From Tunturiibacter empetritectus (GTDB lineage Bacteria > Acidobacteriota > Terriglobia > Terriglobales > Acidobacteriaceae): a stretch of DNA of 64,000 bases. The DNA is taken from positions 372,001-436,000 of the forward strand of contig NZ_JACCCU010000003.1 of the NCBI RefSeq assembly GCF_013410875.1, given 5' to 3'. Positions 1 to 64,000 of this stretch are shown here, in pieces. Under the pieces are notes generated by a model. It made no database searches and was not told the origin of the DNA. It saw only the letters and a program-made list of their open reading frames with translations. Each line of letters starts with the position of its first letter. Position 1 is the first letter of the stretch. The translations under genes were made by a program, and so were the position numbers.

Positions 1-2721
1 GATGCGGCAGAGACTGGGTCGTCAAAGCGAGTGAGTGCGGGTAGTGTGGATGGCGGTGGCGGATATGGGCGTCATGCGGGTGCGGCTTCCACGTTTTCTC
101 AGGAGGCGGTGAAGGAGTTTCGTGTGAGCGGGCAGAACTACTCGGCGCTGTATGGGCATGCGGCGGGAGGGATTATTACGACTGTTTCGAAGAGCGGAGC
201 AAACACTCTGCATGGGACGGGTTTTTATCTGGTTCGGTCGAGTGCGTTTGGAGCTACGAATCCCTTTTCGATTGCGACGAGCTATGTGGGCGGTGTGAGC
301 ACGAGCACCGAGGTAAAGCCAAGCGATCTTCGGCAGCAGTTCGGCGGCAGCGTTGGCGGGGCTGCGGTGAGGGATAAACTCTTCTACTTTTATGCCTACG
401 ATCAGCAGCGGAGGTCGTTTCCGGCTATCTCGACTCCCGACGATCCGAACTTTTATTTACTGACGCCGACTCAGAGTGCACTGCTGGGCAATCGGGGCGT
501 GACGCAGACGAAGATAGATGCTGCACTGACATACCTGGATAGTTTGACGGGGACGGTGCCGCGGCGACATGACCAGACGATCAACTTTGGCAAGGTGGAT
601 TGGCAGGCGGTGGCGCGTCATCGCGTGAGTTTGCAGTATGACCGGGCACGATCGAGCTCTCCGTCCGGGGCGCGGTCTGCGCCGGTGGTGGATCTGGGAG
701 CGGCAAGCCTGGGGAGCAGCTATGCGAAGGTGGATTCGGTGTTGGGGCGATGGATGTGGTCGGTGTCGCCGAAGCTGAGCCATGAGCTGCGTATTCAGTA
801 TGGGCGGGATCTTCAGTTTGAGACGGCATCGAAGCCGCTGCCGCAGGAGCCGGCGGTGGGTCCCGAAGGATATGCTCCCGAGATTGCGATTGGGCCGGAT
901 GGATTTACGTTCGGCACTTCGACCTCGCTTGGGCGCACGGCGTATCCGGACGAGAATAAGGTTCAGGTGGCCGACCTATTGACGCTGGTGCGGGGGCGCC
1001 ATCAGATCCAGGCGGGAGTGGATGTCAGCTTCGTTCATGACGATATTTCGAGTCTCAACAATCTGCAGGGAGCGTTTCACTACGACAGCGGAATTACTTC
1101 GGGACACGCGGGTGGACTGGTGGACTGGATCACCGACTATACGTTCAATGTAAACGCCTATCCGAATGGCGGGTGTCCGTCGATCACCGCGAAGGTGCAT
1201 GATTTCTGCTTTCGCTCGTTTACACAGAGCTTTGGGCAGAAGACGGTGACGTTCGATATGCAGGAGTGGGCGGGGTTTTTGCAGGATGACTGGAGGGTGA
1301 GACGGGGGCTGACAATAAGTGCCGGATTGCGTTACGAATACGAACTGTCTCCCCTACCGCAGCAGCCGAATGCAGTACTCGACGCGGTGTTTGGGCAGAA
1401 GGGCGCAACGAGCGTGTTTCCAGAGGATCGTAATAACTTTGGCCCAAGGGTGGGGGTGTCGTGGGAGCCGTTCGGGTCGGGACGGGGGGTGGTGCGAATT
1501 GGTTACGGGCTATTTTATGGCAGGCTGCCTGGCGCTACTGTGAGCAGCGCGTTGACAAGGACTGCACTGCCCTCATCTACGACCAGCGTTTTGATCTTGC
1601 CTACGACGGTTACAAATTGTCCACAGGTTGCGAACCAGGGTTTTGGCTATGCCTGCTCTTACGTGACGCCGCCGCCGGCAGCTGTGGGGAAGACGACTTC
1701 GGCGATGGTATTCGATCGGAGATTTCGGCTGCCAGCGGTGCAGCAGGGCAGTTTTTCGATTGAGCGTGAAATGGGTGCGGGGACGATTGCGAGTGCGACG
1801 TACTTACTGAATCTCGACCGGCAGCTGCCGAACTCGGTGGATATTAATATTGCGCCGGCGGTGGCGACGAAGGAGTTTCAACTGCAAGGTGGGACAAGTG
1901 CAGTGGGTGTTCGGGATGGCGAGACGTTTGTGGTTCCGTTTTATTCGCAAAGGCTGAATACGAACTTTGGACCTGTAACCGACATTGTTTCAAATGCCGA
2001 TGCGACCTATAACGCGCTGGTGTTGGAGGCGCGGCGTCGGAGCCGTGGTGGGGTGGAGTTTAGGGCGAGCTGGACGTGGGCCAAGGCGATCGACTATGGA
2101 CAGAGCGGTGGCGCGACGCCGCGGACGAATGGGCAGTTCGATCCGTTTGACGTGCGTTACGACAAGGGCCTATCTGCGTTGAACTATCCGCATAAGTTTG
2201 TAGCCAGTGTGGTGTGGGAGCCGAGGTTTACGATCGAGCAACACTGGCTGAGGAGCACAGTGAATGGCTGGGCTGTGGCTCCTATCTTTACGGAGACGAG
2301 TGGGAGACCTTACAGCCTGGATATCTTTGGCGGCACGAGGCTGACCGGTGGACATGAGAGCATCAACGGTGCTGGCGGGGCAGCTTATCTGCCGACGGTG
2401 GGGAGAAACACGCTGCGGCTGCCGGATACGGGGCGCGTCGATCTACGGTTGAGCAAGGCGGTGCGGGTGAGCGAGGGTGTGAAGGTGCGTGGGGTCGCCG
2501 AGGCGTTCAACCTGACCAACAAGGTGAACTACTCGGCGATTATGCAGCGGGCATATCTAGTGGGAACGGAGGCGAATGGTATTACGCCGTTGGTGTTTCA
2601 AAGTGCTGCGACGGTTGCGGCGGAGGGGCTGAATGTGCGGCCGTTTGGGACGTTTACGGCGGCGTCGACGGGGCAGTCGCCGGAACGGCAGGTGCAGTTG
2701 GGGGTGAGGGTGGAGTTTTGA
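1..2721 (+). CDS. TonB-dependent receptor, Oar-like (5' end outside window)
   Basis: The reading frame is open from base 1, so the N-terminus (signal peptide and probable carboxypeptidase-like regulatory domain) lies upstream. About 907 residues are visible. The first part, with EAVKEFRV followed by YGHAAGGIITTVSKSGANT, is the end of a plug domain as found in acidobacterial Oar/CarboxypepD_reg TonB receptors. The rest is rich in alternating aromatic strands (for example QDDWRV, SAGLRYEYE) typical of a 22-strand outer-membrane barrel. The last residue is Phe, as expected for a BAM substrate. It probably imports a large substrate, perhaps a glycan or siderophore; the ligand cannot be read from the sequence. 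A family R1 repeat begins 12 bp after the stop. Confidence 0.9.
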   Translation, partial: DAAETGSSKRVSAGSVDGGGGYGRHAGAASTFSQEAVKEFRVSGQNYSALYGHAAGGIITTVSKSGANTLHGTGFYLVRSSAFGATNPFSIATSYVGGVSTSTEVKPSDLRQQFGGSVGGAAVRDKLFYFYAYDQQRRSFPAISTPDDPNFYLLTPTQSALLGNRGVTQTKIDAALTYLDSLTGTVPRRHDQTINFGKVDWQAVARHRVSLQYDRARSSSPSGARSAPVVDLGAASLGSSYAKVDSVLGRWMWSVSPKLSHELRIQYGRDLQFETASKPLPQEPAVGPEGYAPEIAIGPDGFTFGTSTSLGRTAYPDENKVQVADLLTLVRGRHQIQAGVDVSFVHDDISSLNNLQGAFHYDSGITSGHAGGLVDWITDYTFNVNAYPNGGCPSITAKVHDFCFRSFTQSFGQKTVTFDMQEWAGFLQDDWRVRRGLTISAGLRYEYELSPLPQQPNAVLDAVFGQKGATSVFPEDRNNFGPRVGVSWEPFGSGRGVVRIGYGLFYGRLPGATVSSALTRTALPSSTTSVLILPTTVTNCPQVANQGFGYACSYVTPPPAAVGKTTSAMVFDRRFRLPAVQQGSFSIEREMGAGTIASATYLLNLDRQLPNSVDINIAPAVATKEFQLQGGTSAVGVRDGETFVVPFYSQRLNTNFGPVTDIVSNADATYNALVLEARRRSRGGVEFRASWTWAKAIDYGQSGGATPRTNGQFDPFDVRYDKGLSALNYPHKFVASVVWEPRFTIEQHWLRSTVNGWAVAPIFTETSGRPYSLDIFGGTRLTGGHESINGAGGAAYLPTVGRNTLRLPDTGRVDLRLSKAVRVSEGVKVRGVAEAFNLTNKVNYSAIMQRAYLVGTEANGITPLVFQSAATVAAEGLNVRPFGTFTAASTGQSPERQVQLGVRVEF

Positions 2722-2733
2722 CCTCGAAGAGGT

Positions 2734-2831
2734 GTCCTGCCGGACGGGCCGCCTGCGCGGCGCGCGGTCACTTCGTGACTTGTATACCTTGTCGTGATTA
2801 GGAAACGATGCGGCCCTCCCGTTGGTCGGAC
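2734..2831 (+). repeat. R1 dispersed structured repeat, copy 1 (single)
   Basis: It starts with GTCCTGCCGGAC (hairpin 1, arms GTCC/GGAC), continues with a variable stem GCCGC/GCGGC, then GTCACTTCGTGAC (hairpin 3) and GTATAC, and ends in CTCCCGTTGGTCGG. It lies between the convergent 3' ends of the TonB receptor and the VOC gene. Confidence 0.9.
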
Positions 2832-2847
2832 GGGGGAGACGGGCTGC

Positions 2848-3222
2848 TTAGTGTTGTGAGAGGGAGAGGGTGTTGCCGTCGGGGTCGGCGAACCAGGCTA
2901 CCTTGGCTGCGCCGCCGGGTGCGGTCCAGACGCCGTCGGGACTTTGCTCGAAGTGGGGATAACGGGTGAACGTGAGGCCTTTGGCGGTGAGGTCGGCTAC
3001 GGACTGGTGGATGTCCTGGACCTCCCAACCGAGGATGGTGAAGGGCGCGGGAGTAAAGTTGCCGACGCGAACGATGCGGATCATGGTGCCGTTGGCTTCC
3101 ATGACTAAGGCGAAGTGGTCGTCGCTGAGGAAGCGCAGGCCGAGGAGGCCCTCGTAGAAGGCGCGGGACTGGGCGGCGTCGCGGGTGGGGATGAAGGCGA
3201 TGATGGGCGTTTGGCCTAGCAT
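2848..3222 (-). CDS. VOC family (glyoxalase/bleomycin-resistance-like) protein
   Basis: A 124-residue single-domain protein. The N-terminal stretch with FIPTRDAAQSRAFYEGLLGL and the C-terminal WFADPDGNTLSLSQH are the two hallmarks of a beta-alpha-beta-beta-beta VOC module. The Asp-Pro-Asp-Gly-Asn turn near the end is typical. A GAGG Shine-Dalgarno lies about 8 bp before the ATG. VOC proteins bind divalent metals and act as isomerases, dioxygenases or drug-binding proteins; the substrate here is unknown. It is transcribed in the same direction as the MscS gene, which lies upstream of it with R1 copy 2 between them. Confidence 0.85.
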   Translation of the reverse strand: MLGQTPIIAFIPTRDAAQSRAFYEGLLGLRFLSDDHFALVMEANGTMIRIVRVGNFTPAPFTILGWEVQDIHQSVADLTAKGLTFTRYPHFEQSPDGVWTAPGGAAKVAWFADPDGNTLSLSQH

Positions 3223-3280
3223 GAGGGACCTCGCTGGTTGGCTAGTTTATAGCTTGTTTGCTGGCTTGGGAAAGGATTCT

Positions 3281-3376
3281 GTCCTGCCGGACGGGCCGCC
3301 TGCGCGGCGCGCGGTCACTTCGTGACTTGTATACCGGTCTTGATGGGGTAGAGGCTTGGGTCCTCCCGCTGGTCGG
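3281..3376 (+). repeat. R1 dispersed structured repeat, copy 2 (single)
   Basis: Nearly identical to copy 1 through the first 50 bp (same GCCGC/GCGGC stem). It overlaps the 3' end of the MscS gene on the minus strand, whose last codons and TGA stop lie inside the element. The distal end reads CTCCCGCTGGTCGG. Confidence 0.9.
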
Positions 3377-4508
3377 ATGGAAGGTTGTTTTCTTCTTGCG
3401 GTTTAGAGGCAAAGCGGGTGGTGGGGAAGGCTTCGGGGTAGTTCTGCTGGATCCAGGCGGTCATCTTTTCGCGGACGAGGCAGCGCAGGTCGAAGTTTTC
3501 GCTGGAGTTGCGGGAACTCATGAGGCAGCGGAGTTCCATGGAGCGGTCGGTGAGGTTAGTGACCTGGAGACCGCAGACCTGTTTGTTCCAGAGCGGCGAG
3601 GGGTGGACGATGGATTCGAGTTGCTGACGGAGGGCTTCGACGGGGATGGAGTAGTCGACGTAGAGGAAGGTGGTGCCCATGATGTCGGAGGACTCGCGGG
3701 TCCAGTTCTGGAAGGAGTTTTCGATGAAGTAACTCAAGGGGACGATAAGGCGGCGGAGGTCCCAGATGCGAATGACGACGTAGGCGGAGTTGATCTCTTC
3801 GATGCGGCCCCACTCGCCCTGAACGACGACGACGTCATCGATGCGGATGGGTTCGGTGAGGGCGATCTGAAGGCCGGCGAGGAAGTTTGCTGCGGTAGAC
3901 TTGGCGGCGGTGGCGAGGATGAGCGAGGCGATGCCGGCGGAGGCGAGCAGGCCGGAGCCGTAGTGCCAGATGCGTGGGTCGTTGAAGGTCCAGAGGAGGG
4001 CGCCAATGTCGATGATGACGACGAAGGCGATGAGCATGCGGCGGAAGAGTTGGAACTGGGTGTGGACGCGGCGGGCCTGAATGTTGTTTTCGGCGTTGAG
4101 GTCGTAGCGCCGCAGCATTACGGATTGGAGGACGTAGATGCAGCCGATGGCAAACCAGCCGAGAGAGGCAACCATCGCCATGATGAGGCCCTGGCGGATG
4201 GTGTCTTCGAGCTTGTCGGAAAGGCCAGGTGCGGCTGGGAGGATGAGAAGGAGGCAGGTGATGAAGAAGATGGCGCGGGCGGGTTTGCCGAGGTAGCGCT
4301 GGAGGCCCCAGCCGAGGCCTTTGCTCTTCTCTTCTTTGCGGCGCAGAAGACGGAACAGGACGTAGTGCACCACGTTTGCGAGTACGATGGCGGCGCAGAA
4401 CAGGAAGATGGCGAAGAACCAGGTGTGGCGGAAGTGCGGGAATGCCTGCGCGAGCAGATTCAGATGCGGTGCAGGAAGGTTGGCCGGGCTGAGCGCGAGT
4501 TGGTTCAA
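3315..4508 (-). CDS. MscS-family mechanosensitive ion channel
   Basis: About 397 residues from a TTG preceded by GGAG at 5-nt spacing. The open frame runs on to an ATG at 4838, but that extension overlaps the hydrolase gene out of frame and looks non-coding. Five hydrophobic segments lie at about residues 28-52, 72-90, 103-123, 153-175 and 184-217. The last is Ala/Gly-rich (AGIASLILATAAKS), matching the pore helix TM3 of MscS. A beta domain follows (IRIDDVVVVQGEWGRIEEI), then the alpha/beta vestibule. Its role is to release solutes on hypo-osmotic shock at the inner membrane. Oddity: the last residues (SDQRE...GIQVTK) are encoded by repeat R1, so the repeat replaced or extended the native C-terminus. 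Translation is probably coupled to the upstream hydrolase. The start is uncertain. Confidence 0.82.
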   Translation of the reverse strand: MNQLALSPANLPAPHLNLLAQAFPHFRHTWFFAIFLFCAAIVLANVVHYVLFRLLRRKEEKSKGLGWGLQRYLGKPARAIFFITCLLLILPAAPGLSDKLEDTIRQGLIMAMVASLGWFAIGCIYVLQSVMLRRYDLNAENNIQARRVHTQFQLFRRMLIAFVVIIDIGALLWTFNDPRIWHYGSGLLASAGIASLILATAAKSTAANFLAGLQIALTEPIRIDDVVVVQGEWGRIEEINSAYVVIRIWDLRRLIVPLSYFIENSFQNWTRESSDIMGTTFLYVDYSIPVEALRQQLESIVHPSPLWNKQVCGLQVTNLTDRSMELRCLMSSRNSSENFDLRCLVREKMTAWIQQNYPEAFPTTRFASKPQEENNLPSDQREDPSLYPIKTGIQVTK

Positions 4509-4590
4509 GGTTGCTCCGTCTACTTCGCTGCTTAGATGCAACGTAGCTGAGAGCAGTTTAATCGCCGGCGGCGTTGCTGGTGTGACAACG

Positions 4591-5502
4591 CTATTTATGT
4601 TGAAGGTAGTCGAGGCCGTCGAGGACAGCTTTTTCGAGGGCGATGCGCTGGTCGGAGTAGGAGTGGTCAGTCGACATGTGGATGGCGGTGATCTCCTGGT
4701 TGCCGGCTTTACGGAGGGCTTCGACGAAGGCGTCGTTGGAGGGTGCGAGGCCGTCGTCGGAGGTGATGACGAGCATGGGGCGTGTGGCGAGTTTTGGCGC
4801 GAGCGCGGGGATGTTCCATGCTGTGGCGTTCGCGGCAACCTCTTTGGCGAGGCTTTCGGGGGTGCAGCCGGCTAGCGGGGCCATGCCCTCTTCGGCGAGG
4901 TGTGAGGCGAGGGCGGCGACGGCTGCGTCTCGCTGATCGGATTTGAGGGATTGGAACTTGTCGACGCCCATATCGGCGGCGGAGATGAGGCCTACGGCTT
5001 TGATGGCGGGATCCTGCGCTGCGACGTAGCGAGCCATAAAGCCGCCCATGCTGTGGCCGACGAGGACGATGAAGGACGGGTCGGTGTGAAGCTTCTTTGC
5101 GTTTGCGGGATCGCGCAGGTAGGCGATGGCGGATTGGGTGTCTTCGATGGAGTGGGTGAAGGAGAAGTTGCCGGGAGAGCCCCAGGAGCCGCGGTAGTCG
5201 AAGTAGACGACGTTCCAGCCGTCGCGGCGGATGGCCTGGGCGAGATCGAGATTCTTCTCGTTGCCGGGGAAGCCGTGGAGGAGGAGGACGACGGGATGTG
5301 GTGCTGGCCCGGGAGCGATGTAGGCGAGGGCGTTGAGGAGCGCGCCGTGGCTGGGGATCTGGAAGGTTTCGAAGGCGGCGGGATTGGTCTTGTCGTGGGC
5401 GGGGTCGGTGGTGATGGCGGTGGGGAGTTGCTGGGCATTGAGAGAGAGGTGCAGTGAGGCGCAGAGAAGAGCGAGAGCGACAAGATGGCGATGAGGGCGC
5501 AT
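4591..5502 (-). CDS. Secreted alpha/beta hydrolase (serine esterase/peptidase-like)
   Basis: A 303-residue protein with an N-terminal signal peptide (MRPHRHLVALALLCASLHLS, cleavage near residue 23). The oxyanion-hole loop HGFPGN lies at 76-81, a nucleophile elbow GHSMGG puts the Ser at 151, a probable acid is in TSDDGLAP near 248, and the His is in TDHSYSDQR near 285. This full catalytic set fits an active periplasmic or exported hydrolase of the S9/dienelactone-hydrolase-like group. The substrate is unknown. The gene is divergent from mnmG (81 bp apart) and its 3' end lies next to or overlaps the MscS start, suggesting a two-gene transcript. Confidence 0.85.
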   Translation of the reverse strand: MRPHRHLVALALLCASLHLSLNAQQLPTAITTDPAHDKTNPAAFETFQIPSHGALLNALAYIAPGPAPHPVVLLLHGFPGNEKNLDLAQAIRRDGWNVVYFDYRGSWGSPGNFSFTHSIEDTQSAIAYLRDPANAKKLHTDPSFIVLVGHSMGGFMARYVAAQDPAIKAVGLISAADMGVDKFQSLKSDQRDAAVAALASHLAEEGMAPLAGCTPESLAKEVAANATAWNIPALAPKLATRPMLVITSDDGLAPSNDAFVEALRKAGNQEITAIHMSTDHSYSDQRIALEKAVLDGLDYLQHK

Positions 5503-5583
5503 GGTTGATTGTTGTTTGGGGAGGGTGATTTGTAAAGCTGCTGCAATTGCAGAGAATCATGCCGTTACGCCTAGAATAGACGG

Positions 5584-7659
5584 GTGAGCTTTTCGGAACA
5601 GTTCGATGTGGTGGTGGTGGGTGCGGGGCACGCTGGCTGCGAGGCGGCGATGGCGGCTGCGCGGATGGGGCTGCGCACTGCTATCTTTACGCTGAATCTG
5701 GATTTGATTGCGCAGATGAGTTGTAACCCTGCGATCGGTGGGATTGCCAAGGGGCATCTAGTGCGGGAGGTGGATGCGCTGGGTGGCGTGATGGGCGAGG
5801 TTGCGGATGCTACGGGGATACAGTTTCGTCTGCTGAATACATCGCGGGGGCCGGCGGTGTGGTCGCCGAGGGCGCAGTGCGATAAGGCGCTGTATCGCGT
5901 GAAGATGCGCGAGGTGCTGGAGGGGCAGAAGAATCTCTTCATCAAGCAGGCTGAGGTGGTGGATCTGATTGTGGAGGACGAGAATTCCGATATCCCACCC
6001 TTCGCAAACAACGCGAAGGATGGGGCACCCGGCGAGTTTTCTCCGAAGCGAGTTGTGCGTGGTTTGAAGTTGCGGGATGGGCGTGTGATTCATGCCGCGG
6101 CGACGATTGTTACGACTGGGACGTTTCTGAATGGGTTGATTCATTGTGGAGAACAGCAGTACACGGCGGGGAGGGGTGGGGAGCCGGCTAGCGTGTTGCT
6201 CGGGGAGGCGTTGAAACGGCTGGGGCTGCGGGAGTGCAGACTGAAGACGGGGACGCCGCCGCGGCTTGATGGCCGCACGATTGACTGGAGTCAGTTTCAG
6301 GAGCAGCCTGGGGATGAAGACCCGACGCCGTTCAGCTTCAGATCAGCGAGTCAGCGAGTTAGCGAGTCAGCGGGGCAGCGGTGGGTTCCGAACCTGCGGC
6401 AGGTCAACTGCCATATCGCGCATACGACGCCGGGGACGCTGCGGCTGATTCGCGATAATGTGCATCGCTCGCCGATGTACACGGGGCAGATCGAGGCGAT
6501 TGGACCTCGGTACTGTCCTTCGATTGAAGACAAGATTGTGCGGTTTCCGGAGAAGACGCGGCACCAGTTTTTTCTGGAGCCGGAGGGGTTGAATACGCAT
6601 GAGGTCTACATCAACGGCATGAGCACAAGCCTGCCGATGGAGATCCAGTCGGCGATGGTGCGGTCGATACCGGGGCTTGAGAGGGCGGAGATGCTGCGGC
6701 CGGGGTATGCGATTGAGTATGACGCGATCGATCCGACGGAGCTGGATCGTACGCTGCGGGTGAAGTCGTTTGCGGGGCTTTATCTGGCTGGGCAGATCAA
6801 TGGGACGAGCGGGTATGAAGAGGCGGCTTGCCAGGGCTTGATGGCGGGGATTAATGCGGCGCTGGCGGTGAAGGCAGCCCTGAGCGGCGAACCAGAGGAT
6901 GGCTTTACGCTGGATCGGACGGAGGCTTACACGGGGATTCTGATCGACGATCTGATCAGTAAGGGTACGAATGAGCCTTACCGGATGTTTACTTCGCGGG
7001 CAGAGTTTCGGCTGCACCTGAGGATCGATAACGCGGACAGCAGGCTGACTCCGCATGGTCGGCGGCTGGGACTGATCGATGATGCGGCGTGGGCGGAGTA
7101 CGAGGCGAAGCAGGCTCGGGCGGATGCGTTTGAGAGGCTGTTGGGTTCGGCTCGGGTGCGGGCGGAGGAGTTGCCGGTTGCGCTTCGGGAGAGGCTGGAT
7201 GGGGACGCGGCTGGGATTAGCGGGCAGACGTTTGCGCAGCTTTTGAAGCGTCCGGAGGTGCCGGTGGAGGAGATTGCGCCGGTGCTGCGGGAGAGGCTGC
7301 GGGATGGGGATGAGGTGCTGGGCGGTTGGGTGGCGGCGATGGATGCTGCGGGCGATGCGAGGTTGCCGGCGTGGGTTCGGAATGAGATGAAGACGGTGGA
7401 GACGGAGATCAAGTACTCGGGGTATCTGGACCAGCAGCGGCGCTCGATGGAGAAGATGCGGAGGGCGGAGAAGCGGGCGATTCCGGGGTGGTTCGATTAC
7501 TCGACGGTGAGCGGGCTCTCGAGCGAGATGAAGGAGATTCTTTTGCGGGTGCGGCCGCAGACGATTGGGCAGGCAAGCCGGATTGCTGGGGTTACGCCTG
7601 CTGCGGTTAGTTTGATTCATGTTTATATCGAGATTCAGGGTAGGGCTCGGGTGGCTTAA
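5584..7659 (+). CDS. mnmG: tRNA uridine-5-carboxymethylaminomethyl modification enzyme MnmG (GidA)
   Basis: A 691-residue FAD protein, longer than the usual ~630. With MnmE it installs cmnm5 at wobble U34 of tRNAs. The FAD motif [10 protein letters not shown] is at 13-22, followed by [62 protein letters not shown] and [16 protein letters not shown] are classic GidA signatures. The C-terminal helical MnmE/tRNA-binding domain is present. The start is a GTG at 5584. Two extra stretches account for the length: residues about 136-158, encoded by a hairpin repeat (R4) at 5993-6034, and about 253-264, encoded by an octamer repeat (6343-6374). Both fall in probable surface loops, so the protein is probably active. 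Confidence 0.96.
5993..6034 (+). repeat. R4 hairpin repeat inserted in frame in mnmG
   Basis: The core is CCTTCGC, a 7-nt loop, GCGAAGG, followed by ATGGGGCACCCG. The same GAAG(G)ATGGGGCACCCG block occurs at 18931-18946 inside the glycosyltransferase gene. E. coli MnmG has a shorter loop at this position (family knowledge). Confidence 0.7.
6343..6374 (+). repeat. Octamer tandem repeat within mnmG
   Basis: About four imperfect copies of TCAGCGAG/TTAGCGAG in a row. They encode the loop around [11 protein letters not shown], between the conserved PFSF and [10 protein letters not shown] segments. The 8-bp unit is not a multiple of three, so only three-unit changes keep the frame. Confidence 0.7.
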
Positions 7660-7664
7660 GACTT

Positions 7665-7761
7665 GTCCTGCCGGACGGGCCCACTGCGCGTGGGGCGGTC
7701 ACTTCGTGACTTGTGTACCTTGTTGCGGCAAGTGTAGTGCGTTGGTCCTCGCGATGCTCGG
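7665..7761 (+). repeat. R1 dispersed structured repeat, copy 3 (single, decayed 3' end)
   Basis: Begins 6 bp after the mnmG stop. The variable stem is CCCAC/GTGGG; hairpin 3 is intact; the palindrome reads GTGTAC rather than GTATAC. The distal GTTGGTC is followed by non-consensus sequence. Confidence 0.85.
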
Positions 7762-7822
7762 AAGGAAGATGTAACCGTGGGTGCGGTTTTGGCGTCCAAG
7801 CTTGTGTGGATTGGAGAAGGCG

Positions 7823-8521
7823 ATGACGGCTGGGTTGAAGACGGGGTTGATCGTGTTAGGGCTTGTGGTTGTTGCGTTTATTCTTTTGGGAGGAGGAAAA
7901 AGAATGGTGATGGGGGCAGAGAGAAAAGAGCCGATTCCGGCTCCTGCGATGGATGAGCCGCATGTTGCGGCAACGCATGAGACTGCGGTGTTTGCGGGTG
8001 GCTGTTTCTGGGGCGTGCAGACGGTGTTTCAGCGGGTGAAAGGGGTTACGGCTACTACTGCGGGTTATTCGGGTGGAAGCGCGTCTACAGCTACTTATGA
8101 TCAGGTGTCGTCGGAGGGCACTCGGCATGCGGAGTCGGTGAAGATTGTGTTTGATCCGGCGAAGGTTAGTTATGGGACGCTGCTGCGGATCTTCTTTTCG
8201 GTGGTGCATGATCCTACGCAGTTGAACCGGCAGGGGCCGGATGTAGGGACTTCTTATCGGTCGGTGATCTTTTACACTTCGCCGGAGCAGGAGAAGGTGG
8301 CTAAGGCCTATATCTCTCAGCTGGATGCGGCGCATGTGTTTGGAAAGCCGATTGTGACGGAGGTTACGCCTCTGAAGGCCTTCTATGATGGGGAGGACTA
8401 TCACCAGGACTATGCGGAGAAGAATCCCAACAATCCGTATATTCAGGTCTGCGATGTGCCGAAGATGGCGGCTTTGAAGCAGCAGTTTCCAGATCTTTTT
8501 CAGGATTACAAGCACAAATAA
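7823..8521 (+). CDS. msrA: Peptide methionine-S-sulfoxide reductase MsrA, membrane-anchored
   Basis: 232 residues from an ATG preceded by GGAGAAGG; an upstream in-frame ATG at 7781 lacks a ribosome site. The catalytic Cys61 is in FAGGCFWGVQ. The conserved HDPTQLNRQGPDVGTSYRSVIFY and YHQDYAEKNPNNPYI segments complete the MsrA fold, and a later Cys (YIQVCDVP) may be the resolving residue. It reduces Met-S-sulfoxide using thioredoxin-like donors. A single hydrophobic helix at residues 7-23 suggests the catalytic domain is tethered in the periplasm, protecting envelope proteins. Cytosolic E. coli MsrA lacks such an anchor. Confidence 0.93.
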   Translation: MTAGLKTGLIVLGLVVVAFILLGGGKRMVMGAERKEPIPAPAMDEPHVAATHETAVFAGGCFWGVQTVFQRVKGVTATTAGYSGGSASTATYDQVSSEGTRHAESVKIVFDPAKVSYGTLLRIFFSVVHDPTQLNRQGPDVGTSYRSVIFYTSPEQEKVAKAYISQLDAAHVFGKPIVTEVTPLKAFYDGEDYHQDYAEKNPNNPYIQVCDVPKMAALKQQFPDLFQDYKHK

Positions 8522-8659
8522 TTTCGGCTGGTGGGACTGGGTTAGGGACCTGTTTTTGCTGGGGTTTTTGCGAAATAGTGGTGCCTGAACGTGGTTTTTT
8601 GTGTGGCTGGATGTGGTGGAATGTGTGGTGAACGTGGTGTCGTTGCACCACACATTCTG

Positions 8660-8935
8660 GCCGCTAAGAATACGCCAGGGTTTCGGGATTTATTTTGGAT
8701 GGCGGTTCGGGCGAACTGGTGGCGTTCGGGCGAAGATGCGGGGGGCTTGACGGATACCGTGCATCGGCTCGCTGCAACAGAGAGATGTGGCCGCAATCCA
8801 CTACGTCACGCGTTGAGGCTGCGTGACTTCGGTCGAGATGACGGGGATTGGGGTGGGGATAGAAGAACGAACAAGGCAAAGGACGAAATGCGGGGATCCT
8901 TCACTCCGTTCAGGATGACGACTTCAAAAAAAAGT
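8660..8935 (+). repeat. Long direct repeat (R2-containing), left copy flanking the DUF5076 gene
   Basis: It shares with 9424-9692 the ordered blocks CGCTAAGAA.../CTGCTAAAG..., GCCAGG(G)TTTTCGGG-like, CTTGACGGATACCG, GAGAGATG(T/C)GG(C/T)CGCAATCC, CTTCGGTCGAGATGACG, AAGGACGAAAT(G/A)CGGGGATCC and CACTCCGTTCAGGATGAC. The copies are imperfect, so the duplication is not recent. Confidence 0.85.
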
Positions 8936-9039
8936 GGCGGCCTTACGGGGTAATACAGCCAGGGCCAGGATGACGACTTCAAAAGATGGTGGCGGCCTTA
9001 GGGGGCAATACCAGCCAGGGTCAGGATGACTTCAAAAAG
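8911..9039 (+). repeat. 55-56 bp tandem duplication
   Basis: Units at 8911-8965 and 8966-9021 each begin CAGGATGACGACTTCAAAA and end GCCAGGG(C/T). A truncated third unit follows at 9022-9039. The array extends the right edge of the long direct repeat. Confidence 0.85.
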
Positions 9040-9084
9040 GGCTGGGGATCTGGGCGGGGATGGGTTTCACGTAGAGAGTGCGGG

Positions 9085-9384
9085 TTATTGGGTGACTTCG
9101 CCCTCGGGTTCGTCGGTGGGGTTTTCGATCTCGGCCTCGAAGCCTTCGAGGAGGCGGTTGAGGAAGGCTTCGGGGTTGGTGTCTTTGTTTTGGAGCTGGT
9201 GGGCGAGAGCGATGTGGCGGGCGAGGTCGGCGAGGACGATGCCCCAGGCGAAGGGGTCCTCCCAGGCTCCGCTGCGGATGCTGACGTGCTGTCCCTGTTC
9301 GGCGATCCAGACGCGGAGAACCTCGAAGGAGGCTTTGTCGCGCTGGGCTTGTTCGGGGATGGCTAAGGTTTTTTCTGCTCCCAT
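9085..9384 (-). CDS. DUF5076 domain protein
   Basis: A 99-residue soluble protein. The pattern FEVLRVWIAEQGQHVSIR, then WEDPFAWGIVLADLARHIA, and a C-terminal EIENPTDEPEGE, matches my memory of DUF5076, a small family of unknown function found beside varied genes. It has no signal peptide or membrane segment. It is isolated: no gene lies within 500 bp on either side, and it is bracketed by two copies of a ~270-bp direct repeat in the same orientation, which gives the locus a cassette-like look. Function not assignable. Confidence 0.75.
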   Translation of the reverse strand: MGAEKTLAIPEQAQRDKASFEVLRVWIAEQGQHVSIRSGAWEDPFAWGIVLADLARHIALAHQLQNKDTNPEAFLNRLLEGFEAEIENPTDEPEGEVTQ

Positions 9385-9878
9385 GAAGCTTCTCTTTTCT
9401 TTTTGCTATTCGGTTAGCTTTCCGGCTGCTAAAGATGTGCCAGGTTTTCGGGGCTAATTTGGCCTAGGTGGCTGGCAAAGGACGAAATGCGGGGGTCTTG
9501 ACGGATACCGCAGAGTGTATCGGTTCGCTGCGACTGAGAGATGCGGTCGCAATCCGCTTCGCGACAGACGGTGTGACTGTCTGCCGCTTCGGTCGAGATG
9601 ACGATGTTTGTTTGGGTTTGGACTGGGGCATAAGAGCGAACAACGGCAAGGACGAAATACGGGGATCCTTCACTCCGTTCAGGATGACAACTTTTAGTTG
9701 TGAGATCGGAGAGCTTGCTTCGCGCTTCGTATTCATCAAACTCTGGGATGTACTTGTCTGTAGTTGTCAGGTTACAGCTCATCTGTGAATTAACCCTTTG
9801 GTGTGTGGGAAACCCGTTGATAACGTGAGGAAAGCGCTGGTTGCAACGGCCCTTGCGACAGCGGAGAATAGAGCCATT
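9385..9878. other. Gene-free interval with the right direct-repeat copy and dnaB leader
   Basis: 9424-9692 is repeat sequence. The remaining ~190 bp before dnaB show no gene and no clear hairpin; the dnaB promoter presumably lies here. Confidence 0.6.
9424..9692 (+). repeat. Long direct repeat (R2-containing), right copy
   Basis: Partner of 8660-8935. It contains the R2 hairpin GGATCC..CACTCCGTTC..AGGATGAC at 9663-9687. It also carries an extra inverted piece, CAGACGGTGTGACTGTCTG, not shared with the left copy. Confidence 0.85.
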
Positions 9879-11246
9879 ATGGCATCTTTTGCTCAACTAA
9901 ATGTTTCAGAAGGTCTGCCCGCTTCGGTTCATATCGAAGTTGCTGTTTTAGGGGCAATGCTTCTGGACGGGCTTGCGGTCAACGATGCGACAGGAAGGCT
10001 AAGGGCGGAAGATTTTTCGCTCGATTCGCATCAACGCATCTACCGAGCCATCACCGATTTATTGGCGGGGGGTCGTGGCGTGGACTCCCTGACTGTGCGA
10101 GAGGAGCTGATTCGGAAGAGAGAAATTGATTCGATTGGCGGGCCTGCGTATCTTGCGTTTTTGACGGAGGGGATTCCGCGGAACTTCAACATCGAGAGCT
10201 ATGTCCGGATTGTGAAGGACAAGAGTTTGCTGCGGCAGTTGATGGCTATCTTTGGCGATGGATTGACGCTCGCCTCGGACCAGTCCGAGGAGGCGATTCA
10301 TGTTTTGAGCAATGTGGAGGCCAAGCTGTCGGAGGTGGCCGATAGCGCGATTCAGTATGGGTTTTCGGACATCGCGACGATTGTGAAGGAGTCGTTCGGG
10401 TCGATTGATGCGCTGTATGAGCAGGGGCGCGAGGTTACGGGGTTGGCGACGCACTACATAGAATTTGACCGGATGACGAGCGGATTGCAGGAGTCGGAGC
10501 TGACGATTATTGCGGCGCGGCCTTCGATGGGCAAGACGGCGTGGGCGATCAACATTGCGGAGAATGCCGCGGTGCGCGGGGGCAAGGTGGTGGCGGTGTT
10601 TTCGCTGGAGATGAGCAAGGCGAGTCTGCTGCGCAGAATGCTGGCCTCGCAGGCGTTGGTGAACTCGAAGGCGATTCAGACGGGAATGTTGATGCGGGAG
10701 GACCGGGCGAAGCTGATTGCCGGGCTCGAGCGGTTGATGGAGTCGAAGATGTTTATCGACGATACGCCGGGGATTACGTTGGCGGAGATGCGGGCGAAGG
10801 CTCGGCGGTTGAAGCAGCAGCATGGGCAGCTGGATCTGATCGTGATCGACTATCTGCAGCTGATGACCGGGTCGTCGGGGTCGCAGAAGGGATTTGAGAA
10901 TCGGACGCAGGAGGTCTCGGCGATCTCGCGCGGGCTGAAGTCGCTGGCGAAGGAGATGAAGGTGCCGGTGGTTGCGCTGTCGCAGCTGTCGCGTGCGAGT
11001 GAGCAGAGGGGCGGGGATAAGAAGCCGCTGTTGAGCGATCTGCGCGAGTCAGGTTCGATCGAGCAGGATGCGGACGTGGTGTGCTTTATTCACCGCGAGG
11101 AGTACTACGACCGGGAGAATGAGGATCTGAAGGGCAAGGCAGAGATCATTATTGCCAAGCAGAGGAATGGACCAACGGGGAGTATTCATCTGGCGTATCT
11201 GTCGGACTATACTCGGTTCGAGAATCTGTCGCATGGCGGGGATTAG
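9879..11246 (+). CDS. dnaB: Replicative DNA helicase DnaB
   Basis: 455 residues from the ATG at 9879. The open frame extends upstream to a GTG at 9798, but the DnaB N-terminal domain begins only after the internal ATG. N-terminal domain: SVHIEVAVLGAMLLD, FSLDSHQRIYRAI. RecA-like motor: Walker A ARPSMGKTAWA at about 213-223, SLEMSKASLLRRMLA, Walker B DLIVIDYLQLM, then LSQLSRASEQR and LRESGSIEQDADVV (arginine-finger region). It unwinds DNA at the replication fork. No intein is present. R1 copy 4 lies 20 bp downstream. Confidence 0.96.
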   Translation: MASFAQLNVSEGLPASVHIEVAVLGAMLLDGLAVNDATGRLRAEDFSLDSHQRIYRAITDLLAGGRGVDSLTVREELIRKREIDSIGGPAYLAFLTEGIPRNFNIESYVRIVKDKSLLRQLMAIFGDGLTLASDQSEEAIHVLSNVEAKLSEVADSAIQYGFSDIATIVKESFGSIDALYEQGREVTGLATHYIEFDRMTSGLQESELTIIAARPSMGKTAWAINIAENAAVRGGKVVAVFSLEMSKASLLRRMLASQALVNSKAIQTGMLMREDRAKLIAGLERLMESKMFIDDTPGITLAEMRAKARRLKQQHGQLDLIVIDYLQLMTGSSGSQKGFENRTQEVSAISRGLKSLAKEMKVPVVALSQLSRASEQRGGDKKPLLSDLRESGSIEQDADVVCFIHREEYYDRENEDLKGKAEIIIAKQRNGPTGSIHLAYLSDYTRFENLSHGGD

Positions 11247-11265
11247 GGCGGGTACTAGGCTCTGG

Positions 11266-11349
11266 GTCCTGCCGGACGGGCCCGCTGCGCGCGGCGCGAT
11301 CACTCCGTGATGGGTATACCGCTTCGCGTGGTGCTCCCGTTGGTCGCAC
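11266..11349 (+). repeat. R1 dispersed structured repeat, copy 4 (single, compensatory hairpin 3)
   Basis: The variable stem is CCGC/GCGG. Hairpin 3 reads ATCACTCCGTGAT instead of GTCACTTCGTGAC: the outer G-C pair became A-T on both sides. It lies between dnaB and the aldo/keto reductase gene. Confidence 0.88.
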
Positions 11350-11370
11350 GTACAAAGTCGAGGAGTCATC

Positions 11371-12315
11371 ATGATCGAGTCTTCTGATCTTCGGAGTAAG
11401 AGGATGCCGCTGAGCGGCGGAGCCGGTCAGATGCCTGCACTCGGATTCGGCACACTGATTCCCGATGCGGCCGTGACTATAAGCGCTACCAAAGACGCGC
11501 TGGCTGCGGGGTTTCGGCACTTCGACTGCGCGGAACGCTACCGGAACGAGCGTGAGGTGGGCGAGGCTTTGAAGGCAGGAGTTGCGGCTGGAGGGATTGC
11601 GCGCGAGGATCTGTTTGTTACCACGAAGTTGTGGAACAGCAATCACCGGCCGGAGCGCGTGAGACCGGCTTTTGAGGCGAGTTTGGACAGGCTGAGGCTC
11701 GACTATCTCGATCTCTATCTGATTCACACTCCGTTCGCATTTCAACCGGGGGAGGAGCAGGATCCTCGGGATGAAAAGGGCAACGTGATCTACGACAAGG
11801 GCGTGAGTCTGGTTGACACCTGGAGGGCGATGGAGAGTCTTGTGGACCAGGGCAGATGCAGGGCCATCGGACTGTCTGACATTACCTTGAACGGGCTGTT
11901 GCCGGTGTATGAAGCGGCGAGGATCAAGCCAGCCGTGGTCCAGGTGGAGTCGCATCCGTATCTTCCGGAGACGGAGCTTCTGGAGTTCTGCAAGGAGAAG
12001 GGCATTGTGCTGTTGGCGTTCGCGCCTCTGGGTCATGGGATGAGGCCGGGGCCGCTTGAGGATCCGGTGATTCTGGCCATCGCTGCACGGGTTGGAAAGA
12101 CTCCGGCGCCGGTGCTGCTGGCCTGGGCGGTGCAACGCGGCACAGCTTTGCTGACGACGCCGCGGACGGCGGAGCGGGCGAAGGAGAACTTCAACGTCTC
12201 AGCCATTCCGGAAGACGCGGTTGAGGAGATCAATCGGATTCAGACGAGACAGAGGCTCAACGACGTGGTGAATACCGGCAGCCCGGGGTTCATTCCACGC
12301 GTCCAATCGGCATGA
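11371..12315 (+). CDS. Aldo/keto reductase
   Basis: A 314-residue (alpha/beta)8 NADPH-dependent oxidoreductase. The catalytic tetrad is visible: Asp52 and Tyr57 in FDCAERYRNE, Lys86 in TTKLWNS, His119 in YLIHTPF. VQVESHPYLPE and the C-terminal LLTTPRTAERAKENF cofactor-binding region fit AKR families 3-5 (general aldehyde or ketone reductases). A GAGGAG ribosome site precedes the ATG. It is likely co-transcribed with the NTF2-like gene 26 bp downstream. The substrate is unknown; an aldehyde-detoxification role is an inference. Confidence 0.92.
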   Translation: MIESSDLRSKRMPLSGGAGQMPALGFGTLIPDAAVTISATKDALAAGFRHFDCAERYRNEREVGEALKAGVAAGGIAREDLFVTTKLWNSNHRPERVRPAFEASLDRLRLDYLDLYLIHTPFAFQPGEEQDPRDEKGNVIYDKGVSLVDTWRAMESLVDQGRCRAIGLSDITLNGLLPVYEAARIKPAVVQVESHPYLPETELLEFCKEKGIVLLAFAPLGHGMRPGPLEDPVILAIAARVGKTPAPVLLAWAVQRGTALLTTPRTAERAKENFNVSAIPEDAVEEINRIQTRQRLNDVVNTGSPGFIPRVQSA

Positions 12316-12341
12316 AAGCCAAGTAACACCTGGAGCAGACT

Positions 12342-12725
12342 ATGAAAGAGGAGCAGATACGCGAATCATTGAACGCACACTGGCGTGCGTCGGCGGCCGG
12401 CGATGCAGATGCGGAGCACGATATCTATGCTGACGATGCCATCTGTGATTATCCACAGTCGGGCGAGCGAATCCTTGGTAGGAAGAATTTGCAGGCGCTG
12501 CGGAGCCATCATCCGGGCAAGCCGTCGGGTTTCGAGGTTAGGCGGATTGTTGGAAGCGGAGATCTTTGGATCACGGAGTACACGATTATCTATCAGGGGC
12601 GACCGGCATACACGGTGAGCACGATGGAGTTTCGCAACGGCAAGGTGGTGCATGAGACACAATACTTCGCAGATCCGTTCGAGGCGCCGGGGTGGCGGAG
12701 CCAATGGGTTCAGCGGATCGCGTGA
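12342..12725 (+). CDS. NTF2-like / SnoaL-type protein
   Basis: A 127-residue small alpha+beta barrel. The helix HWRASAAGDADAEHDIYADDAICDYP followed by beta strands (VRRIVGSGDLWITEYTIIYQGRP, VSTMEFRNGKVVHETQYF) is the standard NTF2/SnoaL pattern, with the Asp/His-containing cavity of polyketide-cyclase-like proteins. Such proteins bind or isomerise small hydrophobic ligands. It lies in an apparent operon after the aldo/keto reductase. The specific ligand is unknown. Confidence 0.82.
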   Translation: MKEEQIRESLNAHWRASAAGDADAEHDIYADDAICDYPQSGERILGRKNLQALRSHHPGKPSGFEVRRIVGSGDLWITEYTIIYQGRPAYTVSTMEFRNGKVVHETQYFADPFEAPGWRSQWVQRIA

Positions 12726-12763
12726 CGACGCTGAGGGACAGCTGCTTGTTTCGGACTATTAAA

Positions 12764-12834
12764 CTGCGCCCTGCGCGGGCGGCGGTCACTTCGTGACTTG
12801 TATACCCCTTCGGTTGGCGCTCCCGTTGGTCGCG
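12764..12834 (+). repeat. R1 repeat, copy 5 (5' truncated)
   Basis: It lacks hairpin 1 and starts at TGCGCCCTGCGCGGGCGG (stem CGCCC/GGGCG). Hairpin 3, GTATAC and the distal CTCCCGTTGGTCGCG are intact. It sits between convergent genes (NTF2-like and aldo/keto reductase). Confidence 0.85.
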
Positions 12835-12893
12835 AAGAAGATTTTGATTGCTGCGCGGGCGCTCCACGCTCAAGAGATGGGCACCCGCAGTGA

Positions 12894-13778
12894 TTATGGT
12901 TTGGGTGCTGCTGCGATTGCGTTGAGGCTGGTGATGGTTTCGGGTGGGAGTTTGAGGGTTGCGGCTTTCAGGTTTTCGCGCAGGTGCGCAAGCGAAGAGG
13001 TACCGGGGATGAGGAGCATGTTGGGAGAGCGGTGGAGGAGCCAGGCCTGTGCGACTTGCATTGGCGTGGATTGGAGGGAGGCGGCTGCTTCGTCCAGCTT
13101 GGCGGACTGCAACGGCGTGAAGCCTCCGAGGGGGAAGAAGGGTACGTAGGCTATGCCTTGTTTGACGAGGTCGTCGAGGAAGGCGTCATCGGTTCGGTGG
13201 GCTACGTTGTAGAGGTTTTGGATGCAGACGATTTCGGTTATTTTTTGTGCTTCGGCGAGTTGACCTGGGGTTACGTTGCTGAGGCCGAGGTGGCGGATGA
13301 GGCCCTGGGCTTTGAGTTCGGCGAGGACGGTGAGGGGTGCTTCGATGGAGCCTTTGGTTGGGCCGGCGAGTCCTCCTACGCGGAGGTTGACGACGTCGAG
13401 CTTGTCGAGGGCGAGGTTGCGGAGGTTGTCGTGAACGGCGTCGATGAGGTCCTGGCGGGAGAGGGCTGGGTTCCAGGAGGCGTCTGCGCCGCGGCGTGCG
13501 CCTACTTTGGTGACGATGACGAGGCCATCGGGGTAGGGGTGGAGGGCTTCTTTGATGATCTGGTTGGTGACGTGTGGTCCGTAGAAGTCGCTGGTGTCGA
13601 TGTGATTGACGCCGGCGGCGATGGCTTCGCGCAGAACGGCGAGGGCGGCATTTCTATCTTTCGGCGGGCCGAAGACGTGGGGGCCGGCGAGTTGCATGGC
13701 TCCGTAGCCCATGCGGTTCACGGTCATCGAGGTGCCGGGGAAGGTGAAGGTTCCGCCTAGATTTGTCTGTTGCGTCAT
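12894..13778 (-). CDS. Aldo/keto reductase, YdbC/PdxI-like (pyridoxal reductase type)
   Basis: 294 residues from an ATG preceded by AAAGGAG (an upstream ATG at 13805 has no ribosome site). Asp61 and Tyr66 are in IDTSDFYGPH, Lys91 in VIVTKVGARR. The usual catalytic His position reads VVNLRVGG (Arg instead of His), a feature I recall from E. coli YdbC (PdxI), as are HLGLSNVTPGQL and VPFFPLGGFTPLQSAKL. A role in reducing pyridoxal to pyridoxine or a related aldehyde is likely by family. It is divergent from the TetR gene, its probable regulator. Confidence 0.88.
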   Translation of the reverse strand: MTQQTNLGGTFTFPGTSMTVNRMGYGAMQLAGPHVFGPPKDRNAALAVLREAIAAGVNHIDTSDFYGPHVTNQIIKEALHPYPDGLVIVTKVGARRGADASWNPALSRQDLIDAVHDNLRNLALDKLDVVNLRVGGLAGPTKGSIEAPLTVLAELKAQGLIRHLGLSNVTPGQLAEAQKITEIVCIQNLYNVAHRTDDAFLDDLVKQGIAYVPFFPLGGFTPLQSAKLDEAAASLQSTPMQVAQAWLLHRSPNMLLIPGTSSLAHLRENLKAATLKLPPETITSLNAIAAAPKP

Positions 13779-13890
13779 TGCTGGTGCTCCTTTTTGTCTT
13801 TGCACGGTTGCGATTTGTCAGGTGCGCGGTTCGGGTTCGTTTTGGCTACCTGTGGTTAGATGAAGAAAGCCTCAGGTTAGGAGTTCGCAT

Positions 13891-14556
13891 TTGACCCCAC
13901 GTCCTCAGATGCTGTTGGAGCCGCGTAAATCGCCGGTGCAGGCTCGTTCGGCTGCGAGCGTGGATGCGATTCTGGAGGCGACCATTCAGGTTTTGTTGAG
14001 CGTGGGGAAGGAACGGCTGACGACGACGAAGGTTGCGATGCGCGCTGGGGTTTCGGTTGGGACGTTGTATCAGTATTTTCCGAATAAGAGTGCGTTGCTG
14101 CAGGCGGCTTTGCTACAACATCTGAACGGGGTGTCGACGGCGCTGGAGCAGGTGTGCCGGGAGCAGAAGGGGAAGCCGCTTAAGGAGATGGTTGCGGCGG
14201 TGATCAACGCGTTTCTCGAGGCCAAGATGATGGATCCGAAGACGAGCGTGGCGCTGCATGCGGTGAGCTCGGATGTGGATGGGGCGAAGATTGCGAAGCA
14301 GAAGGCGTTGCGGTCGCTGAAGGCGATTGCGGGGATGCTGGGGACGTCGAGCGAGTCGCTGACGAAGGAGCCGCAGCTGGTGGCGTCGATGCTGGTGGCG
14401 GCGATGGTGGGGGTGAGCCGGAGACTGCTGGAGTCGGATGCGCCGGAGAAGCAGTTTGAAAGCATGCGGGGGGAACTGGTGTTCTTTGCTTGCTCGTATA
14501 TGGAGGCTTGTTCGGTGCGGGAAGTGCGCCCTGCGCGGGCGGCGGTCACTTCGTGA
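13891..14556 (+). CDS. TetR-family transcriptional regulator with a repeat-encoded C-terminus
   Basis: A 221-residue protein starting at a TTG. The HTH spans about residues 18-65: SVDAILEATIQVLLSVGKERLTTTKVAMRAGVSVGTLYQYFPNKSALL. The rest is the all-helical ligand-binding/dimer domain. The last residues (PARAAVTS) come from R1 copy 6, whose GTGAC hairpin supplies the TGA stop. The 112-bp divergent gap to the YdbC-like reductase is the likely target. A CTGACA...TGTCAG palindrome before the downstream VOC gene is a second possible operator. The inducer is unknown. Confidence 0.88.
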   Translation: MTPRPQMLLEPRKSPVQARSAASVDAILEATIQVLLSVGKERLTTTKVAMRAGVSVGTLYQYFPNKSALLQAALLQHLNGVSTALEQVCREQKGKPLKEMVAAVINAFLEAKMMDPKTSVALHAVSSDVDGAKIAKQKALRSLKAIAGMLGTSSESLTKEPQLVASMLVAAMVGVSRRLLESDAPEKQFESMRGELVFFACSYMEACSVREVRPARAAVTS

Positions 14557-14690
14557 CTTGTATACCCCTTCGGTTGGCGCTCCCGATGGTCGCGAGGGAA
14601 GATTGTGCCGACCAACGGGAGGAGTACGCGAAGCTCTAAAAAGGCGTGTGAACGCCCGCACTCCGCGCAGGAGGCCCGTCCGGCAGGACA
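14525..14690. repeat. R1 repeat, copy 6 (head-to-head pair, long palindrome)
   Basis: The left half begins at the variable stem CGCCC/GGGCG (no hairpin 1) and runs through GTCACTTCGTGAC and CTCCCGATGGTCG. The right half is inverted: CCGACCAACGGGAG, a diverged middle, the stem read on the minus strand as CTCC/GGAG, and CCCGTCCGGCAGGAC. The left half overlaps the 3' end of the TetR gene. Confidence 0.88.
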
Positions 14691-14711
14691 GCTTCGATTT
14701 TGGAAAGGCTC

Positions 14712-14740
14712 CTGACAGTACGGTGTCAGTAGGGTGTCAG
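14712..14740. promoter_or_regulatory. Operator-like palindrome and direct repeat before VOC gene
   Basis: CTGACA, 6 nt, TGTCAG forms a perfect 6-bp inverted repeat. A further TGTCAG follows 5 nt later, within a GGTGTCAGTA direct repeat of period 11. It lies 50-78 bp before the VOC start and downstream of a TetR gene, so a repressor site is a reasonable inference. Confidence 0.5.
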
Positions 14741-14789
14741 TATTCTGCGGTTGTGTTCGTAAGGTCATTTGCTAAGTCAGGGAGGCAAT

Positions 14790-15176
14790 ATGAAGGAACA
14801 GCCGAAGTCGGTGGCGGTTTGGTTCGAGATTCCGTGTGCCAATCTGGAGCGGGCAGCTAGGTTCTACGAGACGATTCTGGATCGCAGGATGAATAAGGAT
14901 GAATTTGGGGAGTTGGGGGATCCGATGCGTCTGTTTCCGGCGGCTGCTGGCGGCGTGGCGGGGGCTCTGGTGAAGCGTACCTTCAGGAAGCCCGGTGGTG
15001 GGGGGACGATGGTTTATCTGAACTGCGATGGCGAACTGGATGCTGTAATTTCGCGGGTTCGCGAGGCTGGGGGGTTGATGCTGATGCCTCGTACGGTGAT
15101 TCCTGGTGGGCATGGTGCGTTTGCTTGCCTGAAGGATACGGAAGGAAATCATATTGGGTTGCATACTTCGGTTTGA
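14790..15176 (+). CDS. VOC family protein (glyoxalase-like)
   Basis: 128 residues from an ATG with GGGAGG 5 bp upstream. VWFEIPCANLERAARFYETILD at the start, MVYLNCDGELDAVISRVREAGG in the middle and AFACLKDTEGNHIGLHTS at the end define a VOC fold with metal-ligand-type Glu/His positions. It belongs to the group often annotated as glyoxalase or lactoylglutathione-lyase-like without proven activity. The palindrome at 14712-14740 suggests its own regulated promoter. R1 copy 7 starts 2 bp after the stop codon. Confidence 0.85.
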   Translation: MKEQPKSVAVWFEIPCANLERAARFYETILDRRMNKDEFGELGDPMRLFPAAAGGVAGALVKRTFRKPGGGGTMVYLNCDGELDAVISRVREAGGLMLMPRTVIPGGHGAFACLKDTEGNHIGLHTSV

Positions 15177-15178
15177 GT

Positions 15179-15260
15179 GTCCTGCCGGACGGGCTCCCTA
15201 CGCGGGAGGCGGTCACTTCGTGACTTGTATATCCCTTCGGTTGGCGCTCCCGTTGGTCGC
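15179..15260 (+). repeat. R1 repeat, copy 7 (single)
   Basis: Hairpin 1 intact; variable stem CTCCC/GGGAG with loop TACGC; hairpin 3 intact; the palindrome is GTATAT. Distal end CTCCCGTTGGTCGCG. Confidence 0.9.
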
Positions 15261-15306
15261 GGGGAGCGATATACGGGCTGCTAACTGGAAGCGGGCGCAA
15301 TTCTTT

Positions 15307-15333
15307 TTCCAGGCCATCTTTTCCAGGCCATCT
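15307..15333 (+). repeat. 13-bp tandem duplication before WYL regulator
   Basis: TTCCAGGCCATCT occurs twice with period 14, ending 11 bp before the start codon. It could be a duplicated protein-binding site or a simple slippage event. Confidence 0.6.
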
Positions 15334-15344
15334 AGGATATATGC

Positions 15345-16079
15345 ATGCGGCGGGCTGACCGACTCTTCCGGATCGTACGAGTGCTGCGCGGTGGCAGGCT
15401 GCAGACGGCGCGGATGCTGGCGGAGAAGCTGGAGGTTTCGGAGCGGACGATCTATCGGGATGTGCGCGATCTGCAGATCTCGGGGATGCCGATTGAGGGG
15501 GAGGCGGGGGTTGGGTATACGCTGCGGCGGGATATGGACCTGCCTCCGCTGATGTTTACCCGGGATGAGCTGACGGCGCTGGTGCTGGGGGCGCGGATGG
15601 TGCAGGCGTGGGGTGGGGCGGCGAGCGTGGCCTCGGTGGACCAGGCGCTGCAGCGGATTGAGGCGGTGCTGCCGGCGGATCTGCGGGAGCGGCTGGATTC
15701 GATTCTGATGTACGCGCCGGGGCATCGGATGGTGCAGCCTTTGAAGGAGCGACTGGATCTACTGCACGACGCTTGCGTGGGCAGGCGGGTCGTTGCGTTT
15801 TGCTATGCGAAGGAGGATGGACAGAGCAGTGAGCGCGAGGTGAGGCCGCTGGCGCTGTACTTCTGGGGTGGGGCCTGGACGCTGGCGGCTTGGTGCGAGC
15901 TGCGGAAGGACTTCAGAGTGTTTCGGATCGACCGGATGCAGGAGGTGGAGGTGCTGGGGCGCGAGTTTGTACAGAAGAAGGGGCAGAGGCTGGAGGACTT
16001 TGTGAAGCAGGTTGGCAAGCCGCCTTATGTCTCCGAATCGGTTGCTGCGGCGGGTATTGGGCAGGTTAGAGCGGATTGA
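15345..16079 (+). CDS. YafY-type transcriptional regulator (HTH_11 + WYL)
   Basis: A 244-residue protein. The N-terminal winged helix includes RADRLFRIVRVLRGGRLQTARMLAEKLEVSERTIYRDV (about residues 3-42). The C-terminal WYL domain includes VVAFCYAKEDG...REVRPLALYFWGGAWTLAAWCELRKDFRVFRIDRM, where the usual W-Y-L core is replaced by equivalent aromatic residues. WYL regulators sense nucleic-acid or nucleotide ligands and often control stress or defence genes. No defence genes are adjacent here; the downstream response regulator is on the other strand. The target is unknown. Confidence 0.88.
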   Translation: MRRADRLFRIVRVLRGGRLQTARMLAEKLEVSERTIYRDVRDLQISGMPIEGEAGVGYTLRRDMDLPPLMFTRDELTALVLGARMVQAWGGAASVASVDQALQRIEAVLPADLRERLDSILMYAPGHRMVQPLKERLDLLHDACVGRRVVAFCYAKEDGQSSEREVRPLALYFWGGAWTLAAWCELRKDFRVFRIDRMQEVEVLGREFVQKKGQRLEDFVKQVGKPPYVSESVAAAGIGQVRAD

Positions 16080-16103
16080 CTATTGGTGTGGAGGAGGGCA
16101 ACC

Positions 16104-16128
16104 GCAGATTCCCTTCGGGAATGACAAC
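16104..16128 (+). repeat. R3 short hairpin repeat, copy 1
   Basis: AGATTCCCTTCGGGAATGACAAC: arms ATTCCC/GGGAAT around TTC. It lies between the convergent 3' ends of the WYL regulator and the response regulator. Other copies are at 52776, 52889 and 58904. Confidence 0.7.
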
Positions 16129-16166
16129 AAGGGCACTGCGGGCGCTATGCCAACTGCGACTTTGTT

Positions 16167-16685
16167 CTAGTTTACGAGGTAGGTCGCGGGTCGCGAAGAG
16201 TCGTCCGTTGGGTTGTACGGGGGGGCGAAGGTGGTCTTTTGTACTGCCAGGCATTCGGAGACGCGCTTGAGCATGTCGGTGGGGTGAACGGGCTTGGTGA
16301 GGGTGGTGAAGTTGTAGCCGGCGCTGCGTGCGTGTACGAGGAGGTCGGCGGTTGCGGCCTGGCCGGAGAACAAGAGTATTTGGCATTCGGGGATGTTCTG
16401 ACTGACAGCGATGGCGAGTTCGATGCCGGTCATGCCGGGCATCATGACGTCGGCGATGAGAAGTTGGGGGTTGAACGTTCGTGCGAGCTCTAAGGCTGCG
16501 GCACCGTCGTAGGCGGTGAGGGTGGAAAAGCCGCTGCGGGAGAGGATTATCGAGAGGGTGTCGGCGATGATGTGCTCGTCGTCGACGATGAGGATGACTG
16601 GCTTGGTTCTTTCCGAAATAGAGATGGCATCCTCGTTCGGGACTACTGTCAGGGGAACAACTTCAAATTTGATCTTCGCGGTCAT
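16167..16685 (-). CDS. Single-domain response regulator (receiver)
   Basis: A 172-residue protein with a 28-residue N-terminal extension and a CheY-like receiver. Acidic pocket Asp35-Asp36 (LIVDDEH), phosphoacceptor Asp79 (LLIADVMMPGMTG), switch Ser in LLFSGQ and invariant Lys in TLTKPVHP. No output domain follows, only a ~20-residue tail. It therefore acts by protein-protein contact or within a phosphorelay. No histidine kinase is nearby, so it is an orphan. A GAGG site lies before the ATG. The long intergenic region upstream is shared with a divergent small gene. Confidence 0.9.
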   Translation of the reverse strand: MTAKIKFEVVPLTVVPNEDAISISERTKPVILIVDDEHIIADTLSIILSRSGFSTLTAYDGAAALELARTFNPQLLIADVMMPGMTGIELAIAVSQNIPECQILLFSGQAATADLLVHARSAGYNFTTLTKPVHPTDMLKRVSECLAVQKTTFAPPYNPTDDSSRPATYLVN

Positions 16686-16882
16686 GACTTGTACCTCTGA
16701 ATCGAAGCGTAGACCTGTTTGAGTTATACGGGTTAACTCTTTTAGATCTCTCAGTTATGGAGAGGTTTAGGCGGTGCTAAAGAAAGCGACCAGTTAGGCA
16801 ATGTTGAAAAGAGCAACTTGTTAGTAGCTGGCATATCTGCTTAGTGTTACGTTAACGTCAGGTTAGTTTCAGATCACATCAA

Positions 16883-16892
16883 GGGGGGGGGG
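16883..16892 (+). promoter_or_regulatory. G10 homopolymer at ribosome-binding position
   Basis: AA followed by ten G residues and a single C immediately before the GTG start at 16894. It occupies the Shine-Dalgarno position. A run this long is prone to slippage and could alter spacing or strength of translation initiation. Confidence 0.6.
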
Positions 16893-16893
16893 C

Positions 16894-17181
16894 GTGGGAA
16901 GCGACGACGAGTTCGATCCGAAAGAGATGAAGTTTGAGTCGGTGCTGCAGGCGAATGTACCCAAGGGTAGAGCAGGCAAGCACAAAGAGATCATCACGCA
17001 ACTGTTGAGCGATATTGCGCAGTTGAAGGTTGGCAGCGCGTTAAAGATCCCGCTGGATCAGCTTCCGGATACGAAGGAGAATGTGCGGTCTGCGTTGAGC
17101 AGGGCTGCCCGGCAGCAGAAGATCAATCTGGCTACGTCCAGTAATGATGAGTTTCTGTTTGTTTGGAAGACGGATAAATAA
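16894..17181 (+). CDS. Small conserved-type hypothetical protein
   Basis: A 95-residue acidic/basic soluble protein beginning at a GTG right after a G10 tract. No recognised domain. The middle (HKEIITQLLSDIAQLKVGSALKIPLDQLPDTKENVRSALSRAARQQKI) suggests a helix, a short strand and a second helix containing Arg/Lys. The end, NDEFLFVWKTDK, looks like a beta strand. The layout (basic helix near 80, small size) could fit a nucleic-acid-binding protein, but this is only a guess. It is divergent from the orphan response regulator. R1 copy 8 follows 38 bp after the stop. Confidence 0.7.
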   Translation: MGSDDEFDPKEMKFESVLQANVPKGRAGKHKEIITQLLSDIAQLKVGSALKIPLDQLPDTKENVRSALSRAARQQKINLATSSNDEFLFVWKTDK

Positions 17182-17219
17182 CGTTCTGTAAGACCCCTCT
17201 TTAAAATCAGGAACTCTTA

Positions 17220-17439
17220 GTCCTGCCGGACGGGCGCCCTTCGCGGGCGGCGGTCACTTCGTGACTTGTATACCCCTTCGGTTGGCGCTCCCGTTGGTCG
17301 CGAAGGGAGATTATGCCGACCAACGGGAGGACCACGCAAAGCTTTAAAGAGACGTGCGAACGCCCGCGGAATCGGGGTCCCCACAAACAGGTCTTTCGTT
17401 TGTGGGGTGACTAAGCGCAGGAGGCCCGTCCGGCAGGAC
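17220..17439. repeat. R1 repeat, copy 8 (head-to-head pair, interrupted)
   Basis: The left half is complete (GTCCTGCCGGAC, stem CGCCC/GGGCG with loop TTCGC, hairpin 3, CTCCCGTTGGTCGCG). The right half is inverted from CCGACCAACGGGAGG to CCCGTCCGGCAGGAC, but its variable stem is split by a ~40-bp hairpin sequence (17371-17413). It is flanked by convergent 3' ends of the 95-residue gene and the glycosyltransferase gene. Confidence 0.92.
17379..17407. repeat. Hairpin nested inside R1 copy 8
   Basis: Perfect 10-bp arms CCCCACAAAC and GTTTGTGGGG around a 9-nt loop. The related locus at 14525-14690 lacks it: there, GAACGCCCGC runs on directly to CTCCGCGCAGGAGGCCC. Confidence 0.85.
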
Positions 17440-17446
17440 ATAGTCT

Positions 17447-19516
17447 TCAATATGGGTTGGGTTGGTTGCTCAGGATCTCTTTGCCTCCGCTTTGCGCAAT
17501 GAAGAAGGTTTTGCCCGGAAGCGAAGGCACAGGGTCGGAGAGACTCTGCCAGAGGAAGATGCGGCGAGGTTCAAGCCAACGGACTTTGAGGGAGAGGGCG
17601 TCCTCGAAGATGGGTGGGGCGTCGGGAAAGAAGGAGCCGTACCAGAGGTTGGAGCTGCGGCCGTCGAGGATGTGGAGGTCGCTGCGTCCGAGATAAAAGC
17701 CGAGGGTGCTGGCGCTCTCGTACTCGCCGTGGATGACGATGAGGTCGCTGGGCTTGAGTTCGGGCTCGATGGCGGTGGCTAACTGGCGGGAGCTTAGGAC
17801 GGGGAAGAAGATCTGCAGGCCGACGTGTGCGGCGAGCACGAACCCAAAGGTGGCGGCGGCGAGGCAGAGGTTTGCGGCGTGGGGCTGGTAGGCGCGACGG
17901 AGGAGCCAGTTGGCGAGGGTGCCGGTGAAGAGCGCGATGGCGGTGAGGAGGAGCGGGTCATGGAAGGCGCCCATGGCCTGGGCGTTGAGGTCGAGGAAGT
18001 GGCCGAAGGAGAGGGCGTAGTCGCCGGGATTTTGTTTGAGGAGCGAGGCGAGGTCGATGACGGGGTTTGGCGGGGCGGAGTGGAGGAGGAAGAAGCCCGC
18101 GATGAGGGCGGCAAGGGAGCCAAGGACGAGAAGGACGACGGAGATCCGCTGGCCGGAGGCGACGAGAGGGCTGGGGACAGCGAAGGATTCGGCTTCGGTG
18201 GCTTCGCGGTCGAGCCAGGCGGCGATGAGGAGGATCATGGCGGGGAGGGCGGGAAGAACGTAGTACTCCTGGCGGGTGGAGAGGGAGAAGAAGAGGACGG
18301 GGATGATGGCCCAGAGACCGAGGAGGAGGTAGGTGTTTTCGCGTTGGGTGAGGGTGCGGATGGAGACTCGCGGACGAAGGGCTTTGCGCCAGGGGACGGC
18401 GGCCAGGGAGCGGAAGAGAAAGGCGCTCCAGGGCATGATCCAGAGGAGGATGAGTCCCCAGAAGAGAGGGAGGGGGACGGTGTCGTAGTCGCGGGGGACG
18501 CGGAGGTTGAGGTAGCGGAGGAGCTGCTCGTTGACGAAGTAGAACCAGAGCCAGCCGTGGACGTTGCCGTCGGTGGGGAGGGGGACGGACCAGTGGCCGT
18601 GCGCGAAGGTGAGTGCGCCGGGGTGGCCCTGGGTGGGGTTGGCGAGGGCGATGAGGATGTGCCAGGGGGCAGCGATGGCGAGGAAGACGATGGTGCTGGA
18701 GAGGGGGTGGAGCTGGCGGATTCGGGTTAGGGCGGCGCCTAAGCTGCGACGGGTGAGGATGAGGTGGGCGAGGACAATGAGGAGGGGGAAGACGATGCCG
18801 ATGAGGCCCTTGGTGAGGACGTTGAGGGCGCAGGAGGCGGCGAAGAGCCAGCAGAGGGTGATGCTTGCGTCTACTTCAGTTGATGGGGTAGGAGTGCGGT
18901 TCGCTTCGTGAATGCCCACCTTAGCTTCGCGAAGATGGGGCACCCGATTTTGGGGCGCTCCCTGGGTCTGTCGCTGATCGGTCTGTCGCTGATCTGGCTG
19001 TCGCTCATGGGTCTGTTCGGTGGCCCAGTAGAAGAAGAGGGCGAGGGTGAGCCAGAGGCAGAGGTCGGCGTCGGGCAGGAGAATGCGGGTGAAGATGAAG
19101 ATGCCGAAGCTGGAGAGGAGCATGAGGCCGGCGTAGAGGCCGGCTCGGGGGGAGAAGGCGCGGCGGGCGAAGGCTTCGAGGAGGAGGGCGAGCGAGAGGA
19201 CGGTGAGGGCGATGGGCAGACGGGCGGCAGCGGTGTTGACGCCGAAGAGCTTGAAGCTGAGGGCCATGCTCCAGTAGAGGATGGGGGCCTTTTCGAGGTA
19301 GCGGATGCCGTTGGCGTAGAGGGTGACCCAGTCGTGGCGGAGAAGCATCTCGCGGGCGACTTCGGCGTGGACGGAGTCGGCGTCGTCGAGTAGCGGGGGG
19401 ACGAAGAGGGTGAGGGTGGCGTAGAAGAGGAGCCAGAGGACGAAGAGGATGAGGCGGTTTTTTGCCAGGGGCGACATGGTTGTGAGCGATAGGGAGGATG
19501 TTGATGTCGTCTGCAT
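17447..19516 (-). CDS. Membrane glycosyltransferase, GT39/ArnT-like
   Basis: A 689-residue polytopic protein. A first TM (NRLILFVLWLLFYATLTLFV) is followed by the acidic periplasmic loop DDADSVHAEVAREML and YLEKAPILYWSMALSFKLFG, signatures of GT39/PMT_2 enzymes (ArnT-type), which use polyprenyl-phosphate sugars to glycosylate lipid A or other envelope acceptors. About ten further TMs follow, including WFYFVNEQLLRYLN and RQEYYVLPALPAMILL. A loop at about residues 170-215 is unusual: it contains a short QPDQRQTDQRQT tandem motif and a segment encoded by an R4 hairpin repeat (18912-18947). Two in-frame ATGs (19516, 19477) lack clear ribosome sites. The acceptor is unknown. Confidence 0.88.
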   Translation of the reverse strand: MQTTSTSSLSLTTMSPLAKNRLILFVLWLLFYATLTLFVPPLLDDADSVHAEVAREMLLRHDWVTLYANGIRYLEKAPILYWSMALSFKLFGVNTAAARLPIALTVLSLALLLEAFARRAFSPRAGLYAGLMLLSSFGIFIFTRILLPDADLCLWLTLALFFYWATEQTHERQPDQRQTDQRQTQGAPQNRVPHLREAKVGIHEANRTPTPSTEVDASITLCWLFAASCALNVLTKGLIGIVFPLLIVLAHLILTRRSLGAALTRIRQLHPLSSTIVFLAIAAPWHILIALANPTQGHPGALTFAHGHWSVPLPTDGNVHGWLWFYFVNEQLLRYLNLRVPRDYDTVPLPLFWGLILLWIMPWSAFLFRSLAAVPWRKALRPRVSIRTLTQRENTYLLLGLWAIIPVLFFSLSTRQEYYVLPALPAMILLIAAWLDREATEAESFAVPSPLVASGQRISVVLLVLGSLAALIAGFFLLHSAPPNPVIDLASLLKQNPGDYALSFGHFLDLNAQAMGAFHDPLLLTAIALFTGTLANWLLRRAYQPHAANLCLAAATFGFVLAAHVGLQIFFPVLSSRQLATAIEPELKPSDLIVIHGEYESASTLGFYLGRSDLHILDGRSSNLWYGSFFPDAPPIFEDALSLKVRWLEPRRIFLWQSLSDPVPSLPGKTFFIAQSGGKEILSNQPNPY
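18912..18947. repeat. R4 hairpin repeat inside glycosyltransferase gene
   Basis: GCCCACC, CTTCGCGAAG, then ATGGGGCACCCG, matching the mnmG copy at 5993-6034. On the coding strand it gives VPHLREAKVG in an expanded loop. Next to it (18966-19010) is an imperfect ~12-bp tandem, CTGTCGCTGATC-like, three copies. Confidence 0.65.
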
Positions 19517-19631
19517 GGTGGCGAGATGTTGGGTTTAGGTGAGTCTATCAATGCGGTGTTGAGGTGGGAGGGGTTTGCTAGAGTCGCAAGGCTATGATGA
19601 GAAGCGTGTTGTTTGAGCGAGGGCATCTGGG

Positions 19632-20744
19632 TTGAGTGAGTTGGTGCGAGTTGCGGAGGTTGCGGGGCCGCCGACGGAGCTGATCTTTGGGGATTGGTAT
19701 CCTGCGGCGCGTGCCGGGGAGCTGCGCTCAGGCAAGACGGCGAAGGCGCTGCTGCTGGGGATTCCGCTGCTGCTGGGGCGAAAGACTGGGGGAAAGCTGT
19801 TTGCGATGCGGGATCTTTGTCCGCACCGGGGGATTCCGCTGTCGGCTGGGTGGTTCGATGGGGAGACGATGACTTGCAAGTATCACGGCTGGAAGTTTGA
19901 GCCTTGCAGTGGGCAGTGCAGGGAGATTCCTTCGCTGACGAGTCATGAGACGCTGGACCCGACGAAGATTTATGCGGGGGCGTTTCCATGTGAGGAACGC
20001 GATGGGTTTGCGTGGGTGTATCTGCCGGAGGCCGGTGCGGGGCGAGTGCAGGGGTTGGAGACGCTGCCTCCGGTGCCGGAGGTGCCGAAGTTTTCGGCGA
20101 GGTTTCGGAGTGCTCACCTGGAGGCGGAGTTGCCTTGCAATGTGGATCACGGGATTATCGGGTTGATGGATCCGGCGCATGGGCCGTTTGTGCACCAGGC
20201 GTGGTGGTGGCGTTCGGCGGCTAGTATTCATGAGAAGACGAAGCACTTTGAGCCGCTGGAGGACCGGGAGAACAACGGGCGGAATGCGGGGTTTCGGATG
20301 TCGTCGCATGCTCCGAGTGCGAACTCGGCGCCTTATAAGTTGCTGGGAGTTTATGGCGAGCCGATTACGACGACGATTGATTTTGTGCTGCCGAATCGGC
20401 GGTACGAGACGATACGCGCGGGGGATAAGTGGTTTTCGAGTTTGACCACGATTACGCCGGTGACGGCTTCGACTTGCCGGATTGATGTGGTTGCGGCGTG
20501 GAATGTCTTTTACTGGGTTCCATTTGTAACTTCGATTGCTACTTTCTTTGGCGCTCGGTTTGTGCGGCAGGATCAGGAGACGATGATTGAGCAGGCGGAG
20601 GGGTTGAGGTTTCATCCGGGGCTGATGCTGATCGACGATGCGGATAAGCCGGCGAAGTGGTACTTCGCTTTGAAGCAGGCGCGGTTGAAGGGGACGGGAG
20701 AGCATCCGCTAAGTGGGCCGGTTACGCTGCACTGGCGGAGTTAA
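19632..20744 (+). CDS. Rieske-type oxygenase alpha subunit
   Basis: A 370-residue protein starting at a TTG. The Rieske [2Fe-2S] ligands are Cys63, His65, Cys82 and His85 (CPHRG ... CKYHGW). The mononuclear iron site is in NVDHGIIGLMDPAHGPFVH, with His183 and His188 and probable Asp172. The C-terminal half is a helix-grip domain of the ring-hydroxylating or PaO/VanA-like group. It inserts O2 into aromatic or similar substrates and needs a separate reductase; none is adjacent. The substrate cannot be predicted. R1 copy 9 lies 32 bp downstream. Confidence 0.9.
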   Translation: MSELVRVAEVAGPPTELIFGDWYPAARAGELRSGKTAKALLLGIPLLLGRKTGGKLFAMRDLCPHRGIPLSAGWFDGETMTCKYHGWKFEPCSGQCREIPSLTSHETLDPTKIYAGAFPCEERDGFAWVYLPEAGAGRVQGLETLPPVPEVPKFSARFRSAHLEAELPCNVDHGIIGLMDPAHGPFVHQAWWWRSAASIHEKTKHFEPLEDRENNGRNAGFRMSSHAPSANSAPYKLLGVYGEPITTTIDFVLPNRRYETIRAGDKWFSSLTTITPVTASTCRIDVVAAWNVFYWVPFVTSIATFFGARFVRQDQETMIEQAEGLRFHPGLMLIDDADKPAKWYFALKQARLKGTGEHPLSGPVTLHWRS

Positions 20745-20776
20745 CTGCTGCCTAAGAATGCTTGTTGCAAGAATGT

Positions 20777-20874
20777 GTCCTGCCGGACGGGCTCCCTGCG
20801 CGGGAGGCGGTCACTTCGTGACTTGTATACCTTTTCTGGGTGAGGGATCGGCTCAGGGCCTCCCGTTGGTCGGC
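20777..20874 (+). repeat. R1 repeat, copy 9 (single)
   Basis: Hairpin 1; variable stem CTCCC/GGGAG with loop TGCGC; hairpin 3; GTATAC; distal CTCCCGTTGGTCGG. It fills the gap between the convergent Rieske and MBL genes, ending 2 bp from the MBL stop codon. Confidence 0.92.
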
Positions 20875-20876
20875 GG

Positions 20877-21581
20877 TTACGATTTGGCTGTGCTGGCGAT
20901 TGCCTTGCGGAGGGTGGGGATGCCTCCGGGTCTGACGGAGCCGTGGCCGCAGGCGAAGCGCTCGATGGGGTAGGTGAGCAGTTTGTTGGCGCTGGCGAGT
21001 GCGATGGATTTATCCCAGGTGGCGAGGTTCGGCAGAGGGAAGTACCAGGGGGCGAAGCCGCTAACGGTGAGGTGGCCCATGGCGATGAGGGCGTCGCCGG
21101 CGTAGAGGGTGCCGTCGCGCTGGTCGAGGAAGGCGAGGTGGCCAGGGATGTGGCCGGGGGTTTCAATGGCGAGAAGGGAGCCGTAGAGTTCGCCTTCGGT
21201 GACGAGACGCGTAGGGCGGGCGTCGATGCCGGGGAGGCCACCGCGAATCTCTTCGTTGGGTTCGCCGGGCTGAGGAGACTTGTTGGGGGGCTTTTGCAGA
21301 AGCGGAAGGCTGCGGGCGTTCGAGGTAAACTCTATTTGTGTGGCGCCTAGCTTTGCCAGGAGGGCATCTACGGAGCCGACATGGTCTACGTGGGCATGAG
21401 TGATCAGGATGCGACGGATGGGTGCGCCCAGGGCTTTCGCAGCGGCGAGAATATCGTCGGCGGAGTTGGCGAGGTTGGCGTCGATCAGGGTGAAGCCGTC
21501 GGTCTCGCGGACGAGATAGCAGTTGATGAGGCCGAAGCGGGTGAGTTGATGGGCGTTGGCGGTAATCGGTGTGGTTTTCAT
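20877..21581 (-). CDS. MBL-fold metallo-hydrolase
   Basis: 234 residues from the ATG at 21581. The open frame runs on upstream to 21782, but that part has no domain character. The metal motif THAHVDHVG (His62, His64, Asp66, His67), then ETPGHIPGHLAF, GDAL, and a final ACGHG His complete a binuclear zinc site. The size and the plain lactamase_B domain fit glyoxalase-II-like or quorum-lactonase-like hydrolases. The activity is not predictable. It is convergent with the Rieske gene. Confidence 0.87.
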   Translation of the reverse strand: MKTTPITANAHQLTRFGLINCYLVRETDGFTLIDANLANSADDILAAAKALGAPIRRILITHAHVDHVGSVDALLAKLGATQIEFTSNARSLPLLQKPPNKSPQPGEPNEEIRGGLPGIDARPTRLVTEGELYGSLLAIETPGHIPGHLAFLDQRDGTLYAGDALIAMGHLTVSGFAPWYFPLPNLATWDKSIALASANKLLTYPIERFACGHGSVRPGGIPTLRKAIASTAKS

Positions 21582-21919
21582 AATGGACGCTAAGGAAGAG
21601 AGTACCTGCGAGGATGTTGAGTTGCCCGGAAGAGACCGAACAGACTGAGATTGATGCATGTATGGCGGCTGCGATAGGGTTGGTTCCGTTCTAATGCTCG
21701 TACCAAGTGATGGTCTGGTCTGTTGGGTTGAGACTGATTGGATTGATGGATTGGTTGGGCTGACATAGTATGTTTCGCACACTCCCTACGGCCTCTTGAA
21801 AGCAGGTTGTTGTCGTGAATGCGATCTGAGCGTCTGATTTCCAGTGCTCTCATCGATGCCTCTTATAGCAGATGTAGTGCAGCTTTATGACGGGACAGTC
21901 TGTTGTGAATGGAGAGGTG
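21582..21919. other. Intergenic region between divergent MBL and M23 genes
   Basis: About 340 bp with no gene. It includes a run of GATTG/GGATTG-type short repeats near 21728-21756. Promoters for both flanking genes presumably lie here, but no convincing -35/-10 pair was picked. Confidence 0.5.
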
Positions 21920-23110
21920 ATGCGAGATATTTCAAGACGGTCTTTCGCTTTGTCGATTACGGTTTCGTTGATCGGTTTTTTCACGATCTATGCAGGGTTG
22001 GGATGGAGTGAGGTAGCGCAGCAGATGACGCCGCTGCTGATTGCGGTTCATGATGCGCCGGTGCCTTTCAAAGGTTCGGACGGCCAGGTGCACCTGGTCT
22101 ATGAGGTGTGGCTGGCGAATATCTCGAGTGGCGAGGCGGATATTCAAGATGTTGAGGTGATCGGTGACGGTGGGGTTCTGCAGAGGCTGGACGCAGCGGC
22201 GGTCTCTCGTCGTCTTCAGCCTGCGGGTTTGCGCGAAGCTTCCGGGGTGCTTGCCCGGGGCACGCAGTCGATACTTTTTTTGAACGTCATTCTTCCGAAT
22301 GGTTCTCCAATTCCGAAGCAGCTTCTGCATCGGATCAAGGCGCACTACAGCGCTGCGCCTCCGGGACAACAGGAGATCACCGAGACTGGCGGCGCAACGA
22401 CGCCGGACCTTCAGCCGGTTGCGCAGATCGGTGCGCCTCTGCGTGGGGATGGTTACGTCTCTGCTGATTCGTGTTGCGATGCGACGCGCCACACCCGGGC
22501 TGCGTTACCTATCAATGGGCGCGTCTATGTGGCTCAACGTTACGCTGTCGATTGGGAGCAGTTGGATGCAAACGGCCGTATCTATTCAGGTCCAAGAGAA
22601 AAACTTGAGAGCTATACGATCTTCGGAAAGCCTGTCTATGCGGTTGCAGATGGGGTGGTAGCCGTTGCGATTACGGGCCTGCCTGAACAGACGCCGGGGA
22701 AGTATCCCACGAATATTCCGATTGAAGACGCGGATGGGAACGCGATCATTGAGGATATCGGGGGGCATCATTTTGCCTGTTACGCGCACATGCAGTCGGC
22801 GAGCATCAATCTTCATCGCGGCGATCGAGTGAAGCGCGGACAGATCATTGGCCTGGTGGGGAACTCGGGTAATTCTGTAGCACCGCATCTGCACTTTCAT
22901 GTGATGAGTTCGGAGTTGTCGCTTGCTTCGAACGGGCTGCCATATCAAATTGATGCCTTCAAAGTGACGGGTGCGACGCCCGGCACGGAGGCTTTCGACG
23001 AAGCAGAGGCCAACGGGACACCACTTGCAATTAATGTGTTCTCTCCTCCGCACCAGATAGAGAATTCGCTGCCGCTCGATCAACTGATTATCTCGTTGTC
23101 GCCTCGGTAG
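21920..23110 (+). CDS. M23-family (LytM) metallopeptidase-like exported protein
   Basis: 396 residues from the ATG at 21920, preceded by GGAG with 5-nt spacing (an in-frame ATG at 21887 has none). The N-terminal signal or anchor (ISRRSFALSITVSLIGFFTIYAGLG) has a twin-Arg-like start. A beta-rich N-terminal domain is followed by a LytM domain at about residues 215-350: ADGVVAVAIT, CYAHMQ, VKRGQIIGLVGNSGNS, PHLHFHVM. The HLHFH pair gives zinc ligands. The first LytM ligand (usual HxGxD) is not clear at RYAVDWE, where Asp is present but no His, so the enzyme may be non-catalytic and act as an amidase activator or binding protein. Confidence 0.85.
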   Translation: MRDISRRSFALSITVSLIGFFTIYAGLGWSEVAQQMTPLLIAVHDAPVPFKGSDGQVHLVYEVWLANISSGEADIQDVEVIGDGGVLQRLDAAAVSRRLQPAGLREASGVLARGTQSILFLNVILPNGSPIPKQLLHRIKAHYSAAPPGQQEITETGGATTPDLQPVAQIGAPLRGDGYVSADSCCDATRHTRAALPINGRVYVAQRYAVDWEQLDANGRIYSGPREKLESYTIFGKPVYAVADGVVAVAITGLPEQTPGKYPTNIPIEDADGNAIIEDIGGHHFACYAHMQSASINLHRGDRVKRGQIIGLVGNSGNSVAPHLHFHVMSSELSLASNGLPYQIDAFKVTGATPGTEAFDEAEANGTPLAINVFSPPHQIENSLPLDQLIISLSPR

Positions 23111-23130
23111 CGCGCTTCGATGCTTCGAGG

Positions 23131-23182
23131 GCTGCGGCTTCGAGGCAGATCATAGCACGCTTCATGCGCTGGTTGGTGGTGT
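23131..23182 (-). pseudogene. Fragment of GH57/DUF3536 gene
   Basis: 45 of 52 bases match 24266-24317 in the intact gene downstream. On the minus strand it encodes TTNQRMKRAMICLEAAA against the intact TTGQRMKRAMIRLEAAA. It lies just upstream of the FkbM-like gene start. It is a relic of a duplicated or recombined copy. Confidence 0.8.
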
Positions 23183-23192
23183 TTAGAATGTA

Positions 23193-24002
23193 GTGAAACA
23201 GCCCATTCGTATCGAGGAACTATCGTTGCTTGGCTATGTCTCAAAAGCTTTTAGACGTCACCTGAACTTTCGCCGTGTCGTAGGCCTTTATCGGCGTCGC
23301 TTGTCACGGAAGATCTTTGCAAAGTGCGGCGGCATTGTGCAGTATGGGCCGTTTGCCGGGATGCAATGGTTAGACAACCCTCGCTGGGGCCGATCGGAGC
23401 AGGGCGTTATGATTCTCGGCCTGTACGAGCAGGAGGTCCTCGAGAACCTTGCAGGGGCCCCTGCTCACTTTCGAGTGTTTGTCGATGTCGGCGCTGCGGA
23501 CGGATACTACGCTGTCGGTCTTCTTCATAGTGGCAAAGTCGATCGCTCCGTAGCCTTCGAATCCATTCCCGAGTGCCGCACGGCCATCAGTCGGCTGGCT
23601 GATAAAAACGGCGTCTTGGACAAGATAACGATTCTCGGCACGGCATCGGATCGTTTCGTTGATACTCTTCGCACTCACAAGATCAACTCGCACGAGACGA
23701 TGTTTCTTATCGATATTGAAGGCGCGGAGTTCAAAGTACTTACCGAGGAAGTTTTTGCCTTCCTGAAAGATTCGATGATCATCGTCGAAACTCATGCCCA
23801 TATCTATGCCGATCCCCAAGGGGAGATGGAGCGTCTCGTGGAGAGAGCTTCTTTGACGCATCGCGTAACAACCTGGTATCCAGGAGCTCGCAATCCCTGG
23901 ACGATCAAGGAGCTGGAAGAGTTCACGGAGATAGATCGATGGATTCTATGCTCTGAAGGGCGTGTCGAGGTCCAACAATGGCTACGCTTTGATCCTTTGT
24001 AA
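23193..24002 (+). CDS. FkbM-like SAM-dependent methyltransferase
   Basis: A 269-residue protein starting at a GTG. The SAM-binding motif I is VDVGAADGYYAVG (about residues 96-108); the acidic motif LIDIEGAEFKVL (about 171-182) is typical of FkbM-type enzymes; IVETHAHIY follows. A basic N-terminus (RRHLNFRRVVGLYRRRLSRK) could contact a glycan or membrane surface. Such enzymes O-methylate sugars or polyketides. Base composition looks somewhat less GC-rich than its neighbours, and a GH57 gene fragment lies directly upstream, so the gene may have arrived by insertion next to GH57. Confidence 0.8.
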   Translation: MKQPIRIEELSLLGYVSKAFRRHLNFRRVVGLYRRRLSRKIFAKCGGIVQYGPFAGMQWLDNPRWGRSEQGVMILGLYEQEVLENLAGAPAHFRVFVDVGAADGYYAVGLLHSGKVDRSVAFESIPECRTAISRLADKNGVLDKITILGTASDRFVDTLRTHKINSHETMFLIDIEGAEFKVLTEEVFAFLKDSMIIVETHAHIYADPQGEMERLVERASLTHRVTTWYPGARNPWTIKELEEFTEIDRWILCSEGRVEVQQWLRFDPL

Positions 24003-24024
24003 GGTCACTCCCGAGTACTGAGAG

Positions 24025-26613
24025 CTAGAAGGTGCTGACGCCTTCTTCGATGACGAGCTGATCGACCTTGATGTTCATGGTCTCGCCCAGTTTTTTGAAG
24101 CCTTCCTTCCACTCGTCGGTCCAGTAGTTGGTGTCGCTGCGACGGAGGAGGTCGTTCCAGATGTTCTGGGCCTGCCAGATGTTTACCTCGAAGGGCATCT
24201 TGTGGGTGGCCTCTGCGACTACGATGGCTGCGGCGAGGGCGTCGGCGGCTTGCGGATCGCCTGAAGCTGCGGCTTCGAGGCGGATCATGGCGCGCTTCAT
24301 GCGCTGTCCTGTGGTGTAGCTGAGGAGTTGCGTGTCGAGAGGGATTTGATCGGCTTCGGCGCGGCTGATGAGTGCTTCGATTTCGGCGTTGTCGAAGGTT
24401 TCGGACTCGATGGCCTGACGGAGGCTGGCGTTGATGGCGAATCGGGCTGCGGTGGCGAGGGCGGGCGGGGCGGTCATGCCGGACTCGGTGAGGAAGTGCA
24501 TGAGGGAGGCGTGGTCTTCGTAGATCTTGCGGAGGGAGTGCTCCATCTCGGAGACGGTCTGGTTGAGGATGGTGCTGAGGATGCGATGCTGCTCGTCGGC
24601 GAAGAGGGAGGTTAGCGAGTAGGCGGTTTCGCCGAAGAAGCGGTCGATGAGGCGGATGACCTCGGGGAGGTTGGCGCGACGGATGGCGGTGCTGATGTCG
24701 GTGGAGAAGGTGGCGAAGGCTTCGACCTCGGCTGGGTTGTTGGAGTTGTAGGCTTTGACGGCGGCGGATAGGTTCTGGTCGCCGAGGTGGAGTACGGCGA
24801 AGCAGAGCTCTTCACTCTCCTCGGTGATGCGGGAGTAGAGGAGCGCGCGGCCGAGGGCGACGCGGCCGCGGCCGGAGTTGAAGACCTCCTGCGATTCGCG
24901 GTGGACGTCGAAGCAGAAGAGCTCGCCGTGCTCTGGATAGGCGCGGAAGATGGAGCTGATGGCGTAGTGAGCACCGACCTGTTCGAGGCCGATCTTCATG
25001 CTCTTGACGTAGCGGCGGTAGACTTCGGCGCCGTCGCCCATCTCGGGGACGTTGCTTTTTGCGCGGGCGAGGCGGGTAAGGAACTCGGCTTCGAGGGCGA
25101 CGCCGGGAGGGCCGAAGAGTTTGGCGGCGAGCTGGAGGACACGTCCGGCGTAGGCGATGATCTGGACAGTTTCGATGCCGGAGATCTCGTCGAAGAACCA
25201 GCCGCAGCTGGTGTACATGAGCTGGGTGTGGCGTTCGAGCTCCATGAGTTCGAGTGCGCTGACGCGCTCGTCTTCGGTGAGGTGGCGGATGGCGTGGTCG
25301 GCGAAGAAGCGGATGATGGAGGCAGGGGAGCGGTCGAGGACGACGTGGATATAGGCTTCGCGGGCGACCCAGAGATCTTTGAAGAGGGATTGGGAGAGCT
25401 TTTCGGCGAGCGGTGCGGTGGCGTCGCGGAGGTAGTCGAGGGATTCGCGCAGGGGGGCGCGCCACTCTTGGTTCCAGCCGGCCTTGCCACCGTTGCAGCC
25501 GCAGTTGGAGCGCCAGCGTTCGACGCCGTGGGCGCAGGACCAGGAGGTGTCTTCGGCGACTTCTGCCTCCCACTTGGGCGGGAATTTTTCGAGAAACTCG
25601 CCGTAGTTGGTGAGTTTGGCCTGTGCGCCTTCCTCGATCCAGTGCATGGCATAGGAGAGGGCCATCTCGCCGTGTTTGTGGTGGTGGCCGTAGCTTTCGC
25701 CGTCGGTGGCGACGTGGGAGAGCTGGGCGATCTCGGGGTCGCCGGGGGAGGCTGGGTGGAAGCCTCCGAGGAGGCGGCTGCCGAAGTTTTCTCCGCTGTT
25801 GAGTAGGCCTTCAAAGGCGATGGCGCGGGAGCCGGGGCCATCGTAGAAGAAGACGGCGATGCTGCGGCCTTCGTCGAGTTTTACAAGGTAGGGGTGGGTC
25901 GGGTTGACGTTGGCGCTGGGCGTCTGGGTCCAGGGCTCTTCGGCTGGAGCGGCTGCTGCGGCGACGGGGTCGAGGTTCGGTTTGGAGGTAGTGCCAGCGG
26001 GCGGCTCGAGGCGGCGGACACGGGCGCATTGAACGGGGGCGAGGATGGTGAATTTAATGCCCTCCTGCGCCATGAGGTCGAGCACATTGCGATTGACGGC
26101 GGTCTCGGCGAGCCACATGCCTTCGGGTTTGCGGCCGAAGCGGGATTCGAAGTCGGCGATGCCCCAGCGGATCTGGGTGAGGGCGTCGCGGCGGCTGGCG
26201 AGGGGCATGATGATGTGGTTATAGACCTGGGCGACGGCGGATCCATGGCCGCTGTAGTGCTGGGCGCTGACCTTGTCGGCATCGACGATCATGCGGTAGG
26301 CGCGGGGGGCTTTCTGCTGGAGCCAGCTGAGGAGGGTGGGGCCGAAGTTGAAGCTCATCCGGGCGTAGTTGTTCATGATGCGGATGATCTCGTTCTGCTT
26401 GTTGGTGATGCGGGAGGCGCCGTTGGGGGCGTAGCACTCGGCGGTGATGCGGTCGTTCCAGTCGTGATAGGGGGCGGCGGAGTCCTGGACCTCGACGGTT
26501 TCGAGCCAGGGGTTTTCGCGGGGTGGCTGGTAAAAGTGGCCGTGGATGCAGACGAAGCGGGGGGCTTCGACGGCGGCGGGTTTGCTTTTTGTGGATGTCT
26601 TCGACTTTGCCAT
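24025..26613 (-). CDS. GH57-family / DUF3536 glycoside hydrolase-like protein
   Basis: 862 residues from an ATG with AAGGAT upstream; further upstream codons lie in R1 sequence. The N-terminal FVCIHGHFYQPPRENPWLE is the GH57 signature of alpha-amylase/4-alpha-glucanotransferase-like enzymes. GMWLAETAVN and VATDGESYGHHHKHGE hold candidate nucleophile Glu and acid Asp residues. The C-terminal ~450 residues are DUF3536. A cytosolic role in alpha-glucan (glycogen) turnover or branching is likely by family. No other glycogen gene is adjacent. Confidence 0.9.
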   Translation of the reverse strand: MAKSKTSTKSKPAAVEAPRFVCIHGHFYQPPRENPWLETVEVQDSAAPYHDWNDRITAECYAPNGASRITNKQNEIIRIMNNYARMSFNFGPTLLSWLQQKAPRAYRMIVDADKVSAQHYSGHGSAVAQVYNHIIMPLASRRDALTQIRWGIADFESRFGRKPEGMWLAETAVNRNVLDLMAQEGIKFTILAPVQCARVRRLEPPAGTTSKPNLDPVAAAAAPAEEPWTQTPSANVNPTHPYLVKLDEGRSIAVFFYDGPGSRAIAFEGLLNSGENFGSRLLGGFHPASPGDPEIAQLSHVATDGESYGHHHKHGEMALSYAMHWIEEGAQAKLTNYGEFLEKFPPKWEAEVAEDTSWSCAHGVERWRSNCGCNGGKAGWNQEWRAPLRESLDYLRDATAPLAEKLSQSLFKDLWVAREAYIHVVLDRSPASIIRFFADHAIRHLTEDERVSALELMELERHTQLMYTSCGWFFDEISGIETVQIIAYAGRVLQLAAKLFGPPGVALEAEFLTRLARAKSNVPEMGDGAEVYRRYVKSMKIGLEQVGAHYAISSIFRAYPEHGELFCFDVHRESQEVFNSGRGRVALGRALLYSRITEESEELCFAVLHLGDQNLSAAVKAYNSNNPAEVEAFATFSTDISTAIRRANLPEVIRLIDRFFGETAYSLTSLFADEQHRILSTILNQTVSEMEHSLRKIYEDHASLMHFLTESGMTAPPALATAARFAINASLRQAIESETFDNAEIEALISRAEADQIPLDTQLLSYTTGQRMKRAMIRLEAAASGDPQAADALAAAIVVAEATHKMPFEVNIWQAQNIWNDLLRRSDTNYWTDEWKEGFKKLGETMNIKVDQLVIEEGVSTF

Positions 26614-26623
26614 TGATCCTTTT

Positions 26624-26834
26624 GTCCTGCCGGACGGGCCCACTGCGCGTGGGGCGGTCACTTCGTGACGCGTATACCTTTCATGGACGATACAAAATGC
26701 AAGGGCCTCCCGTTGGTCGGCGCGAGAGATTTATTTCCGACCAACGGGAGGAGCTATGTTGCTCAGTTTACCGGGACAAGGTATACGCGTCACCAAGTGA
26801 CCGCCCTCCGCGAAGGAGGCTCGTCCGGCAGGAC
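26624..26834. repeat. R1 repeat, copy 10 (complete head-to-head pair)
   Basis: A 211-bp imperfect palindrome with both hairpin-1 ends intact (GTCCTGCCGGAC ... GTCCGGCAGGAC). Left variable stem CCCAC/GTGGG; right, read on the minus strand, CTCC/GGAG. Both halves carry GTCAC/GTGAC and GTATAC, and both central CTCCCGTTGGTCGG ends face each other. It lies just downstream of the alkA-like stop and just upstream of the GH57 start. Confidence 0.93.
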
Positions 26835-26851
26835 ATGGGTTTGGATGCAGT

Positions 26852-27574
26852 TTATGGCTCGGAGTTCAAAGGAAGGGTGAGTTTTCCGGCTGCGAGGTCG
26901 CAGGCGCGCCAGAGATACCAGCTTGCGACCGAAGACCAGGGCTGCCATTTTTTTGCGCGGCGGTGCATGACGTCGGGCTTGGGGAGGTCGGCGGGGGTGA
27001 CCTTGTCGGCTGGTTTGAGTTTGCCGAAGGTGAGGGCAAAGCCTTTGCGGACGCCGTAGTCGTCGACGGGCAGGACGTTGGGTCGGCCAAGGCGGAAGAT
27101 GAGGAGCATCTCGACGGTCCAGCGACCGATGCCACGGACCTGGGTTAGGTGCTCGATGATGGCTTCGTCGGACATGCGACGGATGCGGATGAGGGTGGGG
27201 ACGGTGCCGTCGAGGGTTTTGGCGGCGAGGTCGCGGAGGGCGAGGGATTTGTTGTGGGAGAGGCCGGCGGCGCGGAGTTGCTCGTTGGGGCAGTCGAGCA
27301 GGTGCTGGGCGGCGAAGTGCTCGTTGGCGGTGACGGGGTAGAAGCTTTCGAGCAGGCGGCGGTGGATGGTGGCGGCTGCTTTGCCGTGGAGTTGCTGATA
27401 GATGATGCTCTCGACTAAGGCCTCGAAGGGCGATTGGGTGCTGGAGACGCGGAGGGTAAAGGGGCCGGCGCGTTCGATGAGCTTGCCTAGTTTGGGATCG
27501 GCGGCGGATAGATCTAATAAGGCCTGGGCGGCATCGTAACGGGGAGAGCGCGGAGTGTGGTGTGGTCGCGGCAT
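26852..27574 (-). CDS. DNA-3-methyladenine glycosylase II-like (HhH-GPD)
   Basis: A 240-residue AlkA/MagIII-type base-excision glycosylase. SPFEALVESIIYQQLHGKAA (about 48-67) is the conserved start of the HhH-GPD fold, the helix-hairpin-helix is VRGIGRWTVEMLLIF (146-160), and the catalytic Asp is in LPVDDYGVRKG (Asp171/172). It lacks the C-terminal Fe-S cysteines of EndoIII. It removes 3-methyladenine and similar alkylated bases. The AlkA N-terminal beta domain is short or absent. It lies upstream of GH57 on the same strand, separated by R1 copy 10. Confidence 0.9.
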   Translation of the reverse strand: MPRPHHTPRSPRYDAAQALLDLSAADPKLGKLIERAGPFTLRVSSTQSPFEALVESIIYQQLHGKAAATIHRRLLESFYPVTANEHFAAQHLLDCPNEQLRAAGLSHNKSLALRDLAAKTLDGTVPTLIRIRRMSDEAIIEHLTQVRGIGRWTVEMLLIFRLGRPNVLPVDDYGVRKGFALTFGKLKPADKVTPADLPKPDVMHRRAKKWQPWSSVASWYLWRACDLAAGKLTLPLNSEP

Positions 27575-27992
27575 GAGACTGACGGTATCGCAGGAGAGGC
27601 GGAAAAGTCTTGTGCGCGATTAGCAGAATTCGGACTAACTTGGTTTGCATTTACAAGTCCGATACGTTTCGGGCAGGGTAGATGTAGCGGTCAGTTTCAG
27701 CCGATGAACAGCCATGCACGAGATGTTGTGTATGGATTTGAAGCGGGTTCGATAATCGGATGTTGCGGCAGGAAAATCAGTTGCGAGTTGTTGCGGATGA
27801 GTTGAGGTGGGGTTTTCCACTGCTATACTCTGAGTCTCGAAGACAGAAATTTTCGGGGTCGCTCCGATTACGGACGCTCCGATCGCCGCGTATGGATTGC
27901 GCGGCAAAAGTAGCGAGACGCAGTATCTAAAATCTTGACAGCAACTTCTCAACCCTTAGCTCAGGTAATGCAGAGGAAGCAGGAACGTACTC
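27575..27992. other. Divergent promoter region between alkA-like gene and ACIII operon
   Basis: About 420 bp without a gene. It is less GC-rich than its surroundings, as expected for a strong promoter region. A candidate promoter is at 27802-27829. No tRNA or riboswitch was recognised. Confidence 0.6.
27802..27829 (+). promoter_or_regulatory. Candidate sigma70-type promoter for the ACIII-cox operon
   Basis: TTGAGG (27802-27807), 16-nt spacer, TATACT (27824-27829). It would leave a ~155-nt 5' leader before actA. Assigned by eye only. Confidence 0.4.
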
Positions 27993-28862
27993 ATGGCGCA
28001 AGTTTTTGACCGCAGTTCGAACGCGCTGGCTCGATTCAGCCTTGTTTTGACGGGCGTAATCGTTATCGCGCTCGGCGTAACGCTGGACCAGCTACAGCGA
28101 TCACCGTGGGTGACGCGGCAGGGCCAGCGGCCGGATCAGCCGATACCGTTCAGCCACAAGCACCACGTTGAGGGACTTGGCCTGCAGTGCCAGTACTGTC
28201 ACACGCAGGTGGAGAAGGCTGCGTATGCGGGGATTCCTCCGACGAAGACCTGTATCAACTGTCATGCGCAGATCTGGACAAATGCTCAACTGCTGGAGCC
28301 GGTGCGGCAGAGTTGGGCGACGGGGGCTTCGATTCAGTGGATTCGGGTGCACGACCTTCCGGACTACGTTTACTTCAACCACCAGATTCACGTGAACAAG
28401 GGCATCGGCTGCGCCAGCTGTCATGGGCGCGTGGACGAGATGCCGCTGATGTATCAGCAAAACACGCTTCAGATGGAGTGGTGTTTGAACTGCCATCGTA
28501 ATCCGGCGGTGAATCTGCGGCCGACCAGCGAGATCTACAACATGGCGTGGGCTGGTCCTTCGAGTGAGCGACCGGTGTGGTGTTCGAGTACGGGTACGGG
28601 CGCGGCTGGTTCTGGACCGACGGCGCAGAATGTAAGCTGCACGACGATGAATCCTTCGGGCAAAGGGCCGGAGCTGGCGATGCTGCAGATGAACACTGAG
28701 GCGAATGGGCCGACGTCGAGCGATGTTCCTCCGCTGGGGATCACGATGCCAGCGAGCTATCAAAAGTTTACGAACCAGAGTGACCTGGGCAAGTATCTGA
28801 CGGCTCAGTACCACATCCGCAATCCGGAGCAGCTGTCGAGCTGTGAGACGTGCCACCGATGA
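27993..28862 (+). CDS. actA: ACIII subunit ActA, pentahaem cytochrome c
   Basis: A 289-residue protein with one N-terminal TM (FSLVLTGVIVIALGVTL, about 18-34) and a periplasmic domain holding five CxxCH haem sites: CQYCH, CINCH, CASCH, CLNCH, CETCH. His-rich FSHKHH and FNHQIH supply distal ligands. This matches ActA of alternative complex III, which carries electrons from the ActB/ActC quinol site to ActE or cytochrome c. It is first in the operon; its stop overlaps the actB start (ATGA). Confidence 0.93.
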   Translation: MAQVFDRSSNALARFSLVLTGVIVIALGVTLDQLQRSPWVTRQGQRPDQPIPFSHKHHVEGLGLQCQYCHTQVEKAAYAGIPPTKTCINCHAQIWTNAQLLEPVRQSWATGASIQWIRVHDLPDYVYFNHQIHVNKGIGCASCHGRVDEMPLMYQQNTLQMEWCLNCHRNPAVNLRPTSEIYNMAWAGPSSERPVWCSSTGTGAAGSGPTAQNVSCTTMNPSGKGPELAMLQMNTEANGPTSSDVPPLGITMPASYQKFTNQSDLGKYLTAQYHIRNPEQLSSCETCHR

Positions 28863-31800
28863 AGACGACTGGAAACAAGACGACCGGGAATGGAACTGAA
28901 GACACGATGGCTGAGATGAAAGCACCGGCAGGACAACCCGTAGTGGTGACTCAGATTGCACCGGCGAAGATGACGCTTGCTGAGGTTCATGCCAAGTTGG
29001 ATGGCAAGACGGGGCGACGCTTCTGGAAGAATCTGGACGAGTTGGCGGATACGCCGGCGTTCCACGAGTTGATGAGGGAAGAGTTTCCACGGCAGGCTGG
29101 AGCGGGCGAGTGGGTCGATGCGGTAAGTCGGCGTGGCTTCCTGAAGGTGATGGGCGCGTCGCTGGCGCTGGCGGGGTTGGCGGGTTGTACGAAGCAGCCG
29201 GATGAGCCGATCTTTCCGTACATCAAGCAGCCGGAGGATCTGGTTCTTGGCAAGCCGATGTACTTTGCGACGGCGTATCCGTTCCCGACCGGTGCGATTC
29301 CGGTGCTGGTGAAGTCGGATTCGTTCCGGCCGATCAAGGTGGATGGCAATCCTGAACATCCGATGTCGAAGGGTAAGTCCGACGCCTTTACGCAGGCTAC
29401 GCTACTTGATCTATACGACCCTGACCGTTCTCAGCATGTGCTGCATCGCGGCGAAGTTGCGTCGTGGGGCGAGTTTCAGCAGGCGTTTGCTACCGCTGCG
29501 AAGAAGACCTCTGGCGGCCAGGGCATTTATTTTCTGAGTGAGACGATTACTTCGCCGACGCTGGCGGCGCAATGGAAGCAGGTGCAGGCGGCTTATCCTC
29601 AGGCAAAGCTGGTGCAGTGGGAGCCGGTGAATCAGGACTCCTCGCGCGCGGCTTCAAAGGCGGCGTTCGGTAGCTATACGGACACGCAGTACAAGCTGGA
29701 AGAGGCAGACGTCATTCTCTCGCTCGATGCGGATTTCCTGGGTGGCATCGCTCATCCGGGCTTCCTGCCGCTGGCTTCGGGCTATGCGGAACGGCATCGG
29801 TATGAAGAGGGTAAGATGATGAACCGGCTGTACGTCGTCGAGACCATGCCGACGGTGACGGGGTTCAAGGCGGAGCATCGGCTGGCGCTGAAGCCGAGTG
29901 AGATTGCGACGTTCGCGCAGGCGTTGGCGAGCGGCTCCGCTCCGCAAGGCGCGGGCTTACAGGGTTTTGGACCGGAACAGCAGAAGTTTTTTGCTGCGTT
30001 GAGCGCTGATCTGAAGAATAGCGGCGGCAAGTGCGTTGTGATTCCAGGAGAGCAAGCTTCGCCGACGGTTCATGCAGCGGCTTATGCGCTGAACTCTTCT
30101 CTGGGGGCAGTGGGCAAGACGGTGATTTACACCGAGACGGTGAACCCGATGCCGACCGAACAGGTTGCGGAGCTGAAGTCGCTGGTTGCCGATATGAAGG
30201 CTGGCAAGGTGCAATGGCTGGTGATGCTTGGCGTCAATCCGATCTACTCGGCACCGTGGGATCTTGGCTTCAGAGACGCATTCGCAAATGTTCCAGTGAC
30301 GGCGCAGCTTGCCTCGCATGTGGATGAGACGGGTGCGATCTCGAACTGGCATATCAATAGAAGCCACTACCTGGAGAGCTGGTCGGATGCACGGGCCTAC
30401 GACGGTACGATCTCGATTATTCAGCCGATGATCGACCCGATGTATGGCGGCAAGTCATCGCATGATGTGTTGCAAGCGCTGCTGGCGGATCCGCAGCAGT
30501 CGGCTTATGACGTTGTTGTTGCGAATGCGAAGACCTACACCAAGGGCGACTTTGCTACCTCGTGGCGTAAGGCTCTCCACGATGGTTGGGTGGAAGGAAC
30601 TGCGTTCACGGCGAAGGCTGGTGGTGCGAGTAAGAGTGCTGTCGCGTCCTTTCCCGCTGCTGCTGCTCCGAGTGGACTTGAAGTTTCGTTCCGGCCTGAT
30701 CCTTCGATCTACGATGGGCGGTTCGCGAATGTGGGGTGGTTGCAGGAGTTGCCCAAGCAGGTGACGAATCTGAGCTGGGATAACGCGGCCATCATGAGCA
30801 TTAATACGCTCGCCGACTTGAAGCTCGATGAATCCGATCCAGTGAAGATTTCGTTGAATGGCCGCGAGGTGATTGCGCCGGCGATGATGATTCCGGGGCA
30901 TCCTGATGGCGTGATCACGGTTCATCTTGGCTTTGGCCGAGGCGTTGAGGCGGGTCGTGTTGGTCAGGGCGTCGGCTTCGATGCTTACCAGATTCGCACT
31001 ACCGATGGGCTGCTATCGGTTTCAGGCGCGACCGCAAAGAAGGTACCGGGAACGTACGATCTTTGCATCACGAAGGTCCACAACATCGAGCATCGCGGCA
31101 GCTTTGCGCAGCACGATCTGGAGAAGCCACTCTCGGATAAAGACGGTGTGTACTCCCTGGCTGGGCATGAGGCGGAGGAGCGATCGATCATCCGCTACGC
31201 CACGCTCGATGAGGTGAAGAAGAATCCGAACTTCGCTCACGAGGGCGGGACAAGCGGAACGCTGATCGATAAGGTAGGGTATTCGCCGCAGGGTGAGAAG
31301 GTTCCGCACGACAACTCGTTCTTCCCGGATAACTGGAACTACGAGAAGCAGGATCCGTCGACGCTGAAGATTCAAAATGCGTGGGGCATGGCGATTGACC
31401 TGAACAGCTGCATCGGTTGCAACGCCTGCATTGTTAGTTGCTATGCGGAGAACAACATTCCTGTCGTGGGTCGCGAGCAGGTGAAGGTTGGGCGCAACAT
31501 GCAGTGGCTGCGTATCGATACCTACTTTGAGGGCGATCTACATGCTCCAAAGGCGCACTTCCAGCCGATGGCCTGCCAGCACTGCGAAAACGCAGGTTGT
31601 GAACAGGTCTGCCCAGTGGGCGCTACGGTGCATACGCCGGAGGGGATCAACACGATGGTTTACAACCGCTGCGTGGGGACCCGTTACTGCTCCAATAACT
31701 GCCCGTATAAGGTTCGCCGGTTCAACTTCCTGTTGTACTCGGACTATGACACGGAGAGCCTCAAGTTCATGCGGAATCCTGACGTGTCGGTTCGTTCGCG

Positions 31801-32083
31801 CGGCGTAATGGAGAAGTGCAGCTACTGCGTGCAGCGAATTGAGGCAGTGAAGATTGTGGCGGATAAGGAAAACCGCGAGATTCGTGACGGCGAGATTGTG
31901 ACGGCATGCCAGCAGGCCTGCCCGACCAGCGCTATTACGTTCGGCAATATCAACGACAAGGCAAGCAAGGTGGCAAAGGCCAAGGCTGAGGAGCGCGATT
32001 ACCAGGTACTCGCCGATCTCAACTTCCGTCCGCGCACCACCTATACGGCCGGAGTCATCAACCCGCACCCGGAGCTGGCATAA
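28859..32083 (+). CDS. actB: ACIII subunit ActB, molybdopterin-like/ferredoxin fusion protein
   Basis: 1074 residues from the ATG that overlaps the actA stop. A twin-Arg motif SRRGFLKVM (about residue 90) precedes a hydrophobic stretch ending at LAGC. The first ~750 residues are a molybdoenzyme-like B1 domain that in ACIII has lost its cofactor (family knowledge). The last ~250 residues are a ferredoxin-like B2 domain with four Cys clusters: CIGCNACIVSC, CQHCENAGCEQVCPVGA, CVGTRYCSNNCPYK, and CSYCVQRIE with CQQACPTSA. Known structures hold three [4Fe-4S] and one [3Fe-4S] cluster. It takes electrons from the quinol site. Confidence 0.94.
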   Translation: MKTTGNKTTGNGTEDTMAEMKAPAGQPVVVTQIAPAKMTLAEVHAKLDGKTGRRFWKNLDELADTPAFHELMREEFPRQAGAGEWVDAVSRRGFLKVMGASLALAGLAGCTKQPDEPIFPYIKQPEDLVLGKPMYFATAYPFPTGAIPVLVKSDSFRPIKVDGNPEHPMSKGKSDAFTQATLLDLYDPDRSQHVLHRGEVASWGEFQQAFATAAKKTSGGQGIYFLSETITSPTLAAQWKQVQAAYPQAKLVQWEPVNQDSSRAASKAAFGSYTDTQYKLEEADVILSLDADFLGGIAHPGFLPLASGYAERHRYEEGKMMNRLYVVETMPTVTGFKAEHRLALKPSEIATFAQALASGSAPQGAGLQGFGPEQQKFFAALSADLKNSGGKCVVIPGEQASPTVHAAAYALNSSLGAVGKTVIYTETVNPMPTEQVAELKSLVADMKAGKVQWLVMLGVNPIYSAPWDLGFRDAFANVPVTAQLASHVDETGAISNWHINRSHYLESWSDARAYDGTISIIQPMIDPMYGGKSSHDVLQALLADPQQSAYDVVVANAKTYTKGDFATSWRKALHDGWVEGTAFTAKAGGASKSAVASFPAAAAPSGLEVSFRPDPSIYDGRFANVGWLQELPKQVTNLSWDNAAIMSINTLADLKLDESDPVKISLNGREVIAPAMMIPGHPDGVITVHLGFGRGVEAGRVGQGVGFDAYQIRTTDGLLSVSGATAKKVPGTYDLCITKVHNIEHRGSFAQHDLEKPLSDKDGVYSLAGHEAEERSIIRYATLDEVKKNPNFAHEGGTSGTLIDKVGYSPQGEKVPHDNSFFPDNWNYEKQDPSTLKIQNAWGMAIDLNSCIGCNACIVSCYAENNIPVVGREQVKVGRNMQWLRIDTYFEGDLHAPKAHFQPMACQHCENAGCEQVCPVGATVHTPEGINTMVYNRCVGTRYCSNNCPYKVRRFNFLLYSDYDTESLKFMRNPDVSVRSRGVMEKCSYCVQRIEAVKIVADKENREIRDGEIVTACQQACPTSAITFGNINDKASKVAKAKAEERDYQVLADLNFRPRTTYTAGVINPHPELA

Positions 32084-33525
32084 TGGCGACTAAAGGACCC
32101 ATGCAGGACCCGAGCGTCGATCCCATGATCGACCCGCGTACCGGCGAATACGCGGTAATCGCGCCGGGCCATAACTTCAAGTCGGTGACGCAGAAGATTG
32201 CGGGTATCGTGCTGACGTCGAACACTCCGCTGGGCTGGTTCTTTGGCCTGATGGTGGGTGGCGGCGTTGCGATGGGTGTGGTGGTCGGCTGTACCTGGCT
32301 GTTCCTAAAGGGCGTCGGAATCTGGGGCGTCACGATTCCGGGCGCATGGGGATTCGCCATCATCAACTTTGTGTGGTGGATCGGTATCGGCCACGCGGGC
32401 ACGCTGATCTCTGCGATTCTTCTTTTGTTCAAGCAGACCTGGCGTAACTCGATCAATCGGTTTGCTGAGGCGATGACCATCTTCGCGGTGGTCTGCGCAG
32501 GAACGTTTCCGCTTATTCACGTTGGGCGTCCGTGGCTGGCGTACTGGCTCTTCCCTTATCCAAACACGATGAACGTGTGGCCGCAGTTCCGCAGCCCGCT
32601 GGCCTGGGACGTCTTTGCGGTTTCGACGTATGCCTCGATCTCAATCATCTTCTGGTATATCGGAATGATTCCCGACTTTGGGACGCTGCGCGACCGGGCT
32701 ACGATGCCGGCGGCGAAGTACTTCTATGGGATGCTGTCGCTGGGCTGGCGTGGTTCGACCCGGCACTGGATTCGTTATGAGTCGGCTTCCCTGCTGCTGG
32801 CGGGTCTTTCGACTCCGCTGGTGCTCTCGGTACACACGGTCATCAGCTTCGACTTCGCGGTGGCGGCGCTGGCGGGGTGGCACACGACGATCTTCCCGCC
32901 CTACTTCGTTGCGGGTGCTGTGTACTCAGGTTTTGCCATGGTGCTGACGCTGGCGATTCCGATCCGCAAGTTCTACCACATGGAAGATCTGGTTACGCTG
33001 CGGCACCTGGACAATATGGCGAAGGTGATGCTGGCGACGGGCTCGATTGTGGCCTACGGCTATGGCATGGAGGTCTTCATGGCATGGTTTTCGGCCAGCC
33101 ACTGGGAGTTCTTCATGATGTGGAACCGTATGTTTGGGCCGATGGGCTGGGCGTACTGGATCCTGATTCTGACTAACATTGCGATTCCGCTGACGACGCT
33201 CTGGTCGCGCAAGCTGCGGGTGAACGTGACGTTCCTGTTTATCCTGTCGCTGATCGTAAATACAGGGATGTGGTTTGAGCGCTTTGTCATCGTTGTTACC
33301 AGCCTCTACCGCGAGTATCTGCCTTCGAGCTGGGGTACCTACCGCGCGACGAAGTGGGACTACATGATTTACGTGGGAACGATGGGCCTGTTTACGTTCC
33401 TGTTCTTCCTGTTTGTTCGGTTCCTGCCGATGATTCCGATGTCCGAGATTCGAATGATGCTGCCGCAGACGAAGGTAACGCCTGGCGGAGCCAATGCCGA
33501 AACGATCAGTGAGGAGTCCGCCTAA
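32083..33525 (+). CDS. actC: ACIII subunit ActC, NrfD-like quinol-binding membrane protein
   Basis: A 480-residue integral membrane protein of the NrfD/PsrC family with about ten TM segments (for example GVAMGVVVGCTWLFLKGVGI, WWIGIGHAGTLISAILLLF, TIFAVVCAGTFPLIHVGRPWL). The conserved HAGT and HVGRPW region lies at the quinol site near the periplasmic face in solved ACIII structures. The start ATG overlaps the actB stop (TAATG), as does its own stop with actD, so translation is coupled. Confidence 0.94.
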   Translation: MATKGPMQDPSVDPMIDPRTGEYAVIAPGHNFKSVTQKIAGIVLTSNTPLGWFFGLMVGGGVAMGVVVGCTWLFLKGVGIWGVTIPGAWGFAIINFVWWIGIGHAGTLISAILLLFKQTWRNSINRFAEAMTIFAVVCAGTFPLIHVGRPWLAYWLFPYPNTMNVWPQFRSPLAWDVFAVSTYASISIIFWYIGMIPDFGTLRDRATMPAAKYFYGMLSLGWRGSTRHWIRYESASLLLAGLSTPLVLSVHTVISFDFAVAALAGWHTTIFPPYFVAGAVYSGFAMVLTLAIPIRKFYHMEDLVTLRHLDNMAKVMLATGSIVAYGYGMEVFMAWFSASHWEFFMMWNRMFGPMGWAYWILILTNIAIPLTTLWSRKLRVNVTFLFILSLIVNTGMWFERFVIVVTSLYREYLPSSWGTYRATKWDYMIYVGTMGLFTFLFFLFVRFLPMIPMSEIRMMLPQTKVTPGGANAETISEESA

Positions 33526-34067
33526 TGCCGCCGCGCGAAGGAATTTACGGAATGCTGGCCGAGTTTAATACGCCCAGCGAGTTAGTGTATGCGACTCAAG
33601 AGGCGCATCGTGCGGGCTATCGACGCATGGAGTGCTACACGCCGTATCCGGTGGAAGAGGCGGCTGAGGCGCTGCACTTCCATAAGACGCGGGTGCCGAT
33701 GGTGTGCCTGATCGGCGGATTGATGGGGGTAACGACGGCGTTTCTGATGGAGACCTGGATCAATGTGTGGGCCTATCCGCTGAACATCGCTGGCCGTCCT
33801 CTATTTTCGTGGCCTGCGTTTATCATTCCCGCCTACGAGTGGACGATTTTATTCGCTGGTTTTTCGGCGGCTCTCGGAATGATTGCGCTGAACGGCTTGC
33901 CGCAGCTCTATCATCCGGTCTTCAACGCGCCGAACTTCAGGAATGGCGCGACGACCGATAAGTTTTTCCTGTGTCTCGAGGCGGTTGATCCGAAGTTCTC
34001 GTTGAGCGAGACGCGGACGTTTCTTGAGCAGTTCCCTGCGGTCTCCGTGGTGGAGGTGGATCATTAA
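33525..34067 (+). CDS. actD: ACIII subunit ActD (DUF3341)
   Basis: A 180-residue protein with a cytosolic N-terminal ferredoxin-fold-like domain (GMLAEFNTPSELVYATQEAHRAGYRRMECYTPYPVEEA) and two TM helices (VCLIGGLMGVTTAFLMETWI, IPAYEWTILFAGFSAALGMIAL), the DUF3341 layout of ActD. It has no cofactor and stabilises the membrane arm by contact with ActC and ActF. Confidence 0.93.
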   Translation: MPPREGIYGMLAEFNTPSELVYATQEAHRAGYRRMECYTPYPVEEAAEALHFHKTRVPMVCLIGGLMGVTTAFLMETWINVWAYPLNIAGRPLFSWPAFIIPAYEWTILFAGFSAALGMIALNGLPQLYHPVFNAPNFRNGATTDKFFLCLEAVDPKFSLSETRTFLEQFPAVSVVEVDH

Positions 34068-34074
34068 TACGCAA

Positions 34075-34857
34075 GTGAGATTGACATCCCGACGCCTTGG
34101 CCTCGCCGCAGCAGCATTGTCTCTGCTGGTGGTGACGGGCTGCCGTCAGGATATGCATAATCAGCCGAAGTTTTATCCGCAACGTGGCACGGACTTCTAT
34201 GCGGATGGCCGTTCGGTGCGTCCGCAGGTCGAGGATACGGTTGCTCGGAATCAGCTCCATGAAGATGCCTATTTCTATACCGGGCTGGTAAATGGAAAAG
34301 AGGGTGATGGTATGCCCTTCCCGGCGACCATGCAGGTGCTCGAGCGGGGGCAGGAGCGTTACAACGTCTACTGCACGCCGTGCCACTCGCGGGTTGGCAA
34401 TGGGATTGGCATGATTGTGCAGCGCGGGTACTCGAAGGCCGGCAGCTTTCATTCGGCTCGGCTCGAGACTGCGCCGCTGGGACACTTCTTTCATGTGATC
34501 TCGAATGGGTATGGTTCCATGCCTGACTATTCGGCGCAGATTGTGCCGGCAGATCGCTGGGCGATTGTCGCTTATATCAAGGCATTGCAGCTGAGCCAGA
34601 AGGCGACACAGGCTGACGTGGCGTCCGGCGCTCATGTTGAGCCGCTTGCTAGCATCGCCGAACGGGAGGGTTTGCCGGCCTCCTTCGCCGATGAGTGGGT
34701 GCTACCGCCAACGGCTGTGACGGGCACGCCAGACAATGGACTTTATGTGCTCCCTGTCACAGGCGCCGGAGCTGCTGGAACTACGGCGGCTGCTCCATCA
34801 CGAAACAACGCAGCTGCGCCGGCGGCGTCTGCCGGAAAAACCGCACCGAAGCAGTAA
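34075..34857 (+). CDS. actE: ACIII subunit ActE, monohaem cytochrome c lipoprotein
   Basis: About 260 residues. A GTG at 34075 gives a clean lipoprotein signal (RRLGLAAAALSLLVVTGC, lipobox VTGC); a TTG at 34024 would overlap actD by 44 bp. A single haem site CTPCH lies in YNVYCTPCHSRVGNG, with a later Met in YGSMPDYS as distal ligand. ActE is the exit cytochrome that hands electrons from ACIII to the oxidase, here probably directly to the cytochrome domain of CoxB. The C-terminal tail is Ala/Thr/Pro-rich. Confidence 0.92.
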   Translation: MRLTSRRLGLAAAALSLLVVTGCRQDMHNQPKFYPQRGTDFYADGRSVRPQVEDTVARNQLHEDAYFYTGLVNGKEGDGMPFPATMQVLERGQERYNVYCTPCHSRVGNGIGMIVQRGYSKAGSFHSARLETAPLGHFFHVISNGYGSMPDYSAQIVPADRWAIVAYIKALQLSQKATQADVASGAHVEPLASIAEREGLPASFADEWVLPPTAVTGTPDNGLYVLPVTGAGAAGTTAAAPSRNNAAAPAASAGKTAPKQ

Positions 34858-34890
34858 CCTCGGAAGCTTCCGAACGAAGGCTTGAAACGC

Positions 34891-36225
34891 ATGTCATCTG
34901 GACACGAACATAACGGCGGGCAACACGATCACTCCCACCACGGGCCGCGAGTACTGCCTGCGTCGCTTGCTGCGCCGGAGATTCTCTCGGCGTGGCGGAT
35001 GCGCGCATTGATTGTCTTTGCGGTTGCCTCGATTCTGTCGATCTTCTTCGCCTTCACCCACGAGGGAAAGAATCATATCCTCCGCGCCTACCTGTTGGGC
35101 TATATGATCTGCTTCAGCTTTGCGGGTGGTGGGCTGGTGATGTTGATGCTGCAGTATGTCAGCGGAGGCAAGTGGGGCCTGCTGCTTCGGCGCCCGCTAG
35201 AGGCGATGTCGCGCACGATCTGGCTGGTGGGCCTTATGTTCGTGCCGATCATCTTCCTGTGGAAGCATCTGTATCAGTGGGCAGCGTTCCCGACAGCTGG
35301 AGCCGTGGCTCAGGCGTTGTCGAATCATGCCGTGTCGCTTGAGCAGGCGATGACGCTCAACGACAAGAGGGCCATGTTGAATCCGGCAGCCGCAATCTTC
35401 CAGACGGTCGTGATCTTTGCGATCCTCGGCCTGTTCGTGTTTCTACTGAACAAATGGTCGCTTCAGCGCGACGCCGATCCAGCGCGCGGGACTGAGCCAA
35501 GCTTTGATCGCTGGCGGGTGAAGTTTGAAAATCTGAGCGGCATTGGCATTTTGATCTACGTCATTCTGCTCACTGATGGCGCGATCGTCTGGATCAAGTC
35601 ACTGGACATTACCTGGTACTCGTCGATCTGGGGGCTGCAGTTCTTGGTCGGACAAGGGTACGCGGTACTCGCGCTCGGGATCCTGACGGTGATTCTGCTG
35701 TCGCGGTTTGAGCCGATGAAGACGATGCTGAGGGCGACGGAGCAGCACGACCTGGGCAAGCTGGCGTTCGCATTTGTGATGCTCAACATCTACCTTTGCT
35801 TTGCCGAGTTCCTGATCATCTGGTCGGGCAACGTGCCGGACGAGATTCCCTGGTACCTGAATCGAATTCATGGTGGATGGTGGTATGTCTGCTCTCTGGA
35901 CTTCATCTGCCATTGGCTGATTCCCTTCTGCCTGCTGTTGTCCCGCGATTTGAAGCGGAACAAGCAGAAGATGATCTGGCTGACGTGCTTCATGATCTTT
36001 GCGCGCTGCGTGGATATGTTCTGGCTGATTGAGCCAAACTTCGCTGATGCCGCGGGTAATCTTCACCTCGCCGGGAATGTTGGAATTCTTGCCTATATCA
36101 CTGTGCCCGTAGCTGTGATCTCGCTGTGGGCGGCTTACTACATGACGCAACTGCAAGCACGTCCTTTGCTCAATGTGAACGATCCTCACGTTGAAGAGAT
36201 GTTGGAGCCTGAACATGCCCACTAA
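34891..36225 (+). CDS. actF: ACIII subunit ActF, NrfD-like/quinol oxidoreductase membrane protein
   Basis: 444 residues from the ATG at 34891 (an in-frame TTG is 9 bp upstream). A His-rich N-terminus (HEHNGGQHDHSHHG) is followed by about ten TMs, including ALIVFAVASILSIFFAFTH, YMICFSFAGGGLVMLMLQY, TIWLVGLMFVPIIFLW and WICHWLIPF-type helices. ActF is a structural homologue of ActC with a proposed proton path. The stop overlaps the next gene by 11 bp. Confidence 0.92.
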   Translation: MSSGHEHNGGQHDHSHHGPRVLPASLAAPEILSAWRMRALIVFAVASILSIFFAFTHEGKNHILRAYLLGYMICFSFAGGGLVMLMLQYVSGGKWGLLLRRPLEAMSRTIWLVGLMFVPIIFLWKHLYQWAAFPTAGAVAQALSNHAVSLEQAMTLNDKRAMLNPAAAIFQTVVIFAILGLFVFLLNKWSLQRDADPARGTEPSFDRWRVKFENLSGIGILIYVILLTDGAIVWIKSLDITWYSSIWGLQFLVGQGYAVLALGILTVILLSRFEPMKTMLRATEQHDLGKLAFAFVMLNIYLCFAEFLIIWSGNVPDEIPWYLNRIHGGWWYVCSLDFICHWLIPFCLLLSRDLKRNKQKMIWLTCFMIFARCVDMFWLIEPNFADAAGNLHLAGNVGILAYITVPVAVISLWAAYYMTQLQARPLLNVNDPHVEEMLEPEHAH

Positions 36226-36907
36226 CGATCACGAGATGCATCAAACGCCCGGCCCGCACGACCAGCATGTTCGCGATGCTGACTCGCCGGGATATGAGAC
36301 GACCGACGTCAACGCCGGCGGTGTGGCTGTGTTTCTGGCTGGCCTGTTCGGGTTCGTGCTGGTCTTCTTTGTCTTCTGCTTTGTGATGGGTAAGGTCATC
36401 AACTCGGCGATTGAAAAATCGGATGGGCCAACGACCAAGTGGAACAAGCTGTCGGACTTTGCTGGTGCGGAGACGACCAACGGCAAACGTCAGGACCTGG
36501 CCAGCAACCCGGAGATGCAGCAGAAAGAGTTTCAGCAGATGACGTCGACCTTTCCGGAGCCACGCCTGGATATCGATGACGGCAACCAGGCGACGGCAGA
36601 TATGCATGCCCGCGAGGATCTGCTGCTTGACAACTACAGCGTAACTCCTGCGGAGAATGGCTCGATTCGGATTCCTATCTCTCGTGCGATGGAGTTGATC
36701 GCGCAGCGTGGCTTGCCGGTCAACAGCCAGGCAGCAGCAGCTACCGTAGAGATGGCTGGAGATGAGAAGCCGGTGGTTTTGGCTCCGTTGACCTCGGGAT
36801 TTGCCCGGACTGGATATGAGCTTGAGGTTATCGAAGCGCGGGAACAAAAGATGAGCTATGGCAAAGCGGAAGCAGCTAGCCAGGCAGAGCTTACTCCAAC
36901 GAAGTAA
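36215..36907 (+). CDS. Single-TM protein of the ACIII-cox operon (function unknown)
   Basis: 230 residues from the ATG overlapping the actF 3' end. A His/Asp-rich cytosolic start, one TM (AGGVAVFLAGLFGFVLVFFVFCFVMG, about 37-60) and a periplasmic-side domain ending with the motif IRIPISRAMELIAQRGLPV, then a low-complexity tail. It has no haem, Cys pair or metal site. Its place between actF and sco suggests an assembly or docking factor for the ACIII-caa3 supercomplex; it might replace the small ActG subunit of other species. I do not recognise a named family. Confidence 0.75.
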   Translation: MPTNDHEMHQTPGPHDQHVRDADSPGYETTDVNAGGVAVFLAGLFGFVLVFFVFCFVMGKVINSAIEKSDGPTTKWNKLSDFAGAETTNGKRQDLASNPEMQQKEFQQMTSTFPEPRLDIDDGNQATADMHAREDLLLDNYSVTPAENGSIRIPISRAMELIAQRGLPVNSQAAAATVEMAGDEKPVVLAPLTSGFARTGYELEVIEAREQKMSYGKAEAASQAELTPTK

Positions 36908-36943
36908 AGAGTTTGCTCAGGCAGATTTAGCATAGAGAGATAT

Positions 36944-37849
36944 ATGAGATACGGGCGAACAATTCGGGGTGGGTGGCAGGCGGCGATTTTCTGCTGCGCG
37001 CTGTTGAGCGCCCCCCTGTTTGCCCAGGTCACTAGCTATGGCGATAAGCAGAGTGGCGATAACTCCGGCGATCAGCTGCCGCAGGTGCTGCAGAAGGTTG
37101 GGGTTTCGCAGCATCTGAACCAACAACTTCCACTGGACGCTTCGTTTGTGGACGACACAGGGAAGACTGTAAAGCTGGGGGACTACTTTGGAAAACACCC
37201 TGCAATCCTTTCGTTGGTTTATTACAACTGCCCCATGCTGTGCTCTGAGGAACTGGACGGATTGACCAGTGCGCTGGAGATGGTGAAGCTAACGCCTGGG
37301 AAGGACTTCGATGTGGTCATCATCAGCATCGATCCGAGCGAGACGCCGGAGACTGCAGCTGCGAAGAAGGCTTTTTATGTAAAGCGCTACGGGCGTCCGG
37401 AGACTGCCCCCGGCTGGCACTTCCTTACGGGGCAACGGCCGGCGATCGATGCGGTCACGAATGCGGTCGGTTTTGGATATGTCAAGGTTCCGGGACCCGA
37501 TGGCAAGCTGACGCAGTTCGCGCACGCCAGCTCGATTGAGATTGTTACGACAGACGGAAAGCTGGCGCAGTACTACCTCGGCGTGGAGTACTCCCCGAAG
37601 GACATACTGCTGGGCTTGATTGATGCTTCGGGCAACAAGATTGGTTCTCCGGTTGCGAACATTTTGACCTACTGCTATCACTACGATCCGCAGACGAACA
37701 AGCAATCCCTAAGAATCGCCCGCGTGGTGCAGCTCGGCGGGATCGTAACGGTGGCAGGGCTTGGCGGATTCATGTTTTTGATGTTCCGGAAAGATGTCAA
37801 CTCCGCGCGCGAACACGACCTGACTAAGAAAGAAACGGATAAAGGGTAA
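36944..37849 (+). CDS. SCO1/SenC copper chaperone for cytochrome oxidase
   Basis: A 301-residue protein with a signal sequence (AAIFCCALLSAPLFAQ), a thioredoxin-like domain with the copper site YYNCPMLCSEEL (CxxxC, about 90-94) and a downstream His in FAHASSIEIV, and a C-terminal TM (IVTVAGLGGFMFLMF). Sco proteins deliver copper to the CuA centre of subunit II, whose gene starts 2 bp downstream. The C-terminal anchor, in addition to the signal peptide, is unusual but seen in related operons. Confidence 0.92.
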   Translation: MRYGRTIRGGWQAAIFCCALLSAPLFAQVTSYGDKQSGDNSGDQLPQVLQKVGVSQHLNQQLPLDASFVDDTGKTVKLGDYFGKHPAILSLVYYNCPMLCSEELDGLTSALEMVKLTPGKDFDVVIISIDPSETPETAAAKKAFYVKRYGRPETAPGWHFLTGQRPAIDAVTNAVGFGYVKVPGPDGKLTQFAHASSIEIVTTDGKLAQYYLGVEYSPKDILLGLIDASGNKIGSPVANILTYCYHYDPQTNKQSLRIARVVQLGGIVTVAGLGGFMFLMFRKDVNSAREHDLTKKETDKG

Positions 37850-37851
37850 CG

Positions 37852-38895
37852 ATGCATATCAGTCCAGTCCTGTGGCAATTTTTGGTGAAGTGGCTCAACG
37901 CTTCGGCGCTGTTTCCGCGCGAGGCGTCGACCATCGCGCCCTACGCTGACGCGCTCTACTTCTTCCTGCTGTTGATCACGGTGGTTGGTCTGGTGCTGGT
38001 AGGCGTCCTGGTCTTCGGCTTCTCGATTCGCTATCGCAAGGAGAAGCACCCGGTCGCGGTCCAGGTGGAAGGCTCGACGCTGCTTGAGGCGACCTGGACC
38101 ATCATTCCTCTCGCTCTGTTCCTGATTGTGTTTGTCTGGGGCGCATTGTTGTACTTCCGCATCTACAATCCCCCGACCAATGCGATGAATATCTATGTGG
38201 TCGGCAAGCAGTGGATGTGGAAGGCGGAGCATCCCGGCGGGCAGCACGAGATCAACGCGCTACATGTGCCAACCGGTCGTCCCGTGCAGTTGACGATGAT
38301 CTCGCAGGATGTGTTTCACAGCTTTTCTATTCCCGACTTCCGCGTAAAGCGCGAGGTGATTCCGGGGCGCTACTCGACGGTCTGGTTCCAGGCCACAACT
38401 CCGGGAACTTACCATATCTTCTGCACGCAATATTGCGGGACGAATCACTCGGCGATGATTGGCGAAGTCACTGTATTGAGTCCGGATGACTACGACAAGT
38501 GGACACAGGAGTCCACCAGCGGGATGTCGCTAGCTCAAAATGGCGAGAGGCTCTTTGCCAGCATGGGGTGCAATGCATGCCATTCGGGTAGTGCGGCGGC
38601 TCGCGGGCCAAATCTTGCGGGTGTTTACGGCTCGAAGCTGCAACTGGCCAGCGGGTCGCAGGTTCTGGTCAACGACGCCTATCTGCGTGACTCGATCCTG
38701 AATCCGTCACAACATATTACGGCTGGATATGCGCCGATTATGCCGACCTATCAGGGACAGATCAGTGAAGACGGCCTGATCGATCTGGTCGAGTACATCA
38801 AAGCTATGCAGAACAACTACCGTGTGCAGCAGACGCTGACCACGTCACAGTCGAACCAAGCGGCGCCGACAACGCCAGGGACGGTGAAGCCATGA
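37852..38895 (+). CDS. coxB: Cytochrome c oxidase subunit II with fused cytochrome c (caa3 type)
   Basis: A 347-residue protein. Two TMs ([23 protein letters not shown] and [22 protein letters not shown]) precede the cupredoxin domain with [25 protein letters not shown] and the CuA ligands [13 protein letters not shown] class I cytochrome c domain is fused at the C-terminus, haem site CNACH near residue 240 with Met in APIMPTYQG. This fused domain accepts electrons from ActE and feeds CuA. The stop overlaps coxA (ATGA). Confidence 0.95.
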
Positions 38896-40562
38896 GTGCA
38901 ACCCACACAATCGTCAACCTGCCTGATCAGAGAACGGCTACGCTTCCGAAGCGTAACTATTTGAACAATGAGGATGGGCTGCTCAGCTGGTTGTTTACTG
39001 GCGACCACAAGCGCATTGCGATCCTATATCTGATCTCGATCACGTTCTTCTTCTTCATCGGGGGTGCGTTTGCGGGTCTCATCAGGCTTGAACTGCTGAC
39101 ACCACAACCCGATCTGGTGGCTTCAGATACATACAATAAGTTTTTCTCCATGCACGGCATCATCATGATCTTTCTCTTTCTGGTTCCGTCGGTACCGGCG
39201 ACCTTGGGGAACTTTCTGATACCGATTATGATCGGCGCGAAGGACCTGGCGTTTCCAAAAGTGAATCTGCTGAGTTGGTACCTGTACTGGATTGGCGGGT
39301 TGTTCACGATGGCCGCACTCGTTCTGGGTGGCGTAGATACGGGCTGGACGTTTACTACTCCTCTGTCGACGCATTATCTGAACACCCACGTAGTGACAGC
39401 CGCCACGGGGGTCTTCATCATTGGATTTTCGTCGATCTTTACTGGATTGAACTTCATCGTTACGCTGCATCGGATGCGAGCGCCTGGCATGACATGGTTC
39501 CGACTGCCGCTGTTCTGCTGGTCGAATTATGCGGCGTCCATTCTGATGGTGCTTGGCACTCCGGTTTTGGCGATTACGTTGGTTCTAGTTGCGCTCGAGA
39601 GACTTGTCGGTATCGGCGTCTTCGATCCGACTAAGGGTGGCGATCCGCTCCTGTTTCAGCATCTTTTCTGGTTCTATTCTCACCCTGCGGTATACATCAT
39701 GATTCTGCCGGGTATGGGTGTGATCTCTGAGGTGATTAGTACCTTTAGTCGCAAGCGGGTGTTCGGTTATACGGCGGTCGCATTCTCGTCGGTGGCGATT
39801 GCTCTGTTCGGTTTCTTTGTCTGGGCTCACCACATGTTCATCATGGGTGTGTCGAACTACTCGGCACTCGTGTTCTCTCTGCTGACCATGCTTGTGGCGG
39901 TACCTTCTGCAATCAAGATCTTCAACTGGGCGTTTACGCTGCAGAAGGGATCGATCACTTTTGAGACTCCAATGCTTTATGCATTTGGGTTTCTGGGGCT
40001 GTTCACGATTGGTGGTATGACGGGAGTGTTTTTGGGCGCCTTGGGCATGGACATCCATCTGACAGAGACGTACTTTATTGTTGCTCACTTTCACTTTGTG
40101 ATGGTGGGTGGGATGTTGATGGCGTTTCTTGCGGGTATCCACTTCTGGTGGCCGAAGATGACCGGGCGTATGTATCCTGAGTCGCTCTCCAAGCTTGCCG
40201 CGGTAACGACCTTTATCGGATTCAACCTGACCTTCCTGCCGCAGTTCATTCTTGGCTACCTGGGAATGCCACGGCGCTACCATGCATATCCGCCCGAGTT
40301 CCAGGTGCTCAATGTACTGTCAACTGCGGGAGCTACCGTACTCGGTGTCGGTTATATGTTGCCGCTGCTGTACCTGGGGTGGTCGCTGAAGTATGGTGCG
40401 ATTGCAGGCAATAATCCATGGCAGGCCACCGGACTGGAGTGGCAGATTCAGTCGCCACCGCTGACAGAAAACTTTATCGAGACGCCCGTCGTTGATCATG
40501 AAGCTTATGACTACGAATGGCTCGCCCACAAGACTGCACAAGAGGTGACGACCGTTGGATAA
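38892..40562 (+). CDS. coxA: Cytochrome c oxidase subunit I (A2-type haem-copper oxidase)
   Basis: A 556-residue protein with twelve TMs. Haem and CuB ligands: His in [26 protein letters not shown], and [12 protein letters not shown]-channel entrance [13 protein letters not shown] and K-channel Lys in [10 protein letters not shown] are kept. The catalytic D-channel Glu of A1 enzymes (HPEVYI) is Ala, preceded by Tyr-Ser (YSHPAVYI), the hallmark of A2-type oxidases such as Rhodothermus caa3. It reduces O2 to water and pumps protons. It overlaps coxB and coxC. Confidence 0.96.
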
Positions 40563-41319
40563 TGCGATCGTAGCTACGCATCCACACACGCACGAGACTG
40601 CGGTTGCGGCAGAACATGAGCACGTCGTTCTGCCACAGCACCGCCATCACTTTGAGACGAAGGAGCAGCAGCGCGAGGCTGCCACATTCGGCATGTGGCT
40701 GTTTCTGCTGACTGAGATCATGTTCTTTGGTGGTTTGTTTTTCGCCTACCTGCTGTACCGCAACTGGTACCATGATGCGTTCGTCGTGTCTTCCAATCAG
40801 CTCAGTATTCCTTTGGGCGCGGCTAACACCGCTATCCTTATCAGCTCGGGGTTCTTTATGGCGCTCGGGGTGTGGGCTGCGGAGGTGCAGAAGAAGGGGC
40901 TTCTTGTTCTTTTTCTGGTGCTCACGACCTTCTTTGGGGTCGCCTTTCTCGGGATCAAAGCGGTTGAGTATCACGAGAAGTGGGAGAAGCATCACATCCC
41001 AGGCGCACACTTTGATGTCTCCGAGTTCATCAATCCCCAGGCGTATGGATTGAAGGAGAAGCCGCTCGCACCGGATATGGCACAGAAGACGCAGGTCTTC
41101 TTCTTTCTCTATTTTGCGATGACGGGCATGCACGCGTTCCACATGATCCTGGGAATCGGGCTTTTGTTCTGGCTTACATGGCGTGCCAATCGGGGGGAGT
41201 TCTCGTCAGGATATGTCGCGCCTATCGAAAACTTCGGATTGTATTGGCACTTCGTGGATATTGTCTGGCTCTTTCTGTTCCCATTGCTTTATCTGATCAA
41301 CCGACACCCCGGCTCCTAG
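40555..41319 (+). CDS. coxC: Cytochrome c oxidase subunit III
   Basis: A 254-residue protein starting at a TTG that overlaps the coxA stop, with AGAGGTG 7 nt upstream. After a His-rich start come about six or seven TMs with the family motifs [54 protein letters not shown] and [22 protein letters not shown]. It supports subunit I and the D-channel. Its loop between TM4 and TM5 is longer than in minimal versions. Confidence 0.94.
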
Positions 41320-41358
41320 CCGCGACTGCAACGCCGTTTTGGCTGGAAGGAGAAGACC

Positions 41359-41694
41359 ATGTCCGAGTATCACGATCCGTCGAATGTAATCAATCCGGAA
41401 CACGCCGATCATCACATCATCACGCCGGTGACCTATGGAATTGTTTTTGCCACCTTGCTGGTCTTTACCGGGATTACGGTAGGCGCGGCCTATGTCGATC
41501 TAGGGATCTTCAATCCAGTCGTCGCGCTAGCTATTGCGAGCTTTAAGGCTGTCGTCGTGATTCTGTTTTTCATGCACGTCAAGTATCAGTCCAACCTAAT
41601 TAAGCTGACGGTTGCCGCTGGATTTTTTACCTTTTTGGTATTGATCACCATGACGATGAGCGACTACATCAGCCGGGCGTGGGGACTCTGGTAA
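41359..41694 (+). CDS. Cytochrome c oxidase subunit IV (CtaF/CoxD type)
   Basis: A 111-residue protein with three TMs (GIVFATLLVFTGITVGAAYV, VVALAIASFKAVVVILFFMHVKY, LTVAAGFFTFLVLITMTMSDY). ASFKAVVVILFFMHVKYQ is the typical subunit IV signature of bacterial caa3/bo3 oxidases. The ATG is preceded by GAAGGAGAAG. It is the last gene of the respiratory operon; the photolyase gene starts 90 bp later. Confidence 0.92.
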   Translation: MSEYHDPSNVINPEHADHHIITPVTYGIVFATLLVFTGITVGAAYVDLGIFNPVVALAIASFKAVVVILFFMHVKYQSNLIKLTVAAGFFTFLVLITMTMSDYISRAWGLW

Positions 41695-41783
41695 CGCAAG
41701 TGGTTGTTACAGGGATGCGGCCTTCGGGTCGCATTTTTTGTTGCTGTCGAAGCTGTGTAGCCACATGCTCATATACTCGAGTT

Positions 41784-43220
41784 ATGTCCATTGCCGGATC
41801 GTCTTTGTCGCAAGAGTTGCTTAGCTGGTCAAAAAACTCCCGTGTGACGATGCGGCGAGATGGACTGCCGGACCCCAACGGCAAATGTGTTGTGTACTGG
41901 ATGCAAAGGGCGCAGCGAGGCATCGATAATCATGCTGTCGATCTCGCCGCTAAAATCGCGAACCTGCTTGGCCTCCCGCTTGTAGTTTATTTTGCAGGAA
42001 TCTCTAACTTTCCCCACGCGAATCTACGGCACTATGTCTTTCTCAATCAGGGGTTGCCGGATATCGAGGTTGACCTTGCGGCGCGAAATATCTCGTTTGT
42101 TATGCGCCGTGCGCCGCGTGAATCGCACGAGCAGCTGTTGTCTGATGTACATGCCGCGTTTTTGATTGGGGATGAAAATCCAATGCGCGTCCCGGAGCAG
42201 TGGCGCAAGGATTTGGCCTCGAAGATCAAGATTCCGTTCTGGACTGTCGATACGGATGTTGTCGTTCCTTCGAAGCTGATGGAAAAGGCTCAGTATGGGG
42301 CATACACAATTCGGCCGCGCTTATACCGCCTTCTGCCGGAGTATCTACACCCCTACGAAAATGTTCCTGTGGAACGCGCATGGAAACGACCTCGGGCATT
42401 TTATGCCGACTCCGTTCATGAGGACATGACGCGCGACTGGAAGGACCTCGATCGTAGCGTTCTGCCTGTTGAAGCGTGGAAGGGGGGGACTCATGCTGCG
42501 CTTCGGCGTCTCAAACTTTTTACGGGAGAGCTTCTGGAAGATTACGACACGCAGCGGAATCATCCAGAGACGGATGGAACTTCCTGCATGTCGCCTTATC
42601 TGCACTATGGACATGTCGGTCCCATCACGATTGCGCTTGCCGTAGAAGCGGCTTCGAAGGCGAACCCGAAGTTAAAGCCTGCGCGCGACAGCTACTTCAA
42701 CGAACTGATTGCCTGGCGCGAACTGGCGGTCAACTTCGTGCGCTACACGCCGAGCTACGATTCGCCTGATTGCGCTGAGCACTGGGCAAAGACGACGATT
42801 GCCGAGCACGCCCGCGATGAACGAGAGCATTTGTATACGCTTCGCCAACTGGAAGATGCACATACCTATGACGACCTTTGGAATGCGGCCCAGATTCAGA
42901 TGGTTCGATATGGCTGGATGCATAACTACCTGCGAATGTACTGGGCAAAGAAGATCCTGGAGTGGACGCCTGACGTCGCCACGGCGATGAAGTACTCCAT
43001 CTATCTCAACGACAAGTATTTTCTCGATGGCCGTGACCCGAACGGATACGCGGGGATTGCCTGGGCGATTTTGGGGAAGTTCGATCGTGCCTGGGGAACG
43101 CGGCCTATCTTTGGCAAGATTCGATATATGTCCGGAGCGTCGACGGGAAAGAAGTTCGATTCGAAAGAGTACATGCGGCAGATGAAGGTCCTGCCACAGC
43201 AGGGGTCGCTGGCATTTTAG
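41784..43220 (+). CDS. Class II CPD photolyase
   Basis: 478 residues from the ATG at 41784. The frame is open upstream through a Cys-rich non-coding stretch to 41679. GKCVVYWMQRAQRGIDNHAVDLA is the class II antenna-domain start. MSPYLHYGHVGPI, FNELIAWRELAVNFV, MHNYLRMYWAKKILEWT and LDGRDPNGYAGIAWAILGKFDRAW...RPIFGKIRYM form the FAD-binding half; the run of Trp and Tyr residues fits the class II electron path. It repairs UV-made cyclobutane pyrimidine dimers using blue light. It lies 90 bp behind the oxidase operon on the same strand and may be co-transcribed with it. Confidence 0.93.
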   Translation: MSIAGSSLSQELLSWSKNSRVTMRRDGLPDPNGKCVVYWMQRAQRGIDNHAVDLAAKIANLLGLPLVVYFAGISNFPHANLRHYVFLNQGLPDIEVDLAARNISFVMRRAPRESHEQLLSDVHAAFLIGDENPMRVPEQWRKDLASKIKIPFWTVDTDVVVPSKLMEKAQYGAYTIRPRLYRLLPEYLHPYENVPVERAWKRPRAFYADSVHEDMTRDWKDLDRSVLPVEAWKGGTHAALRRLKLFTGELLEDYDTQRNHPETDGTSCMSPYLHYGHVGPITIALAVEAASKANPKLKPARDSYFNELIAWRELAVNFVRYTPSYDSPDCAEHWAKTTIAEHARDEREHLYTLRQLEDAHTYDDLWNAAQIQMVRYGWMHNYLRMYWAKKILEWTPDVATAMKYSIYLNDKYFLDGRDPNGYAGIAWAILGKFDRAWGTRPIFGKIRYMSGASTGKKFDSKEYMRQMKVLPQQGSLAF

Positions 43221-43520
43221 GAGTTCCCTAAAAGTTTTATTGTCAGACTACTCTGTCCTGTTCTCGGTTGAGACTGGTCAGCAGATGTCTTGTGCCCATC
43301 CTCGAATAAAAACCTACAACTAAGATGAGATTGTGGCGTTGCTGTAGCTAATGGTAGATTCGAGAAATAGCGGACGGTGCTTGGTCTTTCGTTGCATCGT
43401 GCGGTTGGAACTTTTTAAAGAAGCGGCCACAGAGCCCCGGTAACCCTAAGCACGGAACGTTTATGAGAGATTTCTCATCCCGTTCTGGCACTGCCTGTCG
43501 TATCTTCTCCTGCTCTAGCG
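43221..43520. other. 300-bp intergenic leader before the large secreted protein
   Basis: No gene. The last 140 bp contain GC-rich complementary stretches (around 43425-43460, CCACAGAGCCCCGGTAACCC) and a short GAGAGATTTCTC palindrome at 43467-43478, compatible with a structured 5' leader. I could not match it to a known riboswitch. Confidence 0.4.
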
Positions 43521-46500
43521 TTGACTCATCCGATGTCAGCTTGCAGCATCAGTGTTAGCTGTCTTTCACGTTGCGGATCACACGCTATGGGCCTGGTTGT
43601 ATCGTCACAACACGAGCGTCTCGCAGATCGCCTCTCCTCCAGGGCGAGTCGCTTCTTTTCAGCAGTCGTTTTCTTTATCGCATTGACCGTGCCTGCTATC
43701 GTCTTCGGTCAGCTGTCCTTCGCAGCGGCGGCTGAGCAGCATGAAGGCGGAGAGCTTTCGGCTAACTCCCCCTCGTCTCACACGATCGGGTCGCGTCGCT
43801 TTCTCGGTGGCCGTACTCTCGTCGGGAACACGCCCGCTGCACAAGCCATGGATGCCGCTCGTCAAAAGCATGCGGCGATGTTGGTACAGCAAGCTGCTTC
43901 GCCGCAGTTGTCGAGTTTGAGTGCGCCGTGGCAGGCAGTAGGGCCGAATCAGGTTGCCAGCATCGCCTATGGCAATGTGACTGGCCGCGTTACGGCGATT
44001 GCGATCGACCCTGCTGATCCAACAGGCAATACGGTGTATCTAGGTACGACTGGCGGCGGAGTTTGGAAGTCGATCAATGCGGCTGGACCATCGGTCAGCG
44101 TCGCCTTTGTCCCGCTAACGGATACGCTGCCGGTCTTCAGCCCGAATGCGGGAACCGCTGCGATTCCGTCGCTCAGCATCGGTGCGATCAGTATTCATTC
44201 CGGCGTGATCCTTGCCGGGACCGGGGATCCTAACGACGCCTCCGACTCTTTTTACGGAAGCGGGTTGTTGCGCTCGGCAGATAATGGGGTAACGTGGACG
44301 CTTATTCAAGAGTCGCAGGATGGCATTGCGGGCAACCACCTCTTCACTGGACTCGGCTTCGCAGGCTTTGCATGGAGTACGGCGACGCCAGGCACTGTTG
44401 TTGCAGCGGTCTCGCAGGCGGCTGAGGGTGTTCTCGTCAACGCAGCCGATGCGACGAACAGCGTCATGGGGCTCTACTATTCGACTGACGCGGGTGTGAC
44501 CTGGCAGATGTCCACGATCATGGACGGCAGTCAGCCGGTACAGACGCCACAATTTCCTAGCCAACTTCTCGGTGGCAGAGCGGCGACGGCAGTTGTCTGG
44601 AACTCCGTTCGCCAACGTTTTTATGGTGCGATTCGTTATCACGGGTACTACGAGTCGGCAGATGGTGTGACCTGGACGCGGTTGACGAACCAGCCTGGGC
44701 AAGGACTCACTGCGGTGAACTGCCCAACGGATCCCACATCGTTGGGCAGCCCATCGTGCCCGATCTTCCGCGGGGCGCTTGCCGTGCAGGCCAACACAGG
44801 CGACACGTTTGCGCTGACGGTTGATCAAAACAATCTCGATCAAGGGCTGTGGCAGGATGTATGTGGTCTCTCCGGAGCAAACTGTGGCAATGGAATCATC
44901 ACGTTTAGCAGACAGTTGCCGTCGGCTGCACTGGAGATTGGCAATGGGAGCACCGTCGTGCCGGAGGCAGACTACAACCTGGCGCTTGCGGCTGCGCCGT
45001 TGGGACCGGCTGGTTCGACCCAGGACACGATTCTCTATGCCGGGACGACTGATCTTTTCCGCTGCTCTCTCGCGGCGGGGTGTGTACTGCGGGACACTAC
45101 CAATGCGCTGAATGGATGTGCTGCACCTGCACAGGTAGCGCCGGCTCAACATGCGATCGCCACGATGGCTACGGCCTCGCAGCCGCTGGTTTACCTTGGC
45201 AACGATGGGGGTCTCTGGCGATCGACCGATGGTGTGAACCAGCAGTCAGCTCCATGCTCCTTCGATGACGCAACGCACTTTCAGAATCTCAACGGCGGTC
45301 TTGGTTCGCTGGCGGAGGTCATCAGCTTCGCTCAGCATCCTACTGATGCCGGTACCTTGCTCGTCGGCCTTGGTGCGAATGGCACCGCAGCTACGGCGTC
45401 TTCCGGAGCGAGCTCGTGGCCGCAGCTTTCAACGGGTGAAGGCGGTACCGTTGGAATCGATCAGAAGAACCCTTCTTTGTGGTACGTATCCACTGCTTCT
45501 GGTGTGAGTATTCGTCAATGTTCCAAGGGAACGGGCTGCTCGTCTGCGGACTTTGTGGGCACACCGACGATTGGACCTGCGCAGGTTGATGGCGATAATT
45601 CAGTCATCGACGCTCCGTGGCTACTTGATCCCGCTCTCCCGTCCAATGTTCTTATTGGGACTTGCAGGGTATGGCGCGGCCCAGCGAGCGGTGGGTCTTC
45701 GTGGCCTTCCTCGAACGCCATCAGCAGCTTTCTGGCCGGGCCACAAGGCACATCTTGCGTCAGTACAAATCCGGTTCTGCGGTCCCTGGCTGCAGGCGGG
45801 GTCATAAACAATGCATCTTCTGTGCAAGACTCTGGTTCTCCGGTCCTCTATGCCGGTATGGCGGGGAAACTCGATGGAGGCGGCAGCGCTGGAGGCCATC
45901 TCTACTCCATCACTACGGCAGGCACCGCAAGTAGTGCGACAACCTGGGCTGATCTTGCAACATCACCTGTTACAAATAGCCAAGGAACCGGATTCAACCC
46001 GGGAGGCTTTGATCTCTCGGCGGTGGCGGTAGACTCCCATGACGCGAGCGGAAAGACTGTCTATGCGACAGTGATGGGGTTTGTGGGAAACGGGATCAAT
46101 ACAGAGCACCTCTATCGTTCCATAGATGCCGGTGCACATTGGAGCAACATTGGCAGCAACCTGCCTAACGCTCCGGCCAACAGCGTCGTCGTCGATCCGA
46201 ACGATGCCAATACGCTTTACGTTGCGATGGATACTGGCGTGTACGTTACGACCGCGGTGACGACATGCACCATTGCCAATTGCTGGAGTGTTTATGGCAT
46301 CGGCTTGCCGAATGCCCCTGTCGTAGAGCTTGCGGCCGCACCAGCCATGGCTACCGGTGATGGACGCACTGGTGAGTTGCGCGCTGCGACCTATGGCCGC
46401 GGGTTGTGGCAGATTCCACTCGTGACGGCAGCGATTGCAGCACAACCGACGATCAGCCTAAATCCGACTTCGCTCACGTATAGTGCACAACCTATCGGCA

Positions 46501-48209
46501 ATGCGAGTGCGGCGCAGATTATTACAGTTACAAATATGGGACTCGCGCCGCTCACGATCAGCCAGATCGCTGTTACGGGGGATTTCACCGAGACTGCCAA
46601 CTGTGTTGCGGGACCCATCGCTATAAACTCGACGTGCACGATTCAAGTAGTCTTTCTACCTACTGCGACTGGGGGGCGCAGTGGGGTTCTTACTGTCTAC
46701 GGCAACGTTGCCGGCGGCCAAGCGACCGCGACACTGTCAGGTACTGGACTAGCTGCTGCGGCAATTGTTCTCGACCCTGTTGTGCTCACGTTTCCTTCAA
46801 CAACTCTCAACGCAACCAGCCCGGTTCAAAACATTACTATCTCCAATACAAGTAATAGCGCGGTGGGCCTGCAGAGGGTGATCGTAAACGGGGGCGATTT
46901 CAGGATCACGGTCAATACCTGTGGTCCGAGCCTTGGGCCAGGGGTTGGGTGCACAGTTGGAATTGCCTTCACGCCTAGCGCGTCCGGCACTCGAATTGGA
47001 ACTTTAGCCGTGACAGATGATGCAGGAACTCAAACGGCGTCGCTGAGCGGAGTTGGAACATCTCCTGCAACCGACGCACTCTCGCCGCTGACACTCACGT
47101 TTGGGGCACAGCAGGTAGATACTGCGAGCGCCACCCAGCAGATCACTCTATCCAATACGGGAGATCTGCCATTGACTCTCATTGCAGCACAGGTCACGAG
47201 CGGAGACTTCACAGTCGTCAACGCCTGCGGCAACTCGCTGAACCCGCACTCCACTTGCTCCATGAACGTCGCCTTCGCTCCGAAGGACGTTGGCCCTCTC
47301 AGCGGCGTGCTTTCGATATCGGACCAGTATCGAACCCAGACGGTCACGCTAAACGGGACCGGCATTGCACCGCCCGGTGTGTCACTGGCGCCTTTCTCGA
47401 TGGTTGTGTTCCCTCCTACAGGTGTTGGGCTTCAGTCTGCTTCACAAACCATTACGTTAACCAACAATGTCGGCGCCCCGCTCTCGATACAAGGCATCTC
47501 GCTTACGGGAGACTTTGTGATTTTGCCGAATAGCAGCACCTGTGGAGCGACCGTTGCTCCCGATGCTGCATGCGTGTTGCAGGTCGCTTTCGCGCCGACC
47601 GTTGGTGGTCCGCGTACTGGGTCGCTTACGGTGACAGATAGCGCGGGCAATTCACCGCAGGCGCTTTCGCTTACGGGACCGGGTGTGGACTTTACGCTTA
47701 CCACCAATGGGATTACCAGCGTCACTATCATGAGCGGTCAGAATGCTGTCTTTCCCTTGCTGCTCAGTTCGGCGTCCAATGTCTCCGGGACAGCAAAATT
47801 CACCTGCTCGGGAATGCCTGCTAACTCGACTTGTAATATCACGCCTTCCAATATTCCGCTCGGTAGTACGACTACTGTTTCTGTAACTGTGTTGACGGGC
47901 GTAGCCTCTGCTTCGTCCAACCGTCCTTTCATCGGTCGCTCGGGCGTTATTTTATTTGTGGCTTTGTTCCCGCTTGGTTTGCTGGTGCTTCGTCCAGCGC
48001 GCCGCTCCAGTGTGGCTGGTTTTGCTCTGCTTTGTTTACTGCTTGCAGCAAGCGGTTGTGGTGTGGGAAGGGAGATTCCTTTGACGAGTGGATCGAACCC
48101 TGGCGGGCCTTCAGGCCCACCAACGGCGGCGGGGACTTACACCGTGGTTGCGGCGGCAACGAGTGCTGGCTTGACGCGAAGTGTCAACCTCACGCTCATC
48201 GTGCAGTAG
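43521..48209 (+). CDS. Large secreted beta-propeller (BNR-like) / choice-of-anchor D protein
   Basis: Up to 1562 residues; TTG 43521, ATG 43533 and ATG 43587 are all possible starts without clear ribosome sites. The signal sequence is FFSAVVFFIALTVPAIVFG. Residues about 130-980 carry sialidase/sortilin-type Asp-box strands (VYLGTTGGGVWKS, LLRSADNGVTWT, LYYSTDAGVTWQ, LYRSIDAGAHWS). Then four ASH/choice-of-anchor-D Ig-like repeats of about 100 residues (ISLNPTSLTYSAQPIGN..., VLDPVVLTFPS..., SPLTLTFGAQQV..., LAPFSMVVFPPTG...), each with a conserved pair of Cys. The C-terminus has a TM (VILFVALFPLGLLVL), Arg-rich turn, a second hydrophobic run ending in ASGCG, and a final beta segment. Probably cell-surface; ligand unknown. 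Confidence 0.85.
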   Translation: MTHPMSACSISVSCLSRCGSHAMGLVVSSQHERLADRLSSRASRFFSAVVFFIALTVPAIVFGQLSFAAAAEQHEGGELSANSPSSHTIGSRRFLGGRTLVGNTPAAQAMDAARQKHAAMLVQQAASPQLSSLSAPWQAVGPNQVASIAYGNVTGRVTAIAIDPADPTGNTVYLGTTGGGVWKSINAAGPSVSVAFVPLTDTLPVFSPNAGTAAIPSLSIGAISIHSGVILAGTGDPNDASDSFYGSGLLRSADNGVTWTLIQESQDGIAGNHLFTGLGFAGFAWSTATPGTVVAAVSQAAEGVLVNAADATNSVMGLYYSTDAGVTWQMSTIMDGSQPVQTPQFPSQLLGGRAATAVVWNSVRQRFYGAIRYHGYYESADGVTWTRLTNQPGQGLTAVNCPTDPTSLGSPSCPIFRGALAVQANTGDTFALTVDQNNLDQGLWQDVCGLSGANCGNGIITFSRQLPSAALEIGNGSTVVPEADYNLALAAAPLGPAGSTQDTILYAGTTDLFRCSLAAGCVLRDTTNALNGCAAPAQVAPAQHAIATMATASQPLVYLGNDGGLWRSTDGVNQQSAPCSFDDATHFQNLNGGLGSLAEVISFAQHPTDAGTLLVGLGANGTAATASSGASSWPQLSTGEGGTVGIDQKNPSLWYVSTASGVSIRQCSKGTGCSSADFVGTPTIGPAQVDGDNSVIDAPWLLDPALPSNVLIGTCRVWRGPASGGSSWPSSNAISSFLAGPQGTSCVSTNPVLRSLAAGGVINNASSVQDSGSPVLYAGMAGKLDGGGSAGGHLYSITTAGTASSATTWADLATSPVTNSQGTGFNPGGFDLSAVAVDSHDASGKTVYATVMGFVGNGINTEHLYRSIDAGAHWSNIGSNLPNAPANSVVVDPNDANTLYVAMDTGVYVTTAVTTCTIANCWSVYGIGLPNAPVVELAAAPAMATGDGRTGELRAATYGRGLWQIPLVTAAIAAQPTISLNPTSLTYSAQPIGNASAAQIITVTNMGLAPLTISQIAVTGDFTETANCVAGPIAINSTCTIQVVFLPTATGGRSGVLTVYGNVAGGQATATLSGTGLAAAAIVLDPVVLTFPSTTLNATSPVQNITISNTSNSAVGLQRVIVNGGDFRITVNTCGPSLGPGVGCTVGIAFTPSASGTRIGTLAVTDDAGTQTASLSGVGTSPATDALSPLTLTFGAQQVDTASATQQITLSNTGDLPLTLIAAQVTSGDFTVVNACGNSLNPHSTCSMNVAFAPKDVGPLSGVLSISDQYRTQTVTLNGTGIAPPGVSLAPFSMVVFPPTGVGLQSASQTITLTNNVGAPLSIQGISLTGDFVILPNSSTCGATVAPDAACVLQVAFAPTVGGPRTGSLTVTDSAGNSPQALSLTGPGVDFTLTTNGITSVTIMSGQNAVFPLLLSSASNVSGTAKFTCSGMPANSTCNITPSNIPLGSTTTVSVTVLTGVASASSNRPFIGRSGVILFVALFPLGLLVLRPARRSSVAGFALLCLLLAASGCGVGREIPLTSGSNPGGPSGPPTAAGTYTVVAAATSAGLTRSVNLTLIVQ

Positions 48210-48232
48210 CCGTTCGAGTGTCGATGCTTGCT

Positions 48233-49426
48233 TCAGGCTGACTGTCCAGCGCTCACTCCAGAGGCCCATGCCCACTGAAAGTTGTAGCCTCCCAGCCATC
48301 CGGTCACATCGACGACCTCGCCGATGAAATAAAGGCCGGGCACCTTGCGGCTCTGCATTGTCTTTGCATCCAGTTCTACGGTATCCACGCCACCCACGGT
48401 GACCTCGGCCTTGGCATAGCCTTCGGTGCCGGCGGGAGTCAGAGGCCACTGATGGAGATGCTGTTCCATCTTCGCTAAGGATGCGTTTGTCCAGTCGACT
48501 GGATCGTGGAGCACAACCCATCGCTCTGCCATGCGAGACGGCAAGACGGCGCGTATCGCGTTCGCTGCTGCGGAGGCATCTCTTCGTGCATTTCTCGCCA
48601 GCAATGGGGCAAGGACGTTCAGATCGGGCGCGAGGTCTATGGTTATGGCCTCGCCCGGCTGCCAGTACGACGATGTCTGCAGGATTGCTGGCCCGCTCAG
48701 CCCCCGATGTGTGATCAACATCTTTTCACGGAAGCTTCCTTCTCGTGGCCGTGCTCTCGCTTGAGCCACCACCTCGGCTGATAAACCAGCCAGGTCGCAC
48801 CACTGCTCGCGATCCTCGGCGCTGAAGACGAGGGGGACTAAGCCCGGTCTGCACGCAACGATGCGCAGGCCAAACTGCTCGGCCAGTGTGTAGCCGAGTG
48901 TGGTTGCGCCCATCTTCGGGATGGAGAGGCCTCCGGTGGCGATGACCACCGACTCGGAGTGAAACGCTGACTCCGAGGTACGAACTTCGAGATAATCGTT
49001 GCGCTCGACGGAGATGGCTTTGGCTCCGAGGATGATGCGGATACCGGCCTCTGCGCACTCGCGCTCGAGCATGGTGACGATATCATGGGCGGAGCGGTCG
49101 CAGAAGAGTTGTCCCAGCGTCTTCTCGTGGTAGCGGATGCCGTGTCGTTCGACCATGGCGATCATGTCGGACGGTGTGAAGCGCGCCAAAGCGGACTTCG
49201 CGAAGTGGAGATTTTCTGAAAGAAAATTTTCTGGGCGGCAGTGGATGTTGGTGAAGTTGCAGCGGCCTCCGCCTGAGATCAGGATTTTTTTCCCGACGCG
49301 TTCGGCGTGATCGAGCAGGACCACCCGGCGTCCGCGCTTGCCAGCTTCGATGGCGCACATCATTCCCGCCGCGCCGGCGCCGAGTACTACGACATCAACC
49401 TTCTGCACGTGCGGTTTTGTGGTCAT
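48233..49426 (-). CDS. BaiN/HI0933-family NAD(P)/FAD-dependent oxidoreductase
   Basis: A 397-residue flavoprotein. The N-terminal dinucleotide motif is VVVLGAGAAGMMCAIEAG, followed by RVGKKILISGGGRCNFTN, and VIATGGLSIPKMGATTLGY in the middle, all strong marks of the HI0933/YhiN family. The C-terminus VTVGGVDTVELDAKTMQSRKVPGLYFIGEVVDVTGWLGGYNFQWAWASG closes the FAD site. The physiological reaction is unknown; BaiN reduces bile-acid intermediates in gut clostridia. It ends convergently with the large secreted-protein gene, 23 bp apart. Confidence 0.93.
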   Translation of the reverse strand: MTTKPHVQKVDVVVLGAGAAGMMCAIEAGKRGRRVVLLDHAERVGKKILISGGGRCNFTNIHCRPENFLSENLHFAKSALARFTPSDMIAMVERHGIRYHEKTLGQLFCDRSAHDIVTMLERECAEAGIRIILGAKAISVERNDYLEVRTSESAFHSESVVIATGGLSIPKMGATTLGYTLAEQFGLRIVACRPGLVPLVFSAEDREQWCDLAGLSAEVVAQARARPREGSFREKMLITHRGLSGPAILQTSSYWQPGEAITIDLAPDLNVLAPLLARNARRDASAAANAIRAVLPSRMAERWVVLHDPVDWTNASLAKMEQHLHQWPLTPAGTEGYAKAEVTVGGVDTVELDAKTMQSRKVPGLYFIGEVVDVTGWLGGYNFQWAWASGVSAGQSA

Positions 49427-49534
49427 TCTCTATCGGAGATTCTGTGGCTCGCGTGATTTTAGATTCGTCAACGTGTGGAGGCAGCGTGACCTTCTTCGGA
49501 CTTGCGATTTGAATTTGGTCGCTTGCGTTTTTTG

Positions 49535-50848
49535 TTACCCCACCCGGGTGATGAGGCATTTGAGGTAGCTGGTCTCGGGGAGGGTGAGGATGGCGGGGTG
49601 GTCGGGGGGGGCGCCCCGGGTCTCGAGGAGCTGCACTCGGCGGCCTGCATCGGAGGCGGCTGAGGAGACGACCTCAGTGAACTCCTGCAGAGGGACGTGG
49701 TGGGAGCAGGAGCAGGTGATGAGGGTTCCGCCGGGGCGGAGCATCTTGATGGCGCGGAGGTTGAGCTCCTTGTAGCCGCGCATGGCGCCTTCGGCGGCGC
49801 GCTTGGACTTGGCGAAGGCGGGTGGGTCGAGGACGATGGTGTCGTATTGCTGGCCGGTGGACTCGTACTCGCGGAGGAGCTCGAAGGCGTCGGCTTCGAG
49901 CCACTCGATCTGGGCTTGAAGGTCGGGGTTGAGCTCTCGGTTGCGGTCGGCTACTTCGAGGGCGCTGAGGCTGGCGTCGACTCCGGTGACCTGACGGCAG
50001 TTCTGGGCCATGTGGAGGGCGAATCCGCCTTGATAAGTGCAGATGTCGAGCGCGGAGCCGGTTGCGTAGCGGGCTGCGGCGGCGTAGTTGAGGCGCTGGT
50101 CGAGGAAGGCTCCCGTCTTCTGGCCAGAGCCTGCGTCGAAGTGAAAACGAAGGCCGTTGATGGTGAAGATGGTGGTGAGTTGTGGTGTTTCGGTGGTGTC
50201 CTGATGGTGTGGGGGGTGGAGGGGACCGGGTGCGGGGTGGGCGAGTTGTTCGAGTTCGCGGATCTTTGGGTCGGGGCGCTCCCAGAGGGTGATACCCCCG
50301 GTGTCGGGGTGTATGTTGGGGCGGAGGCGGTCGCGCAGGACTTCGGTGAGGAGGTTGCGGACGTCGTCCTGTGCGGTCCCCTGGGTGAGGAGTTGGAGGA
50401 TGACGAGGTCGTTGTAGCGGTCGGCGACGATGCCGGGGAGGTTGTCGGCCTCGGAGAAGATGAGGCGGCAGGCGTCGTCTTCCATGGACTCGGGGGCTAC
50501 TTCGTCGCGGAGGGCGAGGGCGGCGAGGACTCGCTCGCGGAGCTGCTCGAGGTAGGCGGTTCGGGGGAGTGCGGCTTCGTTCGAGACGATTCTTACTGCG
50601 ATCTGCGACGCGGCGCTGTAGAGGCCGGTGCCGAGGGGGATGCCGCGGCTGTCCATGACGGTGATGAGTGCTCCGGGCTGGATCTCGGTGGCGCCGATTG
50701 GGGGGACGAGGGATTCGATGTCTGACCGGTAGACCCAGAGGTGTCCGGCCCGGAGGCGGTCTGCGGCGCGGCGGGTGATGGCTGCGGCTGGTCCGTGCGG
50801 CTGGGCCGTGACGACTCGCGGGGCCCGATCTTCTACTTTTCTAAGCAT
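49535..50848 (-). CDS. Class I SAM-dependent rRNA methyltransferase, RlmI-like
   Basis: A 437-residue protein. An N-terminal PUA domain (RAADRLRAGHLWVYRSDI) is followed by the RlmI core: FDAGSGQKTGAFLDQRLNYAAAARYA, SAM motif ALDICTYQGGFALHMA, YDTIVLDPPAFAKSKRA (motif IV) and TCSCSHHVPLQEF with the catalytic Cys pair. RlmI makes m5C1962 in 23S rRNA. Compared with E. coli (396 residues) it has an insert at about residues 205-225 (APGPLHPPHHQDTTETPQL). The gene is upstream of the BaiN-like gene on the same strand, 108 bp apart. Confidence 0.93.
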   Translation of the reverse strand: MLRKVEDRAPRVVTAQPHGPAAAITRRAADRLRAGHLWVYRSDIESLVPPIGATEIQPGALITVMDSRGIPLGTGLYSAASQIAVRIVSNEAALPRTAYLEQLRERVLAALALRDEVAPESMEDDACRLIFSEADNLPGIVADRYNDLVILQLLTQGTAQDDVRNLLTEVLRDRLRPNIHPDTGGITLWERPDPKIRELEQLAHPAPGPLHPPHHQDTTETPQLTTIFTINGLRFHFDAGSGQKTGAFLDQRLNYAAAARYATGSALDICTYQGGFALHMAQNCRQVTGVDASLSALEVADRNRELNPDLQAQIEWLEADAFELLREYESTGQQYDTIVLDPPAFAKSKRAAEGAMRGYKELNLRAIKMLRPGGTLITCSCSHHVPLQEFTEVVSSAASDAGRRVQLLETRGAPPDHPAILTLPETSYLKCLITRVG

Positions 50849-51360
50849 CTTTCCATGGTCGCATAGCGTTTCTTCCGATTGGACCCCTCCCCCCTCCCCC
50901 TAAGGGTATCTTGGACGGAAGTTGTTTGATTTCAATTGTTTGGTGGGAGTCAGTGTCTGTAGAATATTGATTCTAAGTGAGTTGCGTGCAAAATACTTTG
51001 AATGAATGAGTTACGGGCCTATTATTACGAAAGACCCTTCGCGCAGCCGGGGGACCTTTTTATCTCTCTGATTCAAGTATAGCGGTTGGAGCATAACTAA
51101 TACGCCATGCGAATGTGCTGGATTGACGCGGGGATCTGCTGTTCGGGGGCTTGACAAGGATTTTGGCAAGCGGTCGGGGGATGGGACAGTCGCAAAACTC
51201 TTGATCTGACGAAGACTTCACGAGCCTATAGGCTGTATCGACGAAACCCGGAACCAGTGACCAGAGTTAGTCCCGCATAGGACACGTTGGATTCGACGGT
51301 TTGTGTTATTCGCTTGACCATAAGAGTTGTCTTATATACATTCTTCATAAGGATTTGCTT
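50849..51360. other. Intergenic region upstream of the ArsR operon
   Basis: About 510 bp without a gene. It has a pyrimidine-rich run CCCCTCCCCCCTCCCCCTAAG near 50883 and a relatively AT-rich centre. No tRNA or repeat of families R1-R4 was found. Confidence 0.5.
51314..51340 (+). promoter_or_regulatory. Promoter with palindromic operator before arsR-like gene
   Basis: A TTGACC (-35, 51314-51319) and TATACA (-10, 51335-51340) are separated by 15 nt. The inverted repeat ATAAGA-GTTG-TCTTAT (51320-51335) fills the spacer, a classic position for an ArsR repressor site, implying autoregulation. Confidence 0.55.
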
Positions 51361-51717
51361 ATGACGACAGAGGACCAGGTATTCAGAGCTATTGCGCATC
51401 CCGCCCGAAGAGCGATGCTCTCCATTCTTGCGCTCTCCGATCGTTCCGTGAAAGAACTCACCAATGAGTTTGCGATGTCACAACCTGCAGTTTCTCAGCA
51501 CCTAAAGGAACTCAAAGAGGCTCACCTCGTTTGCTCCAATCGTGTTGGACTTGAGCAGAAGTACCGGCTAACTCCCAAGCCCCTTCGCTACATCATTGAG
51601 TGGTCAGCGCAATACCGTACTTTGATCGATCCTGCAGGACATTCGTGGTCTTTTGTCAGCGTTCCAGCTGCGACGCAGGTAACAGCACGTAAACGGAGGC
51701 AAAGTCATGGCAGTTAA
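51361..51717 (+). CDS. ArsR-family winged-helix regulator
   Basis: 118 residues from the ATG at 51361, preceded by AAGGA. The winged helix spans most of the protein: FRAIAHPARRAMLSILALSDRSVKELTNEFAMSQPAVSQHLKELKEAHLV, then EQKYRLTPKPL as wing and dimer region. There is no Cys-rich metal site, so it belongs to the non-metal SdpR/AHSA-linked group rather than an arsenic sensor. It overlaps the VOC gene by 11 bp and likely represses the three-gene operon through the palindrome in its own promoter. Confidence 0.9.
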   Translation: MTTEDQVFRAIAHPARRAMLSILALSDRSVKELTNEFAMSQPAVSQHLKELKEAHLVCSNRVGLEQKYRLTPKPLRYIIEWSAQYRTLIDPAGHSWSFVSVPAATQVTARKRRQSHGS

Positions 51718-52210
51718 GGGTTCTGTTCCCGCTGTTGGCGTTATCGTGCCGCATCTGGTCGTGCGGGACGCAGCGGAGGCGGTGGAGTTTTACAGTCGAG
51801 CGTTTTCAGCGACGGTTCTTTTCCGTTCCCCCTCTCCAAGCGGCAACGGAGAACACATTCACCTCAAAATCTGGGACTCTTTGGTTCAGGTTTCGACGGA
51901 AGAGCCGCGGCAGCGCGGAGAAAGGGCTGAGGGAGCCTTACTGGCTTCGCCAGAGACTCTTTCGGGTTCGACTTGTGTGTTCCAAGTCGGCGTGGCCGAT
52001 GTCGATGAAGCATTCAAACGAGCCGTCGATCAAGGTGCGGTGCCTGTTCTTCCACCCACGGACATGTTTTGGGGTGACCGGTACAGCTGGATTAGCGACC
52101 CTTTCGGGCACGTCTGGGCACTTTCCAAGGTTGAAGAAGTGTTATCGAAAGAAGAAATTGAAGAACGCTTACGCGGATTCGCCGCGCAGATGAAAGGACA
52201 GACACTGTGA
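51707..52210 (+). CDS. VOC family protein, PhnB-like
   Basis: A 167-residue protein. GVIVPHLVVRDAAEAVEFYSRAF at the start, STCVFQVGVADVDEAFKRAVDQGAVPVLPPTDMFWGDRYSWISDPFGHVWALSK at the end: the FWGDRY...DPFGHVW pattern is diagnostic of PhnB-like VOC proteins. A charged C-terminal tail (SKEEIEERLRGFAAQMKG) extends the domain. It is translationally coupled to the ArsR gene before and to the exported gene after (GTGA overlap). Function unknown; such pairs often relate to antibiotic or small-molecule stress. Confidence 0.9.
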   Translation: MAVKGSVPAVGVIVPHLVVRDAAEAVEFYSRAFSATVLFRSPSPSGNGEHIHLKIWDSLVQVSTEEPRQRGERAEGALLASPETLSGSTCVFQVGVADVDEAFKRAVDQGAVPVLPPTDMFWGDRYSWISDPFGHVWALSKVEEVLSKEEIEERLRGFAAQMKGQTL

Positions 52211-52722
52211 ATGTACTTGGTCGATTTTTGCCACTTGTCTTCGCCATCTCAGTCGGAGCTCAGACCTCCCCTCAACCAGCAGATTCATGGCAACCCCTCA
52301 GCTTCCTTCAGGGCACATGGCAGGCGAAGACGGGAGAGGGTTCAACCGCTAAGGTCACTGGCACCTATGCGTTTACGAGGGAACTCAAAGGGCATGTTCT
52401 TGCTCGCCACAGTATTGTTGCTGGGTGTGCGGGACCTGAGGCTTTCGACTGCGAGCACGGTGATCTGCTTTACATCTTTGAAGAGAGGCCCGGTCAACCT
52501 TTGAAGGCCATTTACTTCGATAACGAAGGTCATGTGATTCACTACGCGCTCTCAACTCCAGATGCGACGACCGCGATCTTTCTATCGGAACCAGGCCCCG
52601 GTCCAAGATTCCGTCTCGTCTACCATCTCGAGCATGCCGTGATGTTTGGAAAGTTTCAGATGCAGATGCCCGGTCAGGAGGATTGGAAATCGTATCTGGA
52701 GTGGAGCGGGGGCAAGCAGTAG
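52207..52722 (+). CDS. Exported DUF1579-like / lipocalin-like protein
   Basis: A 171-residue protein starting at a GTG inside the VOC stop overlap. The signal peptide (MNVLGRFLPLVFAISVGAQ) is followed by WQPLSFLQGTWQAKTGEG and beta strands ending with FRLVYHLEHAVMFGKFQMQMPGQEDWKSYLEWSG. The FLQGTWQ start and all-beta profile resemble DUF1579-type lipocalin-like proteins. Third gene of the ArsR operon, in the periplasm; a ligand-binding role is an inference. Confidence 0.75.
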   Translation: MNVLGRFLPLVFAISVGAQTSPQPADSWQPLSFLQGTWQAKTGEGSTAKVTGTYAFTRELKGHVLARHSIVAGCAGPEAFDCEHGDLLYIFEERPGQPLKAIYFDNEGHVIHYALSTPDATTAIFLSEPGPGPRFRLVYHLEHAVMFGKFQMQMPGQEDWKSYLEWSGGKQ

Positions 52723-53009
52723 CCAGCGAGGGACTGCAGATTCTTCGACTGTTTGACTAACGTGGGGTGAGGAAAGTAGATCCCTGTGGGATGACAACAA
52801 AAAACAGTGACAACGGCAAATACGGGGATTCTTCGCTTTGCTCAGAATGACGACAGAGAGGATAGGCAAGTGCAACTGAACAGTAACAGCAGATCCCCTT
52901 TGGGGATGACAACCAGAAACGCAACGGCAACCGCAAAGACGCTGCAACGACACGATAGTGGCAACGCAACTTGGCAACGCAACTTGGAAACGACAACAGC
53001 GGCTGGACA
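52723..53009. repeat. Cluster of R2 and R3 hairpin repeats
   Basis: R3 copies at 52776-52800 (ATCCC/GGGAT) and 52889-52914 (ATCCCC/GGGGAT), with an R2 hairpin at 52824-52852 (ATTCT/AGAAT) between them. Shared spacer words GACAACGGCAAA, CGACGACAGAG and AACGGCAACCGC. It sits between convergent 3' ends. Open frames here are repeat-derived. Confidence 0.75.
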
Positions 53010-55541
53010 CTACTCGGTGCGGAGGGCTTGCATGGGTTCGATGGAGGCGGCTCTTCGGGCGGGGAGGACTGCGGCTAGAGTGACCATCACTACGGCTAGA
53101 GCTACTGCTCCGATCAGCGTTATGGGGTCGGCGGTGGTGACGCCGTAGAGCTGGCTGCGGAAGAGTCTTGCGAGTAAGACGATGGATGGGAGGGCTACTA
53201 CGATGGCGATGGCGGCGATGATCGACATCTCGCGGAGTACGAGCATGACGACTCCGCTGCGCTGCGATCCCAGGGCGAGTCGTACGCCGATCTCGCGGGT
53301 GCGCTGCTCGGTGGAGTAGGCGAGCACGCCGTAGAGTCCCACTGCTGCGAGCAGGATCGCGAGTGCAGAGAAGCCGACGGCGAGGAGAGCCAGGGCGCGT
53401 TCGTCGGCGGTGATGCGATCGACCTGATCGTCCATGGTTCGCATGCCGTCGACGACGAGGGTGGGATCCATTCCGTGGATGGCCTGGCGGATTGCTGATT
53501 CGACCGCTGCGGGAGACTGGCTGGTGCGTGCGTAGATCTTAACTCCGGATGGATGCGGCGTTTGCGGATAGGGACGATAGACCGCCATTCCCATGTCGGT
53601 GCGCAGATTCTGGTGTTTGATGTCGCCCACAACTCCGACGATGGTTGTGTCGGGTAGCGCTGGAGTCTCGGAGCGGTCGGAGCTCTCGGAGATCAGGTGG
53701 CCGAGGGCATTCTGCGCCGAGCCGAAGAATCGCTTGGCGAAGGTCAGGTTGACTACGGCTACCTTTGGAGCATCGTGCGAGTCCGCGACGGTGAACTCTC
53801 TGCCGACGAGCAGAGGCTGCTTCAGTGTAGCGAAGTAACCGGCTGTGATCCAGGGAGCTTCGAAGTCAGTCTTTTCGTCCTCCGTGGTTTTATGGCCTTC
53901 GATGGCGAAGCCGCTGAAGTGGGAGTCTCCGGCGAGTTCTGCATCGTTGGTGGCTGCGACGGAGAGGACGCCGGGGATGCGCTGCACGGCATCGAGCGCG
54001 TTGGTTACGGTGGGGACCATGCGGTCGGGTCCGTAGCCGGAGTCTGAGGGATCGAAGCTGAAGGTGGCGAGATGGCTGGTGTCGAAGCCCACCTGCTGGT
54101 GGTGAAGATTGTTGAGGGTTCGGACGAAGAGGCCTGCGCCGCCGAGCAGCATTACGCTGAGCGCGATCTGCACGCCGACTGCGACCTTGCGGAATCTCTG
54201 CGAGCTTTTGGATGCGGTTCCGGTGCTTTGGCGGAGCGCGTTGGCGAGGTCGGGACGGAGGAAGTGGAGCACCGGCGCCATGCTGAAGAGCAGGCTTGCG
54301 ACCAGAGCTACGCCGAGCGTGAACAGGAGCACGCGGGCGTCGATGGCGCTGGAGTACGGCTCTTCGCCGGGATTGGCGCTGGTGAGAAGACGTACCAGAG
54401 TGTTGGTCACAAGCGGAGCCATGAGCAGGCCGGCTGCTGCGCCGACCAGTCCGAGGAGTCCGCCTTCGAGCAGGAGCTGCGAGACGATCCGGCTCTGCTT
54501 CGCGCCGAGGGCGTAGCGCATGGACATCTCGCGGGCTCGGCTGGAGGCTTTGAGGAGCAGAAGGGTTGCGACGTTGATGGCGCACATTGCGACTAACAGT
54601 CCGGCCATGCTCATCAGGATGATCAGCGGCGTCTTCAGCTCCATGCGGTCGGGGGCGAAGCCGGTTGAGTCGTCGAGGACTTTGAGCTTCGAGTCATCGA
54701 GGTAGCGTTTTTTGAAGTGGTCTGTTCTGTTCTTGTAGAGCGTGAGCTCGTACGCGCGCAGCGAGTGCCACAGAGGCTCGAGCGATGTCTGGGCCTGAAT
54801 GGGAGAGACTCCCGGCTTGAGGCGAGCTACGAGTGTGAGCCAGAGGGACTGATGGTTGTTCAGGTTGTCGTGGGAGGCGGTTCCGGGCAGGACTGTTTCG
54901 ACCATGCTGATCGGCATGAAAGCGCCGGGCTTGTAGCCTCCGATGGCTGACTGGAAGTTGGCTGGAGCGACGCCGAGGATGGTGAAGGGGTGGCCTTCGA
55001 TGAGAACAGTCTGCCCGACTACGTCGGGTGATGCGGCGAAGCGGGTCTTCCAGTAGTCGTAGCTGAGAACCACGACAGGATTGGCGTTCTTCGCGGTGTC
55101 GTCCTGAGCGTTCATGAGGCGCCCGAAGGCAGGCTTGAGGCCGAGCAGGTCAAAGTAGTTCCCGCTGACGAGTTCGACATCTTCGTCCTCGGCCTGATTA
55201 TGCCAGGAGATGCCGCTGCCAGCTCTGATCGCGGCAATCATCCCGGAGAAGACTTGATTCTGATCGCGGAGATCTTTGTACATGGGGTAGGAGAAGTAGT
55301 TGTTGAGATCGCCGCCGAAGCTGCTGGCCGAACCGGAGAAGCCGCCGGACCACTCGAAGCGGACGAGCTCTTTGGGGTGCTGGACGGGCAGCATGCGAAG
55401 AAGGGCCTGGTCGAAGAGGGTGAAGACGGCTGCGTTGGCGCCGATGCCCAGGGCCAGGGTGAGCACCACGGTCAGGGCAAAGCCTGGCGACTTGCGGAGC
55501 TGGCGGATGGCGAAGCGCAGGTTCTGGAGCAGGGTCTGCAT
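53010..55541 (-). CDS. MacB/FtsX-type ABC transporter permease
   Basis: 843 residues from an ATG with GGAGG 9 nt upstream. Two copies of the permease layout: TM1 in SPGFALTVVLTLALGIGANAAVFTLFDQALL, a MacB periplasmic core domain, three TMs near the middle (LIILMSMAGLLVAMCAINVATLLLL and GLLGLVGAAAGLLMAPL), a second periplasmic domain, and final TMs with STEQRTREIGVRLALGSQRSGVVMLVL. It ends ARRAASIEPMQALRTE, as in acidobacterial ADOP-type permeases. No ATPase gene is adjacent. It lacks the PadR-associated N-terminal prefix domain that the neighbour has. Divergent from padR. Confidence 0.9.
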   Translation of the reverse strand: MQTLLQNLRFAIRQLRKSPGFALTVVLTLALGIGANAAVFTLFDQALLRMLPVQHPKELVRFEWSGGFSGSASSFGGDLNNYFSYPMYKDLRDQNQVFSGMIAAIRAGSGISWHNQAEDEDVELVSGNYFDLLGLKPAFGRLMNAQDDTAKNANPVVVLSYDYWKTRFAASPDVVGQTVLIEGHPFTILGVAPANFQSAIGGYKPGAFMPISMVETVLPGTASHDNLNNHQSLWLTLVARLKPGVSPIQAQTSLEPLWHSLRAYELTLYKNRTDHFKKRYLDDSKLKVLDDSTGFAPDRMELKTPLIILMSMAGLLVAMCAINVATLLLLKASSRAREMSMRYALGAKQSRIVSQLLLEGGLLGLVGAAAGLLMAPLVTNTLVRLLTSANPGEEPYSSAIDARVLLFTLGVALVASLLFSMAPVLHFLRPDLANALRQSTGTASKSSQRFRKVAVGVQIALSVMLLGGAGLFVRTLNNLHHQQVGFDTSHLATFSFDPSDSGYGPDRMVPTVTNALDAVQRIPGVLSVAATNDAELAGDSHFSGFAIEGHKTTEDEKTDFEAPWITAGYFATLKQPLLVGREFTVADSHDAPKVAVVNLTFAKRFFGSAQNALGHLISESSDRSETPALPDTTIVGVVGDIKHQNLRTDMGMAVYRPYPQTPHPSGVKIYARTSQSPAAVESAIRQAIHGMDPTLVVDGMRTMDDQVDRITADERALALLAVGFSALAILLAAVGLYGVLAYSTEQRTREIGVRLALGSQRSGVVMLVLREMSIIAAIAIVVALPSIVLLARLFRSQLYGVTTADPITLIGAVALAVVMVTLAAVLPARRAASIEPMQALRTE

Positions 55542-55863
55542 AAAAAGGGGTCCTCCGGGCGGACAGCGGCCTATGAGAGAGGATGGCACGTCTCCCGCCA
55601 AACGGATCGTGCTGCAAGTGATTTATTTTGTGCGGATAAGGGCGGGGATGCGGTGGTGGTGGAGTGGAATTTGTCCGAAAACGGACTGCTTCGTTCGCAA
55701 GTGAACAGTGCGATGGGGCGGATCAAGGGGGATCGAAGCAGCGGCGGAGGTCGACGGTTGAGGAGCGTTGGTTTGAGGATCGTCGTGCGGGGATGGTGTC
55801 TTGTATTGCTTTCCAATAGAGGCGGGTGCATACTCCTATTTGAAGGCAATAGGAGAGCTTGGA
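55542..55863. other. Divergent control region between two ABC permease units
   Basis: About 320 bp without a gene. It holds the PadR promoter and palindrome (55806-55855) on the right. No obvious promoter for the leftward permease gene was identified. Confidence 0.5.
55806..55855 (+). promoter_or_regulatory. padR promoter and operator-like palindrome
   Basis: TTGCTT (55806-55811), 17 nt, CATACT (55829-55834). Next, CTCCTATT and AATAGGAG (55833-55855) form perfect 8-bp arms around TGAAGGC, ending 8 bp before the padR ATG and covering AGGAG. It may be a PadR operator or an RNA hairpin hiding the ribosome site. Confidence 0.6.
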
Positions 55864-56208
55864 ATGGGTGAGAAGGCGGATGTGTGGCAGGGGACGCTGG
55901 CGTTGATGGTGTTGAAGACGCTGGAGAGTATGGGCTCGCTGCATGGGTATGGGATTGCGCGGCGGATCGAGCAGACCAGCGGGGATGTGCTCTCGCTGAA
56001 CTATGGAACGCTGTATCCGGCGTTGCTGAAGCTGGAGCAGGAGGGGGCAATCGTGTCGGAGTGGGGGGTGTCGGAGAACAATCGCAAGGCGAAGTTTTAC
56101 AAGCTGACGCGGGTGGGACGGAAACAGATTGAACGGGAGACCGATAACTGGGAGCAGACGACGGCGATCCTGTCGCGGTTTCTACGAGGGACGGAGGATC
56201 CGGCATGA
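55864..56208 (+). CDS. PadR-family transcriptional regulator
   Basis: 114 residues from the ATG at 55864. MGEKADVWQGTLALMVLKTLESMGSLHGYGIARRIEQTSGDVLSLNYGTLYPALLKLEQEGAIVSEWG is the PadR winged helix, followed by the typical NNRKAKFYKLTRVGRKQIERE wing and dimer helix. In acidobacteria, PadR genes of this sort precede ADOP permeases, as here (ATGA overlap with the next gene). It probably represses that operon, and perhaps the divergent permease, via the palindrome upstream. Confidence 0.93.
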   Translation: MGEKADVWQGTLALMVLKTLESMGSLHGYGIARRIEQTSGDVLSLNYGTLYPALLKLEQEGAIVSEWGVSENNRKAKFYKLTRVGRKQIERETDNWEQTTAILSRFLRGTEDPA

Positions 56209-58859
56209 AGAGGCTGCGTGCGGCGTTGCGACGATTGGTTGGGATGTTTTCTGGCGGGCGGCGGGAGCAGGAGTTTAACAACGAGATGGAAGGGCATCTG
56301 CAGATGCACATCGACGACAAGGTGCGCGCGGGGATGACGGCGGAGGAGGCTCGACGGGATGCGCTGCGGAAGCTTGGCGGTCTGGAGCAGACGCGGCAGG
56401 CTTATCGCGAGCGCGGCACGGCTCCTTTCTTCGAGACGCTGTGGCAGGATCTGCGCTTCGCGGCGCGACAGCTGGTGAAGAATCCGGGGTTCACGATTAC
56501 GGCGGTGCTGATGCTGTCGCTGGGAACTGCGGCGAGTGTTGCGATCTTTGCGTTTGTGGATGCTGCGCTGCTGAAGCCTCTGCCCTACGAGGATCCGCGT
56601 ACTTTGGTGGACGTGACGGAGAGTGTTGCGGTATTTCCGCATGCAAATCTCTCTTATCCCGACTATCTCGACTGGAAGAAGATGAATCACAGCTTTCGTT
56701 CGCTGGACGTCTACACGGGTGCGGGTTATCTGTTGGATACGCCGTCCGGAGTGGAACCGGTACCGGGGCTGCGAGTGACGGATGGGTTCTTTCACACGCT
56801 GGGCGTCGCACCTTTGCTCGGGCGTGACTTTTACTCGGGAGAGGATCTGCTGAGTGCTCCGCGGACGGTGATCTTGAGTTACTCGGCGTGGCAGACGCGG
56901 TTTGGCGGACGGAAGGATATTGTGGGGCAGGTGGTTTCGTTGAGCGGCACACCGTACACGATTGTGGGGGTGATGCCGGACAGCTTCGAGTTTGCGCCTC
57001 GCAACAATGCGGAGTTCTGGACGACGATGCACGCGGGTGGTTCGAACAGTTGTGATCTAAGGCGCAGTTGCCATTCTCTGGTGGGTGTTGCGCGATTGAA
57101 GGACGGCGTGTCGGTTGCGGCGGCGCTTGCGGATACGAAGGCTATCGCGCAGCAACTGGAACGACAGTATCCCGACTCAAACCGTGGGCAGGGGGCGACA
57201 GTGCAGACGCTGACGGAGGCGTTTGTTGGCGATATTCGTCCGATTCTGCTTCTTCTCTTGGCGGGGGCGGGTCTGCTTCTCCTGATCGCGTGTGTCAATG
57301 TGGCGAGTCTGCTGCTGGTGCGTTCGGAGAGCCGCAGGCGGGAGATCGTCGTGCGAGGTGCGTTGGGGGCGTCGCCGTTGCGGCTTGTCCGACAATTTGT
57401 AACCGAAGGAGTTTTGCTTGTCCTGGGGAGTACGCTGCTTGGATTGGTCTGTGCGGTCTTTGCCTCGCAGGCTTTGCTGCGACTTATCCCGAAGGACATG
57501 CGGCTGCAAATGCCATATCTTCGCGGGCTGGGGCTGAACTTTCATGCCGTGTGCTTTGCCTTGGCGATTGCGACTCTGGCTACGGCGATCTTTTCGCTGA
57601 CGCCGATTGTGCGACTCTCCTTCGGCGAGATGCGGGAGGGTTTGACGGAGGGTTCGCGGGGGTCGGCGGGTGTGCTTTGGCGGAAGATCGGCGCGAACCT
57701 AACTGTACTGGAGCTTGCGATTGCGACGGTACTTCTGGTGGGCGCCGGGTTACTGGGCAAAAGCTTCTACCGTCTGCTGCATGTCGAGTTGAACTTTCAG
57801 CCTGATCACCTGGCGACGCTTTCGGTCGCTTTGCCGGAGAAGATATATACGAAGGATGAGCAGATCGTGGCAGCACGCAGGCAACTTCTGAATCGCATCG
57901 CGGCTCTACCGGGCGCGACTTCAGTGGCGACGACGAGCACGCTTCCGGTCACATACAACGGCAACACGGAGTGGATACGATTTGTTGGGCGTGAGTACAA
58001 CGGGGAACATAATGAAGTGAATGAGCGCGACGTGACCGCGAACTTCTTCTCGACTTTGAAGACGAAGCTGATTCGCGGGCGTTTCTTTAATCCGGACGAG
58101 GATGGGACAAAGCCTCGTGTTGTGATCATCAATCAGGCTTTTGTGAAGCAGTATTTTTCGGGTCAGGACCCTCTGGGCGCGAGGATTGGCGATACCACGT
58201 TGTCGCCGAAGTCGATCAAGGAGGTTGTTGGGGTGGTGGACGATCTGCGCGAGTCAAAGCTCAATGAGAAGACTCTGCCCGCGGTCTACTATCCCGCGGA
58301 TCAGAGTCCTGATACGGAGTTCAATCTGGTTGTTCGCACGACTCAGGATGAGAAGACGCTACTGCCTACGCTTGTGTCGACGATTCACCAGTTTGACAGA
58401 GGGATCGGCACTTCGGAGGAGTCGACGATGTTTCGTTACATCAATGAGTCGGAGACTGCTTATCTGCACCGGTCGTCGGCGTGGCTGGTGGGAGGATTTG
58501 CTGCGTTGGCTCTGCTGTTGGGGATGATTGGGCTGTATGGGGTGATTGCCTATTCGGTGGGGCAGAGGACGCGGGAGATCGGTGTGCGGATGGCGCTTGG
58601 GGCGCAGAGGGAGATGGTGCAGCGGATGGTGTTGAAGGAGGGCGGGCGGCTGGCCGCGCTGGGGATTGTCGTAGGACTGGTGTGCTCGCTGGCAGCGACC
58701 TCGCTGTTGCGCAGTATGCTGTTTGGCGTGCACTCGTGGGACGTGGGGACGCTGGCTGGGGTGGCTTTGTTGCTCGCTGCGGTTGCTTTGCTTGCGAGTT
58801 ACGTTCCGGCGCGAAGGGCGGCGTCGATCAATCCGGTGGAGGCTCTGCGGGCGGAGTAA
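56205..58859 (+). CDS. ADOP-family ABC permease with prefix domain
   Basis: An 884-residue protein. The N-terminal ~75 residues (EQEFNNEMEGHLQMHIDDKVRAGMTAEEARRDALRKLGGLEQTRQAYRE) form the permease prefix domain of ADOP proteins. TM1 is in NPGFTITAVLMLSLGTAASVAIFAFVDAALLKPLP; a MacB core, LLLLLAGAGLLLLIACVNVASLLLV, and a second MacB/FtsX set follow, ending YSVGQRTREIGVRMALGAQREM and ARRAASINPVEALRAE. Its function (export, lipoprotein handling or signalling) is not known; no ATPase lies nearby. It forms a two-gene operon with padR. Confidence 0.92.
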   Translation: MKRLRAALRRLVGMFSGGRREQEFNNEMEGHLQMHIDDKVRAGMTAEEARRDALRKLGGLEQTRQAYRERGTAPFFETLWQDLRFAARQLVKNPGFTITAVLMLSLGTAASVAIFAFVDAALLKPLPYEDPRTLVDVTESVAVFPHANLSYPDYLDWKKMNHSFRSLDVYTGAGYLLDTPSGVEPVPGLRVTDGFFHTLGVAPLLGRDFYSGEDLLSAPRTVILSYSAWQTRFGGRKDIVGQVVSLSGTPYTIVGVMPDSFEFAPRNNAEFWTTMHAGGSNSCDLRRSCHSLVGVARLKDGVSVAAALADTKAIAQQLERQYPDSNRGQGATVQTLTEAFVGDIRPILLLLLAGAGLLLLIACVNVASLLLVRSESRRREIVVRGALGASPLRLVRQFVTEGVLLVLGSTLLGLVCAVFASQALLRLIPKDMRLQMPYLRGLGLNFHAVCFALAIATLATAIFSLTPIVRLSFGEMREGLTEGSRGSAGVLWRKIGANLTVLELAIATVLLVGAGLLGKSFYRLLHVELNFQPDHLATLSVALPEKIYTKDEQIVAARRQLLNRIAALPGATSVATTSTLPVTYNGNTEWIRFVGREYNGEHNEVNERDVTANFFSTLKTKLIRGRFFNPDEDGTKPRVVIINQAFVKQYFSGQDPLGARIGDTTLSPKSIKEVVGVVDDLRESKLNEKTLPAVYYPADQSPDTEFNLVVRTTQDEKTLLPTLVSTIHQFDRGIGTSEESTMFRYINESETAYLHRSSAWLVGGFAALALLLGMIGLYGVIAYSVGQRTREIGVRMALGAQREMVQRMVLKEGGRLAALGIVVGLVCSLAATSLLRSMLFGVHSWDVGTLAGVALLLAAVALLASYVPARRAASINPVEALRAE

Positions 58860-58903
58860 GGTTCTGCCTAGTTTTTGGCGAACGAGAGGGTGACAAGGGC
58901 AAC

Positions 58904-58930
58904 AGCAGATCCTCTTCGGGGATGCCAACA
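58904..58930 (+). repeat. R3 short hairpin repeat, copy 4
   Basis: AGATCCTCTTCGGGGATGCCAAC: arms ATCCTC/GGGGAT with one T-G pair. It is followed by AACTGCAACGACAACCGC, like the tract after the 52889 copy. It lies 44 bp after the ADOP permease stop. Confidence 0.7.
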
Positions 58931-59031
58931 AAACTGCAACGACAACCGCATAACAAGAACTGCAACGGCGACGGCTGCTGTAGTGGATATACTGCTGAGA
59001 CTGGAAGATCTGCCTATTGGAGAGTGCGAGG

Positions 59032-60708
59032 ATGTCGAGGAATCTGGTTCGGATTGGTGTGTCTTGTGGCGTGTTGCTTGCTTCTGCGATGGCGATGGGA
59101 GCGGGACCGCAGGAGAAGAAAGACAGCGAGAAGAAGAAGGATCAGAAGCTGGTGGTGACAGGAACGCCGGTGGTCGATCCAGCGGAGCCGCCCTCGGACT
59201 CGACTACAGACGGTTCGGTGACGGTGGGTGGGCAGACGATCACTTACCGCGCGGTTGCGGGGACGCTGACGGTGGGATCGACGGATTCGCAGGACGCGAT
59301 GCTGGGGCTGGATGGGAAGCTGCTGCCGGATACGGGAGAGAAGACTCCCGATCCGGAGAAGCCGGAGGAGGCTCCAGCTACGTCGCGGATGTTTTATGTG
59401 GCGTACTTCAAGAAGGATGCGCCTGCGGGACGGCCGGTAACGTTTCTTTATAACGGCGGACCGGGGTCGGCGACGATGTGGCTGCATATGGGCTCGTTTG
59501 GGCCGAAGCGCGTGGTGACGACTGATGCGCAGCATGATGAAGGCGCCCCTTACAAGATCGTCAATAACGATTACAGCCTGTTGGACGTGAGCGATGTGGT
59601 TTTTATCGATGCGCCGGGGACCGGGTTCAGCCGGATTATGGGCAAGGACAAGGAAAAGGCGTTCTGGGGTGTGGACCAGGATGCGCATGCGTTCGACCGG
59701 TTCATTCGCAGGTTTTTGACCAAGTACAACCGGTGGAACTCGCCGAAGTACCTGCTTGGCGAGAGCTATGGGACGCCGCGGAGTGCGGTGCTGTCGGCTG
59801 CATTGCAGAATGTGGATTTGAATGGGATTGTTTTGCTGTCGCAGATCTTGAGCTTCGATAACAGCATCGATGGGCCGAAGTGGAATCCTGGCGTGGATCA
59901 AGCTTATGCGCTGGGTCTGCCTACGTTTGCGGCGAGCGCCTTTTATCATCACAAGCTGCCGACTCAGCCGGCGGCGCTGGAGCCGTTTTTGACTGAGGTG
60001 GAGCAGTATGCAATTGGCGACTATATGAGTGCGCTGCTGCAGGGGTCGGAGCTGCCGGAGGCCAGGAAGCAGGCGGTGGCGGAGAAGCTGCATCAATATA
60101 CGGGGCTGCCGGTGGCGTACCTGATGAGGGCGAATCTGCGGGTGACGGGCGGGGCGTTCAGCAAGCAGCTTCAATTGGACGATGAGACGACGACGGGGCG
60201 GCTGGATACGCGGTACAAGGGGCCGGATCTCGATCCGCTGAGCGCGGATGCGGAGTATGACCCGCAGAGCAATGCGATCTCGTCGGCGTATACGGCGGCG
60301 CTGAACCAGTACATGCGGACGGAGTTGAAGTATGGCGAGAACCAGACGTACAAGCCGGGGGCGTATGTGGATCCGGACTTTACGTGGGATCTGCGGCACC
60401 AGGCTCCGGGTGGTCCGCCGGCGAACCAGCAGGAGGGAGGGACGAATGTGATGCCGGACCTGGCGTACACGATGAAGTCCAACCCGAAGATGAAGGTGAT
60501 GCTGGTGGGTGGGTACTTCGATCTGGCGACACCGTACTTTGAGGGCAAGTTCGAGATGCACCATCTGCAGATTCCGCAAAAGCTGCAGGCGAATATCAGC
60601 TACCACTACTACCAGAGCGGGCACATGGTCTATGTGAACGAAGAGGTGTTGAAGCAGTTCCATACGGATGTGGCGGGGTTTATCCGGGGGACTGAGGACG
60701 GAAGATAA
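59032..60708 (+). CDS. S10-family serine carboxypeptidase-like protein, exported
   Basis: 558 residues from the ATG at 59032 (GGAGAG upstream). The signal peptide RIGVSCGVLLASAMAMGAGP is followed by a Lys/Glu-rich linker. Catalytic Ser in LLGESYGTPRSA, Asp in GGYFDLATPYF and His in YQSGHMVYVNEE; the oxyanion region is YNGGPGSATMWLHMGSFGP. This complete triad marks an S10 carboxypeptidase of the bacterial extracellular group. It probably trims peptides in the periplasm or outside the cell. It stands alone after the ADOP operon. Confidence 0.92.
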   Translation: MSRNLVRIGVSCGVLLASAMAMGAGPQEKKDSEKKKDQKLVVTGTPVVDPAEPPSDSTTDGSVTVGGQTITYRAVAGTLTVGSTDSQDAMLGLDGKLLPDTGEKTPDPEKPEEAPATSRMFYVAYFKKDAPAGRPVTFLYNGGPGSATMWLHMGSFGPKRVVTTDAQHDEGAPYKIVNNDYSLLDVSDVVFIDAPGTGFSRIMGKDKEKAFWGVDQDAHAFDRFIRRFLTKYNRWNSPKYLLGESYGTPRSAVLSAALQNVDLNGIVLLSQILSFDNSIDGPKWNPGVDQAYALGLPTFAASAFYHHKLPTQPAALEPFLTEVEQYAIGDYMSALLQGSELPEARKQAVAEKLHQYTGLPVAYLMRANLRVTGGAFSKQLQLDDETTTGRLDTRYKGPDLDPLSADAEYDPQSNAISSAYTAALNQYMRTELKYGENQTYKPGAYVDPDFTWDLRHQAPGGPPANQQEGGTNVMPDLAYTMKSNPKMKVMLVGGYFDLATPYFEGKFEMHHLQIPQKLQANISYHYYQSGHMVYVNEEVLKQFHTDVAGFIRGTEDGR

Positions 60709-60773
60709 GTTTTCGTTAGGTTGGTGTACCGTCGGATTGAGCGCAGATTCGGAGGCTTTGTTCTACTGCTCGA

Positions 60774-61472
60774 TCAGCTGTGAAAGCCTGTGGTTGGGGA
60801 GATTGGAGATCCGGGGCCGCTAAGAAGCCGGAGAGCTAAGGTAAGAAGTAGAGGCTCTGCCATCCAGAGGGAGTGGTTGCCGAAGCGCGGGGCGCCCCAG
60901 GCTCCGACGATGGCTCCAGCCAGAAAGCAAAGACAGATTAGGCCGAGGTCAAAGGCCTGAGAACGGCCTTTCTCGCGAACTTCCGGCGTGGAGGAAGGAG
61001 CGAGTCCGTCGTAGAGTCCTTCGACTGCATCGCGCAGGTTGCCGGTGATGAAGGTAGAGTTGAAGGCGAATCGGTCAACGCGGCGGAAGCTGGCTACCTG
61101 TAGCGCGGCGACATAAGCGATGATGCCGGTGAAAGCCATGTGAGGGAAATCAAGGGGAAGCCAGCCAAGCGCGAAGAGGGAGACGATCTCAAAGGTGAGG
61201 CCGATGATGGCGGCGTGGGTGGCGCGGGAGCGGAGGTGCCGGGAGGTGGTGACGCCTGCGAAGAAGCCCAGGATAGGGATGACATGGGGAATCACTTCGC
61301 GCCATTGCTGGCCAACAACGGCTATACCGAGAAAGATGACGTTGCCTGTCATGGCGTTGGCGAAGACGTGGCCGTGATTGAGGAAAACGACAGCGTCCAG
61401 CATGCCACCGGCGCTGGCGAGGAGTACCGCATCGGTGAGGGAGCTGGGTTGAGGAGTCGTATCGAGAGCCAT
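60774..61472 (-). CDS. DUF1275 (YoaK-type) membrane protein
   Basis: 232 residues from the ATG at 61472 (another in-frame ATG at 61517). About six TMs. SLTDAVLLASAGGMLDAVVFLNHGHVFANAMTGNVIFLGI is the DUF1275 signature with the conserved ASGG-like and TGN motifs; FNSTFITGNLRDAVEGL repeats TGN in the second half, showing an internal duplication. The family is widespread and uncharacterised; a transporter role is proposed. It is convergent with the S10 gene. Confidence 0.88.
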   Translation of the reverse strand: MALDTTPQPSSLTDAVLLASAGGMLDAVVFLNHGHVFANAMTGNVIFLGIAVVGQQWREVIPHVIPILGFFAGVTTSRHLRSRATHAAIIGLTFEIVSLFALGWLPLDFPHMAFTGIIAYVAALQVASFRRVDRFAFNSTFITGNLRDAVEGLYDGLAPSSTPEVREKGRSQAFDLGLICLCFLAGAIVGAWGAPRFGNHSLWMAEPLLLTLALRLLSGPGSPISPTTGFHS

Positions 61473-61673
61473 GTGGATCCGGTGGGGGCCAACCCAATGG
61501 TATAGGGTGTCTGGCATGGATCTTGATTGAGAAATCGTACGACCACGCGCCGTTGAAGCGGTAAGTCATGATGGAAGATATGAGTGACTTGTTATCAGAT
61601 CCCGCATCTTCTGGGTGCGTTGGCGCGTCTAAAGTTATGCAGAAAGCTAAAATTTGTTGAGGTGATAAGAGTT

Positions 61674-64000
61674 ATGGCGATCAAGTGGGATCGGTTGACG
61701 GTGAAGTCGCAGGAGGCGGTGCAGGCGGCGAGTGGATATGCCGGGGAGAATGGCAATCCGGAGGTGATGCCGCTGCATCTGATGGCGGCGCTGCTGGAGG
61801 ACCGCGAGGGAGTGGTGATCCCGGTGCTGGAGAAGATTGGGGTGCCGGTGGAGCAGCTGCTGTCGGGGGTGAATTCGGCAATTACGAAGCTGCCGAAGGT
61901 GCAGGGTGGGGGGCAGCCGGGGCTGTCGAATGCGTTGCAGAAGGTGCTGGAGCAGGGATTCAAGGAGGCGGAGAACTTCAAGGACGAGTATGTGTCGACG
62001 GAGCATCTGCTGCTGGCTTTGTCGAAGGCGAAGAATGACCCGGTGCAGCTGGCGCTGGCGTCTCTGGGCGGGACGCATGAGGCGATCCTGAAGGCGTTGA
62101 GTGCGGTGCGCGGGAGTCAGCGGGTGACGGATCAGAACCCTGAAGGGAAGTTTCAGGCGCTGGAGAAGTATGCGAAGGACCTGACGGATCTGGCGCGGCG
62201 CGGGAAGCTTGATCCGGTGATTGGGAGGGACGAGGAGATTCGGCGGGTGGTGCAGGTGCTGAGTCGCAGGACGAAGAATAATCCTGTCCTGATCGGCGAG
62301 CCGGGCGTGGGCAAGACAGCGATCGTGGAAGGGTTGGCGAGAAGGATCTTTCTGGGCGATGTGCCGGAGATTTTGAAGAACAAGCGCGTGTGCTCGCTGG
62401 ATCTTGGCGCGATGATCGCCGGGGCGAAGTTTCGCGGAGAGTTTGAGGATCGGCTGAAGGCGGTGCTGAAGGAGATTGAGGAGTCGAACGGCGAGATTAT
62501 TTTGTTTATCGATGAGTTACATACTCTCGTGGGCGCCGGTGCGAGCGAGGGTTCGCTGGACGCGAGCAATATGCTGAAGCCTGCGCTGGCTCGCGGCGGA
62601 CTGCGGGCGATTGGCGCGACGACGCTGAGTGAGTACAAGAAGTACATTGAGAAAGATGCTGCGCTGGAGCGGCGGTTCCAGATCGTGTATGTTGGCGAGC
62701 CGAACGTCGAGGACACGGTTGCGATTCTGCGTGGGCTGAAGGAGAAGTATGAGGCTCACCATAAGGTGCGGATCAAGGACTCGGCGATTGTGGCTGCGGC
62801 GGTGCTGAGCCATCGTTATATCTCGGATCGGTTTTTGCCGGATAAGGCGATTGACCTGGTGGATGAGGCCGCTGCAGCGCTGGCGATTCAGATTGGCTCG
62901 GTGCCGGTGGAGATTGATGATCTGGAGCGGAGGGCTACGTCGCTTGAGATTGAACGTGCAGCGTTGAAGCGGGAGAAGGACGCGGGATCGCAGGAGCGGC
63001 TGGAGATTGTGGAGCGTGAGCTGGCCGAGGTGAAGGAGGCGGCGGTTGGGCTGCGTGCGCGTTGGCAGAAGGAGCGCGGCGCGATCGGAAAGATGGCGGA
63101 GTTGAAGGAGCAGCTGGAATCTTTGCGCTTCCAGATGGGCGAAGAGACGCGGAAGGGCAATCTGCAGAGGGCGGCGGAGTTGCAGTATGGCGAGATTCCG
63201 AAGCTGGAGGCGGAGCTGCGCGAGTTGACGGCGGAGCAGGATGCGGCGGTTCGCGAGGATGAGGCGGAGGCGAAGTCGGGCGCAGTTGCTGGCGTGGCGA
63301 AGCGGCCTTCACGGATGTTGAAGGAGGAGGTCGACGAGGAGGATATCGCCGCGGTGGTGTCGAAGTGGACCGGGATTCCGGTCTCGAAGATGCTGGAGGG
63401 CGAGATGCAGAAGCTGGTGCAGATGGAGGAGCGTCTACGCGAGCGCGTGGTTGGTCAGGATGAGGCGCTGAGTGTGGTGGCGAATGCGATTCGGCGTTCG
63501 CGTGCCGGCTTGAGCGATCCAAAGCGGCCGATTGGCTCGTTCATCTTTCTTGGGCCCACGGGCGTGGGTAAGACGGAGACGGCGAAGGCGCTGGCGGAGT
63601 TTCTGTTCGATGACGAGGCCGCGATGGTGCGGATCGACATGAGCGAATACATGGAGAGGCACGCGGTGGCGCGGTTGATTGGAGCGCCTCCGGGATACGT
63701 CGGGTATGACGAAGGCGGACAGTTGACCGAGGCGGTGCGGCGCAGGCCATATTCGGTGATCCTGTTTGATGAGATTGAGAAGGCGCATCCGGATGTGTTC
63801 AATGTGCTGTTGCAGGTGCTCGATGATGGACGGCTGACGGACTCGAAGGGCAGGACGGTGGACTTCAAGAACACTGTGCTTATCATGACTTCGAATGTTG
63901 GTGCGGGGCAGTTGTCGACGGCGTGGGCGCAGGGCGAGGACGGGTTTGAAGAGGCGAAGAGTCGCGTACTGGATGAGCTGCGCAAGCACTTCAAGCCGGA
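61674..64000 (+). CDS. clpB: ATP-dependent disaggregase ClpB (3' end outside window)
   Basis: About 775 residues visible, from an ATG with GAGGTGAT upstream. Clp N-domain (two repeats: [30 protein letters not shown] and [15 protein letters not shown]). NBD1: Walker A GEPGVGKT, Walker [11 protein letters not shown], arginine finger in ALERRFQ. A coiled-coil middle domain (about residues 405-530) distinguishes ClpB from ClpA/C. NBD2: [19 protein letters not shown] pore loop and [11 protein letters not shown]. It works with DnaK to rescue aggregated proteins. The gene is cut by the window end. A weak promoter candidate TTGAAG-18-GATATG lies at 61553-61582. Confidence 0.95.

Follow-up and report, generated by a model that had tools for sequence, protein, structure and literature searches.

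The stretch of DNA analysed here (the window, 64,000 nucleotides) raises the question of what keeps the variable stem of a dispersed repeat, R1, complementary from copy to copy. Covarying stems in repeats are commonly understood to prove that selection acts on an RNA fold, and a sequence-only reading of the window took the compensatory changes in R1 as evidence that its fold, as RNA or single-stranded DNA, is under selection. Comparison of R1 copies in close and distant relatives indicates that the exchange of whole stems can also keep the two arms matched. To our knowledge, REP-like repeats have been little described in Acidobacteriota.

Architecture of R1 arms

The window holds 13 R1 arms, ten on the plus strand, all of them at the positions already proposed from the sequence, and three on the minus strand with heads at 14689, 17439 and 26834 (Table 1); a profile search of positions 26835-64000 gave no R1. 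Each arm is a string of mini-hairpins of about 80-100 bases, ordered as an invariant head, a variable stem (H2), a near-invariant stem (H3), a short hairpin (H4) or, in its place, a variable segment of 26-31 nt (27 nt in the arm at 2734..2829), and a tail hairpin. The first hairpin (GTCC/GGAC, with the loop TGCC) is nearly invariant, and its fold therefore has no support from covariation. The tail, CTCCCGTTGGTCGG, had been described as a conserved end following three hairpins, but it forms a small hairpin of its own, in which columns 87-93 (long form) and 68-82 (short form) covary, and the count per arm is four to five mini-hairpins. The ends of the element read (T)GTCCTGCCGGAC, and the GTAG/GTGG tetranucleotide foot beside a palindrome is absent. 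Allowing up to two mismatches, GTCCTGCCGGAC, a palindrome-like motif whose exact copies score on both strands, has 39 matches in the window against 7.2 expected, and CTCCCGTTGGTCGG has 12 against 0.67.

The constant start attributed to each copy is present in eight of the ten plus-strand arms, but those with H2 at 12767 and 14527 lack it. With the reading register fixed as five bases, the loop TNCGC and five bases, 12 of the 13 window arms form all four inner H2 pairs, and eight form the outermost one; the failure is the minus-strand arm at 17439, in which a nested hairpin insertion displaces the 3' arm. A plus-strand gene ends at 2721, and the head of the arm at 2734..2829 starts 12 bases past its stop codon.

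Table 1. R1 arms in the window, with their H2 alleles and arrangement
Feature	Coordinates	Strand	Details
Single arm, long form	2734..2829	+	Head, H2 CCGCC/GGCGC, H3, 27-nt variable segment, tail hairpin
Single arm, long form	3281..3376	+	H2 CCGCC/GGCGC; extends into the predicted 3' end of minus-strand gene 3315-4508
Single arm, long form	7665..7761	+	H2 CCCAC/GTGGG; tail CTCGCGATGCTCGG, a paired variant of the tail hairpin
Single arm, short form	11266..11347	+	H2 CCCGC/GCGGC; H3 ATCAC/GTGAT
Arm without constant start, short form	12767..12833	+	H2 CGCCC/GGGCG
Arm without constant start, short form	14527..14593	+	Plus arm of inverted pair with 14608..14689
T-form arm	14608..14689	-	GGCGTTCACACGCC then TTTTT in place of H3; minus arm of pair with 14527..14593
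Single arm, short form	15179..15260	+	H2 CTCCC/GGGAG; 2 bases past a stop codon
Short-form arm	17220..17301	+	H2 CGCCC/GGGCG; plus arm of inverted pair; convergent genes either side
T-form arm	17316..17439	-	Minus arm of pair with 17220..17301; H2 split by nested hairpin insertion at about 17370-17414
Single arm, long form	20777..20873	+	H2 CTCCC/GGGAG; convergent genes either side
Long-form arm	26624..26720	+	H2 CCCAC/GTGGG; plus arm of inverted pair with 26737..26834
Long-form arm	26737..26834	-	H2 CCTCC/GGAGG; minus arm of inverted pair with 26624..26720

Pairing and turnover of the H2 stem

The claim that the H2 arms always pair holds for 12 of the 13 window arms at the inner pairs, but in the wider set of arms the inner H2 is fully paired in 291 of the 335 in-register arms (365 distinct arms, from which 30 out of register were excluded). 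This is still far above the mean of 80 and maximum of 108 obtained in 2000 shuffles of the 3' arms, and 95.1% of the inner H2 cells in register are paired, compared with 34-61% when the partner is slid by 1-3 bases. Scanned blind for covariation, the arms yield H2, H3, the short-form H4 and the tail hairpin; decayed or headless copies also lift column pairs of the head above the shuffle null, and among the 40 T-form arms just two H2 pairs stand above it as pairs. Neither of the outcomes proposed as a refutation, missing covariation or a majority of copies whose stems do not pair, occurred against these nulls, which consist of shuffles and slid partners and, unlike R-scape, ignore the kinship of copies. 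Among 2071 cells of the in-register arms, 2029 are Watson-Crick, 7 G-T, 9 C-A and 26 other, which indicates hardly any wobble and no strand preference.

How the stem changes is seen at corresponding arms of related genomes. About a dozen (twelve) complementary H2 alleles, common to several species, are swapped as blocks: of the R1 arms whose H2 differs, both sides of the stem had changed together in six of eight when two strains of the species are compared, and in 31 of 36 when species are. At orthologous sites of different species H2 alleles match about as often as by chance (10 of 46, with 7.1 expected), and equal alleles within inverted pairs are not avoided (5/29, with 6.2 expected). The H2 arms thus stay complementary because both travel together, and since H2 turns over mostly in such blocks, the covariation, real as it is, does not by itself prove the selection on the fold that had been read from it. 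All the strain-to-strain switches of both sides occurred in arms whose flanks are less than 97% identical, so that some of them may have come in from a diverged strain rather than through within-genome conversion; among the G000 arms available, four of the six had a donor carrying the same 15-mer. Mismatched hybrids of H2 are few, and most of them occur just once, which makes it likely that some purifying pressure on pairing adds to block exchange.

Folding of arms and pairs

Of five R1 arms folded singly, four do no better than shuffled sequences, the T arm being the exception (z -2.3). As single-stranded DNA, paired R1 units gave z values of -13.5 and -2.8, the former for the pair 26624..26720 and 26737..26834, which is predicted to form one long hairpin. 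DNA is likelier than RNA, because G-T is as rare as A-C and four of five arms fold like shuffles. A head-tail closing stem (cloverleaf), suggested by the folds of 26624 and 14608-14689, was rejected, since columns 87/93 of the tail turn into each other's complement opposite an unvarying head, and such a stem could not stay paired. By eye, C3:243681 had suggested that the long-form variable segment pairs with the central spacer; this was also discarded, as complementarity to the following 30 bases was 4.07 in 121 elements versus 4.42 after permutation. The direct-strand similarity of this segment to the following 100 bases is slightly raised (5.68 versus 5.40, sd 0.09).

Copy number and genomic context

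The 15-mer of the constant start has 192 exact copies in the genome, compared with none for the reversed pattern, and 185 in a second strain of the species. Within one Acidobacteriota genus, 21 of 49 genomes carry R1; among 32 genomes from outside it, none does. The 109 units analysed comprise 72 single arms and 37 inverted doublets with conserved outer ends, joined tail to tail with the heads outward; C-ended and G-ended tails are combined in 25 of the 37, both are G-ended in six and C-ended in none, the rest being unassigned. As high-copy intergenic palindromic units, R1 elements belong to the REP/BIME class in the broad sense, and the initial description of a dispersed REP/BIME-like element that exceeds an ordinary REP in length and has a pairing stem of variable sequence is borne out by the 192 copies and their covariation. 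At orthologous places R1 is either present or cleanly absent, with clean empty sites in six rows from five places. Between the two strains, 28 of 28 R1 sites are common and two differing sites lack a clean empty state, so no recent transposition was seen.

None of the 109 units lies inside a predicted gene. Genes were called with a codon-usage gene finder of our own (1042 genes, 81% coding), which replaced a first version giving only 58% coding. Convergent, tandem and divergent spacers hold 46, 57 and 6 units, with 115, 384 and 154 such spacers available, in 41 pieces, 40 of which had been picked for containing R1 or a RAYT gene; as a check, the contiguous stretch C3 has R1 in 10/47 convergent, 18/163 tandem and 0/62 divergent spacers. 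In tandem spacers, 51 of 57 units are closer to the stop than to the start, at a median of 11 bases. Single units occur there in both orientations (16 with the head and 22 with the tail to the stop), and in S/T and S/L pairs the S arm faces the stop in nine of 11 informative cases. Terminator-like sites are not enriched at 3' ends bearing R1 (40/145 versus 126/469 at other 3' ends). A search of window positions 2000-28000 against Rfam 15 gave no match above the gathering score; the single match below it was Bp1_684 (26559-26667, minus strand, 27.3 bits versus 44).

Search for a mobilizing gene

A search for a TnpA-REP gene flanked by R1 ends had been proposed. RAYT-type genes occur in 40 of the 49 genomes of the genus, at 112 places, and the 40 places examined all lacked an R1-like match (E<=10) within about 1.5 kb; among them is every one of the 17 places in the eight R1-rich genomes with RAYT-type genes. 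Three genomes with 163, 56 and 52 R1 copies have no Y1_Tnp match, and the RAYT at L031 is bracketed by a different direct repeat of 55 bp. Among proteins compared within 1.26 Mb, no gene family recurring beside R1 is transposase-like, and the comparison yielded no autonomous partner of the kind that a MITE would have. The largest of these families was rejected as carried by R1, with three of its five members beside R1; its C-terminus, read by eye, resembles that of a short-chain dehydrogenase and not that of a transposase.

Origin of the matched stems

R1 is probably a non-autonomous dispersed DNA element of the REP/BIME/REPIN kind, belonging to one Acidobacteriota genus, whose H2 blocks are overwritten in place. 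The spreading unit would be a DNA hairpin, processed by some enzyme as a single strand or a cruciform. Surviving insertions would lie mainly just past stop codons, because neither genes nor promoters would be broken there. Overwriting would follow in place, through either short-patch gene conversion or renewed insertion into an old copy, and the H2 arms would be kept matched because they are copied together. A more far-reaching and tentative version, which we regard as possible but unlikely, takes R1 as a structured DNA element in concerted evolution in place, where sites are retained from species to species and H2 is an intact paired cassette drawn from a pool of about a dozen alleles and a dedicated single-strand DNA process reads the hairpin string; a non-RAYT nuclease or replication-linked conversion could be the rewriting process. 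If so, covarying stems would point to cassette exchange instead of selection on RNA, and a second cassette would be seen in the variable segment, whose length is tightly confined to 26-31 nt.

The covariation would have another meaning if R1 were an RNA element of mRNA 3' ends, acting in termination, in stalling of 3' exonucleases or in slowing ribosomes at the stop, with its RNA fold selected. Its place right behind stop codons, the terminator-like hairpin plus TTTTT of the T form and the bias of the S arm towards the stop fit such a role. RNA stems usually tolerate G-U, but G-T is no commoner than C-A in R1; this, together with the lack of terminator enrichment, the two-way orientation of single units and the shuffle-like folding of four of five arms (all but the T arm), makes the RNA reading improbable, even though REPs within 15 nt of the stop (<=15 nt) are described in the available part of one report as lowering translation in E. 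coli (PMC12306157).

We consider it still less probable that R1 is an ordinary REPIN moved by a RAYT that is now gone, or that works in trans and has no R1 copies beside it. The REPIN plan is one of inverted pairs whose outer ends are conserved and whose middle varies, as in R1, compensatory changes are mentioned for REPINs in the part of the original description available (PMC3116915), and RAYT-type genes are widespread in the genus, but R1 is missing beside every RAYT examined, R1-rich genomes included, the three genomes cited above do without Y1_Tnp, and the RAYT at L031 has a repeat of its own. The poorest prospect is a purely mutational covariation, in which template switching inside the hairpin at replication copies one arm from the other without selection, a process that, judging from the available part of the source, has been proposed for RNA hairpins in general (PMC8794818). 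Near-perfect Watson-Crick pairing with few intermediates, as seen here, is what it predicts, but it leaves one arm unchanged, whereas both had usually changed, and the new H2 allele was often already common elsewhere. These block changes largely refute template switching as the main current process, although it may have made the H2 allele pool.

Relationship to known repeats

R1 is a further REP-like family, one with several hairpins per arm and no RAYT linked to it. According to the part of the report available, REPINs are inverted REP doublets mobilised by RAYTs in Pseudomonas and others (Bertels and Rainey 2011, PMC3116915), and R1 shares with them the high-copy intergenic inverted pairs, conserved outer ends, a hairpin-forming variable middle with compensatory changes, a patchy distribution between relatives and singles beside doublets. 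Unlike REPINs as described there, R1 has multi-hairpin arms of 80-100 bases in place of single REPs, no RAYT flanked by it at the 40 places, common and well-conserved single arms that are not obvious wrecks, and pairs joining two different arm types (C- and G-ended tails). CGTC-tagged REPs, as far as the accessible part of their description goes, also lack a dedicated transposase; they are mainly dimers, often heterodimers, with an end tag that may read TGTC, but have one stem of 8-9 bp starting A-T behind the tag and a loop of 4-5 nt, a stem that R1 does not have (Di Nocera 2013, PMC3733652). The R1 head is preceded by T, giving TGTC, in 198 of 261 intact arms, which is only a resemblance to that tag.

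With the BIMEs/REPs of E. coli, R1 shares a mosaic of short palindromes past stop codons and the avoidance of promoters, but sequence, length and hairpin number differ, and R1 has no GTAG tag. Gene conversion was once proposed for these BIMEs. The BOX elements of Streptococcus pneumoniae are modular, exchangeable intergenic blocks with no transposase of their own; R1 is likewise modular and exchangeable, but the BOX modules are unrelated to it, and R1 has interchangeable paired stem alleles.

Architecture of R1

The window spans positions 372001-436000 of contig C3 in a 5.07-Mb genome made up of five contigs. In this genome, R1 is a dispersed repeat of mini-hairpins, and 13 of its copies or arms, ten on the plus and three on the minus strand, lie within window positions 2734-26834; a profile search found none in the remainder of the window. 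An arm comprises the head GTCCTGCCGGACGGG, the variable stem H2 (five bases, a TNCGC loop and five bases), the near-invariant stem H3 (GTCAC-TTC-GTGAC), TGTATACC, a module observed in three forms (short, long and T) and a tail hairpin. The constant start that the sequence-only reading ascribed to every copy is found in most window arms, but two are headless. Paired arms are oriented tail to tail, and such pairs make up 37 of the 109 units.

Most pairs join two unlike arm types; in the 1.26-Mb sample, 25 of 37 combine a C-ended with a G-ended tail, six are G+G and none C+C, the other six being unassigned. Of 11 informative pairs in tandem spacers, 9 have the S arm towards the stop. After TATACC and before the tail, long-form arms carry a segment whose sequence varies strongly but whose length stays within narrow bounds; its skeleton resembles TTGTCTTGGCGGGATGAGCTGCATTGGTC, and no pairing partner was found for it. 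In addition, a hairpin of 40-50 bases of the CACCCCACAAACG...CGTTTGTGGGG type is nested within H2 of some arms.

Forms of R1 and positions of R1 and other repeat features (window coordinates unless a locus label is given)
Feature	Position	Description
Short form		module of ~13 bases; hairpin e.g. CCTTCGG or GCTTCGC
Long form	segment e.g. 2789-2815, 20832-20859	module of 26-31 bases, variable, skeleton retained
T form		GGCGTTCGCACGCC with TTTTT in place of H3
Headless arms	H2 at 12767, 14527	
Hairpin nested in H2	~17370-17414	inside minus arm 17316-17439
Hairpin nested in H2	loci L120, L122, L137	further cases
Second dispersed repeat	8886-8922, 9655-9691, 52818-52854	GGGATCCTTCACTCCGTTCAGGATGAC type

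Covariation of the variable stem

The covariation of the variable stem noticed from the sequence alone is upheld by a much larger set of copies. The 380 profile hits reduce to 365 distinct arms, 188 of them in this genome and 177 in relatives; 335 passed a register filter and 30 were dropped. The inner four H2 pairs are formed in 291 of the 335 arms in register, whereas 2000 shuffles of the 3′ arms among copies gave 80 on average and never more than 108; the outermost pair is formed in only 210. In register, 95.1% of H2 cells are paired, versus 34-61% with the partner slid by 1-3 bases; for H3 (256 arms) the figures are 98.3% and 12-59%. Twelve strictly Watson-Crick inner-four alleles account for 284 arms, and the remaining 51 show 41 distinct H2 combinations.

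A blind scan that tested every pair of columns against a null of shuffled columns, copies being unweighted for relatedness, ranked H2 pairs at the top in all three forms. Also above the null were the tail pair 87-93 (C-G 107 and G-C 14 of 124) and H3 35-45 in the long form, and H4, the module hairpin, at 56-62 (C-G 61 and G-C 49 of 113), the tail pair 68-82 and H3 34-46 in the short form; the tail pair of the T form (40 arms) did not rise above it. Some column pairs of the head that do not base-pair likewise scored above the null, owing to decayed or headless copies.

Turnover of H2 between strains and species

Covariation does not by itself establish selection on the fold, and the step from one to the other in the sequence-only reading is weak, given that H2 changes mostly as a block. 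In the comparison with G081, a second strain of the same species carrying 185 exact copies of the 15-mer that starts R1, 76 arms have an orthologue and 47 are identical across 128 bases. Among 66 arms in register (two being omitted, their arm pair having changed form), H2 changed in eight, six of which differ on both sides simultaneously, and base differences amount to 33/660 in H2 versus 7/2046 in the constant parts, block bases being non-independent. Both strains keep the inner four paired in five of these double-sided changes, one of which includes a T-G pair; four of the six show a new 15-base cassette that other sampled arms of this genome also carry. All six fall among the 13 arms with flanks less than 97% identical, and none among the 55 with at least 97%, which counts against simple within-genome conversion; these arms may be stretches imported from a diverged strain. 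A hybrid H2 at position 322627 of contig C3, with only the 3′ side exchanged and the stem broken, is as expected if an exchange ends inside the loop. PMC8794818 describes template switching as a source of compensatory change.

In the comparison with other species, 83 of 184 arms could be placed, and for 53 the orthologous position holds an arm on the same strand, with a mean flank identity of 87.7%. H2 is the same in 10 of the 46 in register, changed on both sides in 31 (both versions paired in 24) and on one side in five, and the 10 equal alleles are not above random allele pairing (mean 7.1, P 0.13). The R1 site persists between species, whereas its H2 cassette does not.

Genomic placement and mobility

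The context sample covered 1.256 Mb (25% of the genome), made up of C3 1-456000 and forty 20-kb pieces, most of them picked for R1. None of the 109 placed units lies within a predicted gene, with some overlapping gene ends; 46 are in convergent, 57 in tandem and 6 in divergent spacers, the available spacers of at least 90 bases being 115, 384 and 154, respectively. In tandem spacers, 51 of 57 units are nearer the stop than the next start (median 11 versus 74 bases), and single units occur in both orientations (16 and 22). In the C3 stretch, which, the window excepted, was not picked for R1, spacers of at least 60 bases contain R1 in 10/47 convergent, 18/163 tandem and 0/62 divergent cases. This placement is the REP pattern, and is compatible with a role at 3′ ends as well as with selection against insertions elsewhere.

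All 28 sites compared with G081 are common to both strains, and two further R1 pairs of G081 have other sequence in their place here. Of 120 units from relatives, 36 were placeable; for 10 of these the corresponding position in this genome lacks R1. The absence is clean in six of the 10, at five sites, with 2-32 bases here versus 97-226 in the relative. One of the six, at L167:3259-3451, is a whole inverted pair, and the relative has extra left-flank sequence there. R1 units are gained or lost cleanly, and no recent insertion was dated among the sites compared.

Nature and distribution of R1

The long and short forms together give 2071 cells in H2, H3 and H4, of which 2029 are Watson-Crick, 7 G-T and 9 C-A; as C-A is G-T read on the other strand, neither strand is preferred and wobble is nearly absent. 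Folded as RNA, four of five single arms are no stabler than shuffles (z 0.18, 0.96, 0.29 and 0.10), and the T arm is stabler (z -2.29). Two R1 pairs folded as single-strand DNA are stabler than shuffles (z -2.83 and -13.53), necessarily so, being inverted repeats. Terminator-like sites are not enriched behind genes followed by R1 (40/145 versus 126/469 for others).

Exact copies of the 15-mer are present in 21 of 49 genus genomes (1 to 248 copies each) and in none of 32 outside the genus; a longer R1 pattern is present, among the matches listed, in contigs of Edaphobacter, Granulicella, Terriglobus and acidobacterial bins. Genes of the REP-associated tyrosine transposase (RAYT) type (PF01797) gave 112 matches in 40 of the 49 genus genomes, and three genomes carrying 163, 56 and 52 copies of R1 lack any such gene. 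The TnpA-REP gene flanked by R1 ends envisaged earlier did not appear: 40 of the 112 RAYT neighbourhoods were scanned, among them the full set of 17 from the eight R1-rich genomes (at least 20 copies) having any, with no R1-like match. No recurrent transposase was found among proteins beside R1 in the 1.26-Mb sample.

R1 behaves as a DNA element of the REP/BIME type and is best filed as a variant within it. On the tests made, it is neither a RAYT-linked REPIN nor a known RNA. PMC3116915 describes REPINs with frequent compensatory changes in their hairpins. PMC3733652 treats CGTC-tagged REPs, which have no dedicated transposase, as well as a separate acidobacterial group of tyrosine transposases flanked by long terminal repeats, and PMC12306157 gives, for Granulicella aggregans, palindrome counts only. 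A literature search covering few subscription journals found no paper on the R1 repeat.

At L031 1462-1923, a RAYT-type gene is bracketed by two copies of a 55-base repeat, apparently a separate REP family of this genome. Finally, about 44 kb present in G081 are absent here; the junction, at window 9670-9692, falls within a copy of the GGGATCCTTCACTCCGTTCAGGATGAC-type repeat, as if the segment had been lost or gained via recombination between such copies.
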